64,000 bases of DNA from Methylotuvimicrobium alcaliphilum 20Z (lineage in GTDB: Bacteria; Pseudomonadota; Gammaproteobacteria; Methylococcales; Methylomonadaceae): positions 2,108,001 to 2,172,000 of the forward strand of contig NC_016112.1 of assembly GCF_000968535.2 (NCBI RefSeq), given 5' to 3'. The position numbers were made by a program, and so were the translations under genes. The notes under the pieces are model-generated. The model searched no databases, was not told the DNA's origin, and saw only the letters and a list, made by a program, of their open reading frames with translations. Positions 1 through 64,000 of this stretch are shown here, one piece after another. How positions within the stretch are numbered: the stretch's first letter is position 1; each line of letters begins with the position of its first letter.

Positions 1-86
1 GTAAAATACGGCGTAAATTCTTATTCAATCGGCAACATTTGGTCTATCCTTATTGATAAATTCTTAATTGGCAAGGTTATATACCA

Positions 87-677
87 ATGTTTCGAGAACG
101 AAAAGAATATAGAAAAAACCTAACTTCTTCAGGAAAGTTGCATTTAGCAGGTGAAACATTGGACTTTATTAGTCACGATGTTTCTGTGAATGGTATCTTG
201 ATCGAAATCGTGCCCGGGAAGTTGTTGGCTACCTTTAGCGATTTTGAATCGTTTATTAATGAAAATAGTGCGGCTGAAATTTTTGTTAAAGACTTAATGC
301 TAACCGGCGAAGTTGAAATTATCTGGATAAAAGAAAAAGATAATAATATTTTGATGGGGTTGGAATTCAAGCATGTTATTTACAATGCCGACCGCTTATG
401 GTTGAAACGTCAATATTATCGAAAAAAACAGTCTTTTGTCGGATTCTTGATGCTTAAAAACAAGAGAGTGGAATTCGAAGGAAAAAACATTTCGGTAGAC
501 GGCCTGATGATCTATGTAAAAGATCTCGACAAAGATTTGTTGCCGAACTCCGTGGTTAGTTTGTATTCCGAACCCTTACAAATGAAAGGGATGGCTAAGA
601 TTTGTTGGATACAACATGAGCAAGAGCAAGAAAAAAACGGTGCGTTAATAGGCTTACGTTATTTGAGTAGTGAATGA
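87..677 (+). CDS. Tandem PilZ-domain protein
   Basis: A 196-residue protein with two PilZ-like halves. The first has a basic RxxxR motif (Arg5-Arg9) and a canonical DxSxxG at residues 31-36. The second has RxxxR at Arg108-Arg112 and an NxSxxG variant at 134-139. PilZ domains bind cyclic di-GMP through these two motifs, so the first half looks competent and the second slightly degenerate. There is no signal peptide or membrane segment, so it is probably a cytosolic c-di-GMP effector. No partner gene adjoins it. A type-A repeat begins two bases after its stop codon. Confidence 0.72.
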   Translation: MFRERKEYRKNLTSSGKLHLAGETLDFISHDVSVNGILIEIVPGKLLATFSDFESFINENSAAEIFVKDLMLTGEVEIIWIKEKDNNILMGLEFKHVIYNADRLWLKRQYYRKKQSFVGFLMLKNKRVEFEGKNISVDGLMIYVKDLDKDLLPNSVVSLYSEPLQMKGMAKICWIQHEQEQEKNGALIGLRYLSSE

Positions 678-678
678 G

Positions 679-969
679 TATACCCATTGTAGATGAAAAT
701 TCGGCTTTGGGGTGCCCGTCAAAGGTCGCCGTAAACCCAGCACCTAAATTCCATAGGTCTTTGGCAATGATTCAAAATCATGGCTTATTTAGGTGTTGGG
801 CAAATACGTCGATGTAGGCTCTATGCCAGCTCCATGCTGGCATAGCCTTTGCGAGCGCCATGGATGGCGTGTATTAGGGCAATGCAGGAGCAATTGCCGA
901 GGAGCAAAAATCGACCTAGCCTCCCCAAGGCCTCCTCCGACAATGCTGAAATTTGAAGTGCGAAGGTAT
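679..969 (-). repeat. Mosaic palindromic repeat, type A, copy A1
   Basis: This fills the 324-base gap between the PilZ gene and the pterin dehydratase. It starts at TATACCCATTGTAGAT and ends at a GAAATTTGAAGTGCG-type arm plus GGTAT, which are the two end signatures of the type-A family. Inside are nested hairpins: GCCAGC/GCTGGC, and a module shared with copy G2 (GCCATGGATGGCGTG followed by GGAGCAATTGCCGAGGAGC). About 50 bases near 740-790 are unique to this copy. A 60-codon open frame inside (793-975) is a by-product of the repeat. Confidence 0.8.
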
Positions 970-1001
970 GTTTAACTGTCTTGTATCCGTAAGGGACATT
1001 G

Positions 1002-1388
1002 TTAGTCGTACTTGATATATTTAAAACGAGGGTCGTCCGGTGTGCCCTCTAGCGATGAGCTTTCTTCTAATCCGGGTTGCCACATGACAACCTCCTCGAT
1101 TTTTTTTGCTAGTTCGAAATCTTTGTTCGTGATGCCTTTCGCGGCGTGGTTGACCAATTTGACGATTACGAAAGCATAGGACACGGTCAGGTCGGGATGG
1201 TGGAAGGCTGCTTCGGCTAGGTGACCTACGGTATTGACGATCATCAGTGTAGATTTCCAACCGCTTGTTTTGTATTTGCGACGAATCCATCCTTTTTCGA
1301 GATACCAGTTCGGTAATTCCGCTTTGAGTCTAGCTTCGACCTCTTGATCGGAATAGGTTTCTTCGTGTTTGCGTTCTCTCCAGCTCAT
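1002..1388 (-). CDS. phhB: Pterin-4a-carbinolamine dehydratase
   Basis: Pterin-4a-carbinolamine dehydratase/DCoH family. It dehydrates 4a-hydroxytetrahydrobiopterin to quinonoid dihydropterin and so recycles the cofactor of aromatic amino acid hydroxylases. The family signature is visible as an AAFHHPDL stretch followed by a conserved NHAAKGITNKDFELAKKIE helix. I start at the ATG at 1388 (128 residues) because a GAGG lies 8 bases upstream; an ATG 27 bases further upstream lacks one. No phenylalanine hydroxylase gene is adjacent, so its physiological partner cannot be read from the window. Confidence 0.85.
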   Translation of the reverse strand: MSWRERKHEETYSDQEVEARLKAELPNWYLEKGWIRRKYKTSGWKSTLMIVNTVGHLAEAAFHHPDLTVSYAFVIVKLVNHAAKGITNKDFELAKKIEEVVMWQPGLEESSSLEGTPDDPRFKYIKYD

Positions 1389-1438
1389 GATGATGACCTC
1401 ATTCAAATTAAGCACAATAATAGTGGTGGATGACGATA

Positions 1439-1942
1439 TTATTCATCCTCTTTGACGCATTCTAACAATGAATATTGGATGATGAATAGCGTGATTGCGA
1501 TGGGAAATAGCAAAAAATGTTCAATAAGCAACAAGCTGACAACTGAAAAACTCATCGCTACCAATGACAGTAAGCGCTTGCGCCCGGCAATCTTTAACAT
1601 GACTCTCAGCGTTTCTTGATCGATGTTCTTCCTTTGTCCGACAAAAAGTATTACCGTTATAAGAGAAACGAAAGCTAGAAAATATGGGAAATATACGAAC
1701 ATCGGCGCATCGGGTTCGAAAAAACGATGCCAATAAGCAAACCATACGAATAACGTGCTCGATGCATAAAAGTCATGCCAGTTAAGATAGCTGGGCTTAT
1801 TAACCAATATGCCGATTCCGCTAAGCGCCATTACCGCTCCCATGACCGGAACGACAAGCGGCGACAATAAATAGGCAACCAGCGGATGATTATTATCGGC
1901 AAGGTAGCCCAGGGATAGGCAAGTTAAAATGAAAATTGGCAT
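1439..1942 (-). CDS. Small multi-pass membrane protein
   Basis: A 167-residue, strongly hydrophobic protein that I do not recognise. About five hydrophobic stretches can be seen (roughly residues 1-14, 22-46, 58-70, 80-101 and 124-157), separated by short polar loops, with a basic loop KNIDQETLRVMLKIAGRKR before the last pair. It ends in an acidic tail, CVKEDE. It lies 50 bases upstream of, and in the same direction as, the pterin dehydratase gene, so the two may be co-transcribed. No function is assigned. Confidence 0.55.
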   Translation of the reverse strand: MPIFILTCLSLGYLADNNHPLVAYLLSPLVVPVMGAVMALSGIGILVNKPSYLNWHDFYASSTLFVWFAYWHRFFEPDAPMFVYFPYFLAFVSLITVILFVGQRKNIDQETLRVMLKIAGRKRLLSLVAMSFSVVSLLLIEHFLLFPIAITLFIIQYSLLECVKEDE

Positions 1943-2093
1943 AAATTTGTGAAAATGGTGGCATCATAGTGGATTGTATCTCAAAGACGGTATTTGCCAA
2001 TGAATCTATTGCTTGGATGTTAGTCATACGTGAAGATCGGTGATCAACCGGCTACAATGATGAGACTGTTGAGTAAAAACCGGAGGAACGCAC

Positions 2094-4505
2094 ATGTCAG
2101 AAAAATTCAAGTACATCCGTTGGTTTGAGGAACTAACGATCGACGATATTCCCTTGGTTGGCGGCAAGAATGCCTCGCTGGGCGAAATGTACCTCGAACT
2201 AGCCACCGAAGGCATCCGCGTGCCGAACGGCTTCGCGATTACTGCGGAAGGTTACCGGCACATGCTCGATAAAGCGGATGCCTGGGAAGCCTTACATGAG
2301 GCGCTCGATACCTTGAATCCGGACGATGTGAACGACTTGGCTAAGCGAGCCAGAAAAGCGCGAGATATCGTTTACGCGGCGCCGCTATCCGAAGACTTGG
2401 AGCATGAAATTCTGATTGCTTTCGATCAACTGCAGCGACAATACGATGAGGAATTGACCGTTGCGGTTAGAAGTTCGGCGACGGCCGAGGATTTGCCGAC
2501 CGCGAGCTTTGCGGGTCAGCAGGACACCTATCTGAACGTGCATAGCGGACAGGCTCTGCTCGATGCGTGTAAACGCTGTTTCGCGAGCCTGTTCACCGAT
2601 CGGGCGATTCATTATCGGATCGATCAAGGTTTCGATCATTTCAAGGTGTCGTTATCGATCGGCGTGATGAAAATGGTCCGTTCGGATTTGGCGTCGAGCG
2701 GCGTAATGTTCTCGATCGATACCGAATCGGGCTTCAAAGATGCGGTATTCATTACCGGTGCTTACGGCCTCGGTGAAAATGTCGTGCAGGGTTCGGTCGA
2801 CCCGGACGAGTTTTATGTGCATAAGCCTACCTTCGAGCAAGGTCATCGTTGTGTGTTGCGACGGTCGCTGGGCGCGAAAAAAATTAAGATGGTCTATAGC
2901 GAAGGCCGTACGCGCGAGCAAACTTGTAATGTCGTGACGTCAGCCGAGGAGCGTTCGCAATTTTGCTTGAGCGACGACGAGGTGCTGACTTTGGCCGATT
3001 ACGCGATCAAGATCGAGAAGCACTACAGCGCGAAGGCTGGCATGCCCAGGCCAATGGATATCGAATGGGCGAAGGACGGGCTGGACGGACAACTCTATAT
3101 CGTACAGGCACGGCCCGAAACAGTCGCATCGCAGTTGAGCGGGACGACGCTCGAACAATACGAACTGAAACAAAAGGCCGAGGCGATTGTGACAGGACGA
3201 GCGGTCGGCAGCAAGATCGCGGTCGGTACCGCGCATGTGATCAAAAATGTCAGCCAATTGAATACCTTCAAACCCGGCGAAGTGTTGATTACCGACATGA
3301 CCACACCGGATTGGGAACCGGTCATGAAAACGGCCGCAGCGATCGTGACCAATCGAGGTGGGCGCACCTGTCATGCCGCAATCATCGCTCGCGAGCTGGG
3401 TGTTCCGGCCGTGATCGGCTGCGACAATGCGACCGAAACGATTAAAACCGGTACGACTGTCACGGTATCCTGCGCCGAAGGCGATGCCGGCAAGGTTTAT
3501 GACGGCGAGTTGAGTTTCGATGTCAATAAGACCGATCTTTCCGGATTGAAGCGACCGAAAACTAAAATTATGCTGAATTTGGGCAATCCGGAATTGGCAT
3601 TCAAACTCAGCTTTTTGCCGAATGACGGCGTCGGATTGGCGCGGATGGAATTCATCATTACCGAGTTTATCAAGGCTCATCCGATGGCGTTGATTCATCC
3701 TGAACGCATACAAGATGCCGAAGAAAAAGCAAAGATTAAACGCTTGACCCGCTATTATGCGCAGCCGGAGGATTTTTTCATCGAGCGTCTTGCGGAGGGA
3801 GTCGGTACGATCGCTGCAGCGTTTTATCCGAAGCCGGTCGTGGTCAGAATGTCCGACTTCAAGACTAATGAGTATGCAACCTTGCTCGGCGGTCGCGGGT
3901 TCGAGCGCGACGAGGCGAATCCGATGATCGGTTTCAGAGGCGCTTCGCGTTATGTGCATCCCGATTATAAGGAAGGCTTCGCACTCGAATGCCGAGCGAT
4001 GAAGCGGGTTCGCGAAGACATGGGTTTGACCAACGTGATTCTTATGATTCCGTTTTGCCGCCGGGAGCAAGAAGCGGTGCGCGTTTTGGATTATATGGCC
4101 GAGCTCGGTTTGAAAAGAGGGGAGAACGGACTCGAAATTTATGTGATGTGCGAAATTCCGAATAATGTGATTCGTATCGATGCGTTTTCGAAGCTGTTCG
4201 ACGGATTTTCGATCGGCTCGAACGATTTGACACAATTGACGCTCGGCGTCGATAGGGATTCCGAAATACTTGCCGAAGATTTCGATGAGCGCGATCCGGG
4301 CGTTAAAGAAATGATTCGTATGGCTGTGGAAGGCGCGCGCCGTAACGGCAAGCATTCCGGCTTGTGCGGGCAGGCGCCATCCGATTATCCGGAAATGGCC
4401 GAATACCTAGTCGAAATTGGCATCGATTCGATGAGTTTGAATCCGGATACGGTGTTGCAGACGACCCAGCGGATTTTGAAAATGGAAGAACAATTAAAAG
4501 GGTGA
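2094..4505 (+). CDS. ppsA: Phosphoenolpyruvate synthase
   Basis: Pyruvate, water dikinase: pyruvate + ATP + water gives PEP + AMP + phosphate, in the cytosol. The 803-residue length is typical. The N-terminal ATP-grasp domain contains VRSSATAEDLPTASFAGQQ and ends near residue 350. The swivelling phosphohistidine domain has GGRTCHAAIIAREL with the phosphorylated His at about 427. The C-terminal PEP/pyruvate barrel has GSNDLTQLTLGVDRD and the catalytic Cys at about 758 in SGLCGQAPSD. A GGAGG lies about 8 bases before the ATG. In methanotrophs this enzyme supports gluconeogenic flux; here it opposes the pyruvate kinase-like gene at 22.6-24.6 kb. Confidence 0.95.
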   Translation: MSEKFKYIRWFEELTIDDIPLVGGKNASLGEMYLELATEGIRVPNGFAITAEGYRHMLDKADAWEALHEALDTLNPDDVNDLAKRARKARDIVYAAPLSEDLEHEILIAFDQLQRQYDEELTVAVRSSATAEDLPTASFAGQQDTYLNVHSGQALLDACKRCFASLFTDRAIHYRIDQGFDHFKVSLSIGVMKMVRSDLASSGVMFSIDTESGFKDAVFITGAYGLGENVVQGSVDPDEFYVHKPTFEQGHRCVLRRSLGAKKIKMVYSEGRTREQTCNVVTSAEERSQFCLSDDEVLTLADYAIKIEKHYSAKAGMPRPMDIEWAKDGLDGQLYIVQARPETVASQLSGTTLEQYELKQKAEAIVTGRAVGSKIAVGTAHVIKNVSQLNTFKPGEVLITDMTTPDWEPVMKTAAAIVTNRGGRTCHAAIIARELGVPAVIGCDNATETIKTGTTVTVSCAEGDAGKVYDGELSFDVNKTDLSGLKRPKTKIMLNLGNPELAFKLSFLPNDGVGLARMEFIITEFIKAHPMALIHPERIQDAEEKAKIKRLTRYYAQPEDFFIERLAEGVGTIAAAFYPKPVVVRMSDFKTNEYATLLGGRGFERDEANPMIGFRGASRYVHPDYKEGFALECRAMKRVREDMGLTNVILMIPFCRREQEAVRVLDYMAELGLKRGENGLEIYVMCEIPNNVIRIDAFSKLFDGFSIGSNDLTQLTLGVDRDSEILAEDFDERDPGVKEMIRMAVEGARRNGKHSGLCGQAPSDYPEMAEYLVEIGIDSMSLNPDTVLQTTQRILKMEEQLKG

Positions 4506-4574
4506 TAATCCTGAGCAGCCGGAGCCCATCGATACCCTTTGCGAGTCAAATTTGGTAGTTTAACCAAGCAGAAA

Positions 4575-4700
4575 ATGAAGTTCATGAATTAACTCAAGAG
4601 GTTGCCTGAGTATCCTTGTTAACCTCTCGGGTAAGCGAGAGTTTTACACAAATGAGTAACGAGTTATTGAATTAACTTGTTACTCTTCATGGTGAAATGC
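4575..4700 (+). repeat. Element E, copy E1
   Basis: An approximately 126-bp non-coding element between ppsA and selO. It begins ATGAAGTTCATGAATTAA, contains an AAGAGGTTGCCTGAG segment, and ends at a GAGTTATTGAATTAACTTG palindromic core followed by CATGGTGAAATGC. A diverged copy lies in the opposite orientation at 36751-36876. No terminal inverted repeat or target duplication was recognised. A short remnant of a type-A repeat end (ATACCCTTTGCGAGTCAAAT) lies just upstream, at about 4534-4553. Confidence 0.6.
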
Positions 4701-4713
4701 TTTTTTAGGATAA

Positions 4714-6192
4714 TCACGTCCCGCAAAACGTTTGATAAACACGTTCGTCGGGTTGAGGCGGTTCTTGATAATGCCGGCAACCGGGTTGTTCGGTAAATGG
4801 TTTGTTGAGTACGTCGAGCAATGCTTCAAACTTTGAAAAGTCCTCGTCTTGAACCGCCGCGCTCAATGCTTGTTCAACCTTGTGGTTACGCGGAATATAA
4901 GCCGGATTGACTTGGCGCATGGCTTCGGCACGTTGCGCCGGAGACCCCGGTTCTTGATCGAGACGGGTTTGCCAGCGCTCTAACCAATTGTCAAAGTCCG
5001 GTGTTTGTGGCAAATAATCATTCAGGGCCGGTTCTGTAGCGGGTCCCTCGGCGATATGGCTCAGTGCTCGAAAAACATTGGTGTAGTCGGCTTTATGTTG
5101 TTGCAGCAATTGAAGCAAGGAATCGATCAATTGTTTATCGTCCTGTTGCTCGATTGCTAAGCCTAGTTTGCGACGCATGCCCGTCAACCAAAAATTGTCG
5201 AAAATATCTGAAAACCGATTGATGATTTCAACGGCGATAGCGATTGCCGAGTCTTGCTCGTCATGGAGTAGCGGTAATAAGGTTTCCGCGAACCTTGCTA
5301 AGTTCCATTGGGCAATTCGTGGTTGATTGCCGAAAGCATAACGGCCGAAATCGTCGATTGAGCTGAATACGGTGTCCGGATTGTACTGATCCATGAATGC
5401 GCATGGGCCGTAGTCGATCGTTTCGCCCGAAATCGTCATATTATCGGTGTTCATGACGCCATGGATAAAACCGACATGCATCCAACGTGCAATCAGCGAC
5501 GCTTGCCGTTCTTGAACGGTTGTCAGCAATGCCGAATAGGGATTCGGTGCGGATTTCAAATCCGGGTAATGACGGCCTATTGCGTAGTCGGCTAAAAGCT
5601 TGACGGCTTCCCTGTCTTCTCGCATGGCAAAATATTGAAATGTGCCGATGCGAATATGGCTTGAAGCAACGCGCGTTAATACGGCGCCGGGTAGCGGCGT
5701 TTCTCGGAATACCGGTTCGCCGCTCGTTACGGCGGCCAGAGCGCGTGTCGTAGGAATGCCGAGTGCATGCATCGCGTCACTAATCAAATATTCGCGAAGA
5801 ACAGGCCCTAATGCGGCTCGTCCGTCGCCGCGACGCGAGAAGGGCGTTTGTCCCGAGCCTTTTAGTTGAATATCCCAGCGCCTTCCGGCGCGATCAATAA
5901 CTTCCCCGAGTAAAATCGCCCGGCCGTCTCCCAATTGAGGTACGAAGTTTCCGAATTGATGCCCGGCATAAGCCATGGCGAGCGGTTCCGCGCCTTCAGG
6001 AACGAGATTGCCGGAAAAGAGTGCAGCTGCGGTTTTGTTATCTAGTTCATCCAAGTCCAAGCCCAACTGATCCGCTAAGTTTCTGTTCAGTTTGATCAAG
6101 CGAGGGGATTGAACCGGTGTAGGATTTAATCGCGTACCGAAACGTTCGGGTAGGCGTGCGTAGGTGTTATCGAAGTTAAATGACGGCATCAT
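4714..6192 (-). CDS. selO: SelO-family protein adenylyltransferase
   Basis: YdiU/SelO pseudokinase family, whose members transfer AMP from ATP to protein Ser/Thr/Tyr residues during redox stress. Family landmarks are present in order: MAYAGHQFGNFVPQLGDGRA, then LKGSGQTPFSRRGDGRAALG, the HGVMNTDNMTISGETIDYGPCAFMD metal/ATP-binding stretch, and a C-terminal NPAYIPRNHKVEQAL. It ends in FCGT; many SelO proteins carry a C-terminal Cys or Sec close to the end, and here it is an ordinary Cys codon. I use the ATG at 6192 (492 residues); the longer frame would need a TTG start at 6213. Confidence 0.9.
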   Translation of the reverse strand: MMPSFNFDNTYARLPERFGTRLNPTPVQSPRLIKLNRNLADQLGLDLDELDNKTAAALFSGNLVPEGAEPLAMAYAGHQFGNFVPQLGDGRAILLGEVIDRAGRRWDIQLKGSGQTPFSRRGDGRAALGPVLREYLISDAMHALGIPTTRALAAVTSGEPVFRETPLPGAVLTRVASSHIRIGTFQYFAMREDREAVKLLADYAIGRHYPDLKSAPNPYSALLTTVQERQASLIARWMHVGFIHGVMNTDNMTISGETIDYGPCAFMDQYNPDTVFSSIDDFGRYAFGNQPRIAQWNLARFAETLLPLLHDEQDSAIAIAVEIINRFSDIFDNFWLTGMRRKLGLAIEQQDDKQLIDSLLQLLQQHKADYTNVFRALSHIAEGPATEPALNDYLPQTPDFDNWLERWQTRLDQEPGSPAQRAEAMRQVNPAYIPRNHKVEQALSAAVQDEDFSKFEALLDVLNKPFTEQPGCRHYQEPPQPDERVYQTFCGT

Positions 6193-6347
6193 GATTCTAT
6201 TGGCTTTCAGCAAAGTGTTTGAGTTGGGCTATCTAAAAATAGCGTCCTAAATAAAAAGATAACTTGGACGGTATAATAGTTTAAAAGTTTACTAAAATAC
6301 TAGGGAATTGACCAAAAGATATGATTGGATTTAACTTCTAAATTGAT

Positions 6348-6615
6348 CCTGATTAGCAAGATGCTTCAGCTTGCCGAAGCTAAGTGTCCGAGCAGGGGCA
6401 AGTCGTAATCGCAAAAACTAAAATATGCTGTTACCCAAGCTCCAGCTTGGGTAACCTGTTCAGGAAGCTGGAGCTTCCGGGGTGTCTTTCCCAAGCTTGG
6501 GAAAAAGTGTGATGTGGGTTGACCGTTTTTAGCTTGACGCGAATGGCTTGCGAACCCCGTCCTGCTAGGGATATGCTGATCTTTGGGCTTTAGCTGAAGA
6601 AACTTGTTAATCAGG
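6348..6615 (+). mobile_element. MITE-like element B, copy B1
   Basis: This lies in the 516-base gap between selO and the parvulin lipoprotein gene. It is 268 bp long and bounded by inverted repeats of about 24 bp: CCTGATTAGCAAG at the left and CTTGTTAATCAGG at the right, extending inward through a TTCAGCT/AGCTGAA segment. It is flanked by AAATTGAT on the left and AAATTGGT on the right, an imperfect 8-bp target duplication. Inside are the palindromes TTACCCAAGCTCCAGCTTGG and CCCAAGCTTGGG, and half of a CCCCGTCC hairpin. There is no open reading frame for a transposase. Confidence 0.78.
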
Positions 6616-6708
6616 AAATTGGTTAAGGCGGGATAAACAAAAAGCGGTGTATCCGCCGCGGGCGGGCGGATACTTGTTGTGTAGCTGTTTTATCTAAAGG
6701 AGTAACCT

Positions 6709-7680
6709 TTATTGAGCTGCCGGCGCTTCTAACGATTCCGTAGGTTTTTCGCTTGCAGGTTGGTCGGCGGCTGGCGATTCTTCGGCCGGGGCGGCTTCCA
6801 TTTCGGCTTCAGGCGCTGTTGTTTCGCCGAGTTGCGGGGCCGCAGGCGCTTCGATTGGGATCAGGATTTCGACTTGAGCGCCGGCACGCAGGTTTTCCAT
6901 CATCGTTTGAACTTTTTGACGTTGCAAGTAAGGCGTTATTTGCTCTTTAACTTCTTCTAGCGCCGGCATAGTTTGTTGGCGTGAATCTTCTCTCAAGATA
7001 ACGTGCCAGCCGAATTGGGTTTCAACCGGTTCGCTCGTGTATTTGCCGTTTTCAAGGGCGATGACGGCTTCGGAGAATGGCGTTACCATTTGGCTTGGTG
7101 CAAACCAGCCTAGGTCTCCGCCTTCCGGGCCTGAAGGTCCGGTAGAAGTCTTTTTAGCGAGTTCGTCGAATTTTGCGCCTTTATCGAGTTGTGCGATAAT
7201 TTTTTTCGCTTCATCCTCGGTTTTTACCAAAATATGACGAGCTTTGTATTCCATGTTGTTTTCGCCGCCGACATTTTTTTCGTATTCGGCTTTAATTTCC
7301 TCATCGGTCACCGGATTCGATTTTAGATAGTTTTGTAAGGCGGCCTGCGAAAGCAAGGATTTTCTAACGACGTCCATTCTTTGAATAAACTCGGGCGATT
7401 TGTCGAGTTGTTTTTGCAGTGCTTCTTGGACCAACAATTCCCGCTGAACTAATTCCTCGATTAACTTATCTTTCGGGAAAGATTGGCCTTGGGTGCGTTC
7501 GGCAATGTCTTTTTCGAGCTCTTGCAATGCGGTTTTGCTGATATAGACGCCGTTGACCGAAGCGACAGCATCGGCTTTATCGACTTTGGGTGCCACTGGC
7601 GTTGTTGTAGGTTGTTGGCTGTCGCAACCGGCTACAAGCGAAGCGCCGATTAAAAAGAATGGGACGAGTTTATTGGTCAT
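6709..7680 (-). CDS. Parvulin-type peptidyl-prolyl isomerase lipoprotein
   Basis: A 323-residue exported foldase of the SurA/PpiC/PrsA kind. The N-terminus MTNKLVPFFLIGASLVAGC is a lipoprotein signal with lipidated Cys19. A SurA-like helical region spans about residues 40-135. The parvulin domain covers about 141-237 (ARHILVKTEDEAKKI, GGDLGWF, FGWHVI). The last 45 residues are Ala/Pro/Glu-rich and probably disordered. An AGGA sits about 7 bases before the ATG. It lies 20 bases downstream of the bolA-like gene and probably belongs to the yciB-yciI-bolA run. It likely helps outer-membrane or periplasmic protein folding; the substrate is unknown. Confidence 0.88.
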   Translation of the reverse strand: MTNKLVPFFLIGASLVAGCDSQQPTTTPVAPKVDKADAVASVNGVYISKTALQELEKDIAERTQGQSFPKDKLIEELVQRELLVQEALQKQLDKSPEFIQRMDVVRKSLLSQAALQNYLKSNPVTDEEIKAEYEKNVGGENNMEYKARHILVKTEDEAKKIIAQLDKGAKFDELAKKTSTGPSGPEGGDLGWFAPSQMVTPFSEAVIALENGKYTSEPVETQFGWHVILREDSRQQTMPALEEVKEQITPYLQRQKVQTMMENLRAGAQVEILIPIEAPAAPQLGETTAPEAEMEAAPAEESPAADQPASEKPTESLEAPAAQ

Positions 7681-7700
7681 TTAGGTTTCCTTTGTAGGTT

Positions 7701-7973
7701 TCACGGGTTGGTGTATTCGCTGGGGCTCATCGCATTTATGCCTAAGGCATGAATTTGTTGTTTCATCATATCGCCCAACGCTTTATAAATAAGTTGGTGT
7801 CGTTGCACCAAGGTCTTACCTTCAAAAGCGTCGGATACGATCGTAACGTGGTAATGGCCGCCGCCGCTTTGGGCGCCGATATGGCCGGCATGGGCCGCGC
7901 TATTATCTATGATTTCAATTTGCTCGGGCTTAAGTGAGTCGCTGAGCAGTTTTCTAATTACTTCGGTAGTCAT
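7701..7973 (-). CDS. BolA-family protein
   Basis: A 90-residue BolA/IbaG-like protein. The core pattern is visible: AAHAGHIG, then [32 protein letters not shown], ending in [13 protein letters not shown]. BolA proteins pair with monothiol glutaredoxins and help handle [2Fe-2S] clusters; the conserved His residues in this region are candidate ligands. It overlaps the upstream yciI-like gene by four bases (ATGA), so the two are translationally coupled. No glutaredoxin gene is in the window. The sequence alone does not separate BolA from the shorter IbaG subgroup. Confidence 0.88.
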
Positions 7974-8272
7974 TGAGGTAATACCTTTTTAAATGGTTTA
8001 ACGGTAACCTTTGCGTAAACGCCGGCTTCCAGGTAGGGGTCGGCATCGGCCCATTGCTTGGCTTCTTCAAGATCGGCGAATTCGGCGACGACTAGGCTGC
8101 CGGTAAAACCGGCATCTCCCGGGTCGTCACAGTCTACGGCGGGATGCGGGCCGGCTAAAATTAATCGGCCTTGGTCTTGGAGTTCTTGTAGCCTGGCAAG
8201 ATGAGCCGGTCTGGCCGATTTTCTTTTGTCCAAGCTGTTATCGGTATCAGTGCTGATAATTGCATAGAGCAC
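7970..8272 (-). CDS. yciI: YciI-family protein
   Basis: A 100-residue YciI-like ferredoxin-fold protein. It opens with the typical [31 protein letters not shown], in which the His of RPAHL is the conserved family residue, followed by [42 protein letters not shown] and a final KPFKKVLP. Its biochemical role is not established. It sits 3 bases downstream of yciB, overlaps the bolA-like gene by 4 bases, and so forms a tight yciB-yciI-bolA operon, an arrangement common in gammaproteobacteria. Confidence 0.88.
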
Positions 8273-8275
8273 GGT

Positions 8276-8812
8276 TTATTCCTCGGTATCCGGCATATGT
8301 TTATAGAGATAAAGCATTTGTAATACGATAAAAACAACCATCAAACCGGGTACGCCGAAGGTTTTGAAATTAACCCAGTCGTCGGTGTTGAAGTTGTACA
8401 TCACATAAAGATTGATAAAACCGACACTGATAAAAAACAAGGCCCACATTAGATTAAGTCGTCGCCAGATCGGCGATGGCAATGTGATATTGGCGGACAT
8501 GATGCGTTCGATAAACGGCTTTTCGCCGAAGAACTGGCTGGCCAGAAAAGCCAGGCCGAACAGCCATTCGACAATACTCAATTTCCACTTGATGAATTGC
8601 TCGTCTTGCAAATAAATTGTTGCGCCGCCCATGACCAGAATTAGCCCCAGTGTGACCCATTGCATCGTTTCGACTTTTCGATACTTAAACCACATAAAAG
8701 CCACTTGAAGGATGGTTGCGACAATGACTACAGCCGTGGCGATATAAATATCGTAAAGTTTAAACGCGATAAAAAATAAAATGATAGGGAAAAATTCAAA
8801 AAGTTGCTTCAT
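8276..8812 (-). CDS. yciB: Inner-membrane septation-associated protein YciB
   Basis: A 178-residue inner membrane protein of the YciB/IspZ (intracellular septation protein A) family. The family start MKQLFEFFPIILFFIAFKLYDIYIATA is clear, followed by four more hydrophobic spans (about residues 26-45, 50-68, 78-96 and 118-170). The motifs KWKLSIVEWLFG and FGEKPFIERIM, and NLMWALFFISVGFINLYV, are typical. It is linked to cell-envelope synthesis and division in enterobacteria. It heads the minus-strand run with yciI and bolA. Confidence 0.92.
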   Translation of the reverse strand: MKQLFEFFPIILFFIAFKLYDIYIATAVVIVATILQVAFMWFKYRKVETMQWVTLGLILVMGGATIYLQDEQFIKWKLSIVEWLFGLAFLASQFFGEKPFIERIMSANITLPSPIWRRLNLMWALFFISVGFINLYVMYNFNTDDWVNFKTFGVPGLMVVFIVLQMLYLYKHMPDTEE

Positions 8813-8831
8813 GTCGATTCAATTGATGGGT

Positions 8832-9170
8832 TTATACGTAAAAATCAATACCGGCTACCAATTGAGCGCGCTGATCTTGCATCGGCTGGTTGAGGGTTGT
8901 GGTGTAAGCATTGACGGCATTTAATAATCGTGTGTTGATGGGGTTTTCGGTTTTGTCGGCATTAAGCATGGCGATGTCGGATAATCCGGCATTGTCTAAT
9001 AGCTGTTCTACTTCTTCGGGCGTTTGAGTTGCCTTTGCCGAATGTTGTAAGGGCTTATCGGAGTTTGCACGCTTATTCTCGGGTTGATTTTGGACAGTAT
9101 CCTGCTGTCCTGCGTTTTGCGGGTTTAATTTAAGCGCGGAAGTGTTAAGCGAAGTTACATGTATTTCCAT
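8832..9170 (-). CDS. Small Gln/Asn-rich protein of unknown function
   Basis: A 112-residue soluble protein that I do not recognise. Residues 1-50 are polar, rich in Gln, Asn and Ser and probably disordered. Residues 50-112 look folded (TPEEVEQLLDNAGLSDIAMLNADK, then NTRLLNAVNAYTTTLNQPMQDQRAQLVAGIDFYV). It has no signal peptide, no Cys and no membrane segment. It sits 20 bases upstream of yciB on the same strand. No strong Shine-Dalgarno sequence precedes the ATG. Its composition and position suggest a real but lineage-specific gene. Confidence 0.45.
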   Translation of the reverse strand: MEIHVTSLNTSALKLNPQNAGQQDTVQNQPENKRANSDKPLQHSAKATQTPEEVEQLLDNAGLSDIAMLNADKTENPINTRLLNAVNAYTTTLNQPMQDQRAQLVAGIDFYV

Positions 9171-9284
9171 GTCAAGGCATAATGCAATGGAAAATTGAGT
9201 GCTATTGTAGAATTAATCCGCTTGATTGTACATGCTTGGCAATGGCTTTCTGGTAGAATAATTCAGTTTTAAGGAGGTGTTATC

Positions 9285-9590
9285 GTGGATAAGCAGATTC
9301 AAACCGAACTCGAAGCGGCCGCCTTTAGGCGCCTAGTCGAGCATTTACAAAGCCATCCGGAAGTTCAGAATATCGATTTGATGATTCTGGCCGATTTTTG
9401 TCGTAATTGCCTGGCGAAATGGTATTCGGGGGCCGCGAAAGATAAGGGGGTCGAGATTGATTATGATCAAGCCCGGGAAATTATTTACGGCATGCCTTAT
9501 GCCGATTGGAAGACGCGCCATCAAACCGAAGCGACGCCCGAACAGTTAGCGGCCTACGAGCTCAAGCAAAAAGGAAAAAAACATGAGTAA
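9285..9590 (+). CDS. DUF1244 family protein
   Basis: A 101-residue cytosolic protein of the DUF1244 family. The invariant stretch LMILADFCRNCLAKWYSGAA is present, with a CxxC pair inside it, followed by DYDQAREIIYGMPYADWK. The start is GTG at 9285, with a GGAGG about 9 bases upstream. Its last 8 bases overlap the start of the methyltransferase gene that follows. The function of the family is not known; the CxxC pair suggests metal or redox chemistry, but that is inference. Confidence 0.85.
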   Translation: MDKQIQTELEAAAFRRLVEHLQSHPEVQNIDLMILADFCRNCLAKWYSGAAKDKGVEIDYDQAREIIYGMPYADWKTRHQTEATPEQLAAYELKQKGKKHE

Positions 9591-10320
9591 TGGTAGTTCT
9601 TATGATGCAATGTTTTCCGGAATCATCGGGCGTGATTACGACATGTTGCAGCGCATGAGTCCATTATCGGCTGAAATGAGCAAAATAGTCGGTCGTGCAG
9701 TCAAGCATTATGCCGATAAAGCCGGGCGGCCTTTGAATGTTGTAGAGTTAGGCGGCGGTACTGGCATCACGACGCTGGCTATCTTGTCGTCCAACGACGA
9801 TATGATAGTCACGAGCATCGATAGCGAGCCGACGATGCAGAATCAAGCTAAGGAAAACCTAAAGCAATGGGTCGATAATGGACGCCTATTTTTCAAACTT
9901 GACGATGCCTACAGTGCGTTAACGAAAATGGCTGACAACAGCGCGGATGTTTTGGCAACGGCATACACCGTTCATAATTTCGAACACAGTTATCGCGAGC
10001 GCGTCATCGAACAAATTTTTCGAGTTTTAAAGCCGGGCGGACAATTCATCAATGGCGATCGTTATGCTTTGGACGATATTTTCGAGAATACCCGTACCGT
10101 TCAAGAGGAAATCAGCGGTTTTTTCGAGGTATTGATCGGTGAAAATAAACCGGACTTGCTTGAACAATGGATCATTCATTTATTTAACGACGAATCGGAA
10201 AATCACGTCATGCGCGAAGGCATTTCGCTAAAGCAGTTGGAGGAAGCCGGTTTTGTCGATATTGCCTTAAATCAGCGAATGAAAGTCAATGCTTTGGTTA
10301 CCGCCGTTAAACCTATTTAA
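9583..10320 (+). CDS. SAM-dependent methyltransferase
   Basis: A 245-residue class I methyltransferase. Motif I is VVELGGGTGITTLAIL at about residues 47-62, followed by an acidic residue ending strand 2 (TSIDSEPTMQ), a motif IV-like SADVLATAYTVHNF, and a post-I segment EQIFRVLKPGGQFINGDRYA. It is fully soluble. The substrate is not evident. It overlaps the DUF1244 gene by 8 bases and precedes proA by 18 bases, so it belongs to the same transcript. Confidence 0.85.
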   Translation: MSNGSSYDAMFSGIIGRDYDMLQRMSPLSAEMSKIVGRAVKHYADKAGRPLNVVELGGGTGITTLAILSSNDDMIVTSIDSEPTMQNQAKENLKQWVDNGRLFFKLDDAYSALTKMADNSADVLATAYTVHNFEHSYRERVIEQIFRVLKPGGQFINGDRYALDDIFENTRTVQEEISGFFEVLIGENKPDLLEQWIIHLFNDESENHVMREGISLKQLEEAGFVDIALNQRMKVNALVTAVKPI

Positions 10321-10338
10321 CACGAGCTTTTTTCAATA

Positions 10339-11595
10339 ATGAATATCACTGATTATATGCAGTCACTCGGCCGCGAGGCCAGAAAAGCCGGCAGAGTTTT
10401 GAGCCGTACCGAAACCGGAATAAAAAATGCGGCCTTGCTGGCTATCGCCGAAGAACTCGAAAATAACCGGGAATATTTGATTCAACAAAACGGCAAAGAC
10501 GTTCAAGCGGGTATCGACAATGGGCTCGACGCGGCCTTGTTGGACCGATTGGAATTGAAAGACAAAGGCATTGCTGGGATGGTTGAAGGATTGCAACAAG
10601 TTGCAGCTCTACCCGATCCGGTCGGCGAAATCAACGATATGACCTATCGGCCCTCCGGCATTCAGGTCGGTCAGATGCGCGTCCCGTTGGGCGTGATCGG
10701 CATTATTTACGAGTCGCGTCCTAATGTCACGGTCGACGCGGCCGCACTCTGCTTGAAATCCGGCAATGCCTGTATTCTTCGTGGCGGGTCGGAGGCGATC
10801 CATTCGAACAAGGCAATCGCCGAATGCATCGGCAAAGGTTTGGAACGGGCCGGCTTGCCTGCTACGGCTGTACAGGTGATCGAAACGACCGACCGTGCGG
10901 CGGTTGGCGAATTGATTACGATGTCGGATTTCGTCGATGTGATCGTGCCGCGCGGCGGTAAAGGCTTGATCGAGCGCATATCGAAAGAAGCGACGATTCC
11001 GGTTATCAAACACCTGGACGGCATTTGTCATGTCTATATCGACAGCGAAGCCGATCTCGACAAAGCCGTTTCGATCGCGATCAATGCGAAGACGCACCGC
11101 TACGGTGTTTGTAATGCGATGGAAACACTGTTGGTGCACGAAAGCTTGGCTTCACAAATTTTGCCCGGCCTGTCGGCGAAGTATCGGGAGAAAGGCGTCG
11201 AATTGCGCGGCTGTCTTAAAACCTGTTCATTGATACCGAATTGCCAGCGGGCCGTTGAGGAAGACTGGCAAACCGAATATCTCGCGCCGATTCTGTCGAT
11301 CAAAGTGGTTGCCGGTTTCGATGAAGCTGTCGAGCATATCAATCGATACGGGTCCGCGCATACCGATGCGATTGTGACCGAAAACTACACGCTAGCCAGA
11401 CGCTTTTTGCGGGAAGTCGATTCGAGCTCGGTCATGGTCAATGCGTCGACGCGTTTTGCCGACGGATTCGAATACGGCCTCGGCGCCGAAATCGGTATCA
11501 GTACCGACAAGTTGCACGCGCGGGGGCCGGTCGGTTTAAGCGGCTTGACTAGCTTGAAATACATCGTGCTCGGCGATGGCCACGTTCGGCAATAA
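10339..11595 (+). CDS. proA: Glutamate-5-semialdehyde dehydrogenase
   Basis: Gamma-glutamyl phosphate reductase, the second step of proline synthesis: NADPH-dependent reduction of glutamyl-5-phosphate to the semialdehyde. At 418 residues it is the usual length. Visible landmarks are [38 protein letters not shown], the catalytic Cys at about 258 in [16 protein letters not shown], and [38 protein letters not shown]. The stop codon is immediately followed by the nadD ATG. No proB is in the window. Confidence 0.96.
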
Positions 11596-12216
11596 ATGAT
11601 CGGTATTTACGGAGGCACGTTCGACCCGATTCATTTCGGTCATTTGCGGACCGCGCTCGAAGTCAAAGAAATTTTCGCGCTGGACGAAATTCGCCTGATC
11701 CCTTGCTTTATTCCGCCTCACCGCGATAGCCCCTCGGCACCCGCTTCGATGCGGTTAAGGATGCTGGAATTGGCGCTGGAAGATCGTACGAATATGACGG
11801 TCGATACGCGCGAGATCGACCGGGGCGGTCCTTCCTATATGGTTGAGACATTAATGTCTTTGCGTGCCGAGATCGGCGAACGGCCTTTATTGTTATTTAT
11901 CGGCGCCGATGCCTTTACGGGTCTTACCGCTTGGTATCAATGGCAGCGCTTGTTTGAATTCGCGCATGTTGTCGTGATGACACGGCCGGGTTTTAATACG
12001 CAGACAATTGACGAGTTTTTGACCAACCGTTTGACCGAAGATCGCCAAGTCTTGAATGAATATTCGGCAGGGTATTTATTTTTTCAGTCGGTTACTCGTC
12101 TCGAAATTTCCGCAACCGCCATTCGGCAAATCATAGCTAAACATCGGGATCCGGGTTTTTTATTGCCCGAGTCCGTCATACAATACATCCGACAACATAA
12201 ACTTTATCAGCGCTAA
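11596..12216 (+). CDS. nadD: Nicotinate-nucleotide adenylyltransferase
   Basis: Adenylates nicotinate mononucleotide to deamido-NAD in NAD synthesis. The 206-residue protein has the nucleotidyltransferase motif GGTFDPIHFGHLR at about residues 6-18 and the second motif SATAIRQ near residue 172. FIGADAFTGLTAWYQW is also typical. Its ATG touches the proA stop (TAAATG), so translation is coupled. It is followed after 43 bases by rsfS; the proA-nadD-rsfS order is common in gammaproteobacteria. Confidence 0.95.
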   Translation: MIGIYGGTFDPIHFGHLRTALEVKEIFALDEIRLIPCFIPPHRDSPSAPASMRLRMLELALEDRTNMTVDTREIDRGGPSYMVETLMSLRAEIGERPLLLFIGADAFTGLTAWYQWQRLFEFAHVVVMTRPGFNTQTIDEFLTNRLTEDRQVLNEYSAGYLFFQSVTRLEISATAIRQIIAKHRDPGFLLPESVIQYIRQHKLYQR

Positions 12217-12259
12217 CTTTATTAGTACTTAAGCGGCGCGAATTTGATTAGGAATTTGA

Positions 12260-12616
12260 ATGCAAACAGAAGCGTTATTGAAAATAGTCCAGGACGTTTT
12301 GGACGAAAGGAAGGGTCATAATATCACCGTGTTGGACGTCCGGGGTAAGACCAGCGTGACCGATTACATGATACTGGCAACCGGCACATCCGATCGACAT
12401 ATCAATGCCATGGCCGATTATGTTTCGGAAAAAGTCAAGGAAAACGGGCAGAAACCATTAGGGCAAGAAGGCGGTATCGGAGCGGATTGGGTATTGCTGG
12501 ATTTGGGCGACGTGATCGTTCATTTGATGACCGATCAAGCGCGTGCGTTTTATCAATTGGAAAAATTGTGGTCGGTCGAACAGAAAGCCGAAGCGCTGGA
12601 GGCTTTGCAAGACTGA
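12260..12616 (+). CDS. rsfS: Ribosomal silencing factor RsfS
   Basis: A 118-residue RsfS/Iojap protein. It binds ribosomal protein uL14 and blocks joining of the subunits in starved cells. Family motifs are VLDVRGKTSVTDYMILATGTSDRHI, a GQEGGIGADWVLLDLGDVIVHLM stretch and the final RAFYQLEKLW. It follows nadD in the same direction. Confidence 0.95.
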   Translation: MQTEALLKIVQDVLDERKGHNITVLDVRGKTSVTDYMILATGTSDRHINAMADYVSEKVKENGQKPLGQEGGIGADWVLLDLGDVIVHLMTDQARAFYQLEKLWSVEQKAEALEALQD

Positions 12617-12646
12617 TTTATTTGTTGCCATTATTAGGAGTCACTG

Positions 12647-13144
12647 ATGACCGATCAATTGAAATCTCCTGTCTCACGTTTATTCGACGAGATGGGAATT
12701 AAATACGAATGGATCGAAATCCCTCTCGACCCTGATAAAAAGCCGGTTCGTTCACTCGAAGAGGTCTTGGCAGCCATCGGTCGCGATCCTGAGCAAATTG
12801 TACGCAGTTTATTGTTTCGAACAGGGTCCGGCGATTTTGTTTTGTTGGCGGTCGCCGGCGGCGGCCGCGCCGATTGGGGCGTGCTGCGCAAACAGTTAAG
12901 CGAACGCCGTTTGGCAATGGCGGAACCGGAAGAGGTTTTGCAAGCAACCGGTTTTCCGATTGGCGCGGTACCGCCTATTGCTTTACCCGATTCGATTCGC
13001 ATACTTGTCGATGAAGGCGTTTTTAATTACGCACGGGTTGTTATTGGCAGCGGCATATTGGGATATGCTTTAGATATCAATGCCGACGATTTGCGCCGGG
13101 TCATGTCGAGCGCCGCTGTCGGAAAATTTGTAAAAGCTTCCTAA
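12647..13144 (+). CDS. YbaK/EbsC-type aminoacyl-tRNA deacylase-like protein
   Basis: A 165-residue protein with the YbaK/ProX editing-domain layout: a short N-terminal part, a KPVRSLEEVLAAIGRDPEQIVRSLLFRTGSGDFVLLAVAGGGRADWGVLRK core, and a C-terminal TGFPIGAVPPIALPDSIRILVDEGVF segment. The TGFPIGAVPP motif is the recognised YbaK signature, which lines the editing pocket. Relatives hydrolyse mischarged Cys- or Ala-tRNA(Pro). Substrate specificity cannot be read from the sequence. It has an AGGAG about 7 bases before the ATG and lies 30 bases after rsfS. Confidence 0.82.
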   Translation: MTDQLKSPVSRLFDEMGIKYEWIEIPLDPDKKPVRSLEEVLAAIGRDPEQIVRSLLFRTGSGDFVLLAVAGGGRADWGVLRKQLSERRLAMAEPEEVLQATGFPIGAVPPIALPDSIRILVDEGVFNYARVVIGSGILGYALDINADDLRRVMSSAAVGKFVKAS

Positions 13145-13184
13145 AATTAGCCGGATCTGTTGTTGGTAGTCAAAAGGAGACTCA

Positions 13185-13400
13185 ATGAGCGCCGTCATTC
13201 TCGAATCGACGATTACCTGCCCAAACTGCGGACATGCCGAAACGGAAACGATGTCGACCGATGCCTGTTGGTACTTTTACGAATGCAAGACCTGCGGAAC
13301 CCTGCTCAAACCGAAACCCGGCGATTGCTGCGTGTTTTGCTCTTACGGTTCGGTCAAATGCCCGCCGATCCAGCAACAGGGCTCGTGTTGCGGCGGGTAG
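13185..13400 (+). CDS. GDCCVxC-motif cysteine-rich protein
   Basis: A 71-residue protein with eleven cysteines. It matches the small family named after its GDCCVxC motif (here GDCCVFC at about residues 46-52). Other pairs are CPNC near residue 12, CKTC near 35 and a terminal CC. The pattern suggests two metal sites. Members of this family are often found next to mercury or other metal-resistance genes, and here it precedes vapBC and an arsenic operon. An AGGAG lies about 8 bases before the ATG. The metal is unknown. Confidence 0.8.
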   Translation: MSAVILESTITCPNCGHAETETMSTDACWYFYECKTCGTLLKPKPGDCCVFCSYGSVKCPPIQQQGSCCGG

Positions 13401-13440
13401 TCCAGAATTGGTTTGTCTTGAAAATTTCAAGCTTCATCAG

Positions 13441-13830
13441 TCAAGCCGCTATCAAGCCGAGATATTTCACAAAAGGTTCGAAATCACGGTCGATGTAAAG
13501 AAGAGGAAGTCGGTGCTCGATACAATAAGTCGCAATGATGACATCATTCGTTTTTCTGATAGTGATGCCTCTTTTGCGTAAAGTTCGAAAGTTTTGCGCG
13601 CATTTTTCGACCATGCCGCTATTGAATATGGAGTATTGATCGATCGAGGCCAATCTTTCTTTGGCTATCTGATAGTCCTTATCGCTTTTGAAACCTTGCA
13701 GTATTTCCAGAAAGATCAGGTCGGCAATCGCAACTGTGCCCTCGATTAGCGCGGCATCCAGTGCGTCGGTTTGAGCATTGATGTTGCCGTTGAAATAATC
13801 TATCCAGACACTGGTATCGACCAATATCAT
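13441..13830 (-). CDS. vapC: VapC-family PIN-domain toxin
   Basis: A 129-residue PIN-domain ribonuclease. Catalytic acidic residues are recognisable: Asp5 in MILVDTSVWIDYF, the Glu of LIFLEILQGF, and the Asp of RKTNDVIIATYC. A final YIDRDFEPF is also typical. I start at the ATG at 13830; its first bases overlap the vapB stop codon (ATGA, 13827-13830), the usual coupling of antitoxin and toxin. VapC toxins generally cut tRNA or rRNA loops. It converges on the GDCCVxC gene. Confidence 0.9.
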   Translation of the reverse strand: MILVDTSVWIDYFNGNINAQTDALDAALIEGTVAIADLIFLEILQGFKSDKDYQIAKERLASIDQYSIFNSGMVEKCAQNFRTLRKRGITIRKTNDVIIATYCIEHRLPLLYIDRDFEPFVKYLGLIAA

Positions 13831-14021
13831 TTTCCACCTCGCATCTCGTCCAGATTCCCCTCCCATTTGAGTCGGCCTCTCAATTTGCGAATAGCTTGTT
13901 GGTTGCTGCGCTGAACGATCAGTTTAAGACCTTGCTCCACGACTTCTCTTTTGGTTGTCAGACCGCTTGCCTTGAGGGCTTCGGTCATGAGTTCATCGTC
14001 GATTACTATATTGGTTCTCAT
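13827..14021 (-). CDS. vapB: VapB-family antitoxin
   Basis: A 64-residue antitoxin. MRTNIVIDDELMTEALKASGLTTKREVVEQGLKLIVQR is a ribbon-helix-helix DNA-binding domain of the VapB type, and the C-terminal RKLRGRLKWEGNLDEMR is the toxin-neutralising tail; its GxLKWEGNLDEMR pattern is typical of antitoxins of this class. It overlaps vapC by four bases. A palindrome just upstream (14034-14058) is the likely self-regulatory operator. Confidence 0.9.
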   Translation of the reverse strand: MRTNIVIDDELMTEALKASGLTTKREVVEQGLKLIVQRSNQQAIRKLRGRLKWEGNLDEMRGGK

Positions 14022-14033
14022 GGGATTGCAATG

Positions 14034-14058
14034 TGTGTAAAAGCAGATAATTTACACA
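14034..14058. promoter_or_regulatory. Candidate VapB operator
   Basis: An inverted repeat TGTGTAAA - 9 bases - TTTACACA, perfect over both 8-base arms, begins 13 bases upstream of the vapB start. Type II toxin-antitoxin operons are usually autorepressed at such sites, so this is the most likely operator. It also lies about 15 bases from the arsR promoter on the other strand. Confidence 0.55.
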
Positions 14059-14071
14059 TTTAGAAGCTCGA

Positions 14072-14102
14072 TTGATACAATATGCGTTTTTTCATATATA
14101 CT
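14072..14102 (+). promoter_or_regulatory. arsR promoter with overlapping ArsR-type palindrome
   Basis: TTGATA (14072-14077) and TATATA (14095-14100) are spaced by 17 bases, close to a sigma70 promoter. An inverted repeat ATATG - 8 bases - CATAT (14080-14097) lies between and partly over the -10 box, as expected of an ArsR-family operator. Transcription would start near 14106-14110, which is why the downstream ATG at 14112 is preferred for arsR. Confidence 0.5.
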
Positions 14103-14111
14103 ATGTTCACT

Positions 14112-14462
14112 ATGCTGACACCGGTCCAATTTTTCAAATGCCTTGCCGACGACACCCGTCTGCGCTGCGTGACCTTGCTGCACCTTGAAGGCAAGCTCTG
14201 CGTCTGCGAATTGACGGAGGCTTTGGCTCTGTCGCAGCCGAAAATTTCGCGGCACTTGGCCTTGTTGCGGCAATCCGGTTTGTTGCTCGATAGCCGCGAA
14301 GGGCAGTGGGTGTATTACCGGATCAATCCGGATTTGCCGAATTGGGCCTATCCGCTGCTCGATGATGCATTGAAGGCGGTGCAAGCGAGCGAATCCTTCG
14401 GAAACGATCTGGATCGCCTGCGGCAGATGGACTGCCGTCCGGACATGGCGGTTTGCGGCTAA
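14112..14462 (+). CDS. arsR: ArsR-family arsenic-responsive repressor
   Basis: A winged-helix repressor of 116 residues. It starts in the family manner with MLTPVQFFKCLADDTRLRCVTLL. The metalloid site is the CVC of GKLCVCELTEAL in helix alpha3, as in E. coli-type ArsR, followed by the recognition helix LSQPKISRHLALLRQSGLL and the wing DSREGQWVYYRI. I chose ATG 14112 because ATG 14082 lies inside the predicted promoter; the transcript would then be almost leaderless. It heads the arsenic operon. Confidence 0.9.
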   Translation: MLTPVQFFKCLADDTRLRCVTLLHLEGKLCVCELTEALALSQPKISRHLALLRQSGLLLDSREGQWVYYRINPDLPNWAYPLLDDALKAVQASESFGNDLDRLRQMDCRPDMAVCG

Positions 14463-14485
14463 AAATTTTGATTTAAATATATGCT

Positions 14486-14497
14486 TATTCGAATAAC
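14486..14497. promoter_or_regulatory. Palindrome between arsR and arsC
   Basis: A perfect 12-base palindrome TTATTCGAATAA lies in the A+T-rich 67-base gap between arsR and arsC. It may be a second ArsR-family operator. The half-site differs from the one before arsR, so this is a weak call. Confidence 0.3.
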
Positions 14498-14529
14498 AAA
14501 TTATTAATAACTACCATTTAGGATCAAAC

Positions 14530-15009
14530 ATGCTAAACATTCTGATTGTCTGTACCGGTAATTCCTGTCGCAGCGTCATGGGCGAAGCCCTTGTCAATCA
14601 TCACGGTCAGGGTCGCATCCAAGCCTTTTCGGCCGGCAGTCATCCGATCGGGCGGATCAATCAAGGTGCGCTGGCGACGCTGAAACGCCACGGCTTGCCG
14701 ACTGAAGGCTATCAAAGCCAGTCCTGGGAGGATTTCGAGCATCAGCCGATGGATATCGTGATCACGGTCTGCGACAGCGCGCACGGCGAAACCTGCCCGG
14801 TCTATCTGACCAAGGCAGTGCGGGCGCATTGGGGGGTGTCCGATCCGGGCCATGTCGAAGGCAGCGAGGAAGAGAAAATCGCCGCGTTCGAGCAAACCTT
14901 CGCGACGCTGGAGTTGCGCGTCAAGACCATGCTCGAGCTGCCGTTGGAAGCGATGCCGCGCGACGAATTGACCCGTAAACTCAACGAAATCGGCCAGTTG
15001 TCGGCTTGA
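14530..15009 (+). CDS. arsC: Arsenate reductase, low-molecular-weight phosphatase type
   Basis: A 159-residue arsenate reductase of the LMW tyrosine-phosphatase fold. The catalytic loop CTGNSCR uses Cys8 and Arg14. The resolving pair Cys81 and Cys89 lies in VCDSAHGETC, the layout of the thioredoxin-coupled S. aureus enzyme, and the general-acid Asp is in HWGVSDP. It reduces arsenate to arsenite for export by the transporter encoded 18 bases downstream. Confidence 0.93.
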   Translation: MLNILIVCTGNSCRSVMGEALVNHHGQGRIQAFSAGSHPIGRINQGALATLKRHGLPTEGYQSQSWEDFEHQPMDIVITVCDSAHGETCPVYLTKAVRAHWGVSDPGHVEGSEEEKIAAFEQTFATLELRVKTMLELPLEAMPRDELTRKLNEIGQLSA

Positions 15010-15027
15010 GAGCCGTGAGGAGGCGTT

Positions 15028-16218
15028 ATGACCGAAAAAACACATGATATAGGCTTTTTCGAACGTTACCTGACATTGTGGGTGGCGCTGTGCATCGTCG
15101 TCGGCATTCTGCTCGGCGTGTTCGCACCGGAGTTTGCGAAGACACTCGACGGTATGAGTATCGATGTGAATGGCGCGCCGGTCGTGTCGATACCGATCGC
15201 GGTGTGTCTGTTCTTCATGATGTATCCGATAATGGTCAAGATCGACTTCGCCGAAGTCGTCAAGGCCGGCAAAAGCATCAAGCCCGTGTCGCTGACCTTG
15301 TTCGTCAACTGGGCGATCAAGCCGTTCACGATGTACGCCATCGCCACGTTATTTCTGGGCGGTGTGTTTTACGAACTGATCGGCGCCGATGCGGTCGATC
15401 TGGTCAAGATGCCCTTCGGCCTGGATTTGCCGGTCGGCAGCGAATACGGTTCCGGTACCGTCGTGTTGCAAGACGGCATCAAGATGCTCGAAGTGCCGCT
15501 CTGGCGCAGCTATCTGGCCGGTTGCATTCTATTGGGCGTCGCGCCCTGTACCGCGATGGTGCTGGTTTGGGGCTATCTGGCGCGCGGCAATGCCGGTCAC
15601 ACGCTGGTCATGGTCGCGATCAACTCGTTAGTGATGCTGTTCTTGTTCGGCCTGATCGGCGGCTTTTTGCTCGGCGTCGGCGAGTTGCCGGTGCCTTGGG
15701 AAGCTCTGTTGCTGTCGATCGGCATTTACGTCGCGCTGCCGCTGTTCGCCGGCTATTATTCGCGCAAATGGATTATCGCAAGTAAGGGACCTATTTGGTT
15801 CGAAAAGAAATTCTTGCATCTGTTGACGCCGGTTACGATCGGCGCGTTACTGTTGACGCTGGTCTTGCTGTTTTCGTTCAAAGGCGACGTGATTACCGCG
15901 AATCCGTTGACGATTCTATGGATTGCGATACCGTTGACGATTCAGACTCTATTGATTTTTGCGATCACCTATCTGGGCGCGAAATTGTGGGGTTTCAGTT
16001 ATGAAAACGCCGCGCCTTCTGCGCTGATCGGCGCGTCGAATCATTTCGAAGTCGCGATCGCGACCGCCGTGATGTTGTTCGGTTTGTCGTCCGGCGCAGC
16101 GCTCGCCACCGTCGTCGGCGTTTTGATCGAAGTACCGTTGATGCTGGCCTTGGTCGGTTTCTGCAAAAAAACGAAAGGTTGGTTTTCCGAAGAGACAGTC
16201 AAGCAATCAAGTCGGTAA
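15028..16218 (+). CDS. acr3: ACR3-family arsenite efflux permease
   Basis: A 396-residue inner-membrane protein with about ten hydrophobic spans. The ACR3 signature is visible: [28 protein letters not shown], and [24 protein letters not shown] with the conserved essential Cys at about 174, then [26 protein letters not shown] near the C-terminus. It exports arsenite using the proton motive force. Although ACR3 works alone, arsD and arsA follow, separated by a repeat, so it may be energised by ArsA. Confidence 0.94.
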
Positions 16219-16231
16219 GGCGGGTTTTATT

Positions 16232-16393
16232 TATACCTATCGCACTTCAAATTTCGGTATTAGCGTATGGAGGCGTCGGGGTGTTCGGCAAAGGCTTTGG
16301 CTGCATGGATGCTGTCATAGAGCCTACATGGACGTATTCACGGCGTCCTTTGACGGGCACCCCGACGCCGAAATTTGACTAGCAAAGGGTATA
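16232..16393 (+). repeat. Mosaic palindromic repeat, type A, copy A2
   Basis: A 162-bp type-A copy with both ends: TATACCTATCGCACTTCAAA at the left and a CGCCGAAATTTGACTAGC-type arm at the right. The shared core is present, with the stretch GCCTACATGGACGTATTCAC. It starts 13 bases after the acr3 stop and splits the arsenic operon between acr3 and arsD. Its strong inverted symmetry could terminate or process the transcript there. Confidence 0.8.
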
Positions 16394-16453
16394 GTCGTCT
16401 GTAAATCCGTCATAGTTTAATAAATTTTTTCAATTTCAAAAGGGTGAATAACT

Positions 16454-16816
16454 ATGAAAAACATCGAAATATTCGACCCGGCGTTGTGCTGCAGCTCCGG
16501 CGTGTGCGGCGCCGATGTGGACGAAGCATTGGTGACATTCTCGGCCGATGCGGATTGGCTGAAACAACAGGGCGGAAACATTGTCCGCTACAACCTGTCT
16601 CAGCAGCCGATGGCGTTTGTCGACAACAAGGTCGTCAATGGTTTCCTGGAACGTTCCGGCGAGCAAGGGCTGCCGCTGGTGTTGGTCGACGGCGAAATCG
16701 CGCTGGCCGGACGCTATCCTTGCCGGGAGGAATTAGGCCGCTGGTGCGCCATCGAGGTTGTGCCTACCGAAAGCAAGGCCGCCGTTTCCGCTTGCTGCAA
16801 ACCGGGTTCCTGTTGA
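16454..16816 (+). CDS. arsD: Arsenite metallochaperone ArsD
   Basis: A 120-residue thioredoxin-like chaperone that hands arsenite to ArsA. All key cysteines can be found: Cys12, Cys13 and Cys18 in ALCCSSGVCG, and the C-terminal Cys114, Cys115 and Cys120. The middle QQPMAFVDNKVVNGFLERSGEQGLPLVLVDGEI is typical. The stop codon lies directly before the arsA start region. Confidence 0.94.
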   Translation: MKNIEIFDPALCCSSGVCGADVDEALVTFSADADWLKQQGGNIVRYNLSQQPMAFVDNKVVNGFLERSGEQGLPLVLVDGEIALAGRYPCREELGRWCAIEVVPTESKAAVSACCKPGSC

Positions 16817-16825
16817 TTGCCGATC

Positions 16826-18580
16826 ATGAATTTTTTACAGCAGCTTCCAAAGTTTTTATTCTTCACGGGCAAAGGCGGCGTCGGTAAAACTTCCTTGTCT
16901 TGTGCCACGGCGGTGCATCTGGCCGATGCCGGTAAGAAGGTATTGCTGGTCAGTACCGATCCCGCGTCGAATGTCGGTCAGGTTTTCGGCACCGTTATCG
17001 GCCACCGCATCGCGCCGATTTCTGAGGTCGGTAATCTCGAAGCACTGGAAATCGATCCGGTGCAGGCGGCCGCGCTGTACCGCGAGCGCATCGTCGGTCC
17101 GATACGCGGAAAATTGCCGGAATCGGCGGTCAACAGCATCGAAGAGCAATTGTCCGGCGCCTGCACGACCGAAATCGCCGCCTTCGACGAATTCACCGCT
17201 TTACTGACCGATGCCGAACTGATCAAACGTTACGATCATATCGTCTTCGATACCGCGCCGACCGGACACACGATTCGCCTGCTGCAATTACCCGGTGCTT
17301 GGGGCAACTTCATCGAAAGCAATCCCGAAGGCGCTTCCTGCCTGGGGCCATTGGCCGGGCTCGAAAAACAGCAGCAACGCTATCAACAGGCAGTCGCGGC
17401 TCTCTCGGATCCGTCGCGCACGCGCTTGGTTCTGGTGGCCCGCGCTCAGTCCTCTACTTTACAGGAAGTGGCGCGAACCAGCGGCGAGTTGGCCGACACC
17501 GGTCTGAGCAATCAATATCTGGTAATCAACGGCCTTATGCCCGAATCCGAAACCTCCGATCCTTTGGCCGAGGCGATCTTTCAGCGCGAAAGCCGAGCGC
17601 TCAAATCCCTGCTTGAGCCATTGCGTGAATTGAAGACCGATTACACCCGCTTGTTGCCTTGCAATTTGGTCGGCCTGAATGCATTGCGTTCGTTGTTGAA
17701 TGAGGATCAGCAGACCGCCGAGGCGACCGACGGCAATTATCAATTACCCGACCTGCCTTCGTTGCAGGCGATGATCGACGAGATGGCTCAACCGGGTCAC
17801 GGCTTGATCATGCTGATGGGCAAAGGCGGCGTCGGCAAAACCACGCTGTCCGCCGCGATCGCGATAGCTCTGGCCGAACGCGGTTATCGGGTGCTTCTAA
17901 CGACGACCGATCCGGCTGCACATTTGACCGAAACCCTGGCCGGCGAGATAGACAACTTGACGGTCAGCCGCATCGATCCGCAAGCGGAAACGGAACGCTA
18001 TCGTCAACATATCCTGGAGACCAAAGGCAAAAAACTCGACACTCAGGGTCGAGCGCTGCTCGAAGAGGATTTGCGTTCGCCGTGCACCGAGGAGATCGCG
18101 GTATTTCAAGCCTTCTCGGGTGCCATCCGCGAGGCCTCGGCGCATTTCGTCGTGATGGATACCGCGCCGACCGGGCATACCTTGCTGTTGCTGGATGCGA
18201 CCGGATCGTATCATCGTGAAATCGCCAGGCACATGGAGGGCAAGTCGTTGCATTTCAAGACGCCGATGATGCGTCTTCAAGATCCCGAGCAAACCAAGGT
18301 GTTGATTGCGACATTGGCCGAAACGACCCCGGTACTCGAGGCGGCGAACCTGCAGGAGGATCTGCGCCGGGCCGGCATCGAGCCCTGGGCCTGGATCGTC
18401 AACAGCAGCTTGGTAGCGGCCCGGCCTACCTCGGCTTTGCTGCGGCAACGCGCAAACGAAGAGCAACAGCAATTGGCCTTGATACGGCAAGACCATGCCG
18501 AGCGACTGGCCATCGTGCCCGTGCAAATGCGGGAGCCGGTCGGCGTGGAGCGTCTGCGAGCCCTGTTGTCATCAAAATAA
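16826..18580 (+). CDS. arsA: Arsenite efflux ATPase ArsA
   Basis: A 584-residue double ATPase. Two P-loops GKGGVGKT are at about residues 15-22 and 332-339, each followed by a DTAPTGHTxRLL/LLLL signal-transduction stretch. The metalloid-binding cysteines occur in ACTTEI and PCTEEI. It binds arsenite from ArsD and drives the membrane permease. I start at the ATG 9 bases after the arsD stop; a TTG directly after the stop is an alternative and would add 3 residues. No clear Shine-Dalgarno, so coupling to arsD is likely. Confidence 0.94.
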   Translation: MNFLQQLPKFLFFTGKGGVGKTSLSCATAVHLADAGKKVLLVSTDPASNVGQVFGTVIGHRIAPISEVGNLEALEIDPVQAAALYRERIVGPIRGKLPESAVNSIEEQLSGACTTEIAAFDEFTALLTDAELIKRYDHIVFDTAPTGHTIRLLQLPGAWGNFIESNPEGASCLGPLAGLEKQQQRYQQAVAALSDPSRTRLVLVARAQSSTLQEVARTSGELADTGLSNQYLVINGLMPESETSDPLAEAIFQRESRALKSLLEPLRELKTDYTRLLPCNLVGLNALRSLLNEDQQTAEATDGNYQLPDLPSLQAMIDEMAQPGHGLIMLMGKGGVGKTTLSAAIAIALAERGYRVLLTTTDPAAHLTETLAGEIDNLTVSRIDPQAETERYRQHILETKGKKLDTQGRALLEEDLRSPCTEEIAVFQAFSGAIREASAHFVVMDTAPTGHTLLLLDATGSYHREIARHMEGKSLHFKTPMMRLQDPEQTKVLIATLAETTPVLEAANLQEDLRRAGIEPWAWIVNSSLVAARPTSALLRQRANEEQQQLALIRQDHAERLAIVPVQMREPVGVERLRALLSSK

Positions 18581-18624
18581 TAATTGATCAGGCAAAGGAA
18601 AATTAAAAAAGTATTGACAAGCGA

Positions 18625-19701
18625 TTAACTATTGATATTCGGTTCTTCGCTTTGTTGTTCCAGCCAGGCTCTCCATACCGCCAATAATACCGCTAGGATG
18701 ATTGGGCCTAAAAATAACCCGACCGCTCCGAAAGAAGCCAAGCCGCCGAGAACGCCGAAAAAGACGACTAAAAAAGGAACGCGGCCCGCACCGCTGATAA
18801 TAATCGGACGGATAACGTTGTCGATAGTACTGACCACTAACGAACCCCATAGAAGTACACCTATTCCATCCGAGACCCGGTCGATAAAAATTAATGTGGT
18901 GCCGATTGGTATCCAAACCAAAGCGGCCCCCACCATCGGTACCAAAGCCAGTAAGGCAGTAATTGCGCCGAAGAGGGCAGGGGCCTGAACATCAGCGATA
19001 TAAAAGCCCAAACCGGCTAAAAGTCCTTGACTCAATGCGGTAAGAACCAAGCCGTAAACGACGGCGCTAGTGGTATTGGCGATAGCGTGTAGGTAAATAT
19101 CTTGATGTTTGCCGAGAAATTGCACCAAACCTTTATGGAGTTGCTCCATAACATCTTCACCATCTCTAAAACAAAAAAATAGCGTGACAGTTACGATCCC
19201 GATTTTCATGATGTAATAACCGAGTCCCCCCATGATTTTACCCAGATAACCTAGCGATTGCCTTGCCAAGTCGGTTATCTGTGCGGTAAGGCTAGCCCGG
19301 TCGCTAATCAGTCGATCTAGCCAATCTTGCAAATAATTGCCTAGCCAGGGAATGCGTTTGATAGGTTCAGGTAATTCGTAAGGGCCTTGCAATAAATTAA
19401 ATGCCAATGCCTGATAGGCGATTTTAATTTCTTCTTGTAGGAGTGTGGCAAGTCCGAATACTGCCAGGATAATGATCATGGCAATGATGCCGGTCATGAT
19501 CGACGCGCTGAGATTGCCGTTATCTTTTAATGAAGTGCGCAGCCGCCGATAAGCCGGCCAAGTCGCATAGGCAATGATGAAAGCCCAAGTTAGCGATAAT
19601 AAAAATTCGCTCAATACCCAATAGCCTAAGAGTAATAATCCGGCCAATAAAATACCGGGAATTAAATAGCGTAAAGGCGAATTAGCCGCAAAATAATTCA
19701 T
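18625..19701 (-). CDS. AI-2E transporter family membrane protein
   Basis: A 358-residue inner-membrane protein of the AI-2E exporter/PerM/YdiK family. It opens with PLRYLIPGILLAGLLLLGYWVLSEFLLSLTWAFIIAYATWPAYRRL and has about eight spans. The C-terminal part contains LLALVPMVGAALVWIPIG and DNVIRPIIISG, both typical. Family members range from autoinducer-2 exporters to Na+/H+ antiporters, so the substrate here is unknown. The gene stands alone, with the DegS-like protease gene about 200 bases upstream in the same direction. Confidence 0.88.
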   Translation of the reverse strand: MNYFAANSPLRYLIPGILLAGLLLLGYWVLSEFLLSLTWAFIIAYATWPAYRRLRTSLKDNGNLSASIMTGIIAMIIILAVFGLATLLQEEIKIAYQALAFNLLQGPYELPEPIKRIPWLGNYLQDWLDRLISDRASLTAQITDLARQSLGYLGKIMGGLGYYIMKIGIVTVTLFFCFRDGEDVMEQLHKGLVQFLGKHQDIYLHAIANTTSAVVYGLVLTALSQGLLAGLGFYIADVQAPALFGAITALLALVPMVGAALVWIPIGTTLIFIDRVSDGIGVLLWGSLVVSTIDNVIRPIIISGAGRVPFLVVFFGVLGGLASFGAVGLFLGPIILAVLLAVWRAWLEQQSEEPNINS

Positions 19702-19837
19702 CTGCGCTCGATAAAAGATGTCATGAAATAATCGTTCATCATATCATCGTTATTGCAAAATGCCTGATTTCGGTGAATGGGGAGGAATTACTAATCATTT
19801 TTCAATGAAAGTATATTTCAAGCGTTAAATTTACGTA

Positions 19838-19884
19838 CTACTCCCTTTTTTTTCTTAAGTGGTTTTTTAATCAAAAGGGAGTAG
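19838..19884. repeat. Hairpin element H, intact copy H1
   Basis: A 47-bp inverted repeat: CTACTCCCTTTT, 23 bases, AAAAGGGAGTAG, with perfect 12-base arms. It lies between the protease stop codon and the AI-2E gene and could act as a terminator for the protease gene, although no clean U-tract follows the stem. A second copy at 57152-57440 is split by another repeat. Confidence 0.6.
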
Positions 19885-19897
19885 AACATTATCTCGC

Positions 19898-21040
19898 TTA
19901 TTGTAGCCTTAGCTGTGTCTCGAAGGTTTTCCCGTTTCGCCATACTAAGATTTTAATTGCATCGCCGGCGCTGTACTTATCCAACATATCCAATAAGGTT
20001 TCCATGTCTCGGACCGATTTATTTTCTACAGAGAGGATAATATCTCCGGGGATGATGTTGCCGGCATCATCGATGGAACTGCCTTTCAGTCCGGCCTTGT
20101 CGGCTGGAAACCCCTGCTTGACTTCCAAAATCAACAAGCCTGTCACCCCGAGATTTTGCGTGATCATCGCGCTGACACGGTTGTCGGAACCGATACCGAT
20201 GACCGGTCTGATATAGCGCCCTTTGTCTATCAGCATCGGCACGATTCTATTAATAGTGTCGACCGGCACGGCAAAACCAATGCCGGCGCTGGCGCCGGAC
20301 GGGCTGAAAATGGCGGTATTGATCCCGATCAATCGGCCCGCGCTATCGAGTAAAGGACCGCCGGAATTGCCGGGATTGACGGCAGCGTCGGTTTGAATCA
20401 AGTCATCGTAAGTCTGTCCCGGCGCAGGGGCTATCGAACGGTTGAGAGCCGAGATAACGCCGGTAGTCAGCGTATGATCCAAACCGAACGGATTGCCGAT
20501 CGCAAAGACCGATTGACCAACCTTAAGCTCTTTACTGGAACCTATAGGGATAGGCATGGTTTTGTCGAAAGGGACCAAAATACGAAGGACGGCGAGATCG
20601 TGCTCGGGGCTCGTTCCGACCAACGAAGCGCGAAGGTTGCGTTGGTCTTGAAGGCGGACCCAAGCTTCCGATGCGCCGGCCAATACATGATGATTGGTCA
20701 CGATAAAACCGCGTTCATCCCAAAAAAAACCGCTGCCGCTGCCTCTGGGGACGCGTGTAACATCTCGAGTCCAGGGGTTGACGCGTCTGCCGATCGTGCT
20801 GATATTGACGACCGAGGGACTGGCTTGCTCAAAAATCGATATCGTGGTTAGTTCCGTTTCGGTGAGGGTGCCGCGCGGCGTGACGGCTCGCGGCTCAGCG
20901 CTTTTCGGGCTGAACAGCGTTGGATAATGCTGCAAAATATAGACAGCGGCAAAAAGAATGATCGCGCCGAATACGGCCAGACGGATGAGTCTCAATAATT
21001 GAATGAATAAAGTGGATGGCATGGTGTATTGGCGGGGCAT
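19898..21040 (-). CDS. DegS/AlgW-like serine protease with one PDZ domain
   Basis: A 380-residue HtrA-family protease. A membrane anchor spans about residues 17-36. The trypsin-like catalytic triad is His118 (VTNHHVLAG), Asp148 (SPEHDLAVLRI) and Ser226 (NPGNSGGPL). A single PDZ domain follows at about 285-375. One PDZ plus a membrane anchor fits DegS/AlgW, which start the sigmaE envelope-stress cascade by cutting RseA; DegP and DegQ have two PDZ domains. The start at 21040 has no clear Shine-Dalgarno, and the ATG at 21022 is possible. No rseA or rpoE is adjacent. Confidence 0.88.
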   Translation of the reverse strand: MPRQYTMPSTLFIQLLRLIRLAVFGAIILFAAVYILQHYPTLFSPKSAEPRAVTPRGTLTETELTTISIFEQASPSVVNISTIGRRVNPWTRDVTRVPRGSGSGFFWDERGFIVTNHHVLAGASEAWVRLQDQRNLRASLVGTSPEHDLAVLRILVPFDKTMPIPIGSSKELKVGQSVFAIGNPFGLDHTLTTGVISALNRSIAPAPGQTYDDLIQTDAAVNPGNSGGPLLDSAGRLIGINTAIFSPSGASAGIGFAVPVDTINRIVPMLIDKGRYIRPVIGIGSDNRVSAMITQNLGVTGLLILEVKQGFPADKAGLKGSSIDDAGNIIPGDIILSVENKSVRDMETLLDMLDKYSAGDAIKILVWRNGKTFETQLRLQ

Positions 21041-21170
21041 TTGCTATTAAAGTTATGGCAAACTTTATCAGGAATTACGTAAAAGGGTTAAAGCTATTGC
21101 ATCTGAACGTTGCTATGCCGGCATGTACTCATTGTTTTAGCATTGAACATAAATTATTCGAGCAATCTAG

Positions 21171-21274
21171 CCCGTCAAAGGACGCCGTGAATGTCGATTT
21201 TGCAGGAGCAAAAATCGACCTAGCACCCCGGTGCCTTCTTAGGCACTGCCGAAATTTGAAGTGCGGAAGGTATA
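21171..21274 (-). repeat. Mosaic palindromic repeat, type A, partial copy A3
   Basis: A 104-bp truncated copy with the right-hand part only. CCCGTCAAAGGACGCCGTGA leads straight into the hairpin module GTCGATTTT - GCAGGAGC - AAAATCGAC, then a CGAAATTTGAAGTGCGGAAG end and TATA. The TATACC-side half is missing. It lies between the DegS-like gene and the outer-membrane-like gene. Confidence 0.7.
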
Positions 21275-21334
21275 ACTTCTACCATGAAGAAAACAACACC
21301 TCGCTAAGTATAAAAACGTTCACGATATTCGGGA

Positions 21335-22108
21335 TCAAAACGCATAAATCATTCGCCAAGATCCAAGCCAATTGGTTTCTTTGCGATTGGCTTGGCTTAA
21401 GCCTACGCCGAATTGTAATGTTGCGTGATTGGTGATATCCCAATGAATTTGCGGCATCAACAAATAAGTCCAGTCGGACTTTTCGCGAAACTCATTATTC
21501 ATTTCAATGCCAAAAGTTAAATCCTGGGAATAATCATAAAACCAAGTCGTGTTGAATAAGCCCACGAAATGCCCGTCGCGCTCCATATCGTCGCGCCTCA
21601 TTCCGATCATATTAAAATTGCTGATCTCGGAATTAAAGCGATAACCGGCCAAATACAGTGCATCGATGGAATATTTTTCGGTATCGCGGTCGTGATAACC
21701 GATCATTTGCCAGCCGTGTATGAAGTGATCGTTAAAACCGGTGCCGATCGTGCCTTGCAGACCTAGTTTGTATTCGCTTAACCTTAAATTGTCGAAAGGC
21801 AGTTCAAATTCGATGGCAAAGTCGTCGAATAACCCGAATTCGAATTCCGGCGCCCATTCGGTATTGCCAGTACGTAGCGAGTGCTCGGCTAGCACGTTAA
21901 CTTCAGCATCGCCTTGCCTGACGCCGAGCGGTCGCACCATATCGAAGACCATCGGTTCGGGAATATGGGGGGCGCCGCTACTGAGCGCGGCATCGCCTTC
22001 TTCGGTTCTCATCGTTTCGGCACTGGCCGTTTGGATTGTATGTAAGCAGGCGAGGGCGGTTAGCAGAATGATATTGAATGGCGAAGCCGGTGAGTTGGTT
22101 GAATGCAT
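21335..22108 (-). CDS. Exported beta-barrel-like protein of unknown function
   Basis: A 257-residue protein with a signal peptide (MHSTNSPASPFNIILLTALACLHTIQTASA). The mature part is built of alternating amphipathic strands (EFEFGLFDDFAIEFELPF, FNTTWFYDYSQDLTFGIEMNNEF, HATLQFGVGLSQ) and ends in ...WRMIYAF. A C-terminal Phe with alternating hydrophobic residues is the recognition signal of outer-membrane barrels. I place the start at ATG 22108, which has AGGAG five bases upstream. Family and substrate are not recognised. It may be an outer-membrane protein of roughly ten strands. Confidence 0.7.
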   Translation of the reverse strand: MHSTNSPASPFNIILLTALACLHTIQTASAETMRTEEGDAALSSGAPHIPEPMVFDMVRPLGVRQGDAEVNVLAEHSLRTGNTEWAPEFEFGLFDDFAIEFELPFDNLRLSEYKLGLQGTIGTGFNDHFIHGWQMIGYHDRDTEKYSIDALYLAGYRFNSEISNFNMIGMRRDDMERDGHFVGLFNTTWFYDYSQDLTFGIEMNNEFREKSDWTYLLMPQIHWDITNHATLQFGVGLSQANRKETNWLGSWRMIYAF

Positions 22109-22293
22109 GGTTTCTCCTGAACGCAAAACGGAATCCTGTAAAACAAATAGGTTTGAAATTTCTCTTTAAAAAATTTTAGACTATAAACGATTAAACTTAC
22201 ATCTTGCTTGCAAGATTATCATTCCAGCAATTCTCTGTGAAAGCATTGTTATCGTGTTTATTCTTTTCATACTGAAAAATCATGCGACTTCAT

Positions 22294-22515
22294 AGAAGGT
22301 GTGGGGTGAGCCTGCATCATAGGCGTTAACTTAAGAAAATAACGCGTCATTCCGCCAGGGATTGGCGGAATCCAGTGCCATGGATGGCAATGCGTAGCTT
22401 CACTTTCATGTAACCTGGATATCGGCAATCCATGCCGATATGACGAATAATGCACCATAGAGTAAGCACTAAATTGGCGCTTATGGGGTGTGCCTGTTGA
22501 GGAACGCCTTAAAAT
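22294..22515. repeat. Type-G repeat remnants (G1)
   Basis: This occupies much of the 539-base gap between the barrel-like gene and pyk. AAGGTGTGGGGTGAGCCTG at 22296 and GGGGTGTGCCTGTTGAGGAA near 22485 both match the left end of type-G repeats, so two broken left ends are present. Between them is a separate hairpin, TTCCGCCAGGGATTGGCGGAA, with the module CCATGGATGG beside it, and ATCGGCAATCCATGCCGAT. No gene was found in the remaining bases (22516-22647), which hold a GACGGCGTTCTTGCTGTCAA inverted region. Confidence 0.5.
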
Positions 22516-22647
22516 CAAGCGGCGCTTTTGACGGCGTTCTTGCTGTCAAAAGCTTCCACCGTCTCCCTCTGTGCCTCCGATAAACCGGCTCACTTCTGTG
22601 TTGGTCATTGATCATTCAATGGCGGCATAAACCCGTCGGAATTCCGA

Positions 22648-24555
22648 TTACCAGTGTAACGCCCTAAGTCTGGGGAATTTTTTCCGTTGATGTTCTTGCA
22701 TTCTTATCATGACATTAATCAGGGCCTGCAGTGCATCTAGAATATAGGGACCTTTGTTCAACATCACGCATTCGGCACGAACCGCCATCGCTGCATCGGT
22801 AAATTCGGGGCGCGATTTAGCGCCTTTTTTGGCAATGGTTTCCAAGACCTGTGTCGCCCAAATAACCGGTACGTGAGCGGCTTCGCAAAGCCATAGCAAT
22901 TCTTCTTGGATTTCGGCGAGCCGAGCGCTACCCAATTCCACAGCCAAATCGCCTCGAGCGATCATGATACCGAGACTGTGCCGGCCTATCGTGCCGAGAA
23001 TGATCTCGGGCAGATTTCTAACGGCCCGGTTGGTTTCGATCTTCGCGATGATCGGTAAATCGGTCGCGCCGCGTTGCGCCAATTCTTCGATCAAACATTC
23101 CATATCGGCAAGAGATTCGACAAACGAAAAGCCGATCATGTCGGCGTGCGTACAGGCAAAGTTGAGATCCTCTCTGTCTTTATCGCTTAAAGCGGGTAAG
23201 TCGAGTTCGGTTTCGGGAAAATTAATGCCTTTATCGCTTCGTATCGTGACGCCATTGCTGCGAGCGTGAGTGATTTTAAGCAAAACGCCTGCCTCGGTTA
23301 GCTTGTCAACCACGGCACCCACTTTACCGTCGTCTATCCAAACCGCTTGGGTGGGTTGGAGTTTGCTAATGGCTGAAGACAATGTACAGCCGATTTGAGC
23401 CGGTTTTATCGGCACGCCACTTTCGTCGTACTGTGCCGGTGCACCGTCGATGCCGTGATCGGTCAACAATAAAAAGTCGTCCTTGAAAACCTTGATCAAT
23501 TTCGGAGCGCCGGAAAACTCGCCTAAACGATAAACAACCTCGGGAATGTTTTCGTTTTCGGCAATAGGCGGCATCCAAGTAAGATCGCATCCTGAGGGTA
23601 AAAAAGCCGGCTGGCCGCAACAAGCCAGCCATGCGTGTTCGGATATCGGCTTCTCAATCGTTAGCATACGTTGTTTGCCGCGCGCATCGACGAAACCGAG
23701 GCGGTGGCCTGCGGCCAAGACCTTAAATAATTCCGTTGGGATGGCGACTCGAAACAGCGTGTCTTCGCCTTCGAGTAACGGTTCCGAGCATGCCGCATCG
23801 AACAATACGATTCGTCCAGGTTCGACGACGTTACCGTAAGCGTCCCGCTTGACCTTGATGTGATGGATCGCGGGACCGAGCTCAATAGGTCCGGTTCTTA
23901 TTTTGTGTCCGGCTAAGTCCATCAAGATACGGCAATCCCTCCCAATTTCGACTTCGGCGCGGCGGATGTTTCTGATCATGGAATGCCAGATAATGGGTTC
24001 GTCGTGGGCGCAATTGATCCGTGCGCAAGTCATGCCCTTCGAAAGCAGCGCCTTGATTAATTTGTAATCCCATGCCGCTTCGCTTGCAAGCGTGACCATG
24101 ACATGGGCTTTGCTGTTTTCGAAATGCGAACCGAACAATTCGACCGTGTGTTGATCGAGTAGTTGCTGACCTCGATTGAAGCCGAGTTCGCTGGGGTTTT
24201 TACCGATTGCTTGATAGCCGGGGTCGAGCGCTCTATGCAATAAGTCGATGACCGTATCCAGTGTCGACATGACGGACGACTCGGCGCGGCCCAATGAGGA
24301 TAGCCCCGCTTGGGCGAGCCGTTCCTGTAAATGGCGCAGATCGAATTGCCGAAGCGCCAGGTAGTGAGCCAAATTCGACGCGCTTTTCGTCAAAACGCCG
24401 GACCGGTAATACTGCGTGTAATTTTGTAAGCGCTTCTCGGCATTGAGGCCGACTTTATGCCGGATTTCCGCTATGTCTTGGAGCAATTGGGACAAAATTT
24501 CACGATAGGGGTCGTTATCGAACGGGAAGGAATGATCTTTAGCGGTCGTAGTCAT
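22648..24555 (-). CDS. Atypical pyruvate kinase-like protein
   Basis: A 635-residue protein with a pyruvate kinase barrel. Substrate-binding landmarks are recognisable but altered: GMTCARINCAHDE (usually RxNFSHG), DLAGHKIRTG (usually DxKGPKIRTG), IIAKIET, IMIARGDLAVELG and VIWATQVLET. The usual VMLSGETA is VMLNKGPYI. About 140 extra residues precede the barrel. The protein stops right after it, so the C-terminal domain that binds allosteric effectors is missing. It probably converts PEP and ADP to pyruvate and ATP without the standard regulation, but the changed motifs leave activity open. Confidence 0.8.
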   Translation of the reverse strand: MTTTAKDHSFPFDNDPYREILSQLLQDIAEIRHKVGLNAEKRLQNYTQYYRSGVLTKSASNLAHYLALRQFDLRHLQERLAQAGLSSLGRAESSVMSTLDTVIDLLHRALDPGYQAIGKNPSELGFNRGQQLLDQHTVELFGSHFENSKAHVMVTLASEAAWDYKLIKALLSKGMTCARINCAHDEPIIWHSMIRNIRRAEVEIGRDCRILMDLAGHKIRTGPIELGPAIHHIKVKRDAYGNVVEPGRIVLFDAACSEPLLEGEDTLFRVAIPTELFKVLAAGHRLGFVDARGKQRMLTIEKPISEHAWLACCGQPAFLPSGCDLTWMPPIAENENIPEVVYRLGEFSGAPKLIKVFKDDFLLLTDHGIDGAPAQYDESGVPIKPAQIGCTLSSAISKLQPTQAVWIDDGKVGAVVDKLTEAGVLLKITHARSNGVTIRSDKGINFPETELDLPALSDKDREDLNFACTHADMIGFSFVESLADMECLIEELAQRGATDLPIIAKIETNRAVRNLPEIILGTIGRHSLGIMIARGDLAVELGSARLAEIQEELLWLCEAAHVPVIWATQVLETIAKKGAKSRPEFTDAAMAVRAECVMLNKGPYILDALQALINVMIRMQEHQRKKFPRLRALHW

Positions 24556-24666
24556 GATTAAGCATCAAAAAAATGTTGCGGCGAGACGGTGTTCGATTTT
24601 AGCCGTGCTTTTTGACAACTTGATGAACCTTCGGGTTGTCGTTGAATCGGCCAAGTATTCAATCAT

Positions 24667-24684
24667 CTGTCATGTTGTTGTCAT
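24667..24684 (+). promoter_or_regulatory. PHO box upstream of pstS
   Basis: Two direct repeats, CTGTCAT and TTGTCAT, are separated by four bases. This matches the PhoB-binding consensus (CTGTCAT-N4-CTGTCAT) with one mismatch. It lies 54 bases before the pstS start, so the operon is probably induced by PhoB-PhoR under phosphate limitation. phoB and phoR are not in the window. Confidence 0.8.
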
Positions 24685-24737
24685 ATTGAGGCGTTAAAGT
24701 TTCTCGTATATCCATTTCATCATTATTTCCGAATATC

Positions 24738-25784
24738 ATGAATAAACAACTTCTCGTATTTGCCGCGTTAGCCTTAATGACCGTTCATTTCACAGCTTCG
24801 GCTAGGAACGTGCGCGACAATATTGTTATTGTCGGTTCTTCGACCGTTTATCCTTTTACCACCGTGGTCGCCGAGCAGTTCGGCAGAATGACTCGATTCA
24901 GGGCGCCGATCGTCGAGGCGACCGGTTCCGGCGGCGGTTTGAAGCTGTTCTGTGCGGGCGTTGGTGTAAGACATCCCGATATCGCCAATTCTTCACGCAG
25001 AATCAAGAGTTCTGAATTCGCGGATTGCCAAAAGAATGGGGTGAGCAGCATCGTCGAAGTCAAGGTCGGTTATGACGGTATCACAATTGCTCGTTCCAAC
25101 AGAGGAAAAGCGTTTGATTTAACGTTGAAGCAGTTGTTTTTAGCATTGGCGAAGGAGGTTCCCGATCCGGATGGTTCCGAAAAAACCGTACCTAATCCTT
25201 ATACTAATTGGCGGCAAATCGATCCTTCTTTACCGGATTCCGCTATCGAAGTTATGGGACCGCCGCCGACTTCCGGCACTCGCGATGCGTTTGTGGAATT
25301 AGCGATGGAGGGCGGCTGCCAAGCCTTTCCATTCATCAAAGCTTTGAAAGACAGTAATGAAAGCGCCTATAGAACGATGTGTCATTCGATACGAGAGGAT
25401 GGCGCGTACGTTGAAGCCGGTGAAAACGATAACTTGATCGTGCAAAAGCTGGATACCAATCCGAATGCTCTGGGGATATTCGGTTTCAGTTTCCTGGACC
25501 AAAACACCGACAGGCTTTTCGGATTGAAAATCGATGGTGTCGAACCGGATTTCGATGAAATCGCTTCCGGTGCATATCCGGTTTCCAGGTCGATGTATAT
25601 TTATGTAAAAAAAGCGCATGTTCCGATGATACCGGGGTTAAAAGAGTTTCTGGAGGAATTTACCAGTGAAAAAGCCTGGGGCGAGGAAGGTTATCTTACA
25701 GATAAAGGCTTGATTCCAATGCCGGTGGATGAGCGTAAGCGCTTTGCCGATGATGTCCGGAATTTGAAGGAATTGGAGTTGTGA
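24738..25784 (+). CDS. pstS: Phosphate ABC transporter substrate-binding protein
   Basis: A 348-residue periplasmic phosphate receptor. The signal peptide MNKQLLVFAALALMTVHFTASA is followed by NIVIVGSSTVYPFTTVVAEQF, the phosphate-loop motif of the PstS family, and by GSGGGLKLFCAG and GPPPTSGTRDAFVELAM. It is somewhat longer than E. coli PstS and belongs to the PstS-like group with two internal Cys. Its stop codon lies inside the first unit of a heptanucleotide tandem repeat. Confidence 0.93.
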   Translation: MNKQLLVFAALALMTVHFTASARNVRDNIVIVGSSTVYPFTTVVAEQFGRMTRFRAPIVEATGSGGGLKLFCAGVGVRHPDIANSSRRIKSSEFADCQKNGVSSIVEVKVGYDGITIARSNRGKAFDLTLKQLFLALAKEVPDPDGSEKTVPNPYTNWRQIDPSLPDSAIEVMGPPPTSGTRDAFVELAMEGGCQAFPFIKALKDSNESAYRTMCHSIREDGAYVEAGENDNLIVQKLDTNPNALGIFGFSFLDQNTDRLFGLKIDGVEPDFDEIASGAYPVSRSMYIYVKKAHVPMIPGLKEFLEEFTSEKAWGEEGYLTDKGLIPMPVDERKRFADDVRNLKELEL

Positions 25785-25833
25785 AAGGTGAAAGGTGAAA
25801 GGTGAAAGGTGAAAGGTGAAAGGTGAAAGGTGA
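25781..25833 (+). repeat. Heptanucleotide tandem repeat (GTGAAAG)
   Basis: Seven perfect head-to-tail copies of GTGAAAG plus a partial eighth start at the last codon of pstS; the TGA stop is part of the first unit. The same heptamer, in degenerate form, recurs at 43634-43696. Confidence 0.9.
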
Positions 25834-25869
25834 ATCGGGGCTTGATAGCTACTCGAAATGCTGAATCAT

Positions 25870-25937
25870 TTCACTATTCACTATTCACTATTCACTATTC
25901 ACCGCTTACCGCTTACCGCTTACTGCTTACTGCTAAC
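25870..25937 (+). repeat. Two further heptanucleotide arrays (TTCACTA, GCTTACC)
   Basis: Four copies of TTCACTA run directly into GCTTACC GCTTACC GCTTACT GCTTACT. All units are 7 bases long. Together with the GTGAAAG array they fill most of the 194-base pstS-pstC gap. Confidence 0.85.
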
Positions 25938-25978
25938 TAAATCTTAACCAACGACGGTAATCGATTTTTTTAAAAAAC

Positions 25979-27361
25979 ATGCAAACCCCTTATTTATTGT
26001 TTACTTTGCTGATTATAAGCATCCTCGCTTATTTTATCGGCAAGATGCGGTCGGCGACCGTTGTCGAAGGTGCGCTCCGGGAATTGCATTCCTTGCCGGC
26101 GTATTACGGATATTACACTGCGCTTTGGGGATTGATACCGGGTTTGTTCATTATATTGACCTGGTTGTCGTTCGAACCCGCATGGTTGTCTTATCAAACC
26201 GTTGCGGCACTACCGGAGGAAATCCAAAGTCTGCCGAGCAGCAAACTGAATCTTCAACTCAACAAAATCAAAAATTTTGCCGCAGGCATGCAGGTTGCCA
26301 TACAGGTCGATCCAATCATCGCCGAAGCCGCCGAACGCTATAACCAACTCCGAAAAATTAGTAGAACCACTTTGACCCTCGTGGTTTTAATCTGCTCCCT
26401 GGCCGGTATTTGGTTGGCGCATAAAAAAATCAGCAAGGATTACCGGGCCCGTAACGTCGTCGAAAAAATCATGATCGGGCTTATGATAATAGCTTCGATG
26501 ATAGCGATCTTCACGACCATCGGCATTGTCGCATCGGTAGTATTCGAGTCGGTATTGTTTTTTAAACAAGTGCCGTTTTTCGATTTTTTATTCGGTCTGG
26601 AATGGAGTCCTCAGACGGCCTTGCGCGCAGATCAAATCGGATCTTCCGGCGCATTTGGCGCGGTCCCGTTATTTGCGGGCACGTTGCTGATTTCGTCCAT
26701 CGCCTTGATTGTCGCGGTGCCGATCGGCTTAATGTCAGCCATCTATCTCTCGGAATTTGCCGGTTCGAAACTTCGTGCCACGGCCAAGCCGACGCTGGAA
26801 ATTCTCGCGGGTATCCCGACTGTCGTTTATGGCTTTTTTGCCGCGTTGACAGTTGCGCCATTTATTCGCGAAACCGGCGAATCATGGGGTTGGGTCGTGT
26901 CATCGGAAAGCGCTTTGGCTGCAGGTTTGGTGATGGGCATCATGATTATTCCGTTCGTATCTTCGTTATCCGACGACGTTATCAATGCCGTGCCGCAGTC
27001 TTTGCGCGATGCGGCCTATGCCTTGGGCGCCACGCAAGCCGAAACGATCAAACAAGTGATTTTACCGGCTGCGTTGCCGGGTATTGTCGGCAGTATTTTG
27101 TTGGCGGCTTCAAGGGCCATCGGCGAAACGATGATCGTAGTCATGGCGGCGGGATTGGCTGCCAACTTGACGGCCAATCCGCTGGAAGCGGTCACGACGG
27201 TGACGGTGCAAATCGTGACCTTATTGGTTGGGGACCAAGAGTTCGATAGCCCGAAAACACTGGCTGCGTTCGCGCTGGGTTTGATGTTGTTTGTCGTGAC
27301 CTTGGCTTTGAATGTAATTGCATTGCATATCGTTAGAAAATACCGGGAGCAATATGAATAA
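25979..27361 (+). CDS. pstC: Phosphate ABC transporter permease PstC
   Basis: A 460-residue inner-membrane permease. It is longer than enterobacterial PstC because of about 150 extra N-terminal residues with two or three additional membrane spans. The ABC permease part has GAVPLFAGTLLISSIALIVAVPIGLMSAIYLSEFAG, LEILAGIPTVVYGFFAAL and the EAA-like coupling loop ALGATQAETIKQVILPAALPGIVG. It pairs with PstA, overlapping its gene by eight bases. Confidence 0.93.
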   Translation: MQTPYLLFTLLIISILAYFIGKMRSATVVEGALRELHSLPAYYGYYTALWGLIPGLFIILTWLSFEPAWLSYQTVAALPEEIQSLPSSKLNLQLNKIKNFAAGMQVAIQVDPIIAEAAERYNQLRKISRTTLTLVVLICSLAGIWLAHKKISKDYRARNVVEKIMIGLMIIASMIAIFTTIGIVASVVFESVLFFKQVPFFDFLFGLEWSPQTALRADQIGSSGAFGAVPLFAGTLLISSIALIVAVPIGLMSAIYLSEFAGSKLRATAKPTLEILAGIPTVVYGFFAALTVAPFIRETGESWGWVVSSESALAAGLVMGIMIIPFVSSLSDDVINAVPQSLRDAAYALGATQAETIKQVILPAALPGIVGSILLAASRAIGETMIVVMAAGLAANLTANPLEAVTTVTVQIVTLLVGDQEFDSPKTLAAFALGLMLFVVTLALNVIALHIVRKYREQYE

Positions 27362-28649
27362 TCGGACTGATTCATTATCGACAATGGAAAAAGTTCGCAA
27401 AGGCATTGCGAAAAGGCGCTCAGCCGAACGCCGATTCCGTATTTATGGATTGACCGGCATCGTTTTAGGCTTGGTCTTTGTGTTGATTCTGTTTATCAGT
27501 ATCATCGGCAAAGGATATAGCGCATTTCAACAAACTCAGATCGCGCTGGATATCGAGTTTTTAGAATCCGTGATCGATCCGGATCAAACGCGCGATAGTA
27601 AGGTGATATCGAGAGCCGATTACAATTCCCTGATAAGAAAGTCATTGAGTAAGGCCTTTCCCGAAGTTAAAGGGCGCCGCCAAATACGCGATCTGAACCG
27701 GATGATCAGTACCGGAGCGATGTTTCAATTACGCGACCGGGTTCTGGAAGACCCCAGTGTGATAGGCCAAAGTGAAAGGATATGGCTCCTGGCCAGCGAC
27801 GATTACGACATGTTGATGAAAGGTCATATCGATGGCACTGTTCCGGAAAGCGAGCGCCGTTTGAAAGATCATCAAGTAGCTTGGGTCGACCAATTGCTTG
27901 AACAGGGCCGAATCAAGAAGCGCTTCAACACCTTCTTTTTCACTTCAGGAGATTCTCGGGCTCCCGAGATGGCCGGTATACGCGGAGCCTTGATGGGCTC
28001 TATGTACACATTATTCGTCACGCTGGTGCTGTCGTTTCCGATCGGCGCCGCGACAGCTGTGTATCTGGAAGAGTTTGCGCCAACTAATAAATGGACCGAT
28101 TTGATCGAAGTCAATATCAATAATCTCGCGGCGGTGCCGTCGATCGTATTTGGATTATTAGGCCTTGCGATGTTCATCAATTTTTTCGGTTTGCCTCGTA
28201 GCGCGCCGTTGGTCGGTGGACTGGTGCTGACCCTGATGACCTTGCCGACCATCATCATTGCGGGACGCGCCGCGCTGAAATCGGTGCCTCCGTCGATTCG
28301 AGAAGCAGCGCTTGGCATGGGCGCGTCAAAATTACAAACGGTCTTTCACCATGTCTTGCCGTTGGCGCTGCCGGGCATGTTGACCGGTACCATCATCGGC
28401 ATGGCTCAGGCGCTCGGCGAAACCGCACCGCTATTGATGATAGGAATGGTTGCTTTCATCGTCGATATACCGAAAGGCATTTTCGACTCGGCGACGGTGC
28501 TGCCGGTGCAAATTTATCTTTGGGCGGATAGTCCCGAAAGGGCTTTCGTCGAGCGCACTTCGGCGGCGATCATGGTTTTGTTGGCGTTTTTGATTTCTAT
28601 GAATGCAATTGCGGTGTTTTTACGCAAACGATTCGAGCGGCGTTGGTGA
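27354..28649 (+). CDS. pstA: Phosphate ABC transporter permease PstA
   Basis: A 431-residue second permease of the Pst system. The N-terminal span is near residues 35-55, followed by a periplasmic domain of about 150 residues. The permease part has MAGIRGALMGSMYTLFVTLVLSFPIGAATAVYLEEF, LAAVPSIVFGLLGLAMF and the coupling loop ALGMGASKLQTVFHHVLPLALPG. I start at ATG 27354, which has GGAG 4 bases upstream, just before the pstC stop; translation is coupled. Confidence 0.93.
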   Translation: MNNRTDSLSTMEKVRKGIAKRRSAERRFRIYGLTGIVLGLVFVLILFISIIGKGYSAFQQTQIALDIEFLESVIDPDQTRDSKVISRADYNSLIRKSLSKAFPEVKGRRQIRDLNRMISTGAMFQLRDRVLEDPSVIGQSERIWLLASDDYDMLMKGHIDGTVPESERRLKDHQVAWVDQLLEQGRIKKRFNTFFFTSGDSRAPEMAGIRGALMGSMYTLFVTLVLSFPIGAATAVYLEEFAPTNKWTDLIEVNINNLAAVPSIVFGLLGLAMFINFFGLPRSAPLVGGLVLTLMTLPTIIIAGRAALKSVPPSIREAALGMGASKLQTVFHHVLPLALPGMLTGTIIGMAQALGETAPLLMIGMVAFIVDIPKGIFDSATVLPVQIYLWADSPERAFVERTSAAIMVLLAFLISMNAIAVFLRKRFERRW

Positions 28650-28684
28650 ACATTTATCAATGCGGATATTTTCGCCAAACACAC

Positions 28685-28751
28685 TCCGCACCCTCAATTT
28701 CCCGAGAACTTTCATCATCCCGGGATTGCCAGGTCTTCATGAACGTTAGGT
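28685..28751 (-). repeat. Half of a type-D repeat in the pstB leader (D3)
   Basis: Read on the minus strand this gives TAACGTTCATGAAGACCTGG, then ATGAAAGTTCTC and a GGGTGCGG end: the left shoulder of copies D1 and D2 after phoU. The rest of the element is absent. It lies 30 bases before the pstB start, within the 132-base pstA-pstB gap. Confidence 0.65.
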
Positions 28752-28781
28752 GCTTTTTCGATCGGATAGAAGTTAAACATT

Positions 28782-29669
28782 ATGAATACTGTAACTCAAT
28801 TAAAACCGAAATCGGTTTCCCGCATGAAAACACTCATAAGTAAAAATATCTCTGTTAAGCCATTGAATCTACAAGGTGAAATGGGCGCGACAGTAGGGTC
28901 CATACATGCCGACAATCCAAGGATAACTTGCCGTAATGTCAATGTGTTTTATGGAGAAAACCATGCGATACAAGATATCAATCTGGATATCGGCACGAAT
29001 GAAGTCATTTCGTTAATCGGCCCATCCGGTTGCGGCAAATCGACTTTTTTACGTTGTTTGAACCGAATGAACGACACAGTCGAAAGTTGCCGGGTGAACG
29101 GCGAAATCAAGATCGATGATGTCGATGTTTATTCCAAGCACATGGATGTTGTTCCGCTTCGCGCGCAAGTCGGCATGGTGTTTCAAAAACCCAATCCATT
29201 CCCGAAATCGATCTACGACAATATCGCTTACGGCCCGAAAATCCATGGGCTGGCTTCGACAAAGGCCGAATTGGATCAAATCGTCGAGTCTTCATTGCGC
29301 AAGGCCGGCCTCTGGGACGAAGTCAAAGACCGGCTTGACCAACCGGGCACCGGCTTGTCGGGCGGGCAACAACAGCGTTTGTGCATCGCTCGGACTTTGT
29401 CGGTCGAGCCTGAAGTTATTTTGATGGACGAGCCATGTTCGGCATTAGACCCGATTGCGACCGCGAAAATCGAACAATTGATCGACGAACTGCGACAGCG
29501 TTATACGATTGCGATAGTGACCCATTCGATGCAACAGGCCGCACGGGTATCGCAGCGTACGGCTTATTTTCATCTCGGTAAATTGATCGAGGTCGGTAAG
29601 ACCAGCGATGTATTTACCAATCCTTTGCACGAATTGACACAGGATTACATTACCGGAAGGTTCGGATAA
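28782..29669 (+). CDS. pstB: Phosphate ABC transporter ATP-binding protein
   Basis: A 295-residue ATPase. Walker A is GPSGCGKST, the signature is [19 protein letters not shown], Walker B is [13 protein letters not shown], and the switch His is in [36 protein letters not shown] is specific to PstB. The first 45 residues are an extra N-terminal tail compared with most PstB proteins; an internal ATG at residue 15 is another possible start. It supplies energy for PstA/PstC. Confidence 0.95.
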
Positions 29670-29710
29670 GCCAACCGAAGCGGCTAATTACTTACCCAAG
29701 ATCATAATTT

Positions 29711-30388
29711 ATGAAAGAACATACGATTCATCTTTTCGACGGCGAACTGAGTCATTTACATTATCTGGTGCTGGAAATGGCCGGCTTGGTCATCGATCAA
29801 TTGGATACGGTCATGACGTCGCTCGATGAAGGCGAGGTCTCTATCGCCGAAAAAGTGGTGGCACGGGATCGGGAAGTTAACGAATATGAGCTAAAAATCG
29901 ACGCCGAGGTTCTGTCGATTCTCGCTAAACGCACTCCGGTCGCTAATGACCTGCGAAAAGTGATTTCTATTTCGAAAATCGTTGTGGACTTGGAAAGAAT
30001 CGGAGATGAAACGGTAAGGGTTGCCAAGTTGATCATCGACATGTTCGACCCGCAAACGAGCGATCCGAATCCGCAGTTGCTCAGGGATATCGTCAGAATG
30101 GGCAGGATGGCGCGCGGCATGCTCAGAAAAGCGACCGACGCTTTCGATACCGGTAACCTGGATGATGCTTACGAGCTTATTAGGGGTGACTGGGATTGCG
30201 GACAAGAATTTCAAGACGGCATTCGCAGGCAATTGACCTTCGTGCTTCAGGATGCCCGCTTGATCGGTAGAGCTCTGGATATCCTGCAAATCATGAAAGC
30301 GCTCGAGCGCTGTGGCAATCATTGTATCAATATCGCCGAATTCATGATTTTCATGGTTGAAGGTAAGGATATTAGGCACCAGCATTGA
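29711..30388 (+). CDS. phoU: Phosphate signalling regulator PhoU
   Basis: A 225-residue PhoU with two three-helix bundle repeats. It begins HTIHLFDGELSHLHYLVLEMAGLVIDQL. The acidic metal-binding signatures appear as DRxVNEYELKIDAE and, in weaker form, in the second half (LERCGNHCINIAEFMIFMVEGKDIRH). It dampens PhoR signalling and Pst activity when phosphate is ample. It closes the pst operon. Confidence 0.94.
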   Translation: MKEHTIHLFDGELSHLHYLVLEMAGLVIDQLDTVMTSLDEGEVSIAEKVVARDREVNEYELKIDAEVLSILAKRTPVANDLRKVISISKIVVDLERIGDETVRVAKLIIDMFDPQTSDPNPQLLRDIVRMGRMARGMLRKATDAFDTGNLDDAYELIRGDWDCGQEFQDGIRRQLTFVLQDARLIGRALDILQIMKALERCGNHCINIAEFMIFMVEGKDIRHQH

Positions 30389-30395
30389 ATAAACC

Positions 30396-30565
30396 TAACG
30401 TTCATGAAAGCCCGGCAATCACCCCGGCAAATGAAAGTACGAGACGTGGGGAGGGCGCGGTCACTCGCCCGACAGGACGCCGTGAATACGTCCATGTAGG
30501 CTCGATGGCGGCTATCCTGCCGCCAACGCCTGTCGATCGAGCAACCGCACCCTCTCCGGAACCGG
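30396..30565 (+). repeat. Mosaic palindromic repeat, type D, copy D1
   Basis: A 170-bp element with the shoulder TAACGTTCATGAA followed by inverted ends of the form GGNGCGGT-CTCG-GACAGG. The core ACGCCGTGAATACGTCCATG is the same core as in type-A copies. The internal hairpin is GGCGGCTATCCTGCCGCC. It follows the phoU stop by eight bases. Confidence 0.75.
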
Positions 30566-30633
30566 CATTGCCAGAACAGAGATTTGTATATCGAAAAATT
30601 AGATAATGAATCCAAATTTACGAACTTTCACAG

Positions 30634-30804
30634 TAACGTTCATGAAGACCTGGTCATCGCATCGGCAAATGAAAGTTCTCTGGTGGCGGAGGGTGCGGTC
30701 ACTCGCCCGACAGGACGCCGTGAATACGTCCATGTAGGCTCGACGGCGGCTGTCCCTGCCGCCGACGCCTGTCGATCGAGCAACCGCACCCTCTTCGGAA
30801 CCGG
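30634..30804 (+). repeat. Mosaic palindromic repeat, type D, copy D2
   Basis: A near-duplicate of D1, starting 238 bases downstream in the same orientation, with the shoulder, ends and core all preserved. The hairpin loop has changed to GGCGGCTGTCCCTGCCGCC. The two copies and their spacer make a tandem repeat. Bases 30805-31005 contain no recognisable gene. Confidence 0.75.
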
Positions 30805-31005
30805 CTTAACCAGGCCGGTGAAAGTGTTGTAGCCCCTTCATGCTTCGACTTTACTCAGCACGAACGGTCTACAGCACATGCCAACTGCTCTTTTTAGGAT
30901 GAAGGTTTAAAAGGACGTGGATTTCTGCCGTAACGGCAAGCGATTCAGTTGGCAAAAAACTCACAAAGTTTCCGGGCACCTTCCGATTAGCATCAGTTCG
31001 GAGCA

Positions 31006-31263
31006 TCAACCATGTTGAACTAACGTTCTCACTTTTTGCTCGACTGTAGCCCACGAAATCAAAATCGGCTTGCGAAAAACCGTAATCGTCAAAATATCTT
31101 CCTGCAGCATATAGTCGGCTTCTATGCCAAAGCCTTTTATGATGCCTTGTTCAATATCGCCTAAAAATTGTAAGCCGTAATTTTCAGCGGCTTGTTTTGC
31201 TTTGTGAATCAGATCTTCCGGCTTTTCGATGATTTTTAACTGTATCGATTTAGGTTTTTTCAT
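31006..31263 (-). CDS. Small protein resembling PHA-system proteins
   Basis: An 85-residue soluble protein, from ATG 31263. The spacing of GDIEQGIIKGFGIEADYMLQEDILTITVFRKPILISWATVEQKVRTL resembles the small 'polyhydroxyalkanoic acid system' family (a KAKQAAENYGLQF helix, a beta-hairpin, then an amphipathic helix), but the match is by eye only. No PHA synthase or depolymerase gene is nearby. It may simply be an unrelated alpha/beta orphan. The ATG has no clear Shine-Dalgarno. Confidence 0.45.
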   Translation of the reverse strand: MKKPKSIQLKIIEKPEDLIHKAKQAAENYGLQFLGDIEQGIIKGFGIEADYMLQEDILTITVFRKPILISWATVEQKVRTLVQHG

Positions 31264-31389
31264 GTTTTTATAATTTCGTTTGAAAGTCGAAAACAGAACG
31301 AGTTGCTCGGTATTATAAAGGCGAAAAAATAAAACGGAACCGGTTAATTGATTCTGAAAACGCAATAAGCGTTATGAATGGCATTTATT

Positions 31390-31550
31390 TATACCCATCG
31401 CAGATCAAAATTCGGCACCAGGGTGTCCGTCAAAGGACGCCGTGAATATAATCCCTGTAGGCTCTATGCCAGCTCCATGCTGGCAAAGCCTTTGCCGCAC
31501 ACCCTGGCGCCTCTTCAGGCACTGCCGAAATTTGAAGTGCGAAAGGTATA
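31390..31550 (-). repeat. Mosaic palindromic repeat, type A, copy A4
   Basis: A 161-bp full copy bounded by TATACCCATCGCAGATC and GAAATTTGAAGTGCGAAAGG plus TATA. It has the hairpin GCCAGCTCCATGCTGGC and the common core. It ends 7 bases from the stop codon of the cyclic-diphosphoglycerate-synthetase-like gene, where it could act as a transcript end. Confidence 0.85.
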
Positions 31551-31557
31551 CTGGGAT

Positions 31558-32895
31558 TCATAAATGGTTTCTTAAAAAAGTTTCGATATGTCGGCTTAAT
31601 TCGGCATTGTCGTCTTCAACAAATTCATAACGCGCGCGTACAATCGGTTTGTCGATAGCGATCAAGGCCGATAAGTCGCATGGCGTGGCCGAAACGACGA
31701 GTTCTATATCGGCGGCATTCAAGGTTTGTTGCAATGCCTTTAATTGCGAAGGATGATAACCGACTGCCGGCAGCACCTTGCCGATATGCGGATATTGTCG
31801 GTAAACATCATTTAACCGTTCGGATGCAAATTCTCTCGGATCGACGATCTCGGCGGCCTGAGCTTGAGTCGCAGCAATAAAACCCGCGCCGTAGGCCATG
31901 CCGCCGTGCGTAATGGTCGGACCGTCCTCGACGACGATGACACGCTTGCCTTTCAGTCGTTCAGGCTGATCGAGAGTGACTTTCGAAAAGGTTTTGATAA
32001 TCGGAATACTCGGAAGAATCTGTCTGACGGTTTCAAAGACGCATTGAACAGCCTCATCGGTAGCCGAATTCGCTTTGTTTATTAGCACGATATCGGCCAT
32101 ACGCAATACGGCTTCACCCGGATGATGGCCGGTTTCATGGCCGGGTCTCAGCGGGTCGGTTAACACGATAAGCAAATCGGGACGGATGAACGAAAAGTCA
32201 TTATTGCCGCCGTCCCATAAAATGATGTCGGCTTCCTGCTCGGCAATGGCGAGGATCTCGGCGTAGTCGATGCCGGCAAAAACGGTATTGCCGAGCGACA
32301 AATGGGGTTCGTATTCTTCCCGCTCTTCGATCGTGCAATCGGCACGATCGAGGTCGGCCATGCTGGTAAAACGTTGCACGGCCTGTTTTTCGAGGTCGCC
32401 GTAAGGCATCGGATGGCGGATTACTGCGGTTTTAAGGCCGTGGGCTTTCAATAATTTCGAAAGCCATTGCGTGACTTGCGACTTGCCGCAACCGGTGCGC
32501 ACCGCGCAGCAAGCGATGACCGGGACCGAAGCTTGCAATTGCGTGTGTTTGGGGCCGAGCAGGGTAAAATCGGCTCCGCCGGCCAGCGCGATCGATGCTT
32601 GATGCATCACTTGTCTGTGTGGGACATCGCTGTAGGCAAAAATCACTTGGTCGATGTGTTGTTCTCGGCATAGGTCTGCCAATTCGATTTCATCGACGAT
32701 AGGGATGCCTTCGGGATAAAATGGGCCGGATAACGCAGGCGGATAGCGTTTTCCTGCGATATCCGGGATTTGTGCGGCGGTAAATGCAACAATTTCATTG
32801 CCGGGATCGTTGCGGTAGACGACATTGAAATTATGAAAATCTCGCCCAGCGGCACCCATGATGAGGATTTTTTTGCGAACTGTTTTGTGAGACAT
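31558..32895 (-). CDS. Cyclic 2,3-diphosphoglycerate synthetase-like GTPase
   Basis: A 445-residue protein of the family named after archaeal cyclic 2,3-diphosphoglycerate synthetase. Landmarks are KKILIMGAAGRDFHNFNVVYR, YPEGIPI, the P-loop-like ACCAVRTGCGKSQVTQWL at about residues 129-146, the DIILWDGGNNDFSFI motif and LVVLTDPxRPGHE-type sequence. In methanogens the enzyme makes cyclic 2,3-diphosphoglycerate, a thermoprotectant and phosphate store. Bacterial members are widely annotated this way without proof; a nucleotide-dependent ligase of unknown substrate is the safer reading. Confidence 0.75.
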   Translation of the reverse strand: MSHKTVRKKILIMGAAGRDFHNFNVVYRNDPGNEIVAFTAAQIPDIAGKRYPPALSGPFYPEGIPIVDEIELADLCREQHIDQVIFAYSDVPHRQVMHQASIALAGGADFTLLGPKHTQLQASVPVIACCAVRTGCGKSQVTQWLSKLLKAHGLKTAVIRHPMPYGDLEKQAVQRFTSMADLDRADCTIEEREEYEPHLSLGNTVFAGIDYAEILAIAEQEADIILWDGGNNDFSFIRPDLLIVLTDPLRPGHETGHHPGEAVLRMADIVLINKANSATDEAVQCVFETVRQILPSIPIIKTFSKVTLDQPERLKGKRVIVVEDGPTITHGGMAYGAGFIAATQAQAAEIVDPREFASERLNDVYRQYPHIGKVLPAVGYHPSQLKALQQTLNAADIELVVSATPCDLSALIAIDKPIVRARYEFVEDDNAELSRHIETFLRNHL

Positions 32896-32962
32896 CTTAA
32901 TTCATTTTGGTAGAAGGTAATTCACTCCAGCAATTCCCAGTTTGAGCAGTTTCGCCGATTTT

Positions 32963-33177
32963 AGGGTGTGGGGTATGCCTGTCGAGGAACGCCGTAAACC
33001 CATCCATGGGGGCTTGGCGGCAGCTCGAACGCCAAGGATGGCGTGTAGTAGGGCAATGCAGGAGCAATTGCCGAGGAGCAAAAATCTGCAAGCGCCAAGG
33101 ATGGCGTGAATGCAGATTTTGCAGGAGCAAAAATCTGCCCTGCTGCCGACATCCTCGCCAAGCATACCCCACACCCT
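32963..33177 (+). repeat. Mosaic palindromic repeat, type G, copy G2
   Basis: A 215-bp element in the 617-base gap upstream of the spermidine synthase-like gene. Inverted ends AGGGTGTGGGGTATGCC and GCATACCCCACACCCT enclose GAGGAACGCCGTAAACCCATC, a variant of the shared core. Inside are two copies of the module GCCAAGGATGGCGTG, GGAGCAATTGCCGAGGAGC, and the hairpin GCAGATTTT - GCAGGAGC - AAAATCTGC. Confidence 0.8.
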
Positions 33178-33310
33178 TTTAGATCTCCAAATTGGGAATT
33201 GCTGAATTCACTCGAGATAGAGGATTTATATCATTTTCGAAGCCAAACCCTCTAGAATGAATTAAAACTCGGCAGCCTTCTGACCAATTTCGATTTTCGA
33301 AAGGCTATGG

Positions 33311-33468
33311 ATACCTTTCGCACTTCAAATTTCGGCAATGTTCGAGGAGGCGTCGGAGTGTTCGACAAAGGCTTTGCCAGCATGGATCTGGCATAGAACC
33401 TACATGGACGTATTCACGGCGTCCTTTGACGGGCACCCCGGCGCCGAATTTTGATCTGCGATGAGTAT
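33311..33468 (+). repeat. Mosaic palindromic repeat, type A, copy A5
   Basis: A 158-bp copy bounded by ATACCTTTCGCACTTCAAAT and CCGAATTTTGATCTGCGATG, lying 45 bases before the spermidine synthase-like start. The hairpin arm is GCCAGCATGGATCTGGC. Copies G2 and A5 lie in the same gap, separated by about 130 bases with no gene. Confidence 0.85.
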
Positions 33469-33512
33469 GACGCGAACATAGCACTCTAATTTTGGGCCTA
33501 CCAGGAAAATTT

Positions 33513-35063
33513 ATGACTTTGAAAAACGCTTCTTACCGTCAGCGCATTGGGTTGTTCGTGACGGTGTTCTTGACCGGTGCATCGGTAATGGTGATCGAGC
33601 TACTAGGCACTCGTATGATAGCGCCTTTTTATGGGGCCAGTCTTTATGTCTGGTCTTCGTTGATTTCGGTGACGATGATAGCCTTGGCGTTCGGTTATTT
33701 CACCGGTGGGCGCTTAGCCGATTCCTCCAAGCCGGTTGGTCTGGCAGTCGTGATCGCTTTGGCGGCCTTTTTGACTTTATTGATTCCATGGATGACGCGG
33801 CCGATTTTATTGATGACGGATCCTCTCGGTTTGCGAGGTGGCGCTTTTGTCAGCTCGTTTATCTTATTTGCACCGGCATTGACCTTGCTTGGTATGGTCG
33901 GCCCGTTCGCGATAAAACTGGCTACCTTGCAATTAAATTCCGTCGGCTCGAGTTCGGGAAGCATTTATGCGATGAGTACCTTGGGGAGTGTCATCGGAAC
34001 TTTGATTTTGGGCTTTTTTTTATTCCCGTTGGTCGGGTCGCGTGAAATCTTGATTGTCTTAGGTTTGCTTTTAATGGGTTTGGCTCTGGTGATTGCCTTG
34101 ATCGAACGAAGGACTTTAGGTTTCCGCTATACCGTCGCGCCGTGTTTGGCGTTGGCTACGCTGGGTTTGGTTTTGTTGCCTGGCATCATCGGCTCTGGGA
34201 AGACGTATGACGGCAATGGTAAATTTAAAATCGTTTCCGAACATGAGAGCCTATACGGTTGGGTGCGGGTAATCGATCAACCCGGTAATGATTTGCGTAT
34301 GCTGACTTCGGACGCGTCGACGATCGGTGCAGCAAGCATTTCAACTGGTAAAAACTTGCTGATCTATCAAGAAATCGTTGGCTTGATTCCTGCTTTACGC
34401 CCATCCATGCAAAGGGCTCTGATCGTGGGTTTGGGGGCTGGGCATATGGCTAATGTTTTACGGGAGCGTTTCGGTCTTGTCGTCGATACGCTCGAGATCG
34501 ATCCTGCCGTTGCCAATGCCGCGGTCGTGCATTTCGGATATGAATCGAACGGTCGCGATATTGTCGGCGATGCACGCTATGAAATAAGGCATTTGACCGG
34601 GCCTTATGACTTAATTATTCATGACTGTTTTACCGGCGGTTCGGAGCCTTCGTATTTACTGACGCTTGAAACGTTGATGCAATTGAAAGGTTTATTGGAC
34701 GAACAGGGTATTTTGGCACTGAATTTCGTTTCCTTTACTCAGGGTAATAACGAGGCGCTGTCGTCTGTTGCAAAAACACTCGATCAGGTTTTTTCTCGGC
34801 AAATCGTGTTCTTTTCGCAACCCAGAGAAAATTTCAATGATTTTATTTTTCTTGCGTCCGATGCTGCTATCGAAAGCGATTCGCCGCAATTAAAACCAAG
34901 CGAGCGGCTATGGCTTAAACAGCGGCGCTATCAAGTGCCGCAGGATCAAGGTATCGTCTTGACCGATAATTTCAACCCGCTGGAACAGATGCAGGTTTAC
35001 AAGGCGGAGCATTATCGTAATGTCGTTGTCGGCTGGTTTGGTGCGGATTTATTGCTACGTTGA
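33513..35063 (+). CDS. Membrane-fused spermidine synthase-like protein
   Basis: A 516-residue fusion. The first 215 residues form about seven membrane spans (FVTVFLTGASVMVIELLGTRMIAPFYGASLYVWSSLISVTMIALAFGYFTGG). The second half is a spermidine synthase-like Rossmann domain with RALIVGLGAGHMANVLRERFG, VDTLEIDPAVANAA, VGDARYEIRHL and YDLIIHDCFTGGSEP. I use ATG 33513 (AGGA 8 bases upstream) rather than the TTG at 33492. Membrane-fused homologues are common, but the aminopropyl acceptor is not established. Its closeness to aguA/aguB supports a polyamine link. Confidence 0.8.
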   Translation: MTLKNASYRQRIGLFVTVFLTGASVMVIELLGTRMIAPFYGASLYVWSSLISVTMIALAFGYFTGGRLADSSKPVGLAVVIALAAFLTLLIPWMTRPILLMTDPLGLRGGAFVSSFILFAPALTLLGMVGPFAIKLATLQLNSVGSSSGSIYAMSTLGSVIGTLILGFFLFPLVGSREILIVLGLLLMGLALVIALIERRTLGFRYTVAPCLALATLGLVLLPGIIGSGKTYDGNGKFKIVSEHESLYGWVRVIDQPGNDLRMLTSDASTIGAASISTGKNLLIYQEIVGLIPALRPSMQRALIVGLGAGHMANVLRERFGLVVDTLEIDPAVANAAVVHFGYESNGRDIVGDARYEIRHLTGPYDLIIHDCFTGGSEPSYLLTLETLMQLKGLLDEQGILALNFVSFTQGNNEALSSVAKTLDQVFSRQIVFFSQPRENFNDFIFLASDAAIESDSPQLKPSERLWLKQRRYQVPQDQGIVLTDNFNPLEQMQVYKAEHYRNVVVGWFGADLLLR

Positions 35064-35273
35064 TGGATTATATCGAGACGACCAAAAGAAAGCGGGGACG
35101 ATTATCATCGTAGGAACATCATGAGAGCCATTGCAACAAATCGCGGATTTGGTAAATGGTAGCGTTATCGCAACCGTACCTGCGCTCAAACAAAGCGATG
35201 GGTTTCCGCTTCGCTGCTACCCATCCTACGGCGCTAGATTAAATCAAAACTCGGTAGCCTTCTGCCCAATTTC

Positions 35274-35392
35274 TATACCTTTCGCACTTTAAATTTCGGC
35301 AGTGCCTAAGGAGACACCGAGGTGCTGGCAAAGGCTTGATGGCGGCTTTCCCTGCCGCCGTCACCTGCCAATCGAGTTACCGAACCTGCTTA
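35274..35392 (+). repeat. Chimeric repeat A6 (type-A left end, type-D right end)
   Basis: The left end is the type-A sequence TATACCTTTCGCACTTTAAA. The right end, CCTGCCAATCGAGTTACCGA plus ACC, is a type-D end. The hairpin GGCGGCTTTCCCTGCCGCC lies between. About 119 bp in the 369-base gap after the spermidine synthase-like gene. The rest of that gap (35064-35273) shows nothing recognisable. Confidence 0.6.
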
Positions 35393-35432
35393 CCTTGCAT
35401 TAAAAATAGGGCAATTATTTATGACCAAACCC

Positions 35433-35810
35433 TTAGTGGGTCGATGCGTAAAGCCGTTGAATTTCTTTATATCGATTTGCCGCATCGTTCAAAGCGCTTC
35501 TGGCCGATACTAGGTCATCGTTTTTTACCGCGCTACGTGCTTTTTTCAGTACGCTGCTGGCTCGGTTGCGTTTGACGTCCAAGGCATTGTTGGCTATGTC
35601 CTTTTGCAACTGCCGGGCGTCGGTGATCAAGTCGATCAAAACGGCTTTATCTGTGTCGTTATCTAGTGCGCTTTGTGCTTCTTCGACTTTGGTCAGCGTA
35701 TTTTCGATAGCGGCTTTGACGTCGGCATAGGTTGCATTGGTAACCGCAAAAGCGTTGCTCGACAAAGCACCGAGCAGGAACGTAAACAGAATTTTAGCTA
35801 ATGTGTTCAT
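35433..35810 (-). CDS. Exported small helical protein
   Basis: A 125-residue periplasmic protein. The N-terminus MNTLAKILFTFLLGALSSNAFA is a signal peptide. The rest is helical and Ala/Asp-rich (ATYADVKAAIENTLTKVEEAQSALDNDTDKAVLIDLITDARQLQKDIANNALDVKRNRASSVLKKARSAVKNDDLVSARSALNDAANRYKEIQRLY). It resembles small periplasmic helical-bundle proteins, but I recognise no family. ATG 35810 is chosen over the longer frame because GAGG lies 6 bases upstream. It is divergent from the marR gene. Confidence 0.65.
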   Translation of the reverse strand: MNTLAKILFTFLLGALSSNAFAVTNATYADVKAAIENTLTKVEEAQSALDNDTDKAVLIDLITDARQLQKDIANNALDVKRNRASSVLKKARSAVKNDDLVSARSALNDAANRYKEIQRLYASTH

Positions 35811-35930
35811 ATAAAACCTCAGAAATGAAAAAACAAGATATATAGCCTGGAGATTATTAGGGGCTTCGGAAGCGAAGCATTGAGTCAATCTCAAGGTGTG
35901 GAGATAGTCTATCTTAAAAAAGGACTAACT

Positions 35931-35947
35931 AGAACTAAAAAGGTTCT
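35931..35947. promoter_or_regulatory. Candidate MarR operator, distal
   Basis: AGAAC - 7 bases - GTTCT, about 120 bases upstream of the exported helical protein gene. The half-site is the same as in the inverted repeat at 36237-36250 next to marR, which makes joint control of both genes by the MarR protein plausible. Confidence 0.35.
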
Positions 35948-36235
35948 AACCAAAACAAATATTTCAAATCAGTTTCCGTGCTCTCATGCTACGGATGATC
36001 GGTAATGCATTTAAATATAATTAAAAACATATGCTTGGGAAATATATCGGAGGTCGATTAGGAACTTTTTACGTCAGCGGCTCCGATAACATTTGGGCAG
36101 CAAGACTTGCCGAAATAAACAGGAAGACCAAAACTTGCCATTCATATAGAGGTTTCCAATAGTTTTGTATGACTGCATCTCGGCAGGTTTCGCGGTGAAA
36201 GCTTGCCGGGCTTATCGTTTGGCGCTATCCTAATC

Positions 36236-36250
36236 GTTCTGATTAGAACT
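36236..36250. promoter_or_regulatory. Candidate MarR operator, proximal
   Basis: GTTCT - GATT - AGAAC, a short perfect inverted repeat ending about 15 bases before the marR start. Its position would allow autorepression. It is only a candidate, because 5-base arms can occur by chance. Confidence 0.4.
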
Positions 36251-36264
36251 TTTTAGTTGATCGC

Positions 36265-36729
36265 ATGACAGTCTCTTCTACATTCCCAAGCGTATTGCGT
36301 GACTTATTACGCACACATCAAGCTTTTTTATCTTATGCGGCGGTTCATGTTCAAAAATTCGATCTGACCTTGCCGCAGTATGACGTCATCATCACCCTGG
36401 GTGGTACGGAAGGCATGACGCCTAAAAAACTGGGTGAAGAAACGCTGATCACGAAAGGCACTCTGACCGGAGTCGTCTGCCGATTGGAGGATAAAGGCCT
36501 CGTTCGGCGCTGCGCTTCCGCGAAGGATGGCCGGAGCCAAATCATCAGTTTGACCGAGGCTGGAAAAGATATCTATGAACGATCTTATCCGGAACATTTA
36601 CGTTACATCGGCCGTTTGTTCGACGATTATAAATCCGAAGAAATAGCGGCATTCGAGGGCGGTCTGGTGCGTTTGTACCAGGCAATCGCGGCTGCGAGGA
36701 ATGAGGAAAAGGGCGCAGGTGACGATTGA
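36265..36729 (+). CDS. MarR-family transcriptional regulator
   Basis: A 154-residue winged-helix regulator. The DNA-binding part is LPQYDVIITLGGTEGMTPKKLGEETLITKGTLTGVVCRLEDKGLVRRCASAKDGRSQIISLTEAGKDIY, with the recognition helix at TKGTLTGVVCRLEDKGL and the wing DGRSQ. Helices 1, 5 and 6 form the dimer. It lies alone, divergent from a small exported protein gene. The effector and targets are unknown; MarR relatives commonly respond to phenolics or oxidants. Confidence 0.88.
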   Translation: MTVSSTFPSVLRDLLRTHQAFLSYAAVHVQKFDLTLPQYDVIITLGGTEGMTPKKLGEETLITKGTLTGVVCRLEDKGLVRRCASAKDGRSQIISLTEAGKDIYERSYPEHLRYIGRLFDDYKSEEIAAFEGGLVRLYQAIAAARNEEKGAGDD

Positions 36730-36750
36730 AAGGATTTTAACCTAGAAAAA

Positions 36751-36876
36751 GAATTTCACCATAAAGAATAAGAAGTTAATTCAATAACTTGTTATGCGTT
36801 TGTATGGTACTTTCTTTTACCCAAGAGGTTAGCGGAAATATTTAGGTAATCTCTTGAAATGCTTCATTAACTTCAT
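36751..36876 (-). repeat. Element E, copy E2 (inverted relative to E1)
   Basis: About 126 bp, reverse complement of E1 (4575-4700) with roughly 70% of positions matching by eye. Shared blocks are GAATTTCACCAT, AAGTTAATTCAATAACTTGT, ACCCAAGAGGTTAGCG-type and CTTCATTAACTTCATG. It follows the marR stop by 21 bases. The rest of the 346-base gap up to DUF3422 has no recognised feature. Confidence 0.6.
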
Positions 36877-37076
36877 GTGCTTCATGGTTAAGTTGCCGAA
36901 ATTAGGTTTACGGTTGTTTATCTCGGTAGCTTAGGAAAGCGAAACATAACTGCCTCATTTGATTTTTTCGGTTTGATGACCTTTAAGTAACAATCGCTAT
37001 AAACTTTTCATCATTATCAACAATCGCTAAACTATGCCGTTTTTCAAGAGCGCCCCGGCTCTTAATGTTTCGATAA

Positions 37077-38405
37077 ATGACAACCGACAATAATGTGACG
37101 ACTCTATTTCCCCTGCCGCAAAACCACCCGCAACGTTTCGTGTTGCACAACGAAGTCCATGCCCGTGCATCGTTGAATCTCGAATTGCCGATCAGGGCCA
37201 GTCATCTGGCCTTGCTGTTGACGAGCGACGAAAAACAGCGCGAACGCGATCATCTGAGCAAGCTCTGCGAGCGTTACGGCAAGCCCTGTCCCGAAAAAGA
37301 CGCTAGCCATTTGAGCGAAACCTTCGATACGTTCGAGATCCGGTGGGAGCAGCATAGCGAATTCAGCACCTACACGTTTTATGTAGCGAATACGCCGGCC
37401 GATCCGTTTTCCGATCCTGCGTTGAAAAAAGTGCCGGTCGATTGGCTTTCCGAATTGCCGGGTCAATTGATGGTTGCCGCGCATGCCGCAATCCAACCGG
37501 CGGCTGTCGTCAAGAACGGCGACGGTCTCGATATGGCTGCGATTTCCGCCTGTTTCGCGAACAATCCGGTCGTCGGTTCCAGCGTGACTGGCGGGGACGC
37601 CCAAGTATTTACTGATTTCAGGGTACATGTAGACGGCTTCAGCCGTTTTCTGATCGTCGACCATAATTTGCGCTCGGCGCAGGCGGGGCGATTGCTGCAT
37701 CGTCTGTTCGAAATCGAAGTCTACCGAGTGATGGCATTGCTGGCATTTCCTATTGCGAAAAAGCTCGCTCCGGAACTGAGACGGGCTAACCAAAAGCTTT
37801 ACACAATCACGAATGCGATGGCGCAATCGGACAACAGCAAAGACGCAGGGCTGTTGGACGAATTGACGACGTTGGCTGCCGAAATCGAAAACCATATTTC
37901 GACGCATCTGTTTCGCTTCACGGCCGCAAGCGCTTACTATCAGCTCGTCGGTCAACGCCTAGAAGATTTACGCGAAGTCCGGATTCAAGGCATACAGACG
38001 CTCGGTGAATTCATTCGGAGGCGCATGGAACCGGCGATGAGCACTTGCTATTCGACCTCCAAACGCTTCACGTCCCTGTCCGAAAGAGTCGGCAATGCGA
38101 GCCAATTACTGCGAACCCGCGTCGATATCGTGATCGAACGGCAAAATCAAGGTTTACTGAGCTCAATGGCGCGGAGGGCGAAGATGCAGTTCAAGATGCA
38201 GCAGACCGTCGAAGGCATTTCGATCGTCGCGATCACCTATTACGCGACCGGACTGATCGGCTCGATCTCCAAGGCGCTACGTGCGGCCGGCTGGCCGGTC
38301 AATCCGGAGTTGGCGGTAGGCGCGGCGATTCCGTTCGTGATGATCGCGGTCGCGTTGGGCCTGAAACGGATTCACAAGATGATCGAAAAAACGAGCGAGG
38401 AATGA
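37077..38405 (+). CDS. DUF3422 family membrane protein
   Basis: A 442-residue protein of the DUF3422 family. It starts with the typical QNHPQRFVLHNEVHARASLNLELPIRASHLALL. A long soluble region, with a predicted helical stretch around residues 230-330, precedes two hydrophobic segments near the C-terminus (about 375-395 and 405-425, with TYYATGLIGSISKALRAAGWPVNPELAVGAAIPFVMIAVALGLKRIH). The family is conserved in proteobacteria without a known function. The C-terminal layout resembles CorA-like transporters in outline only. Confidence 0.82.
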   Translation: MTTDNNVTTLFPLPQNHPQRFVLHNEVHARASLNLELPIRASHLALLLTSDEKQRERDHLSKLCERYGKPCPEKDASHLSETFDTFEIRWEQHSEFSTYTFYVANTPADPFSDPALKKVPVDWLSELPGQLMVAAHAAIQPAAVVKNGDGLDMAAISACFANNPVVGSSVTGGDAQVFTDFRVHVDGFSRFLIVDHNLRSAQAGRLLHRLFEIEVYRVMALLAFPIAKKLAPELRRANQKLYTITNAMAQSDNSKDAGLLDELTTLAAEIENHISTHLFRFTAASAYYQLVGQRLEDLREVRIQGIQTLGEFIRRRMEPAMSTCYSTSKRFTSLSERVGNASQLLRTRVDIVIERQNQGLLSSMARRAKMQFKMQQTVEGISIVAITYYATGLIGSISKALRAAGWPVNPELAVGAAIPFVMIAVALGLKRIHKMIEKTSEE

Positions 38406-38432
38406 AGTCAGGTAGGCAGGGTTGGCGATAAC

Positions 38433-38744
38433 CATGCCTTTCGCACTTCAAATTTCGTCGATATGACCTGATTAGCAAGATGCTTCAGCTTGCCGAAGTG
38501 AACTGTCCGAGCAGTGGCCAGTCGCAGCCACTTCTGCGGGACGGGTTATTTAACCCGTCCCCAACGTTTCGGTTTACCCTAAACAATTCGGCTGACTTCG
38601 GCCAAAGTCAAAACGTTTAGGACGGGGTTGCAAACCCCGTCCTGCTAGGGAATTGCTGATCTTTGGGCTTTAGCTGAAGAAACTTGCTAATCAGGTCTTT
38701 TGATGGTCACCCCCGGTGCCGAATTTTGATCAGCGATGGATATA
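38433..38744 (+). repeat. Mosaic repeat type A, copy A7, interrupted by element B2
   Basis: The left end CCTTTCGCACTTCAAATTTC is at 38436-38456. The right end GGTGCCGAATTTTGATCAGC with GCGATGGATATA is at 38715-38744. Between lies the whole of element B2 (38467-38695), so B2 inserted into a type-A repeat. Most of the A core was lost around the insertion. Confidence 0.7.
38467..38695 (+). mobile_element. MITE-like element B, copy B2
   Basis: 229 bp with the same inverted ends as B1 and B3 (CCTGATTAGCAAG and CTTGCTAATCAGG). Its interior differs: it carries a whole GGACGGGGTTGCAAACCCCG hairpin of the type found at 50997 and 63387, followed by CTGCTAGGGAATTGCTGATC, which all B copies share. The 8 bases on the two sides do not match, so no target duplication is left at this site. 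Confidence 0.75.
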
Positions 38745-38755
38745 ACAAGGGTCAA

Positions 38756-39643
38756 TTAATCGATAAATCGTTTAATTAAATTGCCGTACTCGTCAATTCT
38801 TCTGTCGCGTAGATAAGGCCAAATTTGTCTGACGCGCTCGCTACGCGCGCGGTCCAATTCCTTAGTCAAGATGATTTGTTCGCTGGTTCCGGCTTGCGCG
38901 AGAAATTCGCCTTGCGGACCGGTGATGAAGCTGTTGCCCCAGAATTCGATGCCGGTCGAGGCGTCATCGGGCGATGCTTCGAATCCGATGCGGTTACACG
39001 AAACGACCGGTAGTCCGTTAGCGATCGCGTGCGCGCGTTGAATCGTGATCCATGCGTCGAGTTGGCGCTGCTTTTCGTCGTTAGTATCGGCAGGATCCCA
39101 ACCGATCGCGGTCGGATAAATCAAAATATCGGCGCCTGCCAAGGCCATTAAACGGGCGCCTTCCGGATACCACTGATCCCAGCAAACCATCACGCCCAAT
39201 TTACCGATCGAGGTCTCTATCGGTTTAAAACCGATGTCGCCGGGTGTGAAGTAATATTTTTCATAATAACCGGGATCGTCGGGAATATGCATCTTTCGGT
39301 ATTTGCCGGCGATGCTGCCGTCTGTGTCGAATACGACGGCAGTATTGTGATAAAGGCCCGGCGCGCGCTTTTCGAATATTGTCGATACGATGACGATCTC
39401 TTGATCCTTGGCGGCTTGAGACAGTATTTCGGTACTCGGTCCTGGAATCGGTTCGGCCGTGGCGAAGCAGTTAAAATCTTCATTCTGGCAAAAATACGGG
39501 CCTAAATGTAGTTCCGGCAAAACGGCCAAGTTGGCTCCGGATTGTTTGGCCTCTTTGATTAAATCGATCGATAGATTTAGATTGCCGGCTTTGTCGGCGT
39601 TACAAGGTTGTTGAATCGCGCTGACGATGATGTTCGAGCTCAT
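38756..39643 (-). CDS. aguB: N-carbamoylputrescine amidase
   Basis: A 295-residue nitrilase-family amidase that releases putrescine, CO2 and ammonia from N-carbamoylputrescine. The catalytic triad is Glu44 (VLPELHLGPYF), Lys117 (KYRKMHIPDDPGYYEKYYF) and Cys154 (VMVCWDQWYPEGARLMAL). The FCQNED segment after HLGPY is typical of plant- and bacterial-type AguB. I start at ATG 39643. It acts with aguA, encoded upstream in the same direction, in the agmatine route to putrescine. Confidence 0.93.
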   Translation of the reverse strand: MSSNIIVSAIQQPCNADKAGNLNLSIDLIKEAKQSGANLAVLPELHLGPYFCQNEDFNCFATAEPIPGPSTEILSQAAKDQEIVIVSTIFEKRAPGLYHNTAVVFDTDGSIAGKYRKMHIPDDPGYYEKYYFTPGDIGFKPIETSIGKLGVMVCWDQWYPEGARLMALAGADILIYPTAIGWDPADTNDEKQRQLDAWITIQRAHAIANGLPVVSCNRIGFEASPDDASTGIEFWGNSFITGPQGEFLAQAGTSEQIILTKELDRARSERVRQIWPYLRDRRIDEYGNLIKRFID

Positions 39644-39944
39644 GATTATGATGTATGACTGCGGTTCGGAAAAATCTCTCGCTTCCAAGCCCTAGCTTGG
39701 GAGTGTATATAGTCCAAGCTCTGCTTGGTGTGTATACAAGCAAAGCTTGACGGGACGATGAAGTTCGATTTCATGATTGTGAGATATGACGGCTGTTCGA
39801 AAAAGTTCGGTATTATATCGCCAATTGCCGGGCGCAGTTATACCCTTTGCGGGATAAAATTCATGGCGCCTTATCAGGCGAGTTACCGAACCCTCAGCAA
39901 AGCCCGTAGTTCTTCGACGTTATTTATCAAGAAATCCTTATTCC
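39644..39944. other. aguB-aguA gap with duplicated aguB 5' end and hairpins
   Basis: Bases about 39632-39682, covering the aguB start region, reappear in decayed form at about 39754-39804; both contain GACGATGA, GTTCGA and TCATGATT in register. Between the copies are hairpins CCAAGCCCTAGCTTGG and CCAAGCTCTGCTTGG, like those inside element B1. A type-D-like end, GGCGAGTTACCGAACCCTC, and TTATACCCTTTGC remnants lie near 39838-39895. No gene is seen in this 301-base stretch. Confidence 0.45.
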
Positions 39945-40970
39945 TTAATCTGTCGAGATAGTTGCCGGAAACTGCATCGTCATGCAATGCAGGCTGCCGT
40001 ATTGATGCACGATCGGCCGGCAGGGCGTGGCAATGATTTCGTGTTGAGGGAAACATTCGGCTAGTTTATCGACGGCGGTTTGATCCATTGGATCGTCGTA
40101 AACTGGAACCATGACAGCATCATTAATGATCAGAAAGTTCGAGTAATTGGCGGGTAAACGCTTGCCGTCTGCGTCGAAAATCGGTTTCGGCAAATCCAGC
40201 GCAACCAACTTGTACGGTTCGCCGCTAATCATTTTCATGGCCTTAAGCTGTGCCTCCATGTTTTTTAGGCTTTGGTAATGCTTCTCGGACGGATCGTTGC
40301 TGCTGGTATAGGCGATTGTGTCGGAACTGCAGAAGCGGGCGAGCGTGTCGATATGGGCATCGGTGTCATCGCCGTCGAGATTTTCCTGATCGATCCACAA
40401 TACGCGTTCGGCGCCGAAATGCTTTTGTAATTGCGCCTCGATTTGATCCCTGTTCAATTCCGGATTCCGGTTCGGATTGAGCAGGCATTGTTTGGTCGTC
40501 AATATCGTGCCTTCGCCGTCGCTTTCGACGCTGCCGCCTTCGAGTACCATGTCGATGTCGAGATGCGGGTTGCTTGCGAACGGGGCGTGTTTCAGTAGAT
40601 TCCGATTCAAGGCATTGTCGGCCGCATGTTCGTATTTGCCGCCCCAGCCGTTGAAACGGAAATTTAGCAATAGCGGCTTGCCGTCTTTTTCGACGGTCAG
40701 AAATGCCGTATCTCTAACCCAGATGTCGTTGTAATCGGCATGTATGAAACGGATACCGGATTTTTCGACTGGTAACAGCGTTTCGATATGTCGTTGCTGA
40801 ACAGCGCTCTTGCACAAGATGATCAACGATTCATAACGGCAGATCGTTTCGGCGATGAAGCGATAGCTTTGTTCGACGTCGTTGAGATTCCCCCCGAAAT
40901 CGCCGGATTGATCAGGCCATGCAATCAGTACGGCGGATTGTTTTTCCCATTCTGCTGGAAAACGGATCAT
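39945..40970 (-). CDS. aguA: Agmatine deiminase
   Basis: A 341-residue agmatine iminohydrolase of the PPAD fold; it converts agmatine to N-carbamoylputrescine. It opens with MIRFPAEWEKQSAVLIAWPDQSGDFGG. Active-site landmarks are NDIWVRDTAF, the LEGGSVESDGEG motif, DTDAHIDTLARF and the catalytic Cys329 in YGSLHCMTMQFP. It completes putrescine synthesis with AguB, encoded about 300 bases downstream. An arginine decarboxylase gene, needed to make agmatine, is not in the window. Confidence 0.94.
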   Translation of the reverse strand: MIRFPAEWEKQSAVLIAWPDQSGDFGGNLNDVEQSYRFIAETICRYESLIILCKSAVQQRHIETLLPVEKSGIRFIHADYNDIWVRDTAFLTVEKDGKPLLLNFRFNGWGGKYEHAADNALNRNLLKHAPFASNPHLDIDMVLEGGSVESDGEGTILTTKQCLLNPNRNPELNRDQIEAQLQKHFGAERVLWIDQENLDGDDTDAHIDTLARFCSSDTIAYTSSNDPSEKHYQSLKNMEAQLKAMKMISGEPYKLVALDLPKPIFDADGKRLPANYSNFLIINDAVMVPVYDDPMDQTAVDKLAECFPQHEIIATPCRPIVHQYGSLHCMTMQFPATISTD

Positions 40971-40987
40971 TTTTTGTTTTTCCTATG

Positions 40988-42679
40988 TTATAAAGTCGAC
41001 GAAGTGTCGGAGATCGATTGAAAAAGCATTTCTCGGGCATGGGCCAAGGTGTTTTCGGTAATGTTAACGCCGCCGAGCATGCGAGCGATTTCTTCGACGC
41101 GTTCTTCGGGGGCTAGCGGCCTGACATTGGATGTCGTGATATCGCTCCGGTTATTTTTGGAGACATACAAATGATGATGGGCTTGCGATGCGACTTGAGG
41201 TAGATGTGTAACGCACATGACTTGCCGATTGAGACTCAAAGCGCGCAATTTTTGTCCGACGATTTCGGCAATGCCGCCGCCGATCCCGGAGTCGACTTCG
41301 TCGAAGATCATCGTCGGCGTGGTTTTGTCATGGCTGGTTGTAACCTGAATAGCAAGGCTGATTCGTGATAGTTCTCCGCCGGATGCAACTTTTGATAAAG
41401 GCTTGGCCGGAAGGCCAGGATTGGCGCTAACCAGAAATTCCACTTTATCTTGGCCATCGGCGCGTGGGTGTGTAGCACCTAGCGGTGAAACTTGTACGAT
41501 GAAATCGCCTTGCGGCATGCCAAGCTCCTTGATCATCGCCGAAATCCGTTCTTGCAATAGCTGGCCGCCTTGTTGGCGTTTTCGAGTTAATTGAGCGGCT
41601 AATTCATGGTATGCAGCAAGTAGCCTCTCGGTTTTTTCGGTTAATTCTTCGATGCGCTCGCCACTGTGGGTCAGATTGTTCAATTCCTGCTCGAGACCGA
41701 AGGCCAGTTCCGGCAATTCCTCGGGTTGTACATGGTGTTTACGGCAGAGGCTTTGAATGATGCCGATTTGGTTTTCCAGCGACTCCAAGCGCAAGGGGTC
41801 TGCTTCCAGGCTATCCAAATAGCGGCGTAATTGGTGCGCGGCTTCCTCGATCTGAATTTGCGCTTCGTTTAAAATGCCGTTGATAGATTCGATATCCGGC
41901 GCAAAACGCGTTAAATCGTTCAAGGCATGAGTCGATTGTAGCAGCAACCGGTTGAGCGATTGTTCGTCGTTTTCGTAGAGCAAATCAAGCTGCCGATGCC
42001 CGGTCGCTAGGATTTCTTCGAGGTGGGCTAGTTTGCTGTGTTCTTCTGTTAGTTCGGCATAATTGAAATTGTTCAAGTCGAGTTGCTGCAATTCGTCGAG
42101 CTGGTAGCGCAGTAATTCTTCGCGCTCGGTTCTGTCCGCGCTGGCTTTTTTCAGAGCTTGTAGTTCCTTGTGGGTTTGTTGCCATTGGTGGAAGTGGGTA
42201 TCGACTTGGTCTAGTAGGGCTTGATTGCCGGCAAAAACGTCTAGTAATCGGCGCTGTTCATCGCTATGGAGTAAAGTCAAATGCGCATGTTGTCCGTGTA
42301 TTTCAACTAGCTTTTCACTGAGTTCCTGTAAGGTTTGCAATGTAACCGGGCGATTGTTGATATAGGCTTTTGATCGGCCGTCATGGTTGATGACGCGCCT
42401 AATCAGGCAGTGTTGATCATCATCCAGCTCGTTTTCTTCAAGCCATTTTTTTGCCAGAGGGGCATCCGATAAATCGAATTCCAAATTGATTTCTGCACGC
42501 TTGCTATTTGGCCGGATATAGCCGGAATCGGCCCGATCGCCTAGTGCCAAGCCAAGTGCGGTCAATAAAATCGATTTGCCGGCGCCGGTTTCGCCTGTCA
42601 ATACCGACATGCCGGTGTTTACATCCAGGTTTAATGTTTTGACGACAGCCAGGTCGTTAATGGAAAGATTTAGTAGCAT
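40988..42679 (-). CDS. recN: DNA repair protein RecN
   Basis: A 563-residue SMC-like ATPase for double-strand-break repair. It starts MLLNLSINDLAVVKTLNLDVNTGMSVLTGETGAGKSILLTALGLALGDRA (Walker A at residues 30-37). A long central coiled coil follows, and the C-terminal head has KVASGGELSRISLAIQV and MIFDEVDSGIGGGIAEIVG. It lies nine bases downstream of nadK, a conserved arrangement. No LexA-type box (CTGT-N8-ACAG) was noticed upstream of nadK. Confidence 0.95.
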   Translation of the reverse strand: MLLNLSINDLAVVKTLNLDVNTGMSVLTGETGAGKSILLTALGLALGDRADSGYIRPNSKRAEINLEFDLSDAPLAKKWLEENELDDDQHCLIRRVINHDGRSKAYINNRPVTLQTLQELSEKLVEIHGQHAHLTLLHSDEQRRLLDVFAGNQALLDQVDTHFHQWQQTHKELQALKKASADRTEREELLRYQLDELQQLDLNNFNYAELTEEHSKLAHLEEILATGHRQLDLLYENDEQSLNRLLLQSTHALNDLTRFAPDIESINGILNEAQIQIEEAAHQLRRYLDSLEADPLRLESLENQIGIIQSLCRKHHVQPEELPELAFGLEQELNNLTHSGERIEELTEKTERLLAAYHELAAQLTRKRQQGGQLLQERISAMIKELGMPQGDFIVQVSPLGATHPRADGQDKVEFLVSANPGLPAKPLSKVASGGELSRISLAIQVTTSHDKTTPTMIFDEVDSGIGGGIAEIVGQKLRALSLNRQVMCVTHLPQVASQAHHHLYVSKNNRSDITTSNVRPLAPEERVEEIARMLGGVNITENTLAHAREMLFQSISDTSSTL

Positions 42680-42688
42680 GAGAATGAG

Positions 42689-43570
42689 TTAAGGATAACC
42701 GCCGCTCCAGTTGAGTTTTTTTCTGAGGATTTCAAAAAAATCGTGTCCTTCGGGATGGAGAATTCTAATCGGTTTCGGATCTTTTTTAATCAAAATTTTA
42801 TCACTGATCAATACTTCGGGTATTTCAAGATGATCGCAGGTAACCAAGGCATTGATTTGTTTGGTTTGACAGAAACTAATTTCGATTTCGGCCGTATCGT
42901 CGATGACGATTGGGCGATTCGATAGCGTATGAGGATTAAGCGGTACCAAAACCAAGGCATTCAGAGACGGATGCAAAATCGGGCCGCCCGCCGACAATGA
43001 ATAAGCGGTCGAACCGGTCGGGGTCGAGACGATCATGCCGTCGGATCGTTGCGAATTCAGATAGACCCCGTTAATGTGCGTGACGATTTCTATCATGCTC
43101 GGCGTGACCCAGCGATGCACGACGACTTCGTTTACGGCGGTTTGTTCGTTAAAGACTCGATGGTCGCGAATGATTTTGGTTCGCAATAGATAGCGCCTTT
43201 CTTCGCTATATTGGCCAGTTAAAATGTTATTGAGCTTGGGTAATAATTCATATGGCGAAATGTCGACAAGAAACCCGAGGCGCCCCAAATTGATCCCAAC
43301 TAGTGGAATGTCGTATTGGGCGATTGCACGCGCGGCAGATAAAAACGTACCGTCGCCACCAGCGGCGATAATCAGGTCGCAGTGCTGTCCGATACTCTCG
43401 ATGGCCGAGGTTTCAACGCCGGATTCCGTTATAAATTGAGCGCTCAAGCGGTCAACTATGACGGCATAATCGTGCTGTTTAAGGTAACGGTAAAGAATCG
43501 CTAAAGTTTCGGCAATTCCGGGGTCGCTGGCTTTACCGATAATGCCGATGGTTTTGAATGAGCTGTGCAT
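42689..43570 (-). CDS. nadK: NAD kinase
   Basis: A 293-residue ATP-NAD kinase making NADP. Motifs are the GGDGTFLSAAR loop near residue 71, the VGINLGRLGFLVDI stretch, the NEVVVHRW NAD-binding segment and SDGMIVSTPTGSTAYSLSAGGPI. It is the upstream gene of the nadK-recN pair and lies back to back with the heat-shock cluster. Confidence 0.95.
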   Translation of the reverse strand: MHSSFKTIGIIGKASDPGIAETLAILYRYLKQHDYAVIVDRLSAQFITESGVETSAIESIGQHCDLIIAAGGDGTFLSAARAIAQYDIPLVGINLGRLGFLVDISPYELLPKLNNILTGQYSEERRYLLRTKIIRDHRVFNEQTAVNEVVVHRWVTPSMIEIVTHINGVYLNSQRSDGMIVSTPTGSTAYSLSAGGPILHPSLNALVLVPLNPHTLSNRPIVIDDTAEIEISFCQTKQINALVTCDHLEIPEVLISDKILIKKDPKPIRILHPEGHDFFEILRKKLNWSGGYP

Positions 43571-43633
43571 TGTCGTTAATTTAAGAAAGGATTTGATCGA
43601 ATTATACTCAATAAGTCAAGGGGTGAGGTTTAA

Positions 43634-43696
43634 AGGTGAAAGAAGAAAGGTCAAAGGTGCAAGTAGCAAGGGGAAAGGTGAAAGGTGAAAGGTGAA
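43634..43696 (+). repeat. Degenerate heptanucleotide array (AGGTGAA)
   Basis: Nine consecutive 7-base units read AGGTGAA, AGAAGAA, AGGTCAA, AGGTGCA, AGTAGCA, AGGGGAA, then AGGTGAA three times. This is the same heptamer, in another phase, as the perfect array after pstS (25781-25833), but decayed. It lies at the nadK side of the 531-base nadK-hrcA gap. Confidence 0.8.
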
Positions 43697-43750
43697 AGGG
43701 GGTAGTCGAAAAAAGCTATTTTTAGCTAATTACTGTGTTCCCGCGTTTTA

Positions 43751-43880
43751 AACTCAAAAATATTTTTGAAATTGTTGGTGTTCATAGATTTTTAAGCGCC
43801 AGGCGCAGGGTGCGCGATGCGCACCTTGCGGCGCTCAAACTATCTTGGAATTTGTTGATGATCATAGGCTATAAAGCGCT
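43751..43880. repeat. Imperfect direct repeats flanking a GC-rich palindrome
   Basis: A GC-rich palindrome at 43796-43834 (GCGCCAGGCGCAGGGTGCGC, GAT, GCGCACC...GGCGC) is flanked by diverged direct repeats of about 45 bases. Each repeat contains a form of CTCAAA, a TTTTGAAATTGTTG or TTGGAATTTGTTG stretch, GTTCATAG/GATCATAG, and ends in AAGCGCC or AAGCGCT. It resembles a partly duplicated repeat element; no gene is present. Confidence 0.5.
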
Positions 43881-44022
43881 AGTTATTTTCTCAAAATCAA
43901 TAAAGCAGTCATTCTATCTGATATGAAAATCGGTAAATTTCGACACCCTAGGTATTTGGTCTGTGAAGGGGGGATATTACGCGAGTTATGCTAAGTGGGT
44001 GTTTTTATTGTATTTGCTAGTA

Positions 44023-44051
44023 TTGACAAGCAGAGGGTGAGCTGCTAATTT
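44023..44051 (+). promoter_or_regulatory. hrcA promoter (sigma70 type)
   Basis: TTGACA (44023-44028) and TAATTT (44046-44051) are spaced by 17 bases, with TG one base before the -10 box (extended -10). It lies just upstream of the CIRCE operator, which would cover the transcription start. Confidence 0.65.
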
Positions 44052-44057
44052 GCGCGG

Positions 44058-44084
44058 TTGGCACTCGATGGGGTAGAGTGCTAG
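44058..44084. promoter_or_regulatory. CIRCE operator
   Basis: TTGGCACTC - 9 bases - GAGTGCTAG. This matches the CIRCE consensus TTAGCACTC-N9-GAGTGCTAA in all but two positions and is the binding site of the HrcA repressor, encoded 19 bases downstream. It shows autoregulation of hrcA, and of the genes behind it by read-through. Confidence 0.9.
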
Positions 44085-44102
44085 TAAGCTAGAGGGTTTA
44101 TT

Positions 44103-45146
44103 GTGAATAACAATCAGGTGTTGAACGAAAGATCGCTGCAATTATTGAAAGCATTGGTTGAACGTTATATCCAAGACGGACAACCGGTAGGTTCGCGCGC
44201 CTTATCTAAGGATACCGAATTAAAATTGAGTCCTGCAACGATTCGTAATGTCATGGCCGATCTGGAAGACATGGGATTAATTCGTTCTCCGCACACCAGT
44301 GCAGGCCGGGTGCCGACCGTGAGTGGCTATCGTTTGTTTATCGATTCGTTGCTCACGGTAAAGCCTCTGAACTCGGAAGAACTTAAACTGTTGCGCAAAA
44401 ATTTAATTGCTAAAGATAACGTCAATGATGTCATCGGGGTGGCATCGAGAATATTATCGGACGTCACGCGCATGGCCGGTGTCGTGACATTGCCCAAGCG
44501 CGAACTGGTCAGTTTACGCCATATCGAATTTTTGCCGCTATCCAACACCCGCGTATTGGTCATTTTCGTGACTAACGAACAGGAGGTGCATAATAAAATC
44601 CTCCATACCTCAAAGCAATTCAGCCCCGCTCAATTACAGCAAGCCGCCAATTATTTAAATTCCGTTTATTCCGGATTAAGCCTAGCCGCAGTCAGAAAGG
44701 CCGTTCTGAAAGAGCTGAAAGACGCCCAAGAACAAATGAATCGGGAAATGTTGGACGCAGTACAAATGGCTAAGTTGGCGCTCGATCCCGGAAAGTCGGA
44801 TGAAGATTATGTGTTAAGCGGTGAGACGAATTTAATGGGTTTTTCCGAATTATCGGACATGGAGAGGCTCAAAGAACTATTCGATGCTTTCAGTCAAAAG
44901 CGAGGTGTTATCCATTTGCTTGATCAATGCTTAAATGCCGAAGGCGTACAAATTTTTATCGGTGAGGAATCCGGTTATCATGCATTCGAACAATGCAGCC
45001 TGGTCACCGCGCCGTACTCGATTAACGAACAAGTGGTCGGTGTTTTAGGTGTAATAGGACCCACCCGAATGGCTTATGAAAGAGTGATTCCTTTTGTCGA
45101 TGTAACGGCAAAATTATTAGGCGCGGCCTTGAATCCCAAAACATAA
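44103..45146 (+). CDS. hrcA: Heat-inducible transcription repressor HrcA
   Basis: A 347-residue HrcA repressor. The N-terminal winged helix is RSLQLLKALVERYIQDGQPVGSRALSKDTELKLSPATIRNVMADLEDMGLIRSPHTSAGRVPTVSGYRLF. The GTG start at 44103 has AGAGGG seven bases upstream. It binds CIRCE and is activated by GroEL in better-studied species. It heads the hrcA-grpE-dnaK-dnaJ cluster, in which grpE and dnaK also have sigma32-type promoters. Confidence 0.95.
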   Translation: MNNNQVLNERSLQLLKALVERYIQDGQPVGSRALSKDTELKLSPATIRNVMADLEDMGLIRSPHTSAGRVPTVSGYRLFIDSLLTVKPLNSEELKLLRKNLIAKDNVNDVIGVASRILSDVTRMAGVVTLPKRELVSLRHIEFLPLSNTRVLVIFVTNEQEVHNKILHTSKQFSPAQLQQAANYLNSVYSGLSLAAVRKAVLKELKDAQEQMNREMLDAVQMAKLALDPGKSDEDYVLSGETNLMGFSELSDMERLKELFDAFSQKRGVIHLLDQCLNAEGVQIFIGEESGYHAFEQCSLVTAPYSINEQVVGVLGVIGPTRMAYERVIPFVDVTAKLLGAALNPKT

Positions 45147-45155
45147 GCCCCACAT
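45128..45155 (+). promoter_or_regulatory. Sigma32-type heat-shock promoter for grpE
   Basis: CTTGAAT (45128-45134), a 13-base spacer, then CCCCACAT (45148-45155). This is close to the sigma32 consensus CTTGAAA / CCCCATNT. It overlaps the last codons of hrcA and lies about 60 bases before the grpE start. Confidence 0.65.
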
Positions 45156-45217
45156 TTCTTGAAATAGAGTTTTTCCGTGGATGCGGACCGTTTTTTTATT
45201 CAAACCGGAGTTTAATA

Positions 45218-45865
45218 ATGAGTAACGAGCAGGAGTTGCCGGAAAAGGCAACGGACGAGCAAGCTGATGTCATTTCAGCGCAAAGCGCCAGCGCGCAGCT
45301 AGATAGCAATGTAGACGATAGCAGTCAGCCGCAGGCGGCTCAAAAGGTAAATGTCGAAGAGTTGTCGCAAAAGCTCGAGGAGGCCGAACAAAAGGCTACG
45401 GAAAATTGGGACAAAGTTCTGCGCATACAAGCGGAAATGGAAAACCTGAAAAGAAGAACCCAAAAGGATTTGGAAAACGCTCATAAATTTGCGTTGGAAA
45501 ATTTTGCCAAAGAATTATTAACTGTCGTCGATAGTTTGGAGCTTGGTTTGCAAGCCGCTATCGGCGACAGCCCCGAAGTGCAAAAGTTTCGAGAAGGCAG
45601 CGAACTGACATTAAAACAATTCGAAGCCGTTTTTTCTAAGTTCAATATTGAAGTGGTTAATCCGCTTGGACAACCGTTTGATCCTGAGTTGCATCAGGCG
45701 ATGGCTATGCAGCCATCTGCAGATGCCGAACCGAATTCGGTTATTAATGTATTTCAGAAAGGCTATGTCTTGAATGGGCGGTTGTTGCGTCCGGCAATGG
45801 TTGTTGTCGCCAAAGCCGAAGACAATCCTCCGCAAGAAACACCAAAAATCGATGAACAGGCTTGA
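45218..45865 (+). CDS. grpE: Nucleotide exchange factor GrpE
   Basis: A 215-residue DnaK nucleotide-exchange factor. The acidic, disordered first 60 residues are followed by a long helix (QKLEEAEQKATENWDKVLRIQAEMENLKRRTQKDLENAHKFALENFAKELLTVVDSLELGL) and a C-terminal beta domain with NPLGQPFDPELHQAMAM and VLNGRLLRPAMVVVA. It is longer than E. coli GrpE because of the N-terminal tail. It sits between hrcA and dnaK. Confidence 0.95.
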   Translation: MSNEQELPEKATDEQADVISAQSASAQLDSNVDDSSQPQAAQKVNVEELSQKLEEAEQKATENWDKVLRIQAEMENLKRRTQKDLENAHKFALENFAKELLTVVDSLELGLQAAIGDSPEVQKFREGSELTLKQFEAVFSKFNIEVVNPLGQPFDPELHQAMAMQPSADAEPNSVINVFQKGYVLNGRLLRPAMVVVAKAEDNPPQETPKIDEQA

Positions 45866-45888
45866 ACACATTAAAACAGCCCCCATAT
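45861..45888 (+). promoter_or_regulatory. Sigma32-type heat-shock promoter for dnaK
   Basis: CTTGAAC (45861-45867), 13 bases, CCCCATAT (45881-45888). The -10 box is a perfect match to the sigma32 consensus and the -35 has one mismatch. It overlaps the grpE stop codon, 48 bases before the dnaK start. Confidence 0.8.
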
Positions 45889-45935
45889 CGTAATCGACTA
45901 ATTTTTTAAATACACTCTCAAGTCTGGAGCAATCA

Positions 45936-47870
45936 ATGGCTAAAATAATCGGAATAGATTTAGGAACCACCAATTCTTGCGTGGCGGTGCTCGAAAACGG
46001 CACCGCACGCGTCATCGAAAATAGCGAAGGCGCCAGAACTACGCCTTCGGTCATCGCTTTCACCAAAGACGACGAGGTGCTCGTAGGGCAATCGGCTAAG
46101 CGTCAAGCGGTAACCAACCCCGAAAACACACTGTTCGCAATTAAGCGTTTGATAGGCCGTCGTTTCAAAGACGATGTCGTGCAAAAAGATATTAAAATGG
46201 TGCCTTATAAAATCGTACCGGCCGACAATGGCGACGCCTGGGTCGAATGTCACGGTAAAAGAATGGCGGCACCTGAAGTTTCGGCTCGGGTCTTGATGAA
46301 ACTGAAAAAAGACGCCGAGGCTTATTTAGGTGAAGAAGTCAAAGAAGCGGTCATTACCGTACCGGCTTATTTTAACGATTCTCAGCGTCAGGCAACTAAA
46401 GACGCGGGCCGAATTGCGGGTCTCGATGTCAAACGCATTATCAATGAGCCGACCGCAGCTGCGTTGGCATTCGGGATGGACAAACCGAAAGGCGATATGA
46501 AAATTGCCGTGTACGACTTAGGCGGCGGTACATTCGATATTTCAATCATTGAAATCGCCGAGATCGAGGGCGAGCATCAGTTCGAAGTATTGTCGACCAA
46601 TGGCGACACTTTCCTCGGCGGTGAAGACTTCGACCTGCGCATCATCGATTTTCTGGCCGACGAATTCAAACGCGACAACGGTATCGATTTGCACAGCGAT
46701 CCATTAGCGCTGCAACGACTCAAAGAAGCAGCAGAAAAAGCCAAAATCGAATTGTCGTCTTCGCAACAAACCGATATCAATCTGCCTTATGTCACGGCCG
46801 ATGCGACAGGACCGAAACATTTAAATGTCAAATTGACTCGGTCTAAATTGGAATCCTTGGTAGATGATCTGATTGATAAAACCAAAGCCCCATGCCTAAT
46901 GGCGCTAAAAGACGCAGGCTTATCCGCGTCGGACATTGACGATGTGATTTTGGTCGGCGGTCAGACGCGAATGCCTCGCGTTCAAGACTTCGTTAAATCA
47001 ATCTTCGGCAAAGAGCCGCGTAAGGATGTTAATCCGGATGAAGCAGTTGCTTTAGGTGCAGCGATTCAGGCCGGCGTATTAGGCGGCGATGTTAAAGATG
47101 TATTGTTGCTCGATGTAACGCCTCTATCGCTCGGTATCGAAACCTTGGGCGGTGTAATGACTAAATTGATCGAGAAAAACACAACGATTCCAACCAATGC
47201 CTCACAGGTTTTTTCAACGGCCGACGACAATCAAACGGCCGTTACGGTTCATGTTTTACAAGGCGAACGGGAAGTTGCCAGCGGTAATAAATCACTGGGT
47301 CGTTTCGATTTGGCCGATATTCCACCGGCCCCGCGCGGCGTTCCGCAAATCGAAGTGACTTTCGACATTGACGCAAATGGTATCTTGAATGTCTCGGCTA
47401 AAGACAAAGCGACAGGTAAAAAACAGTCAATTGTGATCAAGGCTTCTAGCGGTCTATCCGATGAAGAAGTCGATCGCATGGTCAAGGATGCCGAGGCGCA
47501 TGCCGATGAAGACCGCAAAGTGACCGAACTGGTGAGTGCGCGTAATCATGCAGAAGGGATCGTCAATGCCACCGAAAAATCGATGAAGGAGCTCGGCGAT
47601 CAAGTTTCCGCCGATGAAAAGTCGTCGATCGAAACTGCGATCAATGAATTGAAAGAAGCTCTGAAAGGAAGCGATAAAGACTCTATCGAAGCTAAAACTA
47701 ATGCGCTGACTGAATTGTCCGGTAAACTGGCTGAACGCGTTTATGCGCAAAAAGCGGAAGCTGAAGGCAGTGCCGAAGGCGACCAGCAGTCGTCTTCAAG
47801 TACTTCGACAACCGATGACGGCGTAGTCGATGCCGAGTTTGAAGAAGTCAAAGACGACGACAAGAAATAA
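45936..47870 (+). CDS. dnaK: Chaperone DnaK
   Basis: A 644-residue Hsp70. The N-terminal ATPase begins [22 protein letters not shown] and contains the phosphate-loop sequences [14 protein letters not shown] and [13 protein letters not shown]. The interdomain linker [16 protein letters not shown] leads to the substrate-binding domain. The C-terminus is a lid and an acidic tail ending [11 protein letters not shown], typical of proteobacterial DnaK. A candidate sigma32 promoter overlaps the end of grpE. Confidence 0.97.
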
Positions 47871-47882
47871 TTCCATGCCGAC

Positions 47883-47918
47883 GCCGTTCGACTTGCCGTT
47901 TACGGTATGTCGAGCGGC
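47883..47918 (+). terminator. Stem-loop between dnaK and dnaJ
   Basis: GCCGTTCGAC and GTCGAGCGGC pair over 9 of 10 bases, and CCGT pairs with ACGG inside. It lies 12 bases after the dnaK stop. No U-tract follows, so it is more likely a processing or attenuating hairpin that lowers dnaJ expression relative to dnaK than a full terminator. Confidence 0.45.
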
Positions 47919-48022
47919 GCCGAACTTGATAGTACCAAGGCATGGTGTTTTATAACGCTACTCAATCGAGCCTTTATTTCTACGGGAAATAATGGGACTG
48001 TATCGAACGATAATTAATAGAC

Positions 48023-49989
<1,967 letters not shown>

Positions 49990-50004
49990 TCTCACAATCG
50001 ATTT

Positions 50005-50337
50005 CCTGATTAGCAAGATGCTTCAGCTTGCCGAGGCCAAGTGTCCGAGCAAGGACCAGTCGTAGTCACAAAAACCAAAATATGCTGTTACCCAAGCTCC
50101 AGCTTGGGTAACCTGTTCAGGAAGCTCTAGCTTCCCGCCAATCAAGAAAGATTGAACGAGCGAGTTGGGGTTGACTGAGAATGTGCGGAGGTTGTGTCGG
50201 TCTCAGGAAGCTGGAGCTTGGGAAATGGCGTGATGTGGGTTGGCCGTTTTTAGCTTGACGCGCATGGCTTGCGAACCACGTCCTGCTAGGGGATATGCTG
50301 ATCTTTGGGCTTTAGCTGAAGAAACTTGCTAATCAGG
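50005..50337 (+). mobile_element. MITE-like element B, copy B3, with exact 8-bp target duplication
   Basis: 333 bp with the same inverted ends as B1. It is flanked on both sides by ATCGATTT (49997-50004 and 50338-50345), an exact 8-base target duplication. It shares the TTACCCAAGCTCCAGCTTGG hairpin with B1 but has about 65 extra bases, including a second CAGGAAGCTGGAGCTTGGGA stretch. No transposase is encoded. It fills the first part of the 730-base gap after dapB. Confidence 0.88.
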
Positions 50338-50356
50338 ATCGATTTAGAAAAAGCAT

Positions 50357-50503
50357 TTATCCCCTTTGCTGGTCAAATTTCGACGCAGGGGTGTCGAATA
50401 CGTCCATGTAGGTTCTGTGACAGCATTCCTGCTGTCACAGCCTTTTCCGAACACCTCGGCGCCTTCATACGTCAATGTCGAAATTTGAAGTTCGATGGGT
50501 ACC
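50357..50503 (-). repeat. Diverged mosaic repeat, type A, copy A8
   Basis: A 147-bp copy with altered ends (CCCTTTGCTGGTCAAATTTC at the left, GAAATTTGAAGTTCGATGGG at the right). The core survives as CGAATACGTCCATGTAGG and the hairpin has become TGACAGCATTCCTGCTGTCA. It lies about 20 bases after B3. Bases 50504-50719 show only a short ATGAAGTG...CTTCATGGTGAA piece that resembles the end of element E. Confidence 0.65.
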
Positions 50504-50719
50504 ATGAAGTGATTTGAAGATTGAGTTTGTTGATTTTTTAGCGCAGTTCTTCATGGTGAATTGATGGTTTATGATGCCCTCGCAGCCTCTCCAGCTTGAG
50601 AAACCGGTGCGCCAAGGTTACGCTTTACAAAGATAAACGGACCTATTCTATTTTTTCGATTGCGGGTTGTGATCCCAACTTGTTTCCTGCTTCACGGTCT
50701 TCCGTGGGGGCCGATACAT

Positions 50720-50926
50720 TCAAATCCCTTCTTGCTCCATTTGTTCCTTTCTTCGATCGGCGTTTTCCTGCAGCAATGATTCCATCTTTTTAGTATCCTC
50801 AAGTGCTTTGGTTTGCGTTTCGAGTAGCTTTGATTGTTGAGAAACGTCAGTTTGCTGTTCGGAATCCGAGCAAGCGGCGAGGGCTATGGTTAATAGTCCT
50901 GAGATCAATTTGAATTGGATTTTCAT
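50720..50926 (-). CDS. Small predicted lipoprotein
   Basis: A 68-residue protein starting at ATG 50926. MKIQFKLISGLLTIALAAC is a lipoprotein signal with lipidated Cys19. The mature part (SDSEQQTDVSQQSKLLETQTKALEDTKKMESLLQENADRRKEQMEQEGI) is a single charged helix likely to form a coiled coil, in the style of the small outer-membrane lipoproteins. I do not recognise a family. The Shine-Dalgarno is weak. It is independent of the formate dehydrogenase genes upstream. Confidence 0.5.
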   Translation of the reverse strand: MKIQFKLISGLLTIALAACSDSEQQTDVSQQSKLLETQTKALEDTKKMESLLQENADRRKEQMEQEGI

Positions 50927-50953
50927 GCCGGTTTCTTTGGCTGTGATCATGAG

Positions 50954-51121
50954 TTCCCCGGCACAAAGCCGGGGAGAAAGGTAAGACCTCTTGGCAGGAC
51001 GGGGTTTACAACCCCGTCCGAAACCTTTCAACCGTGGCCGAAGCAAGCCGAAACGTTTAGGCCAAATCGAAACGTTGGGGAGTTTCTTTAGCTATACCCA
51101 TGCAAGCCCCGGCACAAAGCC
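50954..51121. repeat. Hairpin cluster with a C-type hairpin
   Basis: CCCCGGC - ACAAA - GCCGGGG (50956-50974), then GGACGGGGTTTACAACCCCG and TCC (50997-51019), and later GCCCCGGCACAAAGCC near 51107. AAACGTTTAGGCC and GAAACGTTGGGG pieces between them recur in B2 and at 63375-63415. It lies downstream of fdsA and may serve as the transcription end. Confidence 0.5.
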
Positions 51122-51153
51122 TTGGCTTGCATGGTAATCGGAAAGATACGACC

Positions 51154-53928
51154 TCAGTTTATTCGCTGATCCGGTGTCCCGCCTGCGTAAGCCTTGACTG
51201 CGCAGAATTTGAATTCCGGAATCTTTGCGGCAGGGTCCAGAGCATCGTTGGTGACTAGGTTCGAGCTGGCTTCGTTATAGCAGAATGCCATGAAAACGGT
51301 TCCTTGCTGTATGCCCAGTTCAGCACGGGCATAGGCGCTGAGTTTGCCGCGCCGCGATTCGACCGTGATGAAGCCGCCTGGTTCGATGCCAAGTTTTTCC
51401 AAGTCCAGCGGATGCACACTGACGACCGGATCGGGTTCGATCGAGTCCAGCGTCGGCGAGTGCCGCGTCATGCTGCCGGTGTGCCAGTGCTCTAGTTGGC
51501 GGCCGGTGATGAATATCAAGGGATATTCGTTGTCGGGCAATTCATCTGCATGAATGAAGTCGGCCGGTACGAATCTGCCTCTGCCGGTCGCGGTCGGGAA
51601 GCCGTCTGTGAAGATGATCGGTTGTCCCGGATCGCCGACATTTTCGAGCGGATAGGTCAACGAATCCTCATTCTCGAGTCTTTCCCAAGTCATGCCGGCA
51701 ATGCTGGTCATCGCTTGACGCATTTCATTGAATACGTCTTCGGGGCCTTGATAATTCCAATCGCAGCCCAAACGTTTTGCGATTTCTTGAATGATCCATA
51801 GGTCTTGTTTTGCTTCGCCCGGAGGGTTGACCGCTTGGCGACCCATCTGGACGCGGCGATCGGTGTTCGAGAACGTGCCGGTCTTTTCGTAGAAAGCTGA
51901 AGCCGGCAGGATGACGTCGGCAAACCCCGCGGTTTCGGTTAGGAAAATATCTTGCACAACCAAATGTTCAAGCGAGGCCAGAGCCTTACGCGCGTGGTTT
52001 TGGTTCGGGTCGGACATTGCCGGGTTCTCGCCTTCGATATACATACCGAACACTTCGCCGTCGAGTATCGCATGGATCATTTCGACCGTGGTCAGGCCGC
52101 GTTTCGGGTCCAGTTCCGTATTCCAGAGTTTTTCATATTTCGCGCGGAATTTCGGATCCTCAACCGATTCGTAATCCGGATAGACCATCGGAATCAAGCC
52201 GACGTCCGATGCCCCTTGTACGTTGTTTTGACCGCGCAGCGGATGCAGGCCGGTTCCGGGTCTCCCTATTTGGCCGGTCATCAAAGCCAGCGCGATCAGG
52301 CAGCGGGCGTTGTCTGTACCGTGAATATGCTGCGATACACCCATGCCCCAAAGGATCATCGATCCTTTCGAGGTCGCATAAAGCCTTGCGACTTCTTTGA
52401 TGGTTTCGGCGTCGATACCGCAAATCGGTGCGACTTTTTCCGGGCTGTAATTGCGTAGATGCGTGCGCATCTGATCGAAGCCTTCGGTATATTGTTTGAT
52501 ATAGGCGTCGTTTTGCAGATTTTCAGCCAATATCGTATGCATGATGCCGTTCAGCAATGCGACATCGGTATCGGGGCGGAATTGCAGTACGTGTGACGCG
52601 TATTTCGCGATCGCGGTGCGGTTTGGGTCCATCAGTATAATTTTGGTGCCGCGTTTGGCCGCATTCTTCATGAACGTCGCGCCGACCGGATGATTGACGG
52701 TCGGATTCGAGCCGATGATGATGATCACTTCAGCCTGGGCGACATCGGAAACCGGGTTCGATACCGCGCCGGAGCCCAAACATTCCAACAGTGCGACGAC
52801 CGATGAGGCATGGCATAGACGGGTACAATGGTCGACATTGTTCGAACCGAAGCCGATGCGCACCAGTTTTTGGAACAAATAGGCCTCTTCGTTACTGCCT
52901 TTCGCGGAGCCAAGGCCGGCCAGCGCTTTCTTGCCTTTTTCGTCGCGGATTTTTTTCAAACCGTTTGCGGCGAAGTCGAGCGCTTCTTCCCAAGTGGCTT
53001 CCCTGAATTCTTTATCTAAGTCATTAGGGTCCAGCAATTCAGTGCTTTTCGGAACCCCTTCGCGCCTTATCAATGGCTTGGTCAGACGCAACGGGTTGTG
53101 GATGTAATTGAAACCGTAACGGCCCTTGACGCAGAGACGGAAATGATTCGTGTAACCGTCGCGGCCTTCGGTATAAAGGATTTTGTTGTCTTTGACATGA
53201 TATTTGATTAAACAGCCGACGCCGCAGTAAGGACAGGTCGAATCGACGGTTTTATCGGCTTCTTGCAGACCGACATTTCCGGCAGGCATCAACGCGCCGG
53301 TCGGGCAGGCCTGGACGCATTCGCCGCAAGCGACGCAACTGCTGGCGCCCATCGGATCGGAAATATCGAAGACGATTTCGGAATGCGAACCCCGATTCGC
53401 ATAGCCGATTACGTCATTCATTTGTTCTTCGCGGCAGGCTCTAAGACAGCGTGTGCATTGTATGCAGGCGTCAAGATTGACGGAGATCGCCGGATGTGAA
53501 AGATCGGCTTGCGGTTGGCTACGGCCTTTGAAACGAGGTGTGCCGACGTCCATTTTTTCGGCCCAAAAATCCAGTTCCGATTTCAGGGTATAAGGAGATT
53601 GGGACTGCTTCGGCATGTCCGATTTGAGCAGTTCCAATACCATTTTTTGCGAACGGACTGCGCGTTCGCTTTCCGCCTTGATGTTCATACCTTCGGACGG
53701 CTTGCGACAGCATGACGGAGCGAGTACTCGCTCGCCTTCGATTTCGACGACGCAGGCCCGACAGTTGCCGTCGGGGCGCAGATTATCCGAGTAACATAGA
53801 TGCGGGATTTCTTTGCCGTGTCGTTTTGCAGCCTGTAAGATCGTTTCGCCTTCAAGAGCGAAAACTTCCTCACCGTCGAGTTTGAAACCGATTTGCGGTT
53901 GATTCATAAATTCAGGATTCGCAGCCAT
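51154..53928 (-). CDS. fdsA: NAD-dependent formate dehydrogenase, catalytic alpha subunit
   Basis: A 924-residue molybdo(tungsto)pterin enzyme that oxidises formate to CO2. The N-terminal [2Fe-2S] domain uses Cys45, 56, 59 and 73 or 74. Two [4Fe-4S] sets are Cys155/158/161/165 and Cys198/201/204/208. A further [4Fe-4S] in the catalytic domain uses Cys232/235/239/266. The metal-binding residue is Cys372 in DHCTRLCHASS, not selenocysteine. A C-terminal molybdopterin dinucleotide-binding domain is present. GAGG lies 8 bases before the ATG. It follows fdsB by three bases and would deliver electrons to it. Confidence 0.94.
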   Translation of the reverse strand: MAANPEFMNQPQIGFKLDGEEVFALEGETILQAAKRHGKEIPHLCYSDNLRPDGNCRACVVEIEGERVLAPSCCRKPSEGMNIKAESERAVRSQKMVLELLKSDMPKQSQSPYTLKSELDFWAEKMDVGTPRFKGRSQPQADLSHPAISVNLDACIQCTRCLRACREEQMNDVIGYANRGSHSEIVFDISDPMGASSCVACGECVQACPTGALMPAGNVGLQEADKTVDSTCPYCGVGCLIKYHVKDNKILYTEGRDGYTNHFRLCVKGRYGFNYIHNPLRLTKPLIRREGVPKSTELLDPNDLDKEFREATWEEALDFAANGLKKIRDEKGKKALAGLGSAKGSNEEAYLFQKLVRIGFGSNNVDHCTRLCHASSVVALLECLGSGAVSNPVSDVAQAEVIIIIGSNPTVNHPVGATFMKNAAKRGTKIILMDPNRTAIAKYASHVLQFRPDTDVALLNGIMHTILAENLQNDAYIKQYTEGFDQMRTHLRNYSPEKVAPICGIDAETIKEVARLYATSKGSMILWGMGVSQHIHGTDNARCLIALALMTGQIGRPGTGLHPLRGQNNVQGASDVGLIPMVYPDYESVEDPKFRAKYEKLWNTELDPKRGLTTVEMIHAILDGEVFGMYIEGENPAMSDPNQNHARKALASLEHLVVQDIFLTETAGFADVILPASAFYEKTGTFSNTDRRVQMGRQAVNPPGEAKQDLWIIQEIAKRLGCDWNYQGPEDVFNEMRQAMTSIAGMTWERLENEDSLTYPLENVGDPGQPIIFTDGFPTATGRGRFVPADFIHADELPDNEYPLIFITGRQLEHWHTGSMTRHSPTLDSIEPDPVVSVHPLDLEKLGIEPGGFITVESRRGKLSAYARAELGIQQGTVFMAFCYNEASSNLVTNDALDPAAKIPEFKFCAVKAYAGGTPDQRIN

Positions 53929-53931
53929 GAG

Positions 53932-55638
53932 TTAACCTCTAGTGCTTGTTAATTCGTCGGGAAAATACTTGATGACGCAGCGCATCGGATTGGGAGCGGC
54001 TTGGCCGAGCCCGCAGATCGATGCGTCGACCATGACTGAGGACAACTCTTCGAGCAAGTCGGTGTCCCAATTGTCTTGCATCATCAAGTCGGCCGCTTTT
54101 GCGGTACCGACGCGGCAAGGCGTGCATTGACCGCACGATTCGTCTTCGAAGAATTTCATCGCGTTCAATGCCAACTTACGTGCACTGTCTTGATTGGAAA
54201 AAATGATTACTGCGGCGGAACCGATGAAACAACCGTGCGGGTTCAAGGTATCGAAATCGAGCGGAATGTCGCCCATCGAAGCCGGCAAGATCCCGCCGGA
54301 AGCGCCGCCGGGGAAGTAACCGTAGAACTCGTGACCATCGAGCATGCCGCCGCAATATTCGTCGATTAGCTCGCGTACCGTGATACCGGCTGGTGCCAGG
54401 TGAACGCCGGGTTTGTTGACGCGTCCCGATACTGAGAACGAACGAAGGCCTTTACGGCCGTTTCTGCCGTGTGAGGAGAACCAGTCGGGGCCTTTTTCGA
54501 CGATATCACGCACCCAATAGACCGATTCCATATTGTGTTCGAGCGTCGGCCGACCGAACAGGCCGACTTCGGCCAAAAACGGCGGTCTTAGCCGAGGCAT
54601 GCCGCGTTTGCCTTCGATCGATTCGACCATTGCCGATTCTTCACCGCAAATATAAGCGCCGGCACCGCGGCGTAAATGAATCGGAGGAAGACGGTAGACC
54701 GTCGACGGCGGGTTATTTTGCAGATTGGCGATTTCTTTGGTGAGAATTTCGCGGCAGCCTGCGTATTCGTCTCGTAAATAGACATAGATTTCATCGCAAC
54801 CGACCGTTAATGCGGCGATCAGCATGCCTTCGAGAAAACGGTGCGGGTCTTGTTCGAGATAGTGTCGGTCTTTGAAAGTACCCGGTTCGCCTTCATCAAT
54901 GTTGACGGCCATCAGACGCGGGCCTTTAAAGCCTTTAACGATGCGCCATTTTCTGCCGGCCGGAAAACCGGCGCCGCCCAAACCGCGAAGGCCCGAATCT
55001 TCCATTTTTTTGATGATGCTTTCGGGATTGATGTCGCCTTCGATGACTTTTTTCAGCGTTTGATAACCGCCATCGGATCGGTATTGTTCGAGGCTGATAT
55101 AGTCGGCAACCGGCGCTGTGATTTCATGTTCGGCAACTGTATTTAAGACGGTTTCCGTGGTCGCTTCATCAATCGGGTTTTGGCCGACTACGGCGACGGG
55201 TGCATGTTGGCATCGGCCCACGCAAGGGACTTTTTGGATTCTAACCTTGTCTTTGAGTACGGTTTCCAAGGCATCGATTAGTTCATGGCCGCCCGCCATT
55301 TCGCAAGAAACCGACTCGCAAACACGGATGGTTAAATCGGGTGGCGGTGTTTGGCCTTCCTTGACGATATCGAAGTGATGATAAAATGAAGCGACTTCAT
55401 AGACTTCAGCTGTAGACAGGTTCATTTCTCTGGCCAGCGCTACCAAGTGCTTCGAAGAAATATGGTGGAAACGGTCCTGTATCTTATGCAAATGCTCGAT
55501 CAATAAATCCCTTCGGCGAGACTCGTCGCCCAATAAAGTCCTGACTTCTTCCAGTGCCCGAAGATCGACAGCATGGCCTTTAGGGCCTTGACGCTTCTTT
55601 TTTTTGATCTGTTCGGGGCTAATATTGATCACTGCCAC
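53932..55638 (-). CDS. fdsB: Formate dehydrogenase NAD-binding beta subunit (NuoE-NuoF fusion)
   Basis: The diaphorase subunit: it carries electrons from FdsA to NAD+. An N-terminal NuoE-like [2Fe-2S] domain (RVCESVSCEM, VPCVGRCQHAPV) is fused to a NuoF-like domain with GLRGLGGAGFPAGRKW, the FMN/NAD site (VNIDEGEPGTFKDRHYL, GAGAYICGEESAMVESIEG) and the [4Fe-4S] motif ESCGQCTPCRVG. The 568-residue start is GTG 55638, with GGAGG 8 bases upstream; a longer frame would need TTG at 55653. In many bacteria these halves are separate subunits. It precedes fdsA by three bases. Confidence 0.93.
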   Translation of the reverse strand: MAVINISPEQIKKKKRQGPKGHAVDLRALEEVRTLLGDESRRRDLLIEHLHKIQDRFHHISSKHLVALAREMNLSTAEVYEVASFYHHFDIVKEGQTPPPDLTIRVCESVSCEMAGGHELIDALETVLKDKVRIQKVPCVGRCQHAPVAVVGQNPIDEATTETVLNTVAEHEITAPVADYISLEQYRSDGGYQTLKKVIEGDINPESIIKKMEDSGLRGLGGAGFPAGRKWRIVKGFKGPRLMAVNIDEGEPGTFKDRHYLEQDPHRFLEGMLIAALTVGCDEIYVYLRDEYAGCREILTKEIANLQNNPPSTVYRLPPIHLRRGAGAYICGEESAMVESIEGKRGMPRLRPPFLAEVGLFGRPTLEHNMESVYWVRDIVEKGPDWFSSHGRNGRKGLRSFSVSGRVNKPGVHLAPAGITVRELIDEYCGGMLDGHEFYGYFPGGASGGILPASMGDIPLDFDTLNPHGCFIGSAAVIIFSNQDSARKLALNAMKFFEDESCGQCTPCRVGTAKAADLMMQDNWDTDLLEELSSVMVDASICGLGQAAPNPMRCVIKYFPDELTSTRG

Positions 55639-55798
55639 AGGTGTTTCCTCCAAATAGTCCGCATGTAGAGCGGAATTATAGCCAATTGTTCATGCTCAAG
55701 GAACTCGCGATGTTGTCGGATGTTCGGGTTCATGCTCAGTGTGAGCACTTTAACTTAGCTATGATATAGGTTTCAACTCATCATTTTTGAGTAAAATC

Positions 55799-55813
55799 AT
55801 CAGAAATGCTGAT
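55799..55813. promoter_or_regulatory. Candidate LysR box in the fdsB-lysR gap
   Basis: ATCAG - AAATG - CTGAT is a T-N11-A inverted repeat of the usual LysR type. It lies in the 253-base divergent gap, about 80 bases before the lysR start and 160 before fdsB. Position and form fit regulation of the formate dehydrogenase operon by the divergent regulator. Confidence 0.5.
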
Positions 55814-55891
55814 AAAGGCGTTGGTGAAAGTTGGGCGAGTCGTTAAAATGATTTTGCAATAACATTATTTAATATGATTATTCAGTAATTT

Positions 55892-56773
55892 ATGAATCCA
55901 ACACATTTGTTGACCTTTGCTATAGTGGCTCGTTTTAAAAGTATTACGCAAGCTGCGGAGTATCTGCATTTGGGGCAACCGGCAGTTTCCGGGCAATTAA
56001 AAATACTGCAAAATCAAATCGGAGAACCTTTGTATTTCCGTAAAGGTTATCAAATCGAGTTGACACCTGCGGGACAAGGTTTATTGGAATATGCGCAGCA
56101 AATGACCGATATCTTCAATCAGGCCGGCGAGTACGTTCGTTGCCTGCAACAAGTTAATGCCGGAACTTTAAGACTCGGTTCGACGACGACGATCGCCAGT
56201 TTTTATTTACCTCAGTATTTGGTGTTATTACAGACTTCGCATGCCGGGGTTAATGTCAGAATGAAGACCGGCGATACCGATGAAATCATTAGAAATCTCG
56301 AAGATTTGGATTTAGGCTTTATCGAAGGGCCGGTCCATGCTCAGGAACTGCCAGGTAATTATCAAGTTATCAATTGGCAGGAAGACGAGATTGTTTTAGT
56401 TTTGCCCGAAGACCATCAAATTGCCCGCGATTATCCGGAATTTGTACCATTGGATGTGTTCATGAAATATCAGGTGATATGGCGGGAGCCTGGCTCAGGC
56501 GCCAGGCAAGCCGTGGAAATGTGGCTGGCGTCGGCGGGAATACAACCCAAAATCTCCATTGAAGTGACTGGTGTCTCGGGTATCAAAGAAGCGGTGCGCG
56601 CGGGCTTGGGAATTGGTTTTGCTTCGTCGCAAGCATTGCGAAACGAGCGGCAGGGTTTGGTCGCAAAAAGGCTCAATGCGCCGACCGGCTTGATTTGGCA
56701 CCTTAAGATCATCGCCCCGAAAAAGGCGATACGCTCCAGAGCCACACAGGCTTTTTTGGATTTGTGTTTATGA
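55892..56773 (+). CDS. LysR-family regulator, probably of formate dehydrogenase
   Basis: A 293-residue LysR protein. The HTH covers about residues 1-60 (FAIVARFKSITQAAEYLHLGQPAVSGQLKILQNQIGEPLYFRKGYQIELTPAGQGLLEYA). The effector domain covers about 90-290. It resembles the CbbR/CysB-type group that senses metabolites. It is transcribed away from fdsB-fdsA, across a gap with a T-N11-A palindrome, so control of formate oxidation is likely. The inducer is unknown. Confidence 0.88.
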   Translation: MNPTHLLTFAIVARFKSITQAAEYLHLGQPAVSGQLKILQNQIGEPLYFRKGYQIELTPAGQGLLEYAQQMTDIFNQAGEYVRCLQQVNAGTLRLGSTTTIASFYLPQYLVLLQTSHAGVNVRMKTGDTDEIIRNLEDLDLGFIEGPVHAQELPGNYQVINWQEDEIVLVLPEDHQIARDYPEFVPLDVFMKYQVIWREPGSGARQAVEMWLASAGIQPKISIEVTGVSGIKEAVRAGLGIGFASSQALRNERQGLVAKRLNAPTGLIWHLKIIAPKKAIRSRATQAFLDLCL

Positions 56774-56935
56774 GGGTTGATACTTTGTAATGACTTGCGC
56801 AGGGGTGCAGAGACTTTTATGATTACGACTCATAGTTTGAAAGCATGAGACCAAAGTCGGAAATTGGTTTATGACCATGGAAAGCATATTCTATCCGCAC
56901 TATTCTCTGCCTCCCTGCGCCTCCGCGCGATGAAA

Positions 56936-57144
56936 TATACCTTTCGCACTTCAAGTTTCGGCAGTGCCTGAGGAGGCGCCAGGGTGCTAGGTCGATTTTT
57001 GCTCCTGCAAAATCGACATTCACGCCATCCATGGTGCTCGCAAAGGCTTTGCCAGCATGGAGCTGGCATAGAGCCTACAGGGATGTATTCACGGCGTCCT
57101 TTGACGGACACCCTGGCGCCGAATTTTGATCTGCGATGGGTATA
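56936..57144 (+). repeat. Mosaic palindromic repeat, type A, copy A9
   Basis: A full 209-bp copy bounded by TATACCTTTCGCACTTCAAG and AATTTTGATCTGCGATGGGT plus ATA. The hairpin module GTCGATTTTTGCTCCTGCAA / AAATCGAC is inserted together with GCCATCCATGG. It lies in the 676-base gap between the LysR and metallohydrolase genes. No gene is seen in 56774-56935. Confidence 0.88.
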
Positions 57145-57151
57145 TTTATTT

Positions 57152-57440
57152 TACTCCCTTTTGATCGAAAAACCGCCTAAGAATAAAAGGTATGGGATGT
57201 GTCTATCGAGGAACGCCGTGAACCCATCCATGGGGCTTGACGGCAGCGTTCGAACGCCAAGGATGGCGTGTATTAGGGCAACGCAGGGCAGAAAAATACT
57301 CCTGCATTTTCTGCATTCGTTACATCCTTGTAACTCAGCAGTTGCCGAGGAGCAAAAATCTGCTCTGCTGCCGACATCCTCGCTAGCCACACCCCATACC
57401 TTCATGAAAGTTAACTAATTTTTGAGTGTAAAGGGAGTAG
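57152..57440. repeat. Hairpin element H, copy H2, split by repeat G3
   Basis: ACTCCCTTTTGATCGAAAAA at 57153-57172, plus CCGCCTAAGAATAAAAGG, matches one side and the loop of H1 (19838-19884). The other arm, AAAGGGAGTAG, lies at 57430-57440. Repeat G3 (57187-57402) sits between them, so G3 inserted into an H element. The right arm ends at the AGGAG Shine-Dalgarno of the next gene. Confidence 0.6.
57187..57402 (+). repeat. Mosaic palindromic repeat, type G, copy G3
   Basis: A 216-bp element with inverted ends AAGGTATGGGATGTGTCTA and GCCACACCCCATACCTT. It has the core GAGGAACGCCGTGAACCCAT, the module GCCAAGGATGGCGTG, and a longer inserted hairpin (GCAGGGCAGAAAAATACTCC, CTGCATTTTCTGCATTC) followed by GTTGCCGAGGAGCAAAAATC. 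It lies inside element H2. Confidence 0.8.
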
Positions 57441-57449
57441 GAGTTTGTT

Positions 57450-58364
57450 TTGCGTTATTTAATTATTGCCATTTCGTCGTTTTTTTGTGTAGCGACCCAT
57501 GCCGGCGCCGTGTTGAGCATTGAGCAAGTCGCTGACGGTATTTATGTGCATCAAGGCAAACATGAGTGGCCCGACCATAAAAATCACGGTGCGATTGCGA
57601 ATATCGGTTTCATCGTCGGTGAACGCTGCGTCGCGGTGATCGATACCGGCGGTAATCCGGAAGAAGGAAGATCGCTCAAGCGCGCGATTGCCAAAACGAC
57701 TGGTAAACCAATTTGTTATGTGATTAATACCCATGTTCATCCCGATCATATTTTCGGCAATATCGCATTTAAGGAATCGGGCACTCAATTTGTCGGACAT
57801 CATAAACTAGCCAGAGCAATGGCCGCGCGTGGGCAATTCTATATCGATAAGGCAGAAGATCAGATTGGCATGGCATTAACCGCCGAACATATCATTCCGC
57901 CCGATATAGAGGTTGAAAAAACGTTGCTCTTAGATCTGGGGGGGCGGGAATTGCTGTTGACCGCGCATCCGACCGCGCATACCGATAACGACTTGAGCAT
58001 CTACGACCGGAAGACCGATACCTTATGGCTCGGCGATTTGTTTTTTATCGGACATTTGCCGACTCTCGACGGCAGTTTAAAAGGTTGGTTGGTCGAACTC
58101 GCCGAATTGGAACAAAAGTCATTCAAGCAGGTCATTCCCGGGCACGGGCCAGTGGTCACGGATTGGCCGAAGAGTCTCGAGCCGCAACAACGTTATCTCG
58201 GCACTTTATTGACCGAGATTCGTAACATGATTAAAAACGGAAGATTTATTGAAGAGGCGATCGAGCAGGTTGGTTATGAATTTAAAGGCCAATGGCAGTT
58301 GTTCGACGAATTTCATAAAAAAAACGTCACGGCGGCGTTTGCCGAATTGGAATGGGAAGATTGA
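57450..58364 (+). CDS. Quinoprotein-relay zinc metallohydrolase (MBL fold)
   Basis: A 304-residue periplasmic metallo-beta-lactamase-fold protein. MRYLIIAISSFFCVATHAGA is a signal peptide. The zinc motif is THVHPDH at residues 94-100; further ligands are the His of TAHPTAHTDND, the Asp of WLGDLFF and the His of VIPGHGPV. It resembles the 'quinoprotein relay system zinc metallohydrolase' group linked to PQQ-dependent alcohol dehydrogenases. The start is TTG 57450, supported by AGGAG six bases upstream and no other start. It pairs with the SoxYZ-like gene behind it. Confidence 0.75.
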   Translation: MRYLIIAISSFFCVATHAGAVLSIEQVADGIYVHQGKHEWPDHKNHGAIANIGFIVGERCVAVIDTGGNPEEGRSLKRAIAKTTGKPICYVINTHVHPDHIFGNIAFKESGTQFVGHHKLARAMAARGQFYIDKAEDQIGMALTAEHIIPPDIEVEKTLLLDLGGRELLLTAHPTAHTDNDLSIYDRKTDTLWLGDLFFIGHLPTLDGSLKGWLVELAELEQKSFKQVIPGHGPVVTDWPKSLEPQQRYLGTLLTEIRNMIKNGRFIEEAIEQVGYEFKGQWQLFDEFHKKNVTAAFAELEWED

Positions 58365-58417
58365 TATTTCGTTTATTAAGGAACGAGCATGAAATAACTT
58401 CGACAAATGCTGAAGGG

Positions 58418-58662
58418 GGTTCGGTGGCTCGATTGACAGGCGTCGGCGGCAGGGCAGATTTTTGCTCCTCGGCAACTGCTGAGTTACAAGGATGTAACGA
58501 ATGCAGAAAATGCAGGAGTATTTTTCTGCCCTGCGTTGCCCTAATACACGCCATCCGTGGCGTAATGCAAAATCTGCATTCATGCCATCCATGGCAATCA
58601 GATTCCGCCGTCGAGCCTACATGAATGTATTCACGGCGTCCTGTCAAGCGAGTCGCCGAACC
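58418..58662 (-). repeat. Mosaic repeat with type-D ends and type-G-like interior
   Basis: A 245-bp element whose ends GGTTCGGTGGCTCGATTGAC and CAAGCGAGTCGCCGAACC are of the type-D class. The interior is the inverted form of G3's long hairpin (GTTACAAGGATGTAACGAAT, AATGCAGGAGTATTTTTCTG) and the core TACATGAATGTATTCACGGC. It fills most of the 375-base gap between the relay metallohydrolase and the SoxYZ-like carrier. Confidence 0.7.
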
Positions 58663-58739
58663 TCCGCAGTGCCTAAAGCTTGTAGAAGTAAATTTGTGCA
58701 TATTCCTAACCCATTAATTTACCTAACAGGAGAAATAAA

Positions 58740-59567
58740 ATGATAAATAAAATAATTGGGGCCCTTTGCTTGGCTTTAATAGCAAATGGGGCTTTGGCCG
58801 CCGAAGACGAGTCGGCCTGGACGTCGCAATTGAAAGATCAATTTTTCGCCGGACGCACGATTACCGAATCCGATGCCGTGATTGAACTTGATGCGCCTTA
58901 TCGAGCCGAAGACCCCGCTTTGGTTCCGTTGAAAATAGTTAGTAAAATCCCGCAAACCAACGACAAATACATCAAAAAGATTTTGGTGCTGGTCGACAAG
59001 AATCCTTTTCCCTATGTCGGCGAATTCGAATTCACGCCCGATAGCGGTAAAGCGGATTTAGCGATGAGAGTTCGTGTCAATACCTATAGCTTTGTTCGCG
59101 CGATCGCCGAAACGAGCGACGGCCAGCTTTATATGACCAAGAAATTCGTCAAAGCCAGCGGCGGCTGTTCGGCGCCGATCGGTGCGGATTTGGATGCGGC
59201 AATGCAACGGCTCGGCAAAGCTAAATTCAGGTTGACCGATAATATCAAGCCGGGCGAGGCGAATGAGGCGCAATTATTCATTAGCCATCCCAACATCACC
59301 GGCATGCAGATGGATCAAGTGACGCGCTTCGTCAAAAAATCGCATTTCGTCAATCAGGTTAATGTGTCATTCAATGACAAGCCGATCTTGACGGCGAAAA
59401 CCGATATCGCGATCAGTGCCGATCCAAATTTCCGGTTTTATTTCATACCGGAAAAGAACGGCATTTTGAAAGCGGAATTTACCGATATGTCTTGTCTAAG
59501 TCCAACCAGCCGAGCGAACTGTAAAGCAGGCCAAAGCTTTACCGAAACTTTGGCTGTAAAACCGTAA
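58740..59567 (+). CDS. SoxYZ-like carrier protein
   Basis: A 275-residue fusion of a SoxY-like and a SoxZ-like domain. MINKIIGALCLALIANGALA is a signal peptide. The SoxY half (about 30-150) ends in SGGCSAPIG with Cys143, the presumed carrier residue, placed internally because the SoxZ half (about 155-272, NEAQLFISHPNITGMQMDQVTRFVKKSHFVNQVNVSFNDKPIL) is fused on. Such proteins are known as quinoprotein dehydrogenase-associated SoxYZ-like carriers. AGGAG lies 7 bases upstream. No sox or xox gene is in the window. Confidence 0.78.
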   Translation: MINKIIGALCLALIANGALAAEDESAWTSQLKDQFFAGRTITESDAVIELDAPYRAEDPALVPLKIVSKIPQTNDKYIKKILVLVDKNPFPYVGEFEFTPDSGKADLAMRVRVNTYSFVRAIAETSDGQLYMTKKFVKASGGCSAPIGADLDAAMQRLGKAKFRLTDNIKPGEANEAQLFISHPNITGMQMDQVTRFVKKSHFVNQVNVSFNDKPILTAKTDIAISADPNFRFYFIPEKNGILKAEFTDMSCLSPTSRANCKAGQSFTETLAVKP

Positions 59568-59620
59568 AACAGTATATGACCGGCATTGACGAAACCAAAG
59601 CCGACATGGTTTGGCTTCGT

Positions 59621-60208
59621 CTAGCTGCTTGGATCGGGTTCGAAAGCGACTTTGTCGTAAATTTCTTTTAGGCTTAACACGCAGTCGATGCTTTCCAGGT
59701 GAACGCTTGTATCAAGGCCGGCGGTTTCGGTCAAAAGCCAAGCGTCGCCTTGCCGGACATAGCGCTCGATCAGCGGCTGGTCTTGAGCGACCAACAGATA
59801 TTCGCGAAGCGATTCGATCTTGCGGTAATGCGAAAATTTAGCGCCTCTATCGTAGGCTTCGGTAGAAAGCGATAACACCTCGATGATAACCGACGGGTTT
59901 ATCAATGTGTCGACATGGTTGTCTTCGAATTGCGGCGTGTCGCAAGCCACTGCGATATCCGGATAATGATAGCTGCGTGCCTTTTTAGCCTTGACCCGCA
60001 TGTCATTGATGTAAACCTCGCAGGGGCGGCTTTTGAGTTGAGCTCTTAGTTCACTCGCAATATTGATATTAATCAAATTATGTTCGCGGCTTGCGCCGGT
60101 CATCGCGAACATTTCGCCGTCGACGTATTCGCTTTTGATTTGCGCTTGGCGTTCGATTGCTAAATATTCTTCTTGGGTGTAATACTTTTTTTTGAGTACA
60201 GCAGACAT
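59621..60208 (-). CDS. Uma2-family PD-(D/E)XK nuclease-like protein
   Basis: A 195-residue protein of the Uma2/DUF820 family. The fold shows a YVDGEMFAMTGASREHNLI start, the catalytic-type YPDIAVACD and the strand VIIEVLSLSTEAYDRGAKF, with TKRAKYHYPDI-type acidic residues of the PD-(D/E)XK motif. AGGAGG six bases upstream of the ATG marks the start. Uma2 proteins are abundant in some bacteria, many in cyanobacteria; their targets are unknown. Its reading frame is isolated from neighbouring genes. Confidence 0.78.
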   Translation of the reverse strand: MSAVLKKKYYTQEEYLAIERQAQIKSEYVDGEMFAMTGASREHNLININIASELRAQLKSRPCEVYINDMRVKAKKARSYHYPDIAVACDTPQFEDNHVDTLINPSVIIEVLSLSTEAYDRGAKFSHYRKIESLREYLLVAQDQPLIERYVRQGDAWLLTETAGLDTSVHLESIDCVLSLKEIYDKVAFEPDPSS

Positions 60209-60278
60209 TAACAGCCTCCTTTGTTTGAGCTCATCCGATTCGCCAAAAGCCTCTTTTGATGGGCGAATCGTGAGGGTG

Positions 60279-60656
60279 TTATTTCACGAAACAACTTTTT
60301 TCGGCATAAGCTTCGGCTTCTTCCATCAGCTTCCTCAATCGTTTGGCTTCCGGCGGGTCGCGGAATACGCCGCCGGCCTCGCCCGGCGTTTTACGCATAA
60401 AGCCGAAGGTTCTAGCTTGATCGTAATCGGCAAAACTCATTTTTTCAGCGATTTTGTCTATTTTGCATCCGCAGCCGTATTGGGTGATGTAGGTCAGCCC
60501 GCCTTTCTTTGCGATACAGCTCAGAACATAATCGACGCGTTCCTGAGTCGGAAAATCGCTGACAAAAGGCGCGTCTTCAGCAAGTTTTTCTTGAGTTGTG
60601 CTGCACCCGGCAAGTGTGGCTAGAATGGCTGAACCGATTAGAAGTTTCATTTTCAT
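60279..60656 (-). CDS. Cys-rich lipoprotein of unknown function
   Basis: A 125-residue lipoprotein. MKMKLLIGSAILATLAGC has a lipobox with lipidated Cys18. The mature part contains the short segment SCIAKKGGLTYITQYGCGCKIDKIAEKMSFADYDQA, with Cys at the start, two in YGCGC, and one near the C-terminus (SCFVK). The CxC pair in a small secreted protein suggests disulfide or metal binding. Its position beside the quinoprotein-relay genes makes a link possible, but the gene is on the other strand with a Uma2 gene between. Confidence 0.55.
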   Translation of the reverse strand: MKMKLLIGSAILATLAGCSTTQEKLAEDAPFVSDFPTQERVDYVLSCIAKKGGLTYITQYGCGCKIDKIAEKMSFADYDQARTFGFMRKTPGEAGGVFRDPPEAKRLRKLMEEAEAYAEKSCFVK

Positions 60657-60719
60657 GCGAAGGTCTCTAATTCCTGATTTGATAAAGTGAAAAAATAGTA
60701 ATTATTCACATTCCCCTTA

Positions 60720-60820
60720 TCGTTCCCACGCTCCAGCGTGGGAATGAAGACCGAGACGCTCTAGCGTCTCGTACCGCTGGAGCGGTTCTCAGGCATTCCC
60801 TCGCAGAGCGTGAGAATGAC
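60720..60820. repeat. Triple-hairpin repeat F
   Basis: Three successive palindromes: TTCCCACGCTCCAGCGTGGG, GAGACGCTCTAGCGTCTC, and CCGCTGGAGCGG, followed by an ATTCCC...GAGAATGAC pair. Together they span about 100 bases with no open frame, in the 631-base gap before the DUF302-like gene. The region 60821-61021 shows nothing recognisable. Confidence 0.7.
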
Positions 60821-61021
60821 AATTGCCGGGGGACTGAATAGTTACAAAAAAATGCTCTTAACCCAGCCTTAACAAATGTAGTGTCTACAGTCTAAGTTAT
60901 TGAAGCATAAAAATTAAACAACGTGCCAAAATGGCTTTGCATAGCCTTAATATTCAGTAGCTTATGCTCGGTAAATATTAAAACTGGGCTAACAAAAGTA
61001 TGGTCGGTTTATTAATTTACG

Positions 61022-61230
61022 TATACCCGTCGTAGATCAAAACTCGGCGCCTGGGTGTCCGCTAAAGGATGCCGTGAATACGTCCATGTAGGCTCTATGC
61101 CAGCTCCATGCTGGCAAAGCCTTTATGAACGCCATGGATGGCGTGAATGTCGATTTTGCAGGAGCGAAAATCGACCGGACACCCAGGCGCCTCCTCTGGC
61201 AATGCCGAAATTTGAAGTGCGAAAGGTATA
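61022..61230 (-). repeat. Mosaic palindromic repeat, type A, copy A10
   Basis: A 209-bp full copy bounded by TATACCCGTCGTAGATC and GAAATTTGAAGTGCGAAAGG plus TATA. It carries the modules GCCAGCTCCATGCTGGC, GCCATGGATGGCGTG and the hairpin GTCGATTTT - GCAGGAGC - GAAAATCGAC. It ends 57 bases from the DUF302-like gene's stop codon. Confidence 0.88.
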
Positions 61231-61287
61231 AAATGCATTAAATATTAATGTTCAATTAAGATGCAATATCGGATGTCGAACGGAAAA

Positions 61288-61746
61288 CTATTCCTCGACG
61301 GCAAAATCGACAATTAGTTTGAGCATGCCGTTCATTTTAACAGAGAATGCATCGAGTTCAGGATTACCTGTGTCGGTGGGTAATAAATGCGTACTGACGA
61401 TGGTTTTACCCTCAAACGCATAGAGCACGACATTGCAAGGCATATGACTGACCGAATGGGGCGACAGAGTCAATAGCGTTTCAGCATGAGTCAGGTTACA
61501 AAATTGTATCGTATCGTAGTCCGGAAAATTTGCCGTTCCTCGATCTCGGATGACTTTTCCGATACGACTATGTGCGGTAATTCGTAAATTGTGTTCTGCA
61601 ATGGCAATTTTAATCTCCGCCAGCACGTCATCGTAAGGTTTTTGGGTTTCGACCCGGTAATATTCGATGAACTCGCCTTTTTGTTGTAAGGTTTCGCAGC
61701 TTGCAATAATCATCAGGCTTGCGAAAATAACGATCGATCTTGTCAT
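61288..61746 (-). CDS. DUF302-like predicted lipoprotein
   Basis: A 152-residue protein. MTRSIVIFASLMIIASC is a lipoprotein signal with Cys17. The rest matches the DUF302 pattern (KPYDDVLAEIKIAIAEHNLRITAHSRIGKVIRDRG, CNLTHAETLLTLSPHSVSHMPCNVVLYAFEGKTIVSTHLLP). DUF302 proteins are small alpha/beta proteins of unknown role. It is divergent from mobA across 38 bases. Confidence 0.7.
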   Translation of the reverse strand: MTRSIVIFASLMIIASCETLQQKGEFIEYYRVETQKPYDDVLAEIKIAIAEHNLRITAHSRIGKVIRDRGTANFPDYDTIQFCNLTHAETLLTLSPHSVSHMPCNVVLYAFEGKTIVSTHLLPTDTGNPELDAFSVKMNGMLKLIVDFAVEE

Positions 61747-61784
61747 ACAGTTTTATTCCCATTCGCTACTAACAGCTTAACATT

Positions 61785-62381
61785 ATGAGCAATCCAACAA
61801 AAGTGACCGGCGTTATTTTGGCCGGCGGACTGGCCCGACGCATGAACAATCAAGACAAAGGTTTGGTGCTGTTTCATCGGAGGCCAATGGTCTCCTATGC
61901 GATCGATTCAATTAAGCCGCTGGTCGACCAAGTCATTATCAATGCCAATCGTAATCTCGACGCCTATAGTAAATTCGGCTTGCCGGTCGTTTCCGATCAA
62001 AACGGTAATTTCGAAGGACCCTTGGCCGGTATTCTTTCCGCGATGGCGCATGCCGATGCCGGAATATTGCTGGTAATGCCTTGCGATTCGCCGTTGATTA
62101 AGACCGATCATTTGCAACGATTGTTAAAAGCCGGTCTAAATCCCGAAATCGATGTGGCGGTTGCGTTCGATGGCGAGCGCTTACATCCCGTGTTTTTGGC
62201 CATCAAGACAACGCTCGAATCCAGCTTGATAGATTATTTGGGCAGCGGCGAGCGTAAGATCGACCGTTGGTTGATGAAACATCGAATGACTCAGGTCGAT
62301 TTTAGCGACGCCCCCGAGGTTTTTGTCAACGTGAATACTTTAGGCGAATTGTCCGCGTTGGAGGGGCAGGGCAATGAGTAA
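61785..62381 (+). CDS. mobA: Molybdenum cofactor guanylyltransferase
   Basis: A 198-residue enzyme that attaches GMP to molybdopterin, forming the dinucleotide cofactor used by formate dehydrogenase. GVILAGGLARRMNNQDKGLVLF at about residues 10-31 is the nucleotide-binding motif, followed by FEGPLAGILSAM and LLVMPCDSPLI. It overlaps fdhD by 8 bases. Both serve the formate dehydrogenase 6 kb away. Confidence 0.93.
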   Translation: MSNPTKVTGVILAGGLARRMNNQDKGLVLFHRRPMVSYAIDSIKPLVDQVIINANRNLDAYSKFGLPVVSDQNGNFEGPLAGILSAMAHADAGILLVMPCDSPLIKTDHLQRLLKAGLNPEIDVAVAFDGERLHPVFLAIKTTLESSLIDYLGSGERKIDRWLMKHRMTQVDFSDAPEVFVNVNTLGELSALEGQGNE

Positions 62382-63222
62382 TCTCTATAGGCCTGATATG
62401 ACCAATGCCGGATTGGGTTTTTCACTGCCGTCCGTTGCGATCGACGAACGAGGAGAAGCTCAAGCTATCGAATTAGTCGGTGAAAGAGCCTTGACCATTT
62501 ATGTGGACAAGCAAGAAATCGTAACCTTGATGACGATTGGCGCGCATCCCGAATTATTGACGCTCGGGTATTTAAAAAATCAGGGATTTTTCGATGATAT
62601 CGCTGACATTAAAGTTGTTCAGGTCGACTGGGAAACCGAGGCGGTCGCGGTCGTAACCCGGCAAGGCGGCAGCGACTTTTCCGAACGTATGGCACAGCGA
62701 ACGGTGACGACTGGTTGCGGGCAAGGTACGGTATTCGGCCGATTGATGGAAAAACTCAAGCAAATCCGAGTGCCGGATGTGTCGATCAAACAATCGATGC
62801 TTTACGCAATGCTCGATGCGTTAAAAAATTATAACGAAGTTTATAAAAAAGCCGGTGCGGTCCACGGTTGTGCGTTATGTACCGGCGAGCAGATCGATTT
62901 TTTCGTCGAAGACGTCGGGCGGCACAATGCGGTCGATGCGATTGCCGGTTTGATGTGGCTGAATGATTTATCCGGTGCCGACAAAATTTTTTACACAACC
63001 GGACGCTTAACCTCGGAAATGGTGATTAAAGTCACTCAAATGGGCATACCGATATTATTGTCGCGTTCCGGAGCGACCCAAATGGGCCTCGAAATGGCCA
63101 GGCAAGCCGGCGTTACGATGATATCGAGGGCAAAAGGCAAACACTTTTTGGTGTTGAACGGCAGCGAGCATATCGAGTTCGACGCGATACCCGAACGTCG
63201 GAGAAGTTTCGAAGAGGGTTGA
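62374..63222 (+). CDS. fdhD: Formate dehydrogenase accessory sulfurtransferase FdhD
   Basis: A 282-residue FdhD: it transfers sulfur to the molybdenum cofactor of formate dehydrogenase. Family landmarks are YLKNQGFFDD, KAGAVHG, and EDVGRHNAVDAIAG near residues 179-192, then TTGRLTSEMVIK and LLSRSGATQ. The usual CxxC loop (SSCGVCG in E. coli) is replaced by TTGCGQGT with one Cys115; a CxxC pair is found instead at Cys166-Cys169. It overlaps mobA by eight bases, so the two are translated together. Confidence 0.92.
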   Translation: MSNLYRPDMTNAGLGFSLPSVAIDERGEAQAIELVGERALTIYVDKQEIVTLMTIGAHPELLTLGYLKNQGFFDDIADIKVVQVDWETEAVAVVTRQGGSDFSERMAQRTVTTGCGQGTVFGRLMEKLKQIRVPDVSIKQSMLYAMLDALKNYNEVYKKAGAVHGCALCTGEQIDFFVEDVGRHNAVDAIAGLMWLNDLSGADKIFYTTGRLTSEMVIKVTQMGIPILLSRSGATQMGLEMARQAGVTMISRAKGKHFLVLNGSEHIEFDAIPERRRSFEEG

Positions 63223-63386
63223 TTTATTCGAATCGAGCAGGGATGATCCAAAGCGGACTTATGATTTGAACCCAAGAAAACATTTTGTCCACGAAAATGT
63301 TCAAATGTTGAAACTTTTCAGGCGGGGCGGGTTATTTAACTTGCCTCGAGCGGCTTTGATTAGATTTTGGCCACGGTCGAAACGTT

Positions 63387-63413
63387 CAGGACGGAGTTAC
63401 AAACTCCGTCCTG
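63387..63413. repeat. C-type hairpin after fdhD
   Basis: CAGGACGGAGTT - ACAA - ACTCCGTCCTG, 11-base arms, in a 264-base gap. GAAACGTTCAGG just upstream matches the left flank of the B2 and 50997 hairpins, so this is a third full copy of the same module. No U-tract follows. Confidence 0.6.
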
Positions 63414-63486
63414 CCAAGGAAAAATCCGGCCGACCAAGTACTAAATCGTTACATCAGTCTGATTCTTGCGCCATGATTGACTGCGT

Positions 63487-63717
63487 TCAACTCAGCTTTT
63501 TGATCCCGACGAATTTGTTTTGCGGCGTCAGTTCCATTTCGAAATGTCCATGAATACCTTGTCGGGTCAAAAAAGACTGGATGTTGCCGGCAGGAAATTG
63601 AATGCGTCGTCCGTCGTCGGCGATGACCGATATGGTTTTGGCCAGGCCTTGATAGACACCGAGGTATTGATCGTAGCTCAGGTTGAGCCTGAAGCGTATG
63701 AAAATTGATTGGTTCAT
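63487..63717 (-). CDS. DUF2835 family protein
   Basis: A 76-residue soluble protein of the DUF2835 family: IFIRFRLNLSYDQYLGVYQGLAKTISVIADDGRRIQFPAGNIQSFLTRQGIHGHFEMELTPQNKFVGIKKLS. The YxGxAKxVxVxxDDGRRxQFPA and GIxGxFE patterns are characteristic. Function unknown; the family is gammaproteobacterial. It is probably co-transcribed with htpX, whose stop codon lies 46 bases upstream. Confidence 0.82.
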   Translation of the reverse strand: MNQSIFIRFRLNLSYDQYLGVYQGLAKTISVIADDGRRIQFPAGNIQSFLTRQGIHGHFEMELTPQNKFVGIKKLS

Positions 63718-63762
63718 CGAAAAGTACCGGGCCAGCAGGCTGGCCCGGCGGTCTGTTGCGGG

Positions 63763-64000
63763 TTAACGGCTATTTTGCAATGCGGCTATACGCTCTTCCA
63801 AAGGCGGATGGCTCATGAACAAACGGTGCATGCGGCTGCCGTGAATACCGAATGCGGCCAATTGTCCCGGCAGTTCTTCGGGTTCATGCGCCCGTTGTAA
63901 GGCCCGTAGCGCATTGATCATCTTGTCGCGCCCGGCCAATTTAGCTCCGCCGGCATCGGCACGGTATTCGCGGTAACGCGAGAACCACATGACCAGCATC
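63763..64000 (-). CDS. htpX: Protease HtpX (C-terminal part, runs off the window)
   Basis: The 3' end of htpX. Its last 78 residues include the [23 protein letters not shown] motif, with the third zinc ligand Glu, and the [13 protein letters not shown] terminus. HtpX is a membrane zinc protease that removes damaged membrane proteins. The N-terminal membrane spans and the HEXXH motif lie outside the window, so this entry is partial. Confidence 0.92.

Follow-up and report, generated by a model that had tools for sequence, protein, structure and literature searches.

The closest described relatives of the repeats analysed here are YPAL/RU-2 (~168 bp) of Yersinia and Ysr224 (Rfam RF02770). In PMC2229807, YPAL is presented as a dispersed, intergenic and recently mobile repeat without TA ends, whose target duplications span 3 to 26 bp, and PMC12112432 reports that several Ysr224 copies are transcribed in Y. 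ruckeri with differing profiles. Other systems are comparable in individual features, each of which recurs in the present element. First, MITEs of the ERIC, RUP, NEMIS and Nezha kind are short, geneless and present in many copies, with inverted-repeat ends and target duplications. Second, REP/BIME sequences, with their RAYT, are hairpins found in hundreds of copies, with GTAG before the hairpin (PMC3733652). Third, the CsrB, CsrC and RsmX-Y-Z sponge RNAs carry ANGGA hairpin loops at suitable spacing.

The window, 64,000 nucleotides of Methylotuvimicrobium alcaliphilum 20Z (NC_016112.1, positions 2,108,001 to 2,172,000), was described in an earlier note as holding at least fifteen elements with a common core and three alternative end types, matching no named family. 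Direct and inverted repeats are present at nearly every place named there, and the repeats are confirmed as real and far above chance level. A scan with one combined 26-mer core, in which up to five mismatches were allowed and 0-2 were found, gave nine sites (16321-, 30477+, 30715+, 32989+, 33397-, 57072-, 57213+, 58614- and 61069+), and the figure of fifteen core-bearing elements therefore overstates their number in the window. Of six Markov controls, one gave a single site and the other five none. A-type ends occur at 17 sites with no more than five mismatches (679, 16232, 16367, 21248, 31390, 31524, 33310, 33443, 35274, 38433, 38718, 50358, 50477, 56936, 57118, 61022 and 61204), compared to one in a single control run. 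In the whole genome, the core is found at 321 sites with at most two mismatches (159 forward and 162 reverse) against 0 + 0 in the reversed control, so that it is neither a single-copy sequence nor alike only by chance. A strand bias among the genomic core matches listed was discarded because many reverse-strand sites are missing from them. A fuzzy copy search in the genus also missed some copies, for example that at 61069, and its numbers and the genus gene-orientation counts are thus lower bounds. Viral carriage of the element was rejected, as an exact core pattern gave no match in viral_contigs.

Comparison of filled and empty sites in sister species revealed terminal inverted repeats together with a target duplication of TA for shell A, TAA for D, TAA for D' and 9 bp for G, with one site for each shell and all four sites adjoining the window in the same genome. 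Four further G copies have 9-bp flanking repeats by eye, one of them within a D element, and G' showed no clear duplication. What had been taken for alternative ends of one family are separate MITE shells with distinct inverted repeats and target duplications, and the three types become no fewer than five (A, D, D', G and G'), to which the surroundings of the copies at 30.4 and 30.7 kb are added. One hairpin is present in different shells. Empty sites in sister genomes show that elements and hairpin modules have been inserted into each other, and that modules entered hairpin loops leaving no visible target duplication. Together, the empty sites with target duplications and the nested insertions support the proposal of a modular non-coding mobile family with palindromes inserted into palindromes. 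Compared to known MITEs, the family is distinguished by several distinct shells with one common structured cargo and by hybrid and nested forms; compared to YPAL, it is enclosed by MITE shells, to which the 2-, 3- and 9-bp duplications in this genus belong. It is very probable that a YPAL/Ysr224-type hairpin is carried as cargo in several MITE shells of the genus.

Most elements in the window have an A shell. Those at 16232..16393 (- strand; core 16321-, ends 16232 and 16367) and 33310..33469 (-; repeats, end pair and scan) contain the core, and those at 56936..57144 (-) and 61022..61230 (+) contain both the core and module M; positions 56987-57028 of the former are missing in genome G004, and the latter is missing entirely at the matching G002 site. 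In the element at 679..970 (+; repeats, fold and A-end scan), the core is split, by eye, by a CCCAGCACC..GGTGTTGGG hairpin insertion and followed by module M. The core is slightly altered at 31390..31550 (+; repeats, a 161 bp end pair and end scan), and the core at 50358..50503 (+; repeats and end scan) lacks its left half, with the right part alone seen by eye from 50357. Three others are, by eye, half, hybrid or re-filled shells. The half element at 21171..21274 (+) has the core start joined to an M2 hairpin (21198) and a right arm (end 21248-), and the shell at 38433..38744 (+; repeats, sequence and end scan) has its interior occupied by an unrelated palindromic element (38467-38695). The element at 35274..35430 (+, right border approximate) has lost its core and joins an A-type left end and hairpin 2 to a D'-type right arm as in locus L209; repeat comparison and sequence agree with its earlier description as an A/D hybrid. 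A G/D' hybrid is present in sister genome G003.

The D-type hairpins at 30450..30556 (+, inner stem GGGCGCGGTCACTCGCCCGACAGG) and 30688..30795 (+), the second 238 bp downstream of the first, were both identified by repeats, fold and scan. The D-shell element at 58380..58706 (-) has a nested segment (58455-58604) in its hairpin-2 loop, which is missing in G002 and G003. Among the G types, the element at 32928..33204 (+; repeats, fold, a 277 bp end pair and scan) has CAGCAATTCCC ends, a G-type core and two M modules, and the G' shell at 57151..57440 (+) has TACTCCCTTT ends, a G-type core and a nested segment (57252-57364) missing in G003 and G005. The half element at 28685..28745 (no strand assigned) is the outer flank of a D-type copy, recognized by eye against 30634-30700, in which the core scan was empty. 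The G-type arm fragment at 22294..22315 (+) is doubtful because it is just a two-mismatch match to the G shell (at 22298) without a core, and the control run also gives one.

The shells probably spread via transposases acting in trans; they insert into one another, and their loops receive or exchange hairpin modules. No autonomous transposon with shell ends was found in ~850 kb read from five genomes, and the sole long pair of A ends, spanning 3471 bp from 35273, is apparently coincidental. IS630 was rejected as the source of the TA-type ends, as DDE_3 has no match in the genome. A conserved neighbour gene was rejected as well: around 134 core sites, of which 54 lie within a predicted ORF, no neighbouring protein matched more than two proteins from other loci. 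Y1 transposase genes were found in all six genomes of the genus. They speak for a rival reading of the repeat as a single-stranded-DNA mobile element, in which the enzyme recognizing the one-strand hairpins would be a transposase or recombinase of REP/RAYT-like or another kind and the loop motif would act as its DNA signal. The strand-specific fold described below, a GTAG that closely precedes hairpin 2 when the core strand is read, and the loop modules gained without visible duplication all point in this direction. However, among 30 Y1 loci (from 32 matches), an element or shell signal lies within ~1.5 kb in four and flanks the gene on both sides in none; the readable spread in the genus follows MITE shells with ordinary duplications, and no recurrent protein accompanies the core sites. 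A single-stranded-DNA element is thus rather unlikely. A RAYT origin was rejected on the same lack of linkage, and the present element also differs from REP/BIME sequences in its far greater length and in a constant stretch of ~25 nt.

The statement that the repeats match no named family does not hold for the core. The core AGCCTACATGGATGTATTYACGGCG, with its flanking hairpin and stem, is contained in RU-2, and RU-2 as printed in PMC2759123 has a like fold, a GGA spacing of 21 nt and a GGA strand lower by 8.7 kcal/mol. Judged by sequence, identical in kind, and by a like predicted fold, the core is the three-way-junction hairpin of YPAL/RU-2 and Ysr224. At the gathering threshold, Rfam gave no match in the window. 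A weak-threshold search of four loci outside it gave a Ysr224 match at locus L156 that aligns over the core, but at 31.5 bits, below the gathering score of 70, and on the opposite strand. At the same locus, mir-629 scored above Ysr224 on both strands (38.6 and 38.1 bits), though its alignment covers the stem, among the six of eight matches shown. A scored match to the element is present in 85 of 370 gammaproteobacterial genomes, which is a lower bound, and the 285 genomes without a scored match indicate that the element is dispensable. For a bare hairpin in another genus, compared between G633 and G186, the flanks are too diverged and gave no clean empty site.

The hairpin element consists of a long outer stem, a fixed hairpin 1 and a hairpin 2 with a conserved loop. 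In the gamma-wide alignment (51 of 90 copies aligned), both-sided changes occur in 28 of 34 predicted pairs. The gamma-wide counts exclude 12 loci whose sequence is Methylotuvimicrobium- or Methylomonas-like; 90 copies were kept for the loop analysis, with contig-end copies and those with a weak hairpin 2 excluded. On the core strand of the outer stem, A-C mismatches exceed G-T mismatches in 58 of 87 gamma-wide loci, with the reverse in 5 and ties in 24, and the totals are 144 A-C versus 29 G-T (137 versus 48 in the genus). In 72 of 88, the lower fold is that of the GGA strand. The A-C excess in 58 of 63 untied loci shows that one strand has been preserved in foldable form. No clear strand bias was found in the hairpin-2 stems (8 G-T and 11 A-C; 2 and 6 in the genus); in the analysis that gave these and the genus outer-stem totals, 96 of 101 hairpin-2 copies had an outer stem passing the score.

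The outer arms vary between copies and are mostly still paired in two genomes, G397 and G310. Earlier arm comparisons used the best-scoring copies and so favour well-paired ones, a bias that the count in these two genomes was built to avoid. In the G397 arms, 2198 changes are both-sided with pairing kept, 83 are one-sided and give G-U, and 100 are broken, with 5 of 32 copies omitted for failing the stem score (by eye, four of these resemble recombinants with another repeat and the fifth has no hairpin 2). In G310, 17 of 19 sites were read, and the one of these 17 that failed the score was omitted. The D and G' elements, each compared between orthologues from four genomes, differ too little to demonstrate compensation at a single locus. 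In the abstract of PMC8794818, template switching is put forward as the process that produces perfect hairpins and keeps them so, and as one that can account for unequal base-pair frequencies in stems. The strand bias may thus be partly mutational in origin, which makes a working RNA less likely and makes it more likely that the family is pure MITE debris, functionless, with shells and core inherited together and arms paired solely through template switching at replication. The few one-sided changes in the G397 arms would fit such debris. However, it offers no reason why hairpin-2 loops are conserved across species with quite different stems, and it is considered quite improbable. Under the preferred reading of a working RNA, the arms change fast and yet stay paired most likely through template switching between arms together with selection for the folded RNA.

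The CsrA consensus RUACARGGAUGU has invariant ACA and GGA, the latter located in the loop (PMC4347634), and CsrA is described as binding ANGGAN hairpin loops and bridging sites 10-63 nt apart, with an optimum >18 nt (PMC7652899). In 89 of 90 copies the hairpin-2 loop region contains GGA, which reads as TCC on the core strand, and CANGGANG is present in 71 of 90. The single exception has its loop GGA on the core strand. The GGA-GGA spacing is 19-21 nt in those 89 and exactly 20 in 74. Hairpin 1 is UACANGGANGUA, with the exact UACARGGAUGU in 20 of 90; its invariance arises by construction because hairpin 1 is part of the search pattern, while hairpin 2 lies outside it. Each unit therefore presents ANGGA in hairpin loops at two sites within the 10-63 nt range, and the preferential fold of the GGA strand holds for the outer stem. 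In module M, two GGA loops sit on stems that vary (76 modules; the loop is part of the search pattern), and one transcript cannot present both sets, as the loops of M lie on the strand opposite to the core's. Compared to the CsrB/CsrC/RsmX-Y-Z RNAs, the present element has two sites per unit and is a dispersed mobile repeat giving a putative RNA, with no promoter of its own known.

A csrA match is found in 84 of 85 genomes with the element, G214 being the exception, compared to 240 of 285 without it (Fisher p 5.7e-5, ignoring phylogeny and genome size). Between tandem genes, the GGA strand shows no preference for sense (14 sense versus 25 antisense gamma-wide, 15 versus 24 in the genus), and a simple 3'-UTR model was rejected on this basis. 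This count omits 23 locus-edge and 12 long-ORF copies gamma-wide and 2 long-ORF copies in the genus. A role in RNA stability or RNase action has been proposed for ERIC, as for YPAL. The present repeat could likewise be a general RNA stability or termination element, whose stem would shield 3' ends or be cut by RNase, the loop motif being kept for other reasons. Convergent gene pairs around the copies outnumber divergent ones gamma-wide (27 versus 11), but not in the genus (8 versus 8); PMC2229807 suggests an effect of YPAL on the stability of upstream transcripts, and the transcription of Ysr224 copies in Y. ruckeri (PMC12112432) would also agree. This explanation accounts neither for the presence of GGA in 89 of 90 hairpin-2 loops nor for the constant ~20 nt between the sites, and it is unlikely.

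The best reading, to which we give a probability of roughly 0.4, is a MITE-borne, YPAL-type RNA element with predicted CsrA binding. Its working strand would be the one with A-N-G-G-A-N loops, whose RNA would form two CsrA/RsmA binding hairpins ~20 nt apart on a long stem. From this arrangement, a transcribed copy would be expected to bind a CsrA dimer, and could act locally by marking its mRNA or contribute to a dispersed sponge, with possible benefit to the host or to the element. That the GGA strand works as RNA in this way is a tentative proposal, at somewhat less than even odds, and gene orientation and the strand of the Ysr224 model count against part of it. A wider and rather doubtful extension is a class-wide gammaproteobacterial mobile RNA element, present in tens to hundreds of copies in many genomes as the cargo of any active MITE. 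Each copy would be a putative CsrA/RsmA dimer binder when transcribed, read-through would feed a dispersed sponge, and template switching would renew the arms so that they stay foldable yet too different to recombine.

Collectively, these results unite repeats known piecemeal, as Yersinia YPAL and as an Rfam sRNA ranked among the most prevalent in bacteria, into a large and poorly recognized core family in many gammaproteobacterial genera, for which CsrA is a concrete candidate partner. The long stems, variable yet paired between copies, form a natural series that provides material for studying hairpin evolution, and the family represents a case of one structured cargo common to different miniature transposons.

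The earlier note described a mosaic family of nested palindromic repeats with a common core and three alternative end types, and the existence of these repeats was borne out: in the window, the core occurs at nine sites and A-type ends at 17, versus 0 to 1 in controls. Across the source genome, the core pattern occurs at 321 sites with up to two mismatches, while the reversed pattern gives 0. A full A element used as query matched 17 of 41 genomes, its own included; all six genomes of the genus were among them, and the remaining 24 gave no match. An exact 25-mer core scan of named genomes returned at least 120 stretches, and among the 80 matches listed with titles, 79 bear gammaproteobacterial names (including Stenotrophomonas, Shewanella, Ectothiorhodospira, and Alcanivorax) and one reads "Proteobacteria bacterium." Among 370 genomes of the class, a covariance model of the element matched at least 85, a lower bound because 11 candidates were scored per genome. 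On a draw of 299 genomes of the phylum, for which the share of other classes is not given, the model found 22 matches: the source genome and 21 others, all from its own class.

The core represents a previously described element, of the YPAL type, in a different form. Nearly all copies read have a common fold in which a long outer stem is combined with hairpin 1 and with a second hairpin (hairpin 2) whose stem is free and whose loop is fixed; the outer stem is present in 96 of 101 copies having hairpin 2, and a few of the 40 folds listed lack the common fold. Rfam family Ysr224 matches the element below threshold, yet the alignment covers the core and the hairpin. A sequence-string search of papers led to RU-2, the YPAL of Yersinia, whose sequence, as printed in the accessible part of the source, folds similarly to the element (PMC2759123). 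YPAL is described as a repeat that is mobile and intergenic, whose duplications measure 3 to 26 bp and whose targets span or adjoin dyad symmetry (PMC2229807). Ysr224 is listed in the top 20 of bacterial sRNAs by prevalence (PMC9029176), and several Ysr224 copies are reported as transcribed in Y. ruckeri (PMC12112432).

The end types are separate miniature transposons, as follows from their distinct target duplications at filled and empty sites. These were read by comparing 244 kb of the source genome (G000) with syntenic stretches of four sister genomes (G002 to G005), with borders set by eye and one filled/empty site, beside the window, for each of A, D, D′, and G. The A element is flanked by duplicated TA, the D and D′ elements (ends GGAA.. 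and GGATTT..) by TAA, and the G element (ends CAGCAATT..) by a 9-bp duplication in which CTTTCTCTA is repeated; the G′ duplication is ambiguous. By eye, 9-bp repeats also flank four more G copies, one of which lies within a D element. Minimal sizes recur at about 160 bp for A, 165 bp for G, and 181 bp for D. Hybrids occur as well, with an A end joined to a D′ end at 35274 and a G end joined to a D′ end in G003. G002 (scaffold C1, 120367-120513) carries a further MITE that G000 lacks; its ends are CCCAGYCTTAACA, and its target duplication is TTAA. A Y1 transposase of 157 aa occurs five times in G003 and once in G005 (loci L125, L126, L131, L137, L143, and L147); none of these six loci carries the studied repeats on both flanks, and an A element lies about 200 bp from the copy at L147.

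Comparison of filled with empty sites showed that hairpin modules are gained at loops inside elements. The D copy at 58.4 kb has 150 bp in place of the hairpin 2 loop ATAG, a stretch missing from G002 and G003; a related module occupies the same position in a different D copy of G002. Modules also lie within one another, in two to three levels, with each module sitting in the loop of its predecessor. Two neighboring copies share a 122-bp segment (57254-57375 and 58442-58563) in inverted order; the two versions are 98% identical and both are absent in G003, which looks like recent conversion between inverted neighbors. At 722-805, a hairpin insertion (CCCAGCACC..GGTGTTGGG) interrupts the core; the core is also interrupted at G000:C2:1053729-1053850, where an overlap of five query bases suggests a short duplication. 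A second, unrelated palindromic family (6347-6615, 38467-38695, and 50004-50337; ends CCTGATTAGCAAG..CTTGCTAATCAGG, inner CCCCGTCC hairpin) has its 38467 copy inside an A shell. Runs of the heptamer GAAAGGT lie at 25783-25834 and 43631-43702.

The arms change quickly and in concert, as indicated by copies picked by the core alone in two genomes. In G397, 27 of 32 copies have good stems; with 26 pairs taken from each, 693 pairs are Watson-Crick, five G-U, and four other. Comparison between copies gives 2198 positions with differences on both sides but pairing retained, 83 with a difference on one side and G-U, and 100 where the pair is broken. The corresponding between-copy counts in G310 (16 of 17 copies read) are 951, 78, and 91, and hairpin 2 is near-identical in most copies. 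Template switching is a published route to making and mending such stems, according to the available part of PMC8794818. At the single empty site compared for the origin of the arms at insertion, the flanks were too diverged.

The conserved fold appears, from the sequences, to be that of the GGA strand, which carries GGA in its loops. When Watson-Crick pairs alone were scored in the outer stem of 87 loci on the opposite (core) strand, A-C mismatches outnumbered G-T in 58, the reverse held in five, and 24 were ties (totals, 144 versus 29). An A-C mismatch on the core strand is a G-U pair on the other, so the GGA strand fold appears to be the one kept. Predicted folding energy is lower on this strand in 72 of 88 copies; hairpin 2 stems alone are without clear strand bias (8 G-T to 11 A-C). 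Mutation through template switching, as far as the accessible text of PMC8794818 goes, is a possible source of the bias. A strand-specific fold is compatible with both RNA and single-stranded DNA, and we infer RNA to be the better fit, since RNA pairing admits G-U.

The GGA strand would present two CsrA-like loops at a fixed distance, which are candidate CsrA sites. Hairpin 1 reads UACANGGANGUA, partly fixed by the search pattern. Hairpin 2, whose loop lies outside that pattern, reads CANGGANG in 71 of 90 copies and has GGA at its loop in 89 of 90, and the two GGA motifs are 19-21 nt apart. For CsrA, the published consensus is RUACARGGAUGU, its GGA lying within a hairpin loop (PMC4347634), and the available text of PMC7652899 gives an ANGGAN loop for RsmE sites and has one dimer bridging sites 10-63 nt apart, with an optimum above 18. 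Variants of the additional hairpin module M, such as TTACAAGGATGTAA, also contain the consensus, on the other strand. A csrA match was found in 84 of 85 genomes with the element versus 240 of 285 without it, in a test that ignores relatedness. Against the CsrA reading count gene orientation (GGA strand 29 sense versus 49 antisense, gamma-wide and genus sets combined) and the strand of Ysr224.

Collectively, the mosaic has a YPAL-type core, with several MITE shells, together with hairpin modules, around it; the earlier note, which proposed a modular mobile family that it could not match to a named one, was right in essence in its observation and half right in its interpretation. In the literature text that could be searched, we found no paper stating core unity, the strand-specific fold, CsrA-like loops, concerted arms, or multi-shell carriage. 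Of the new points, the strongest are core unity across much of the class, the strand-specific fold, the concerted arms, the paired CsrA-like loops at a fixed distance, and the carriage of one core by different shells.
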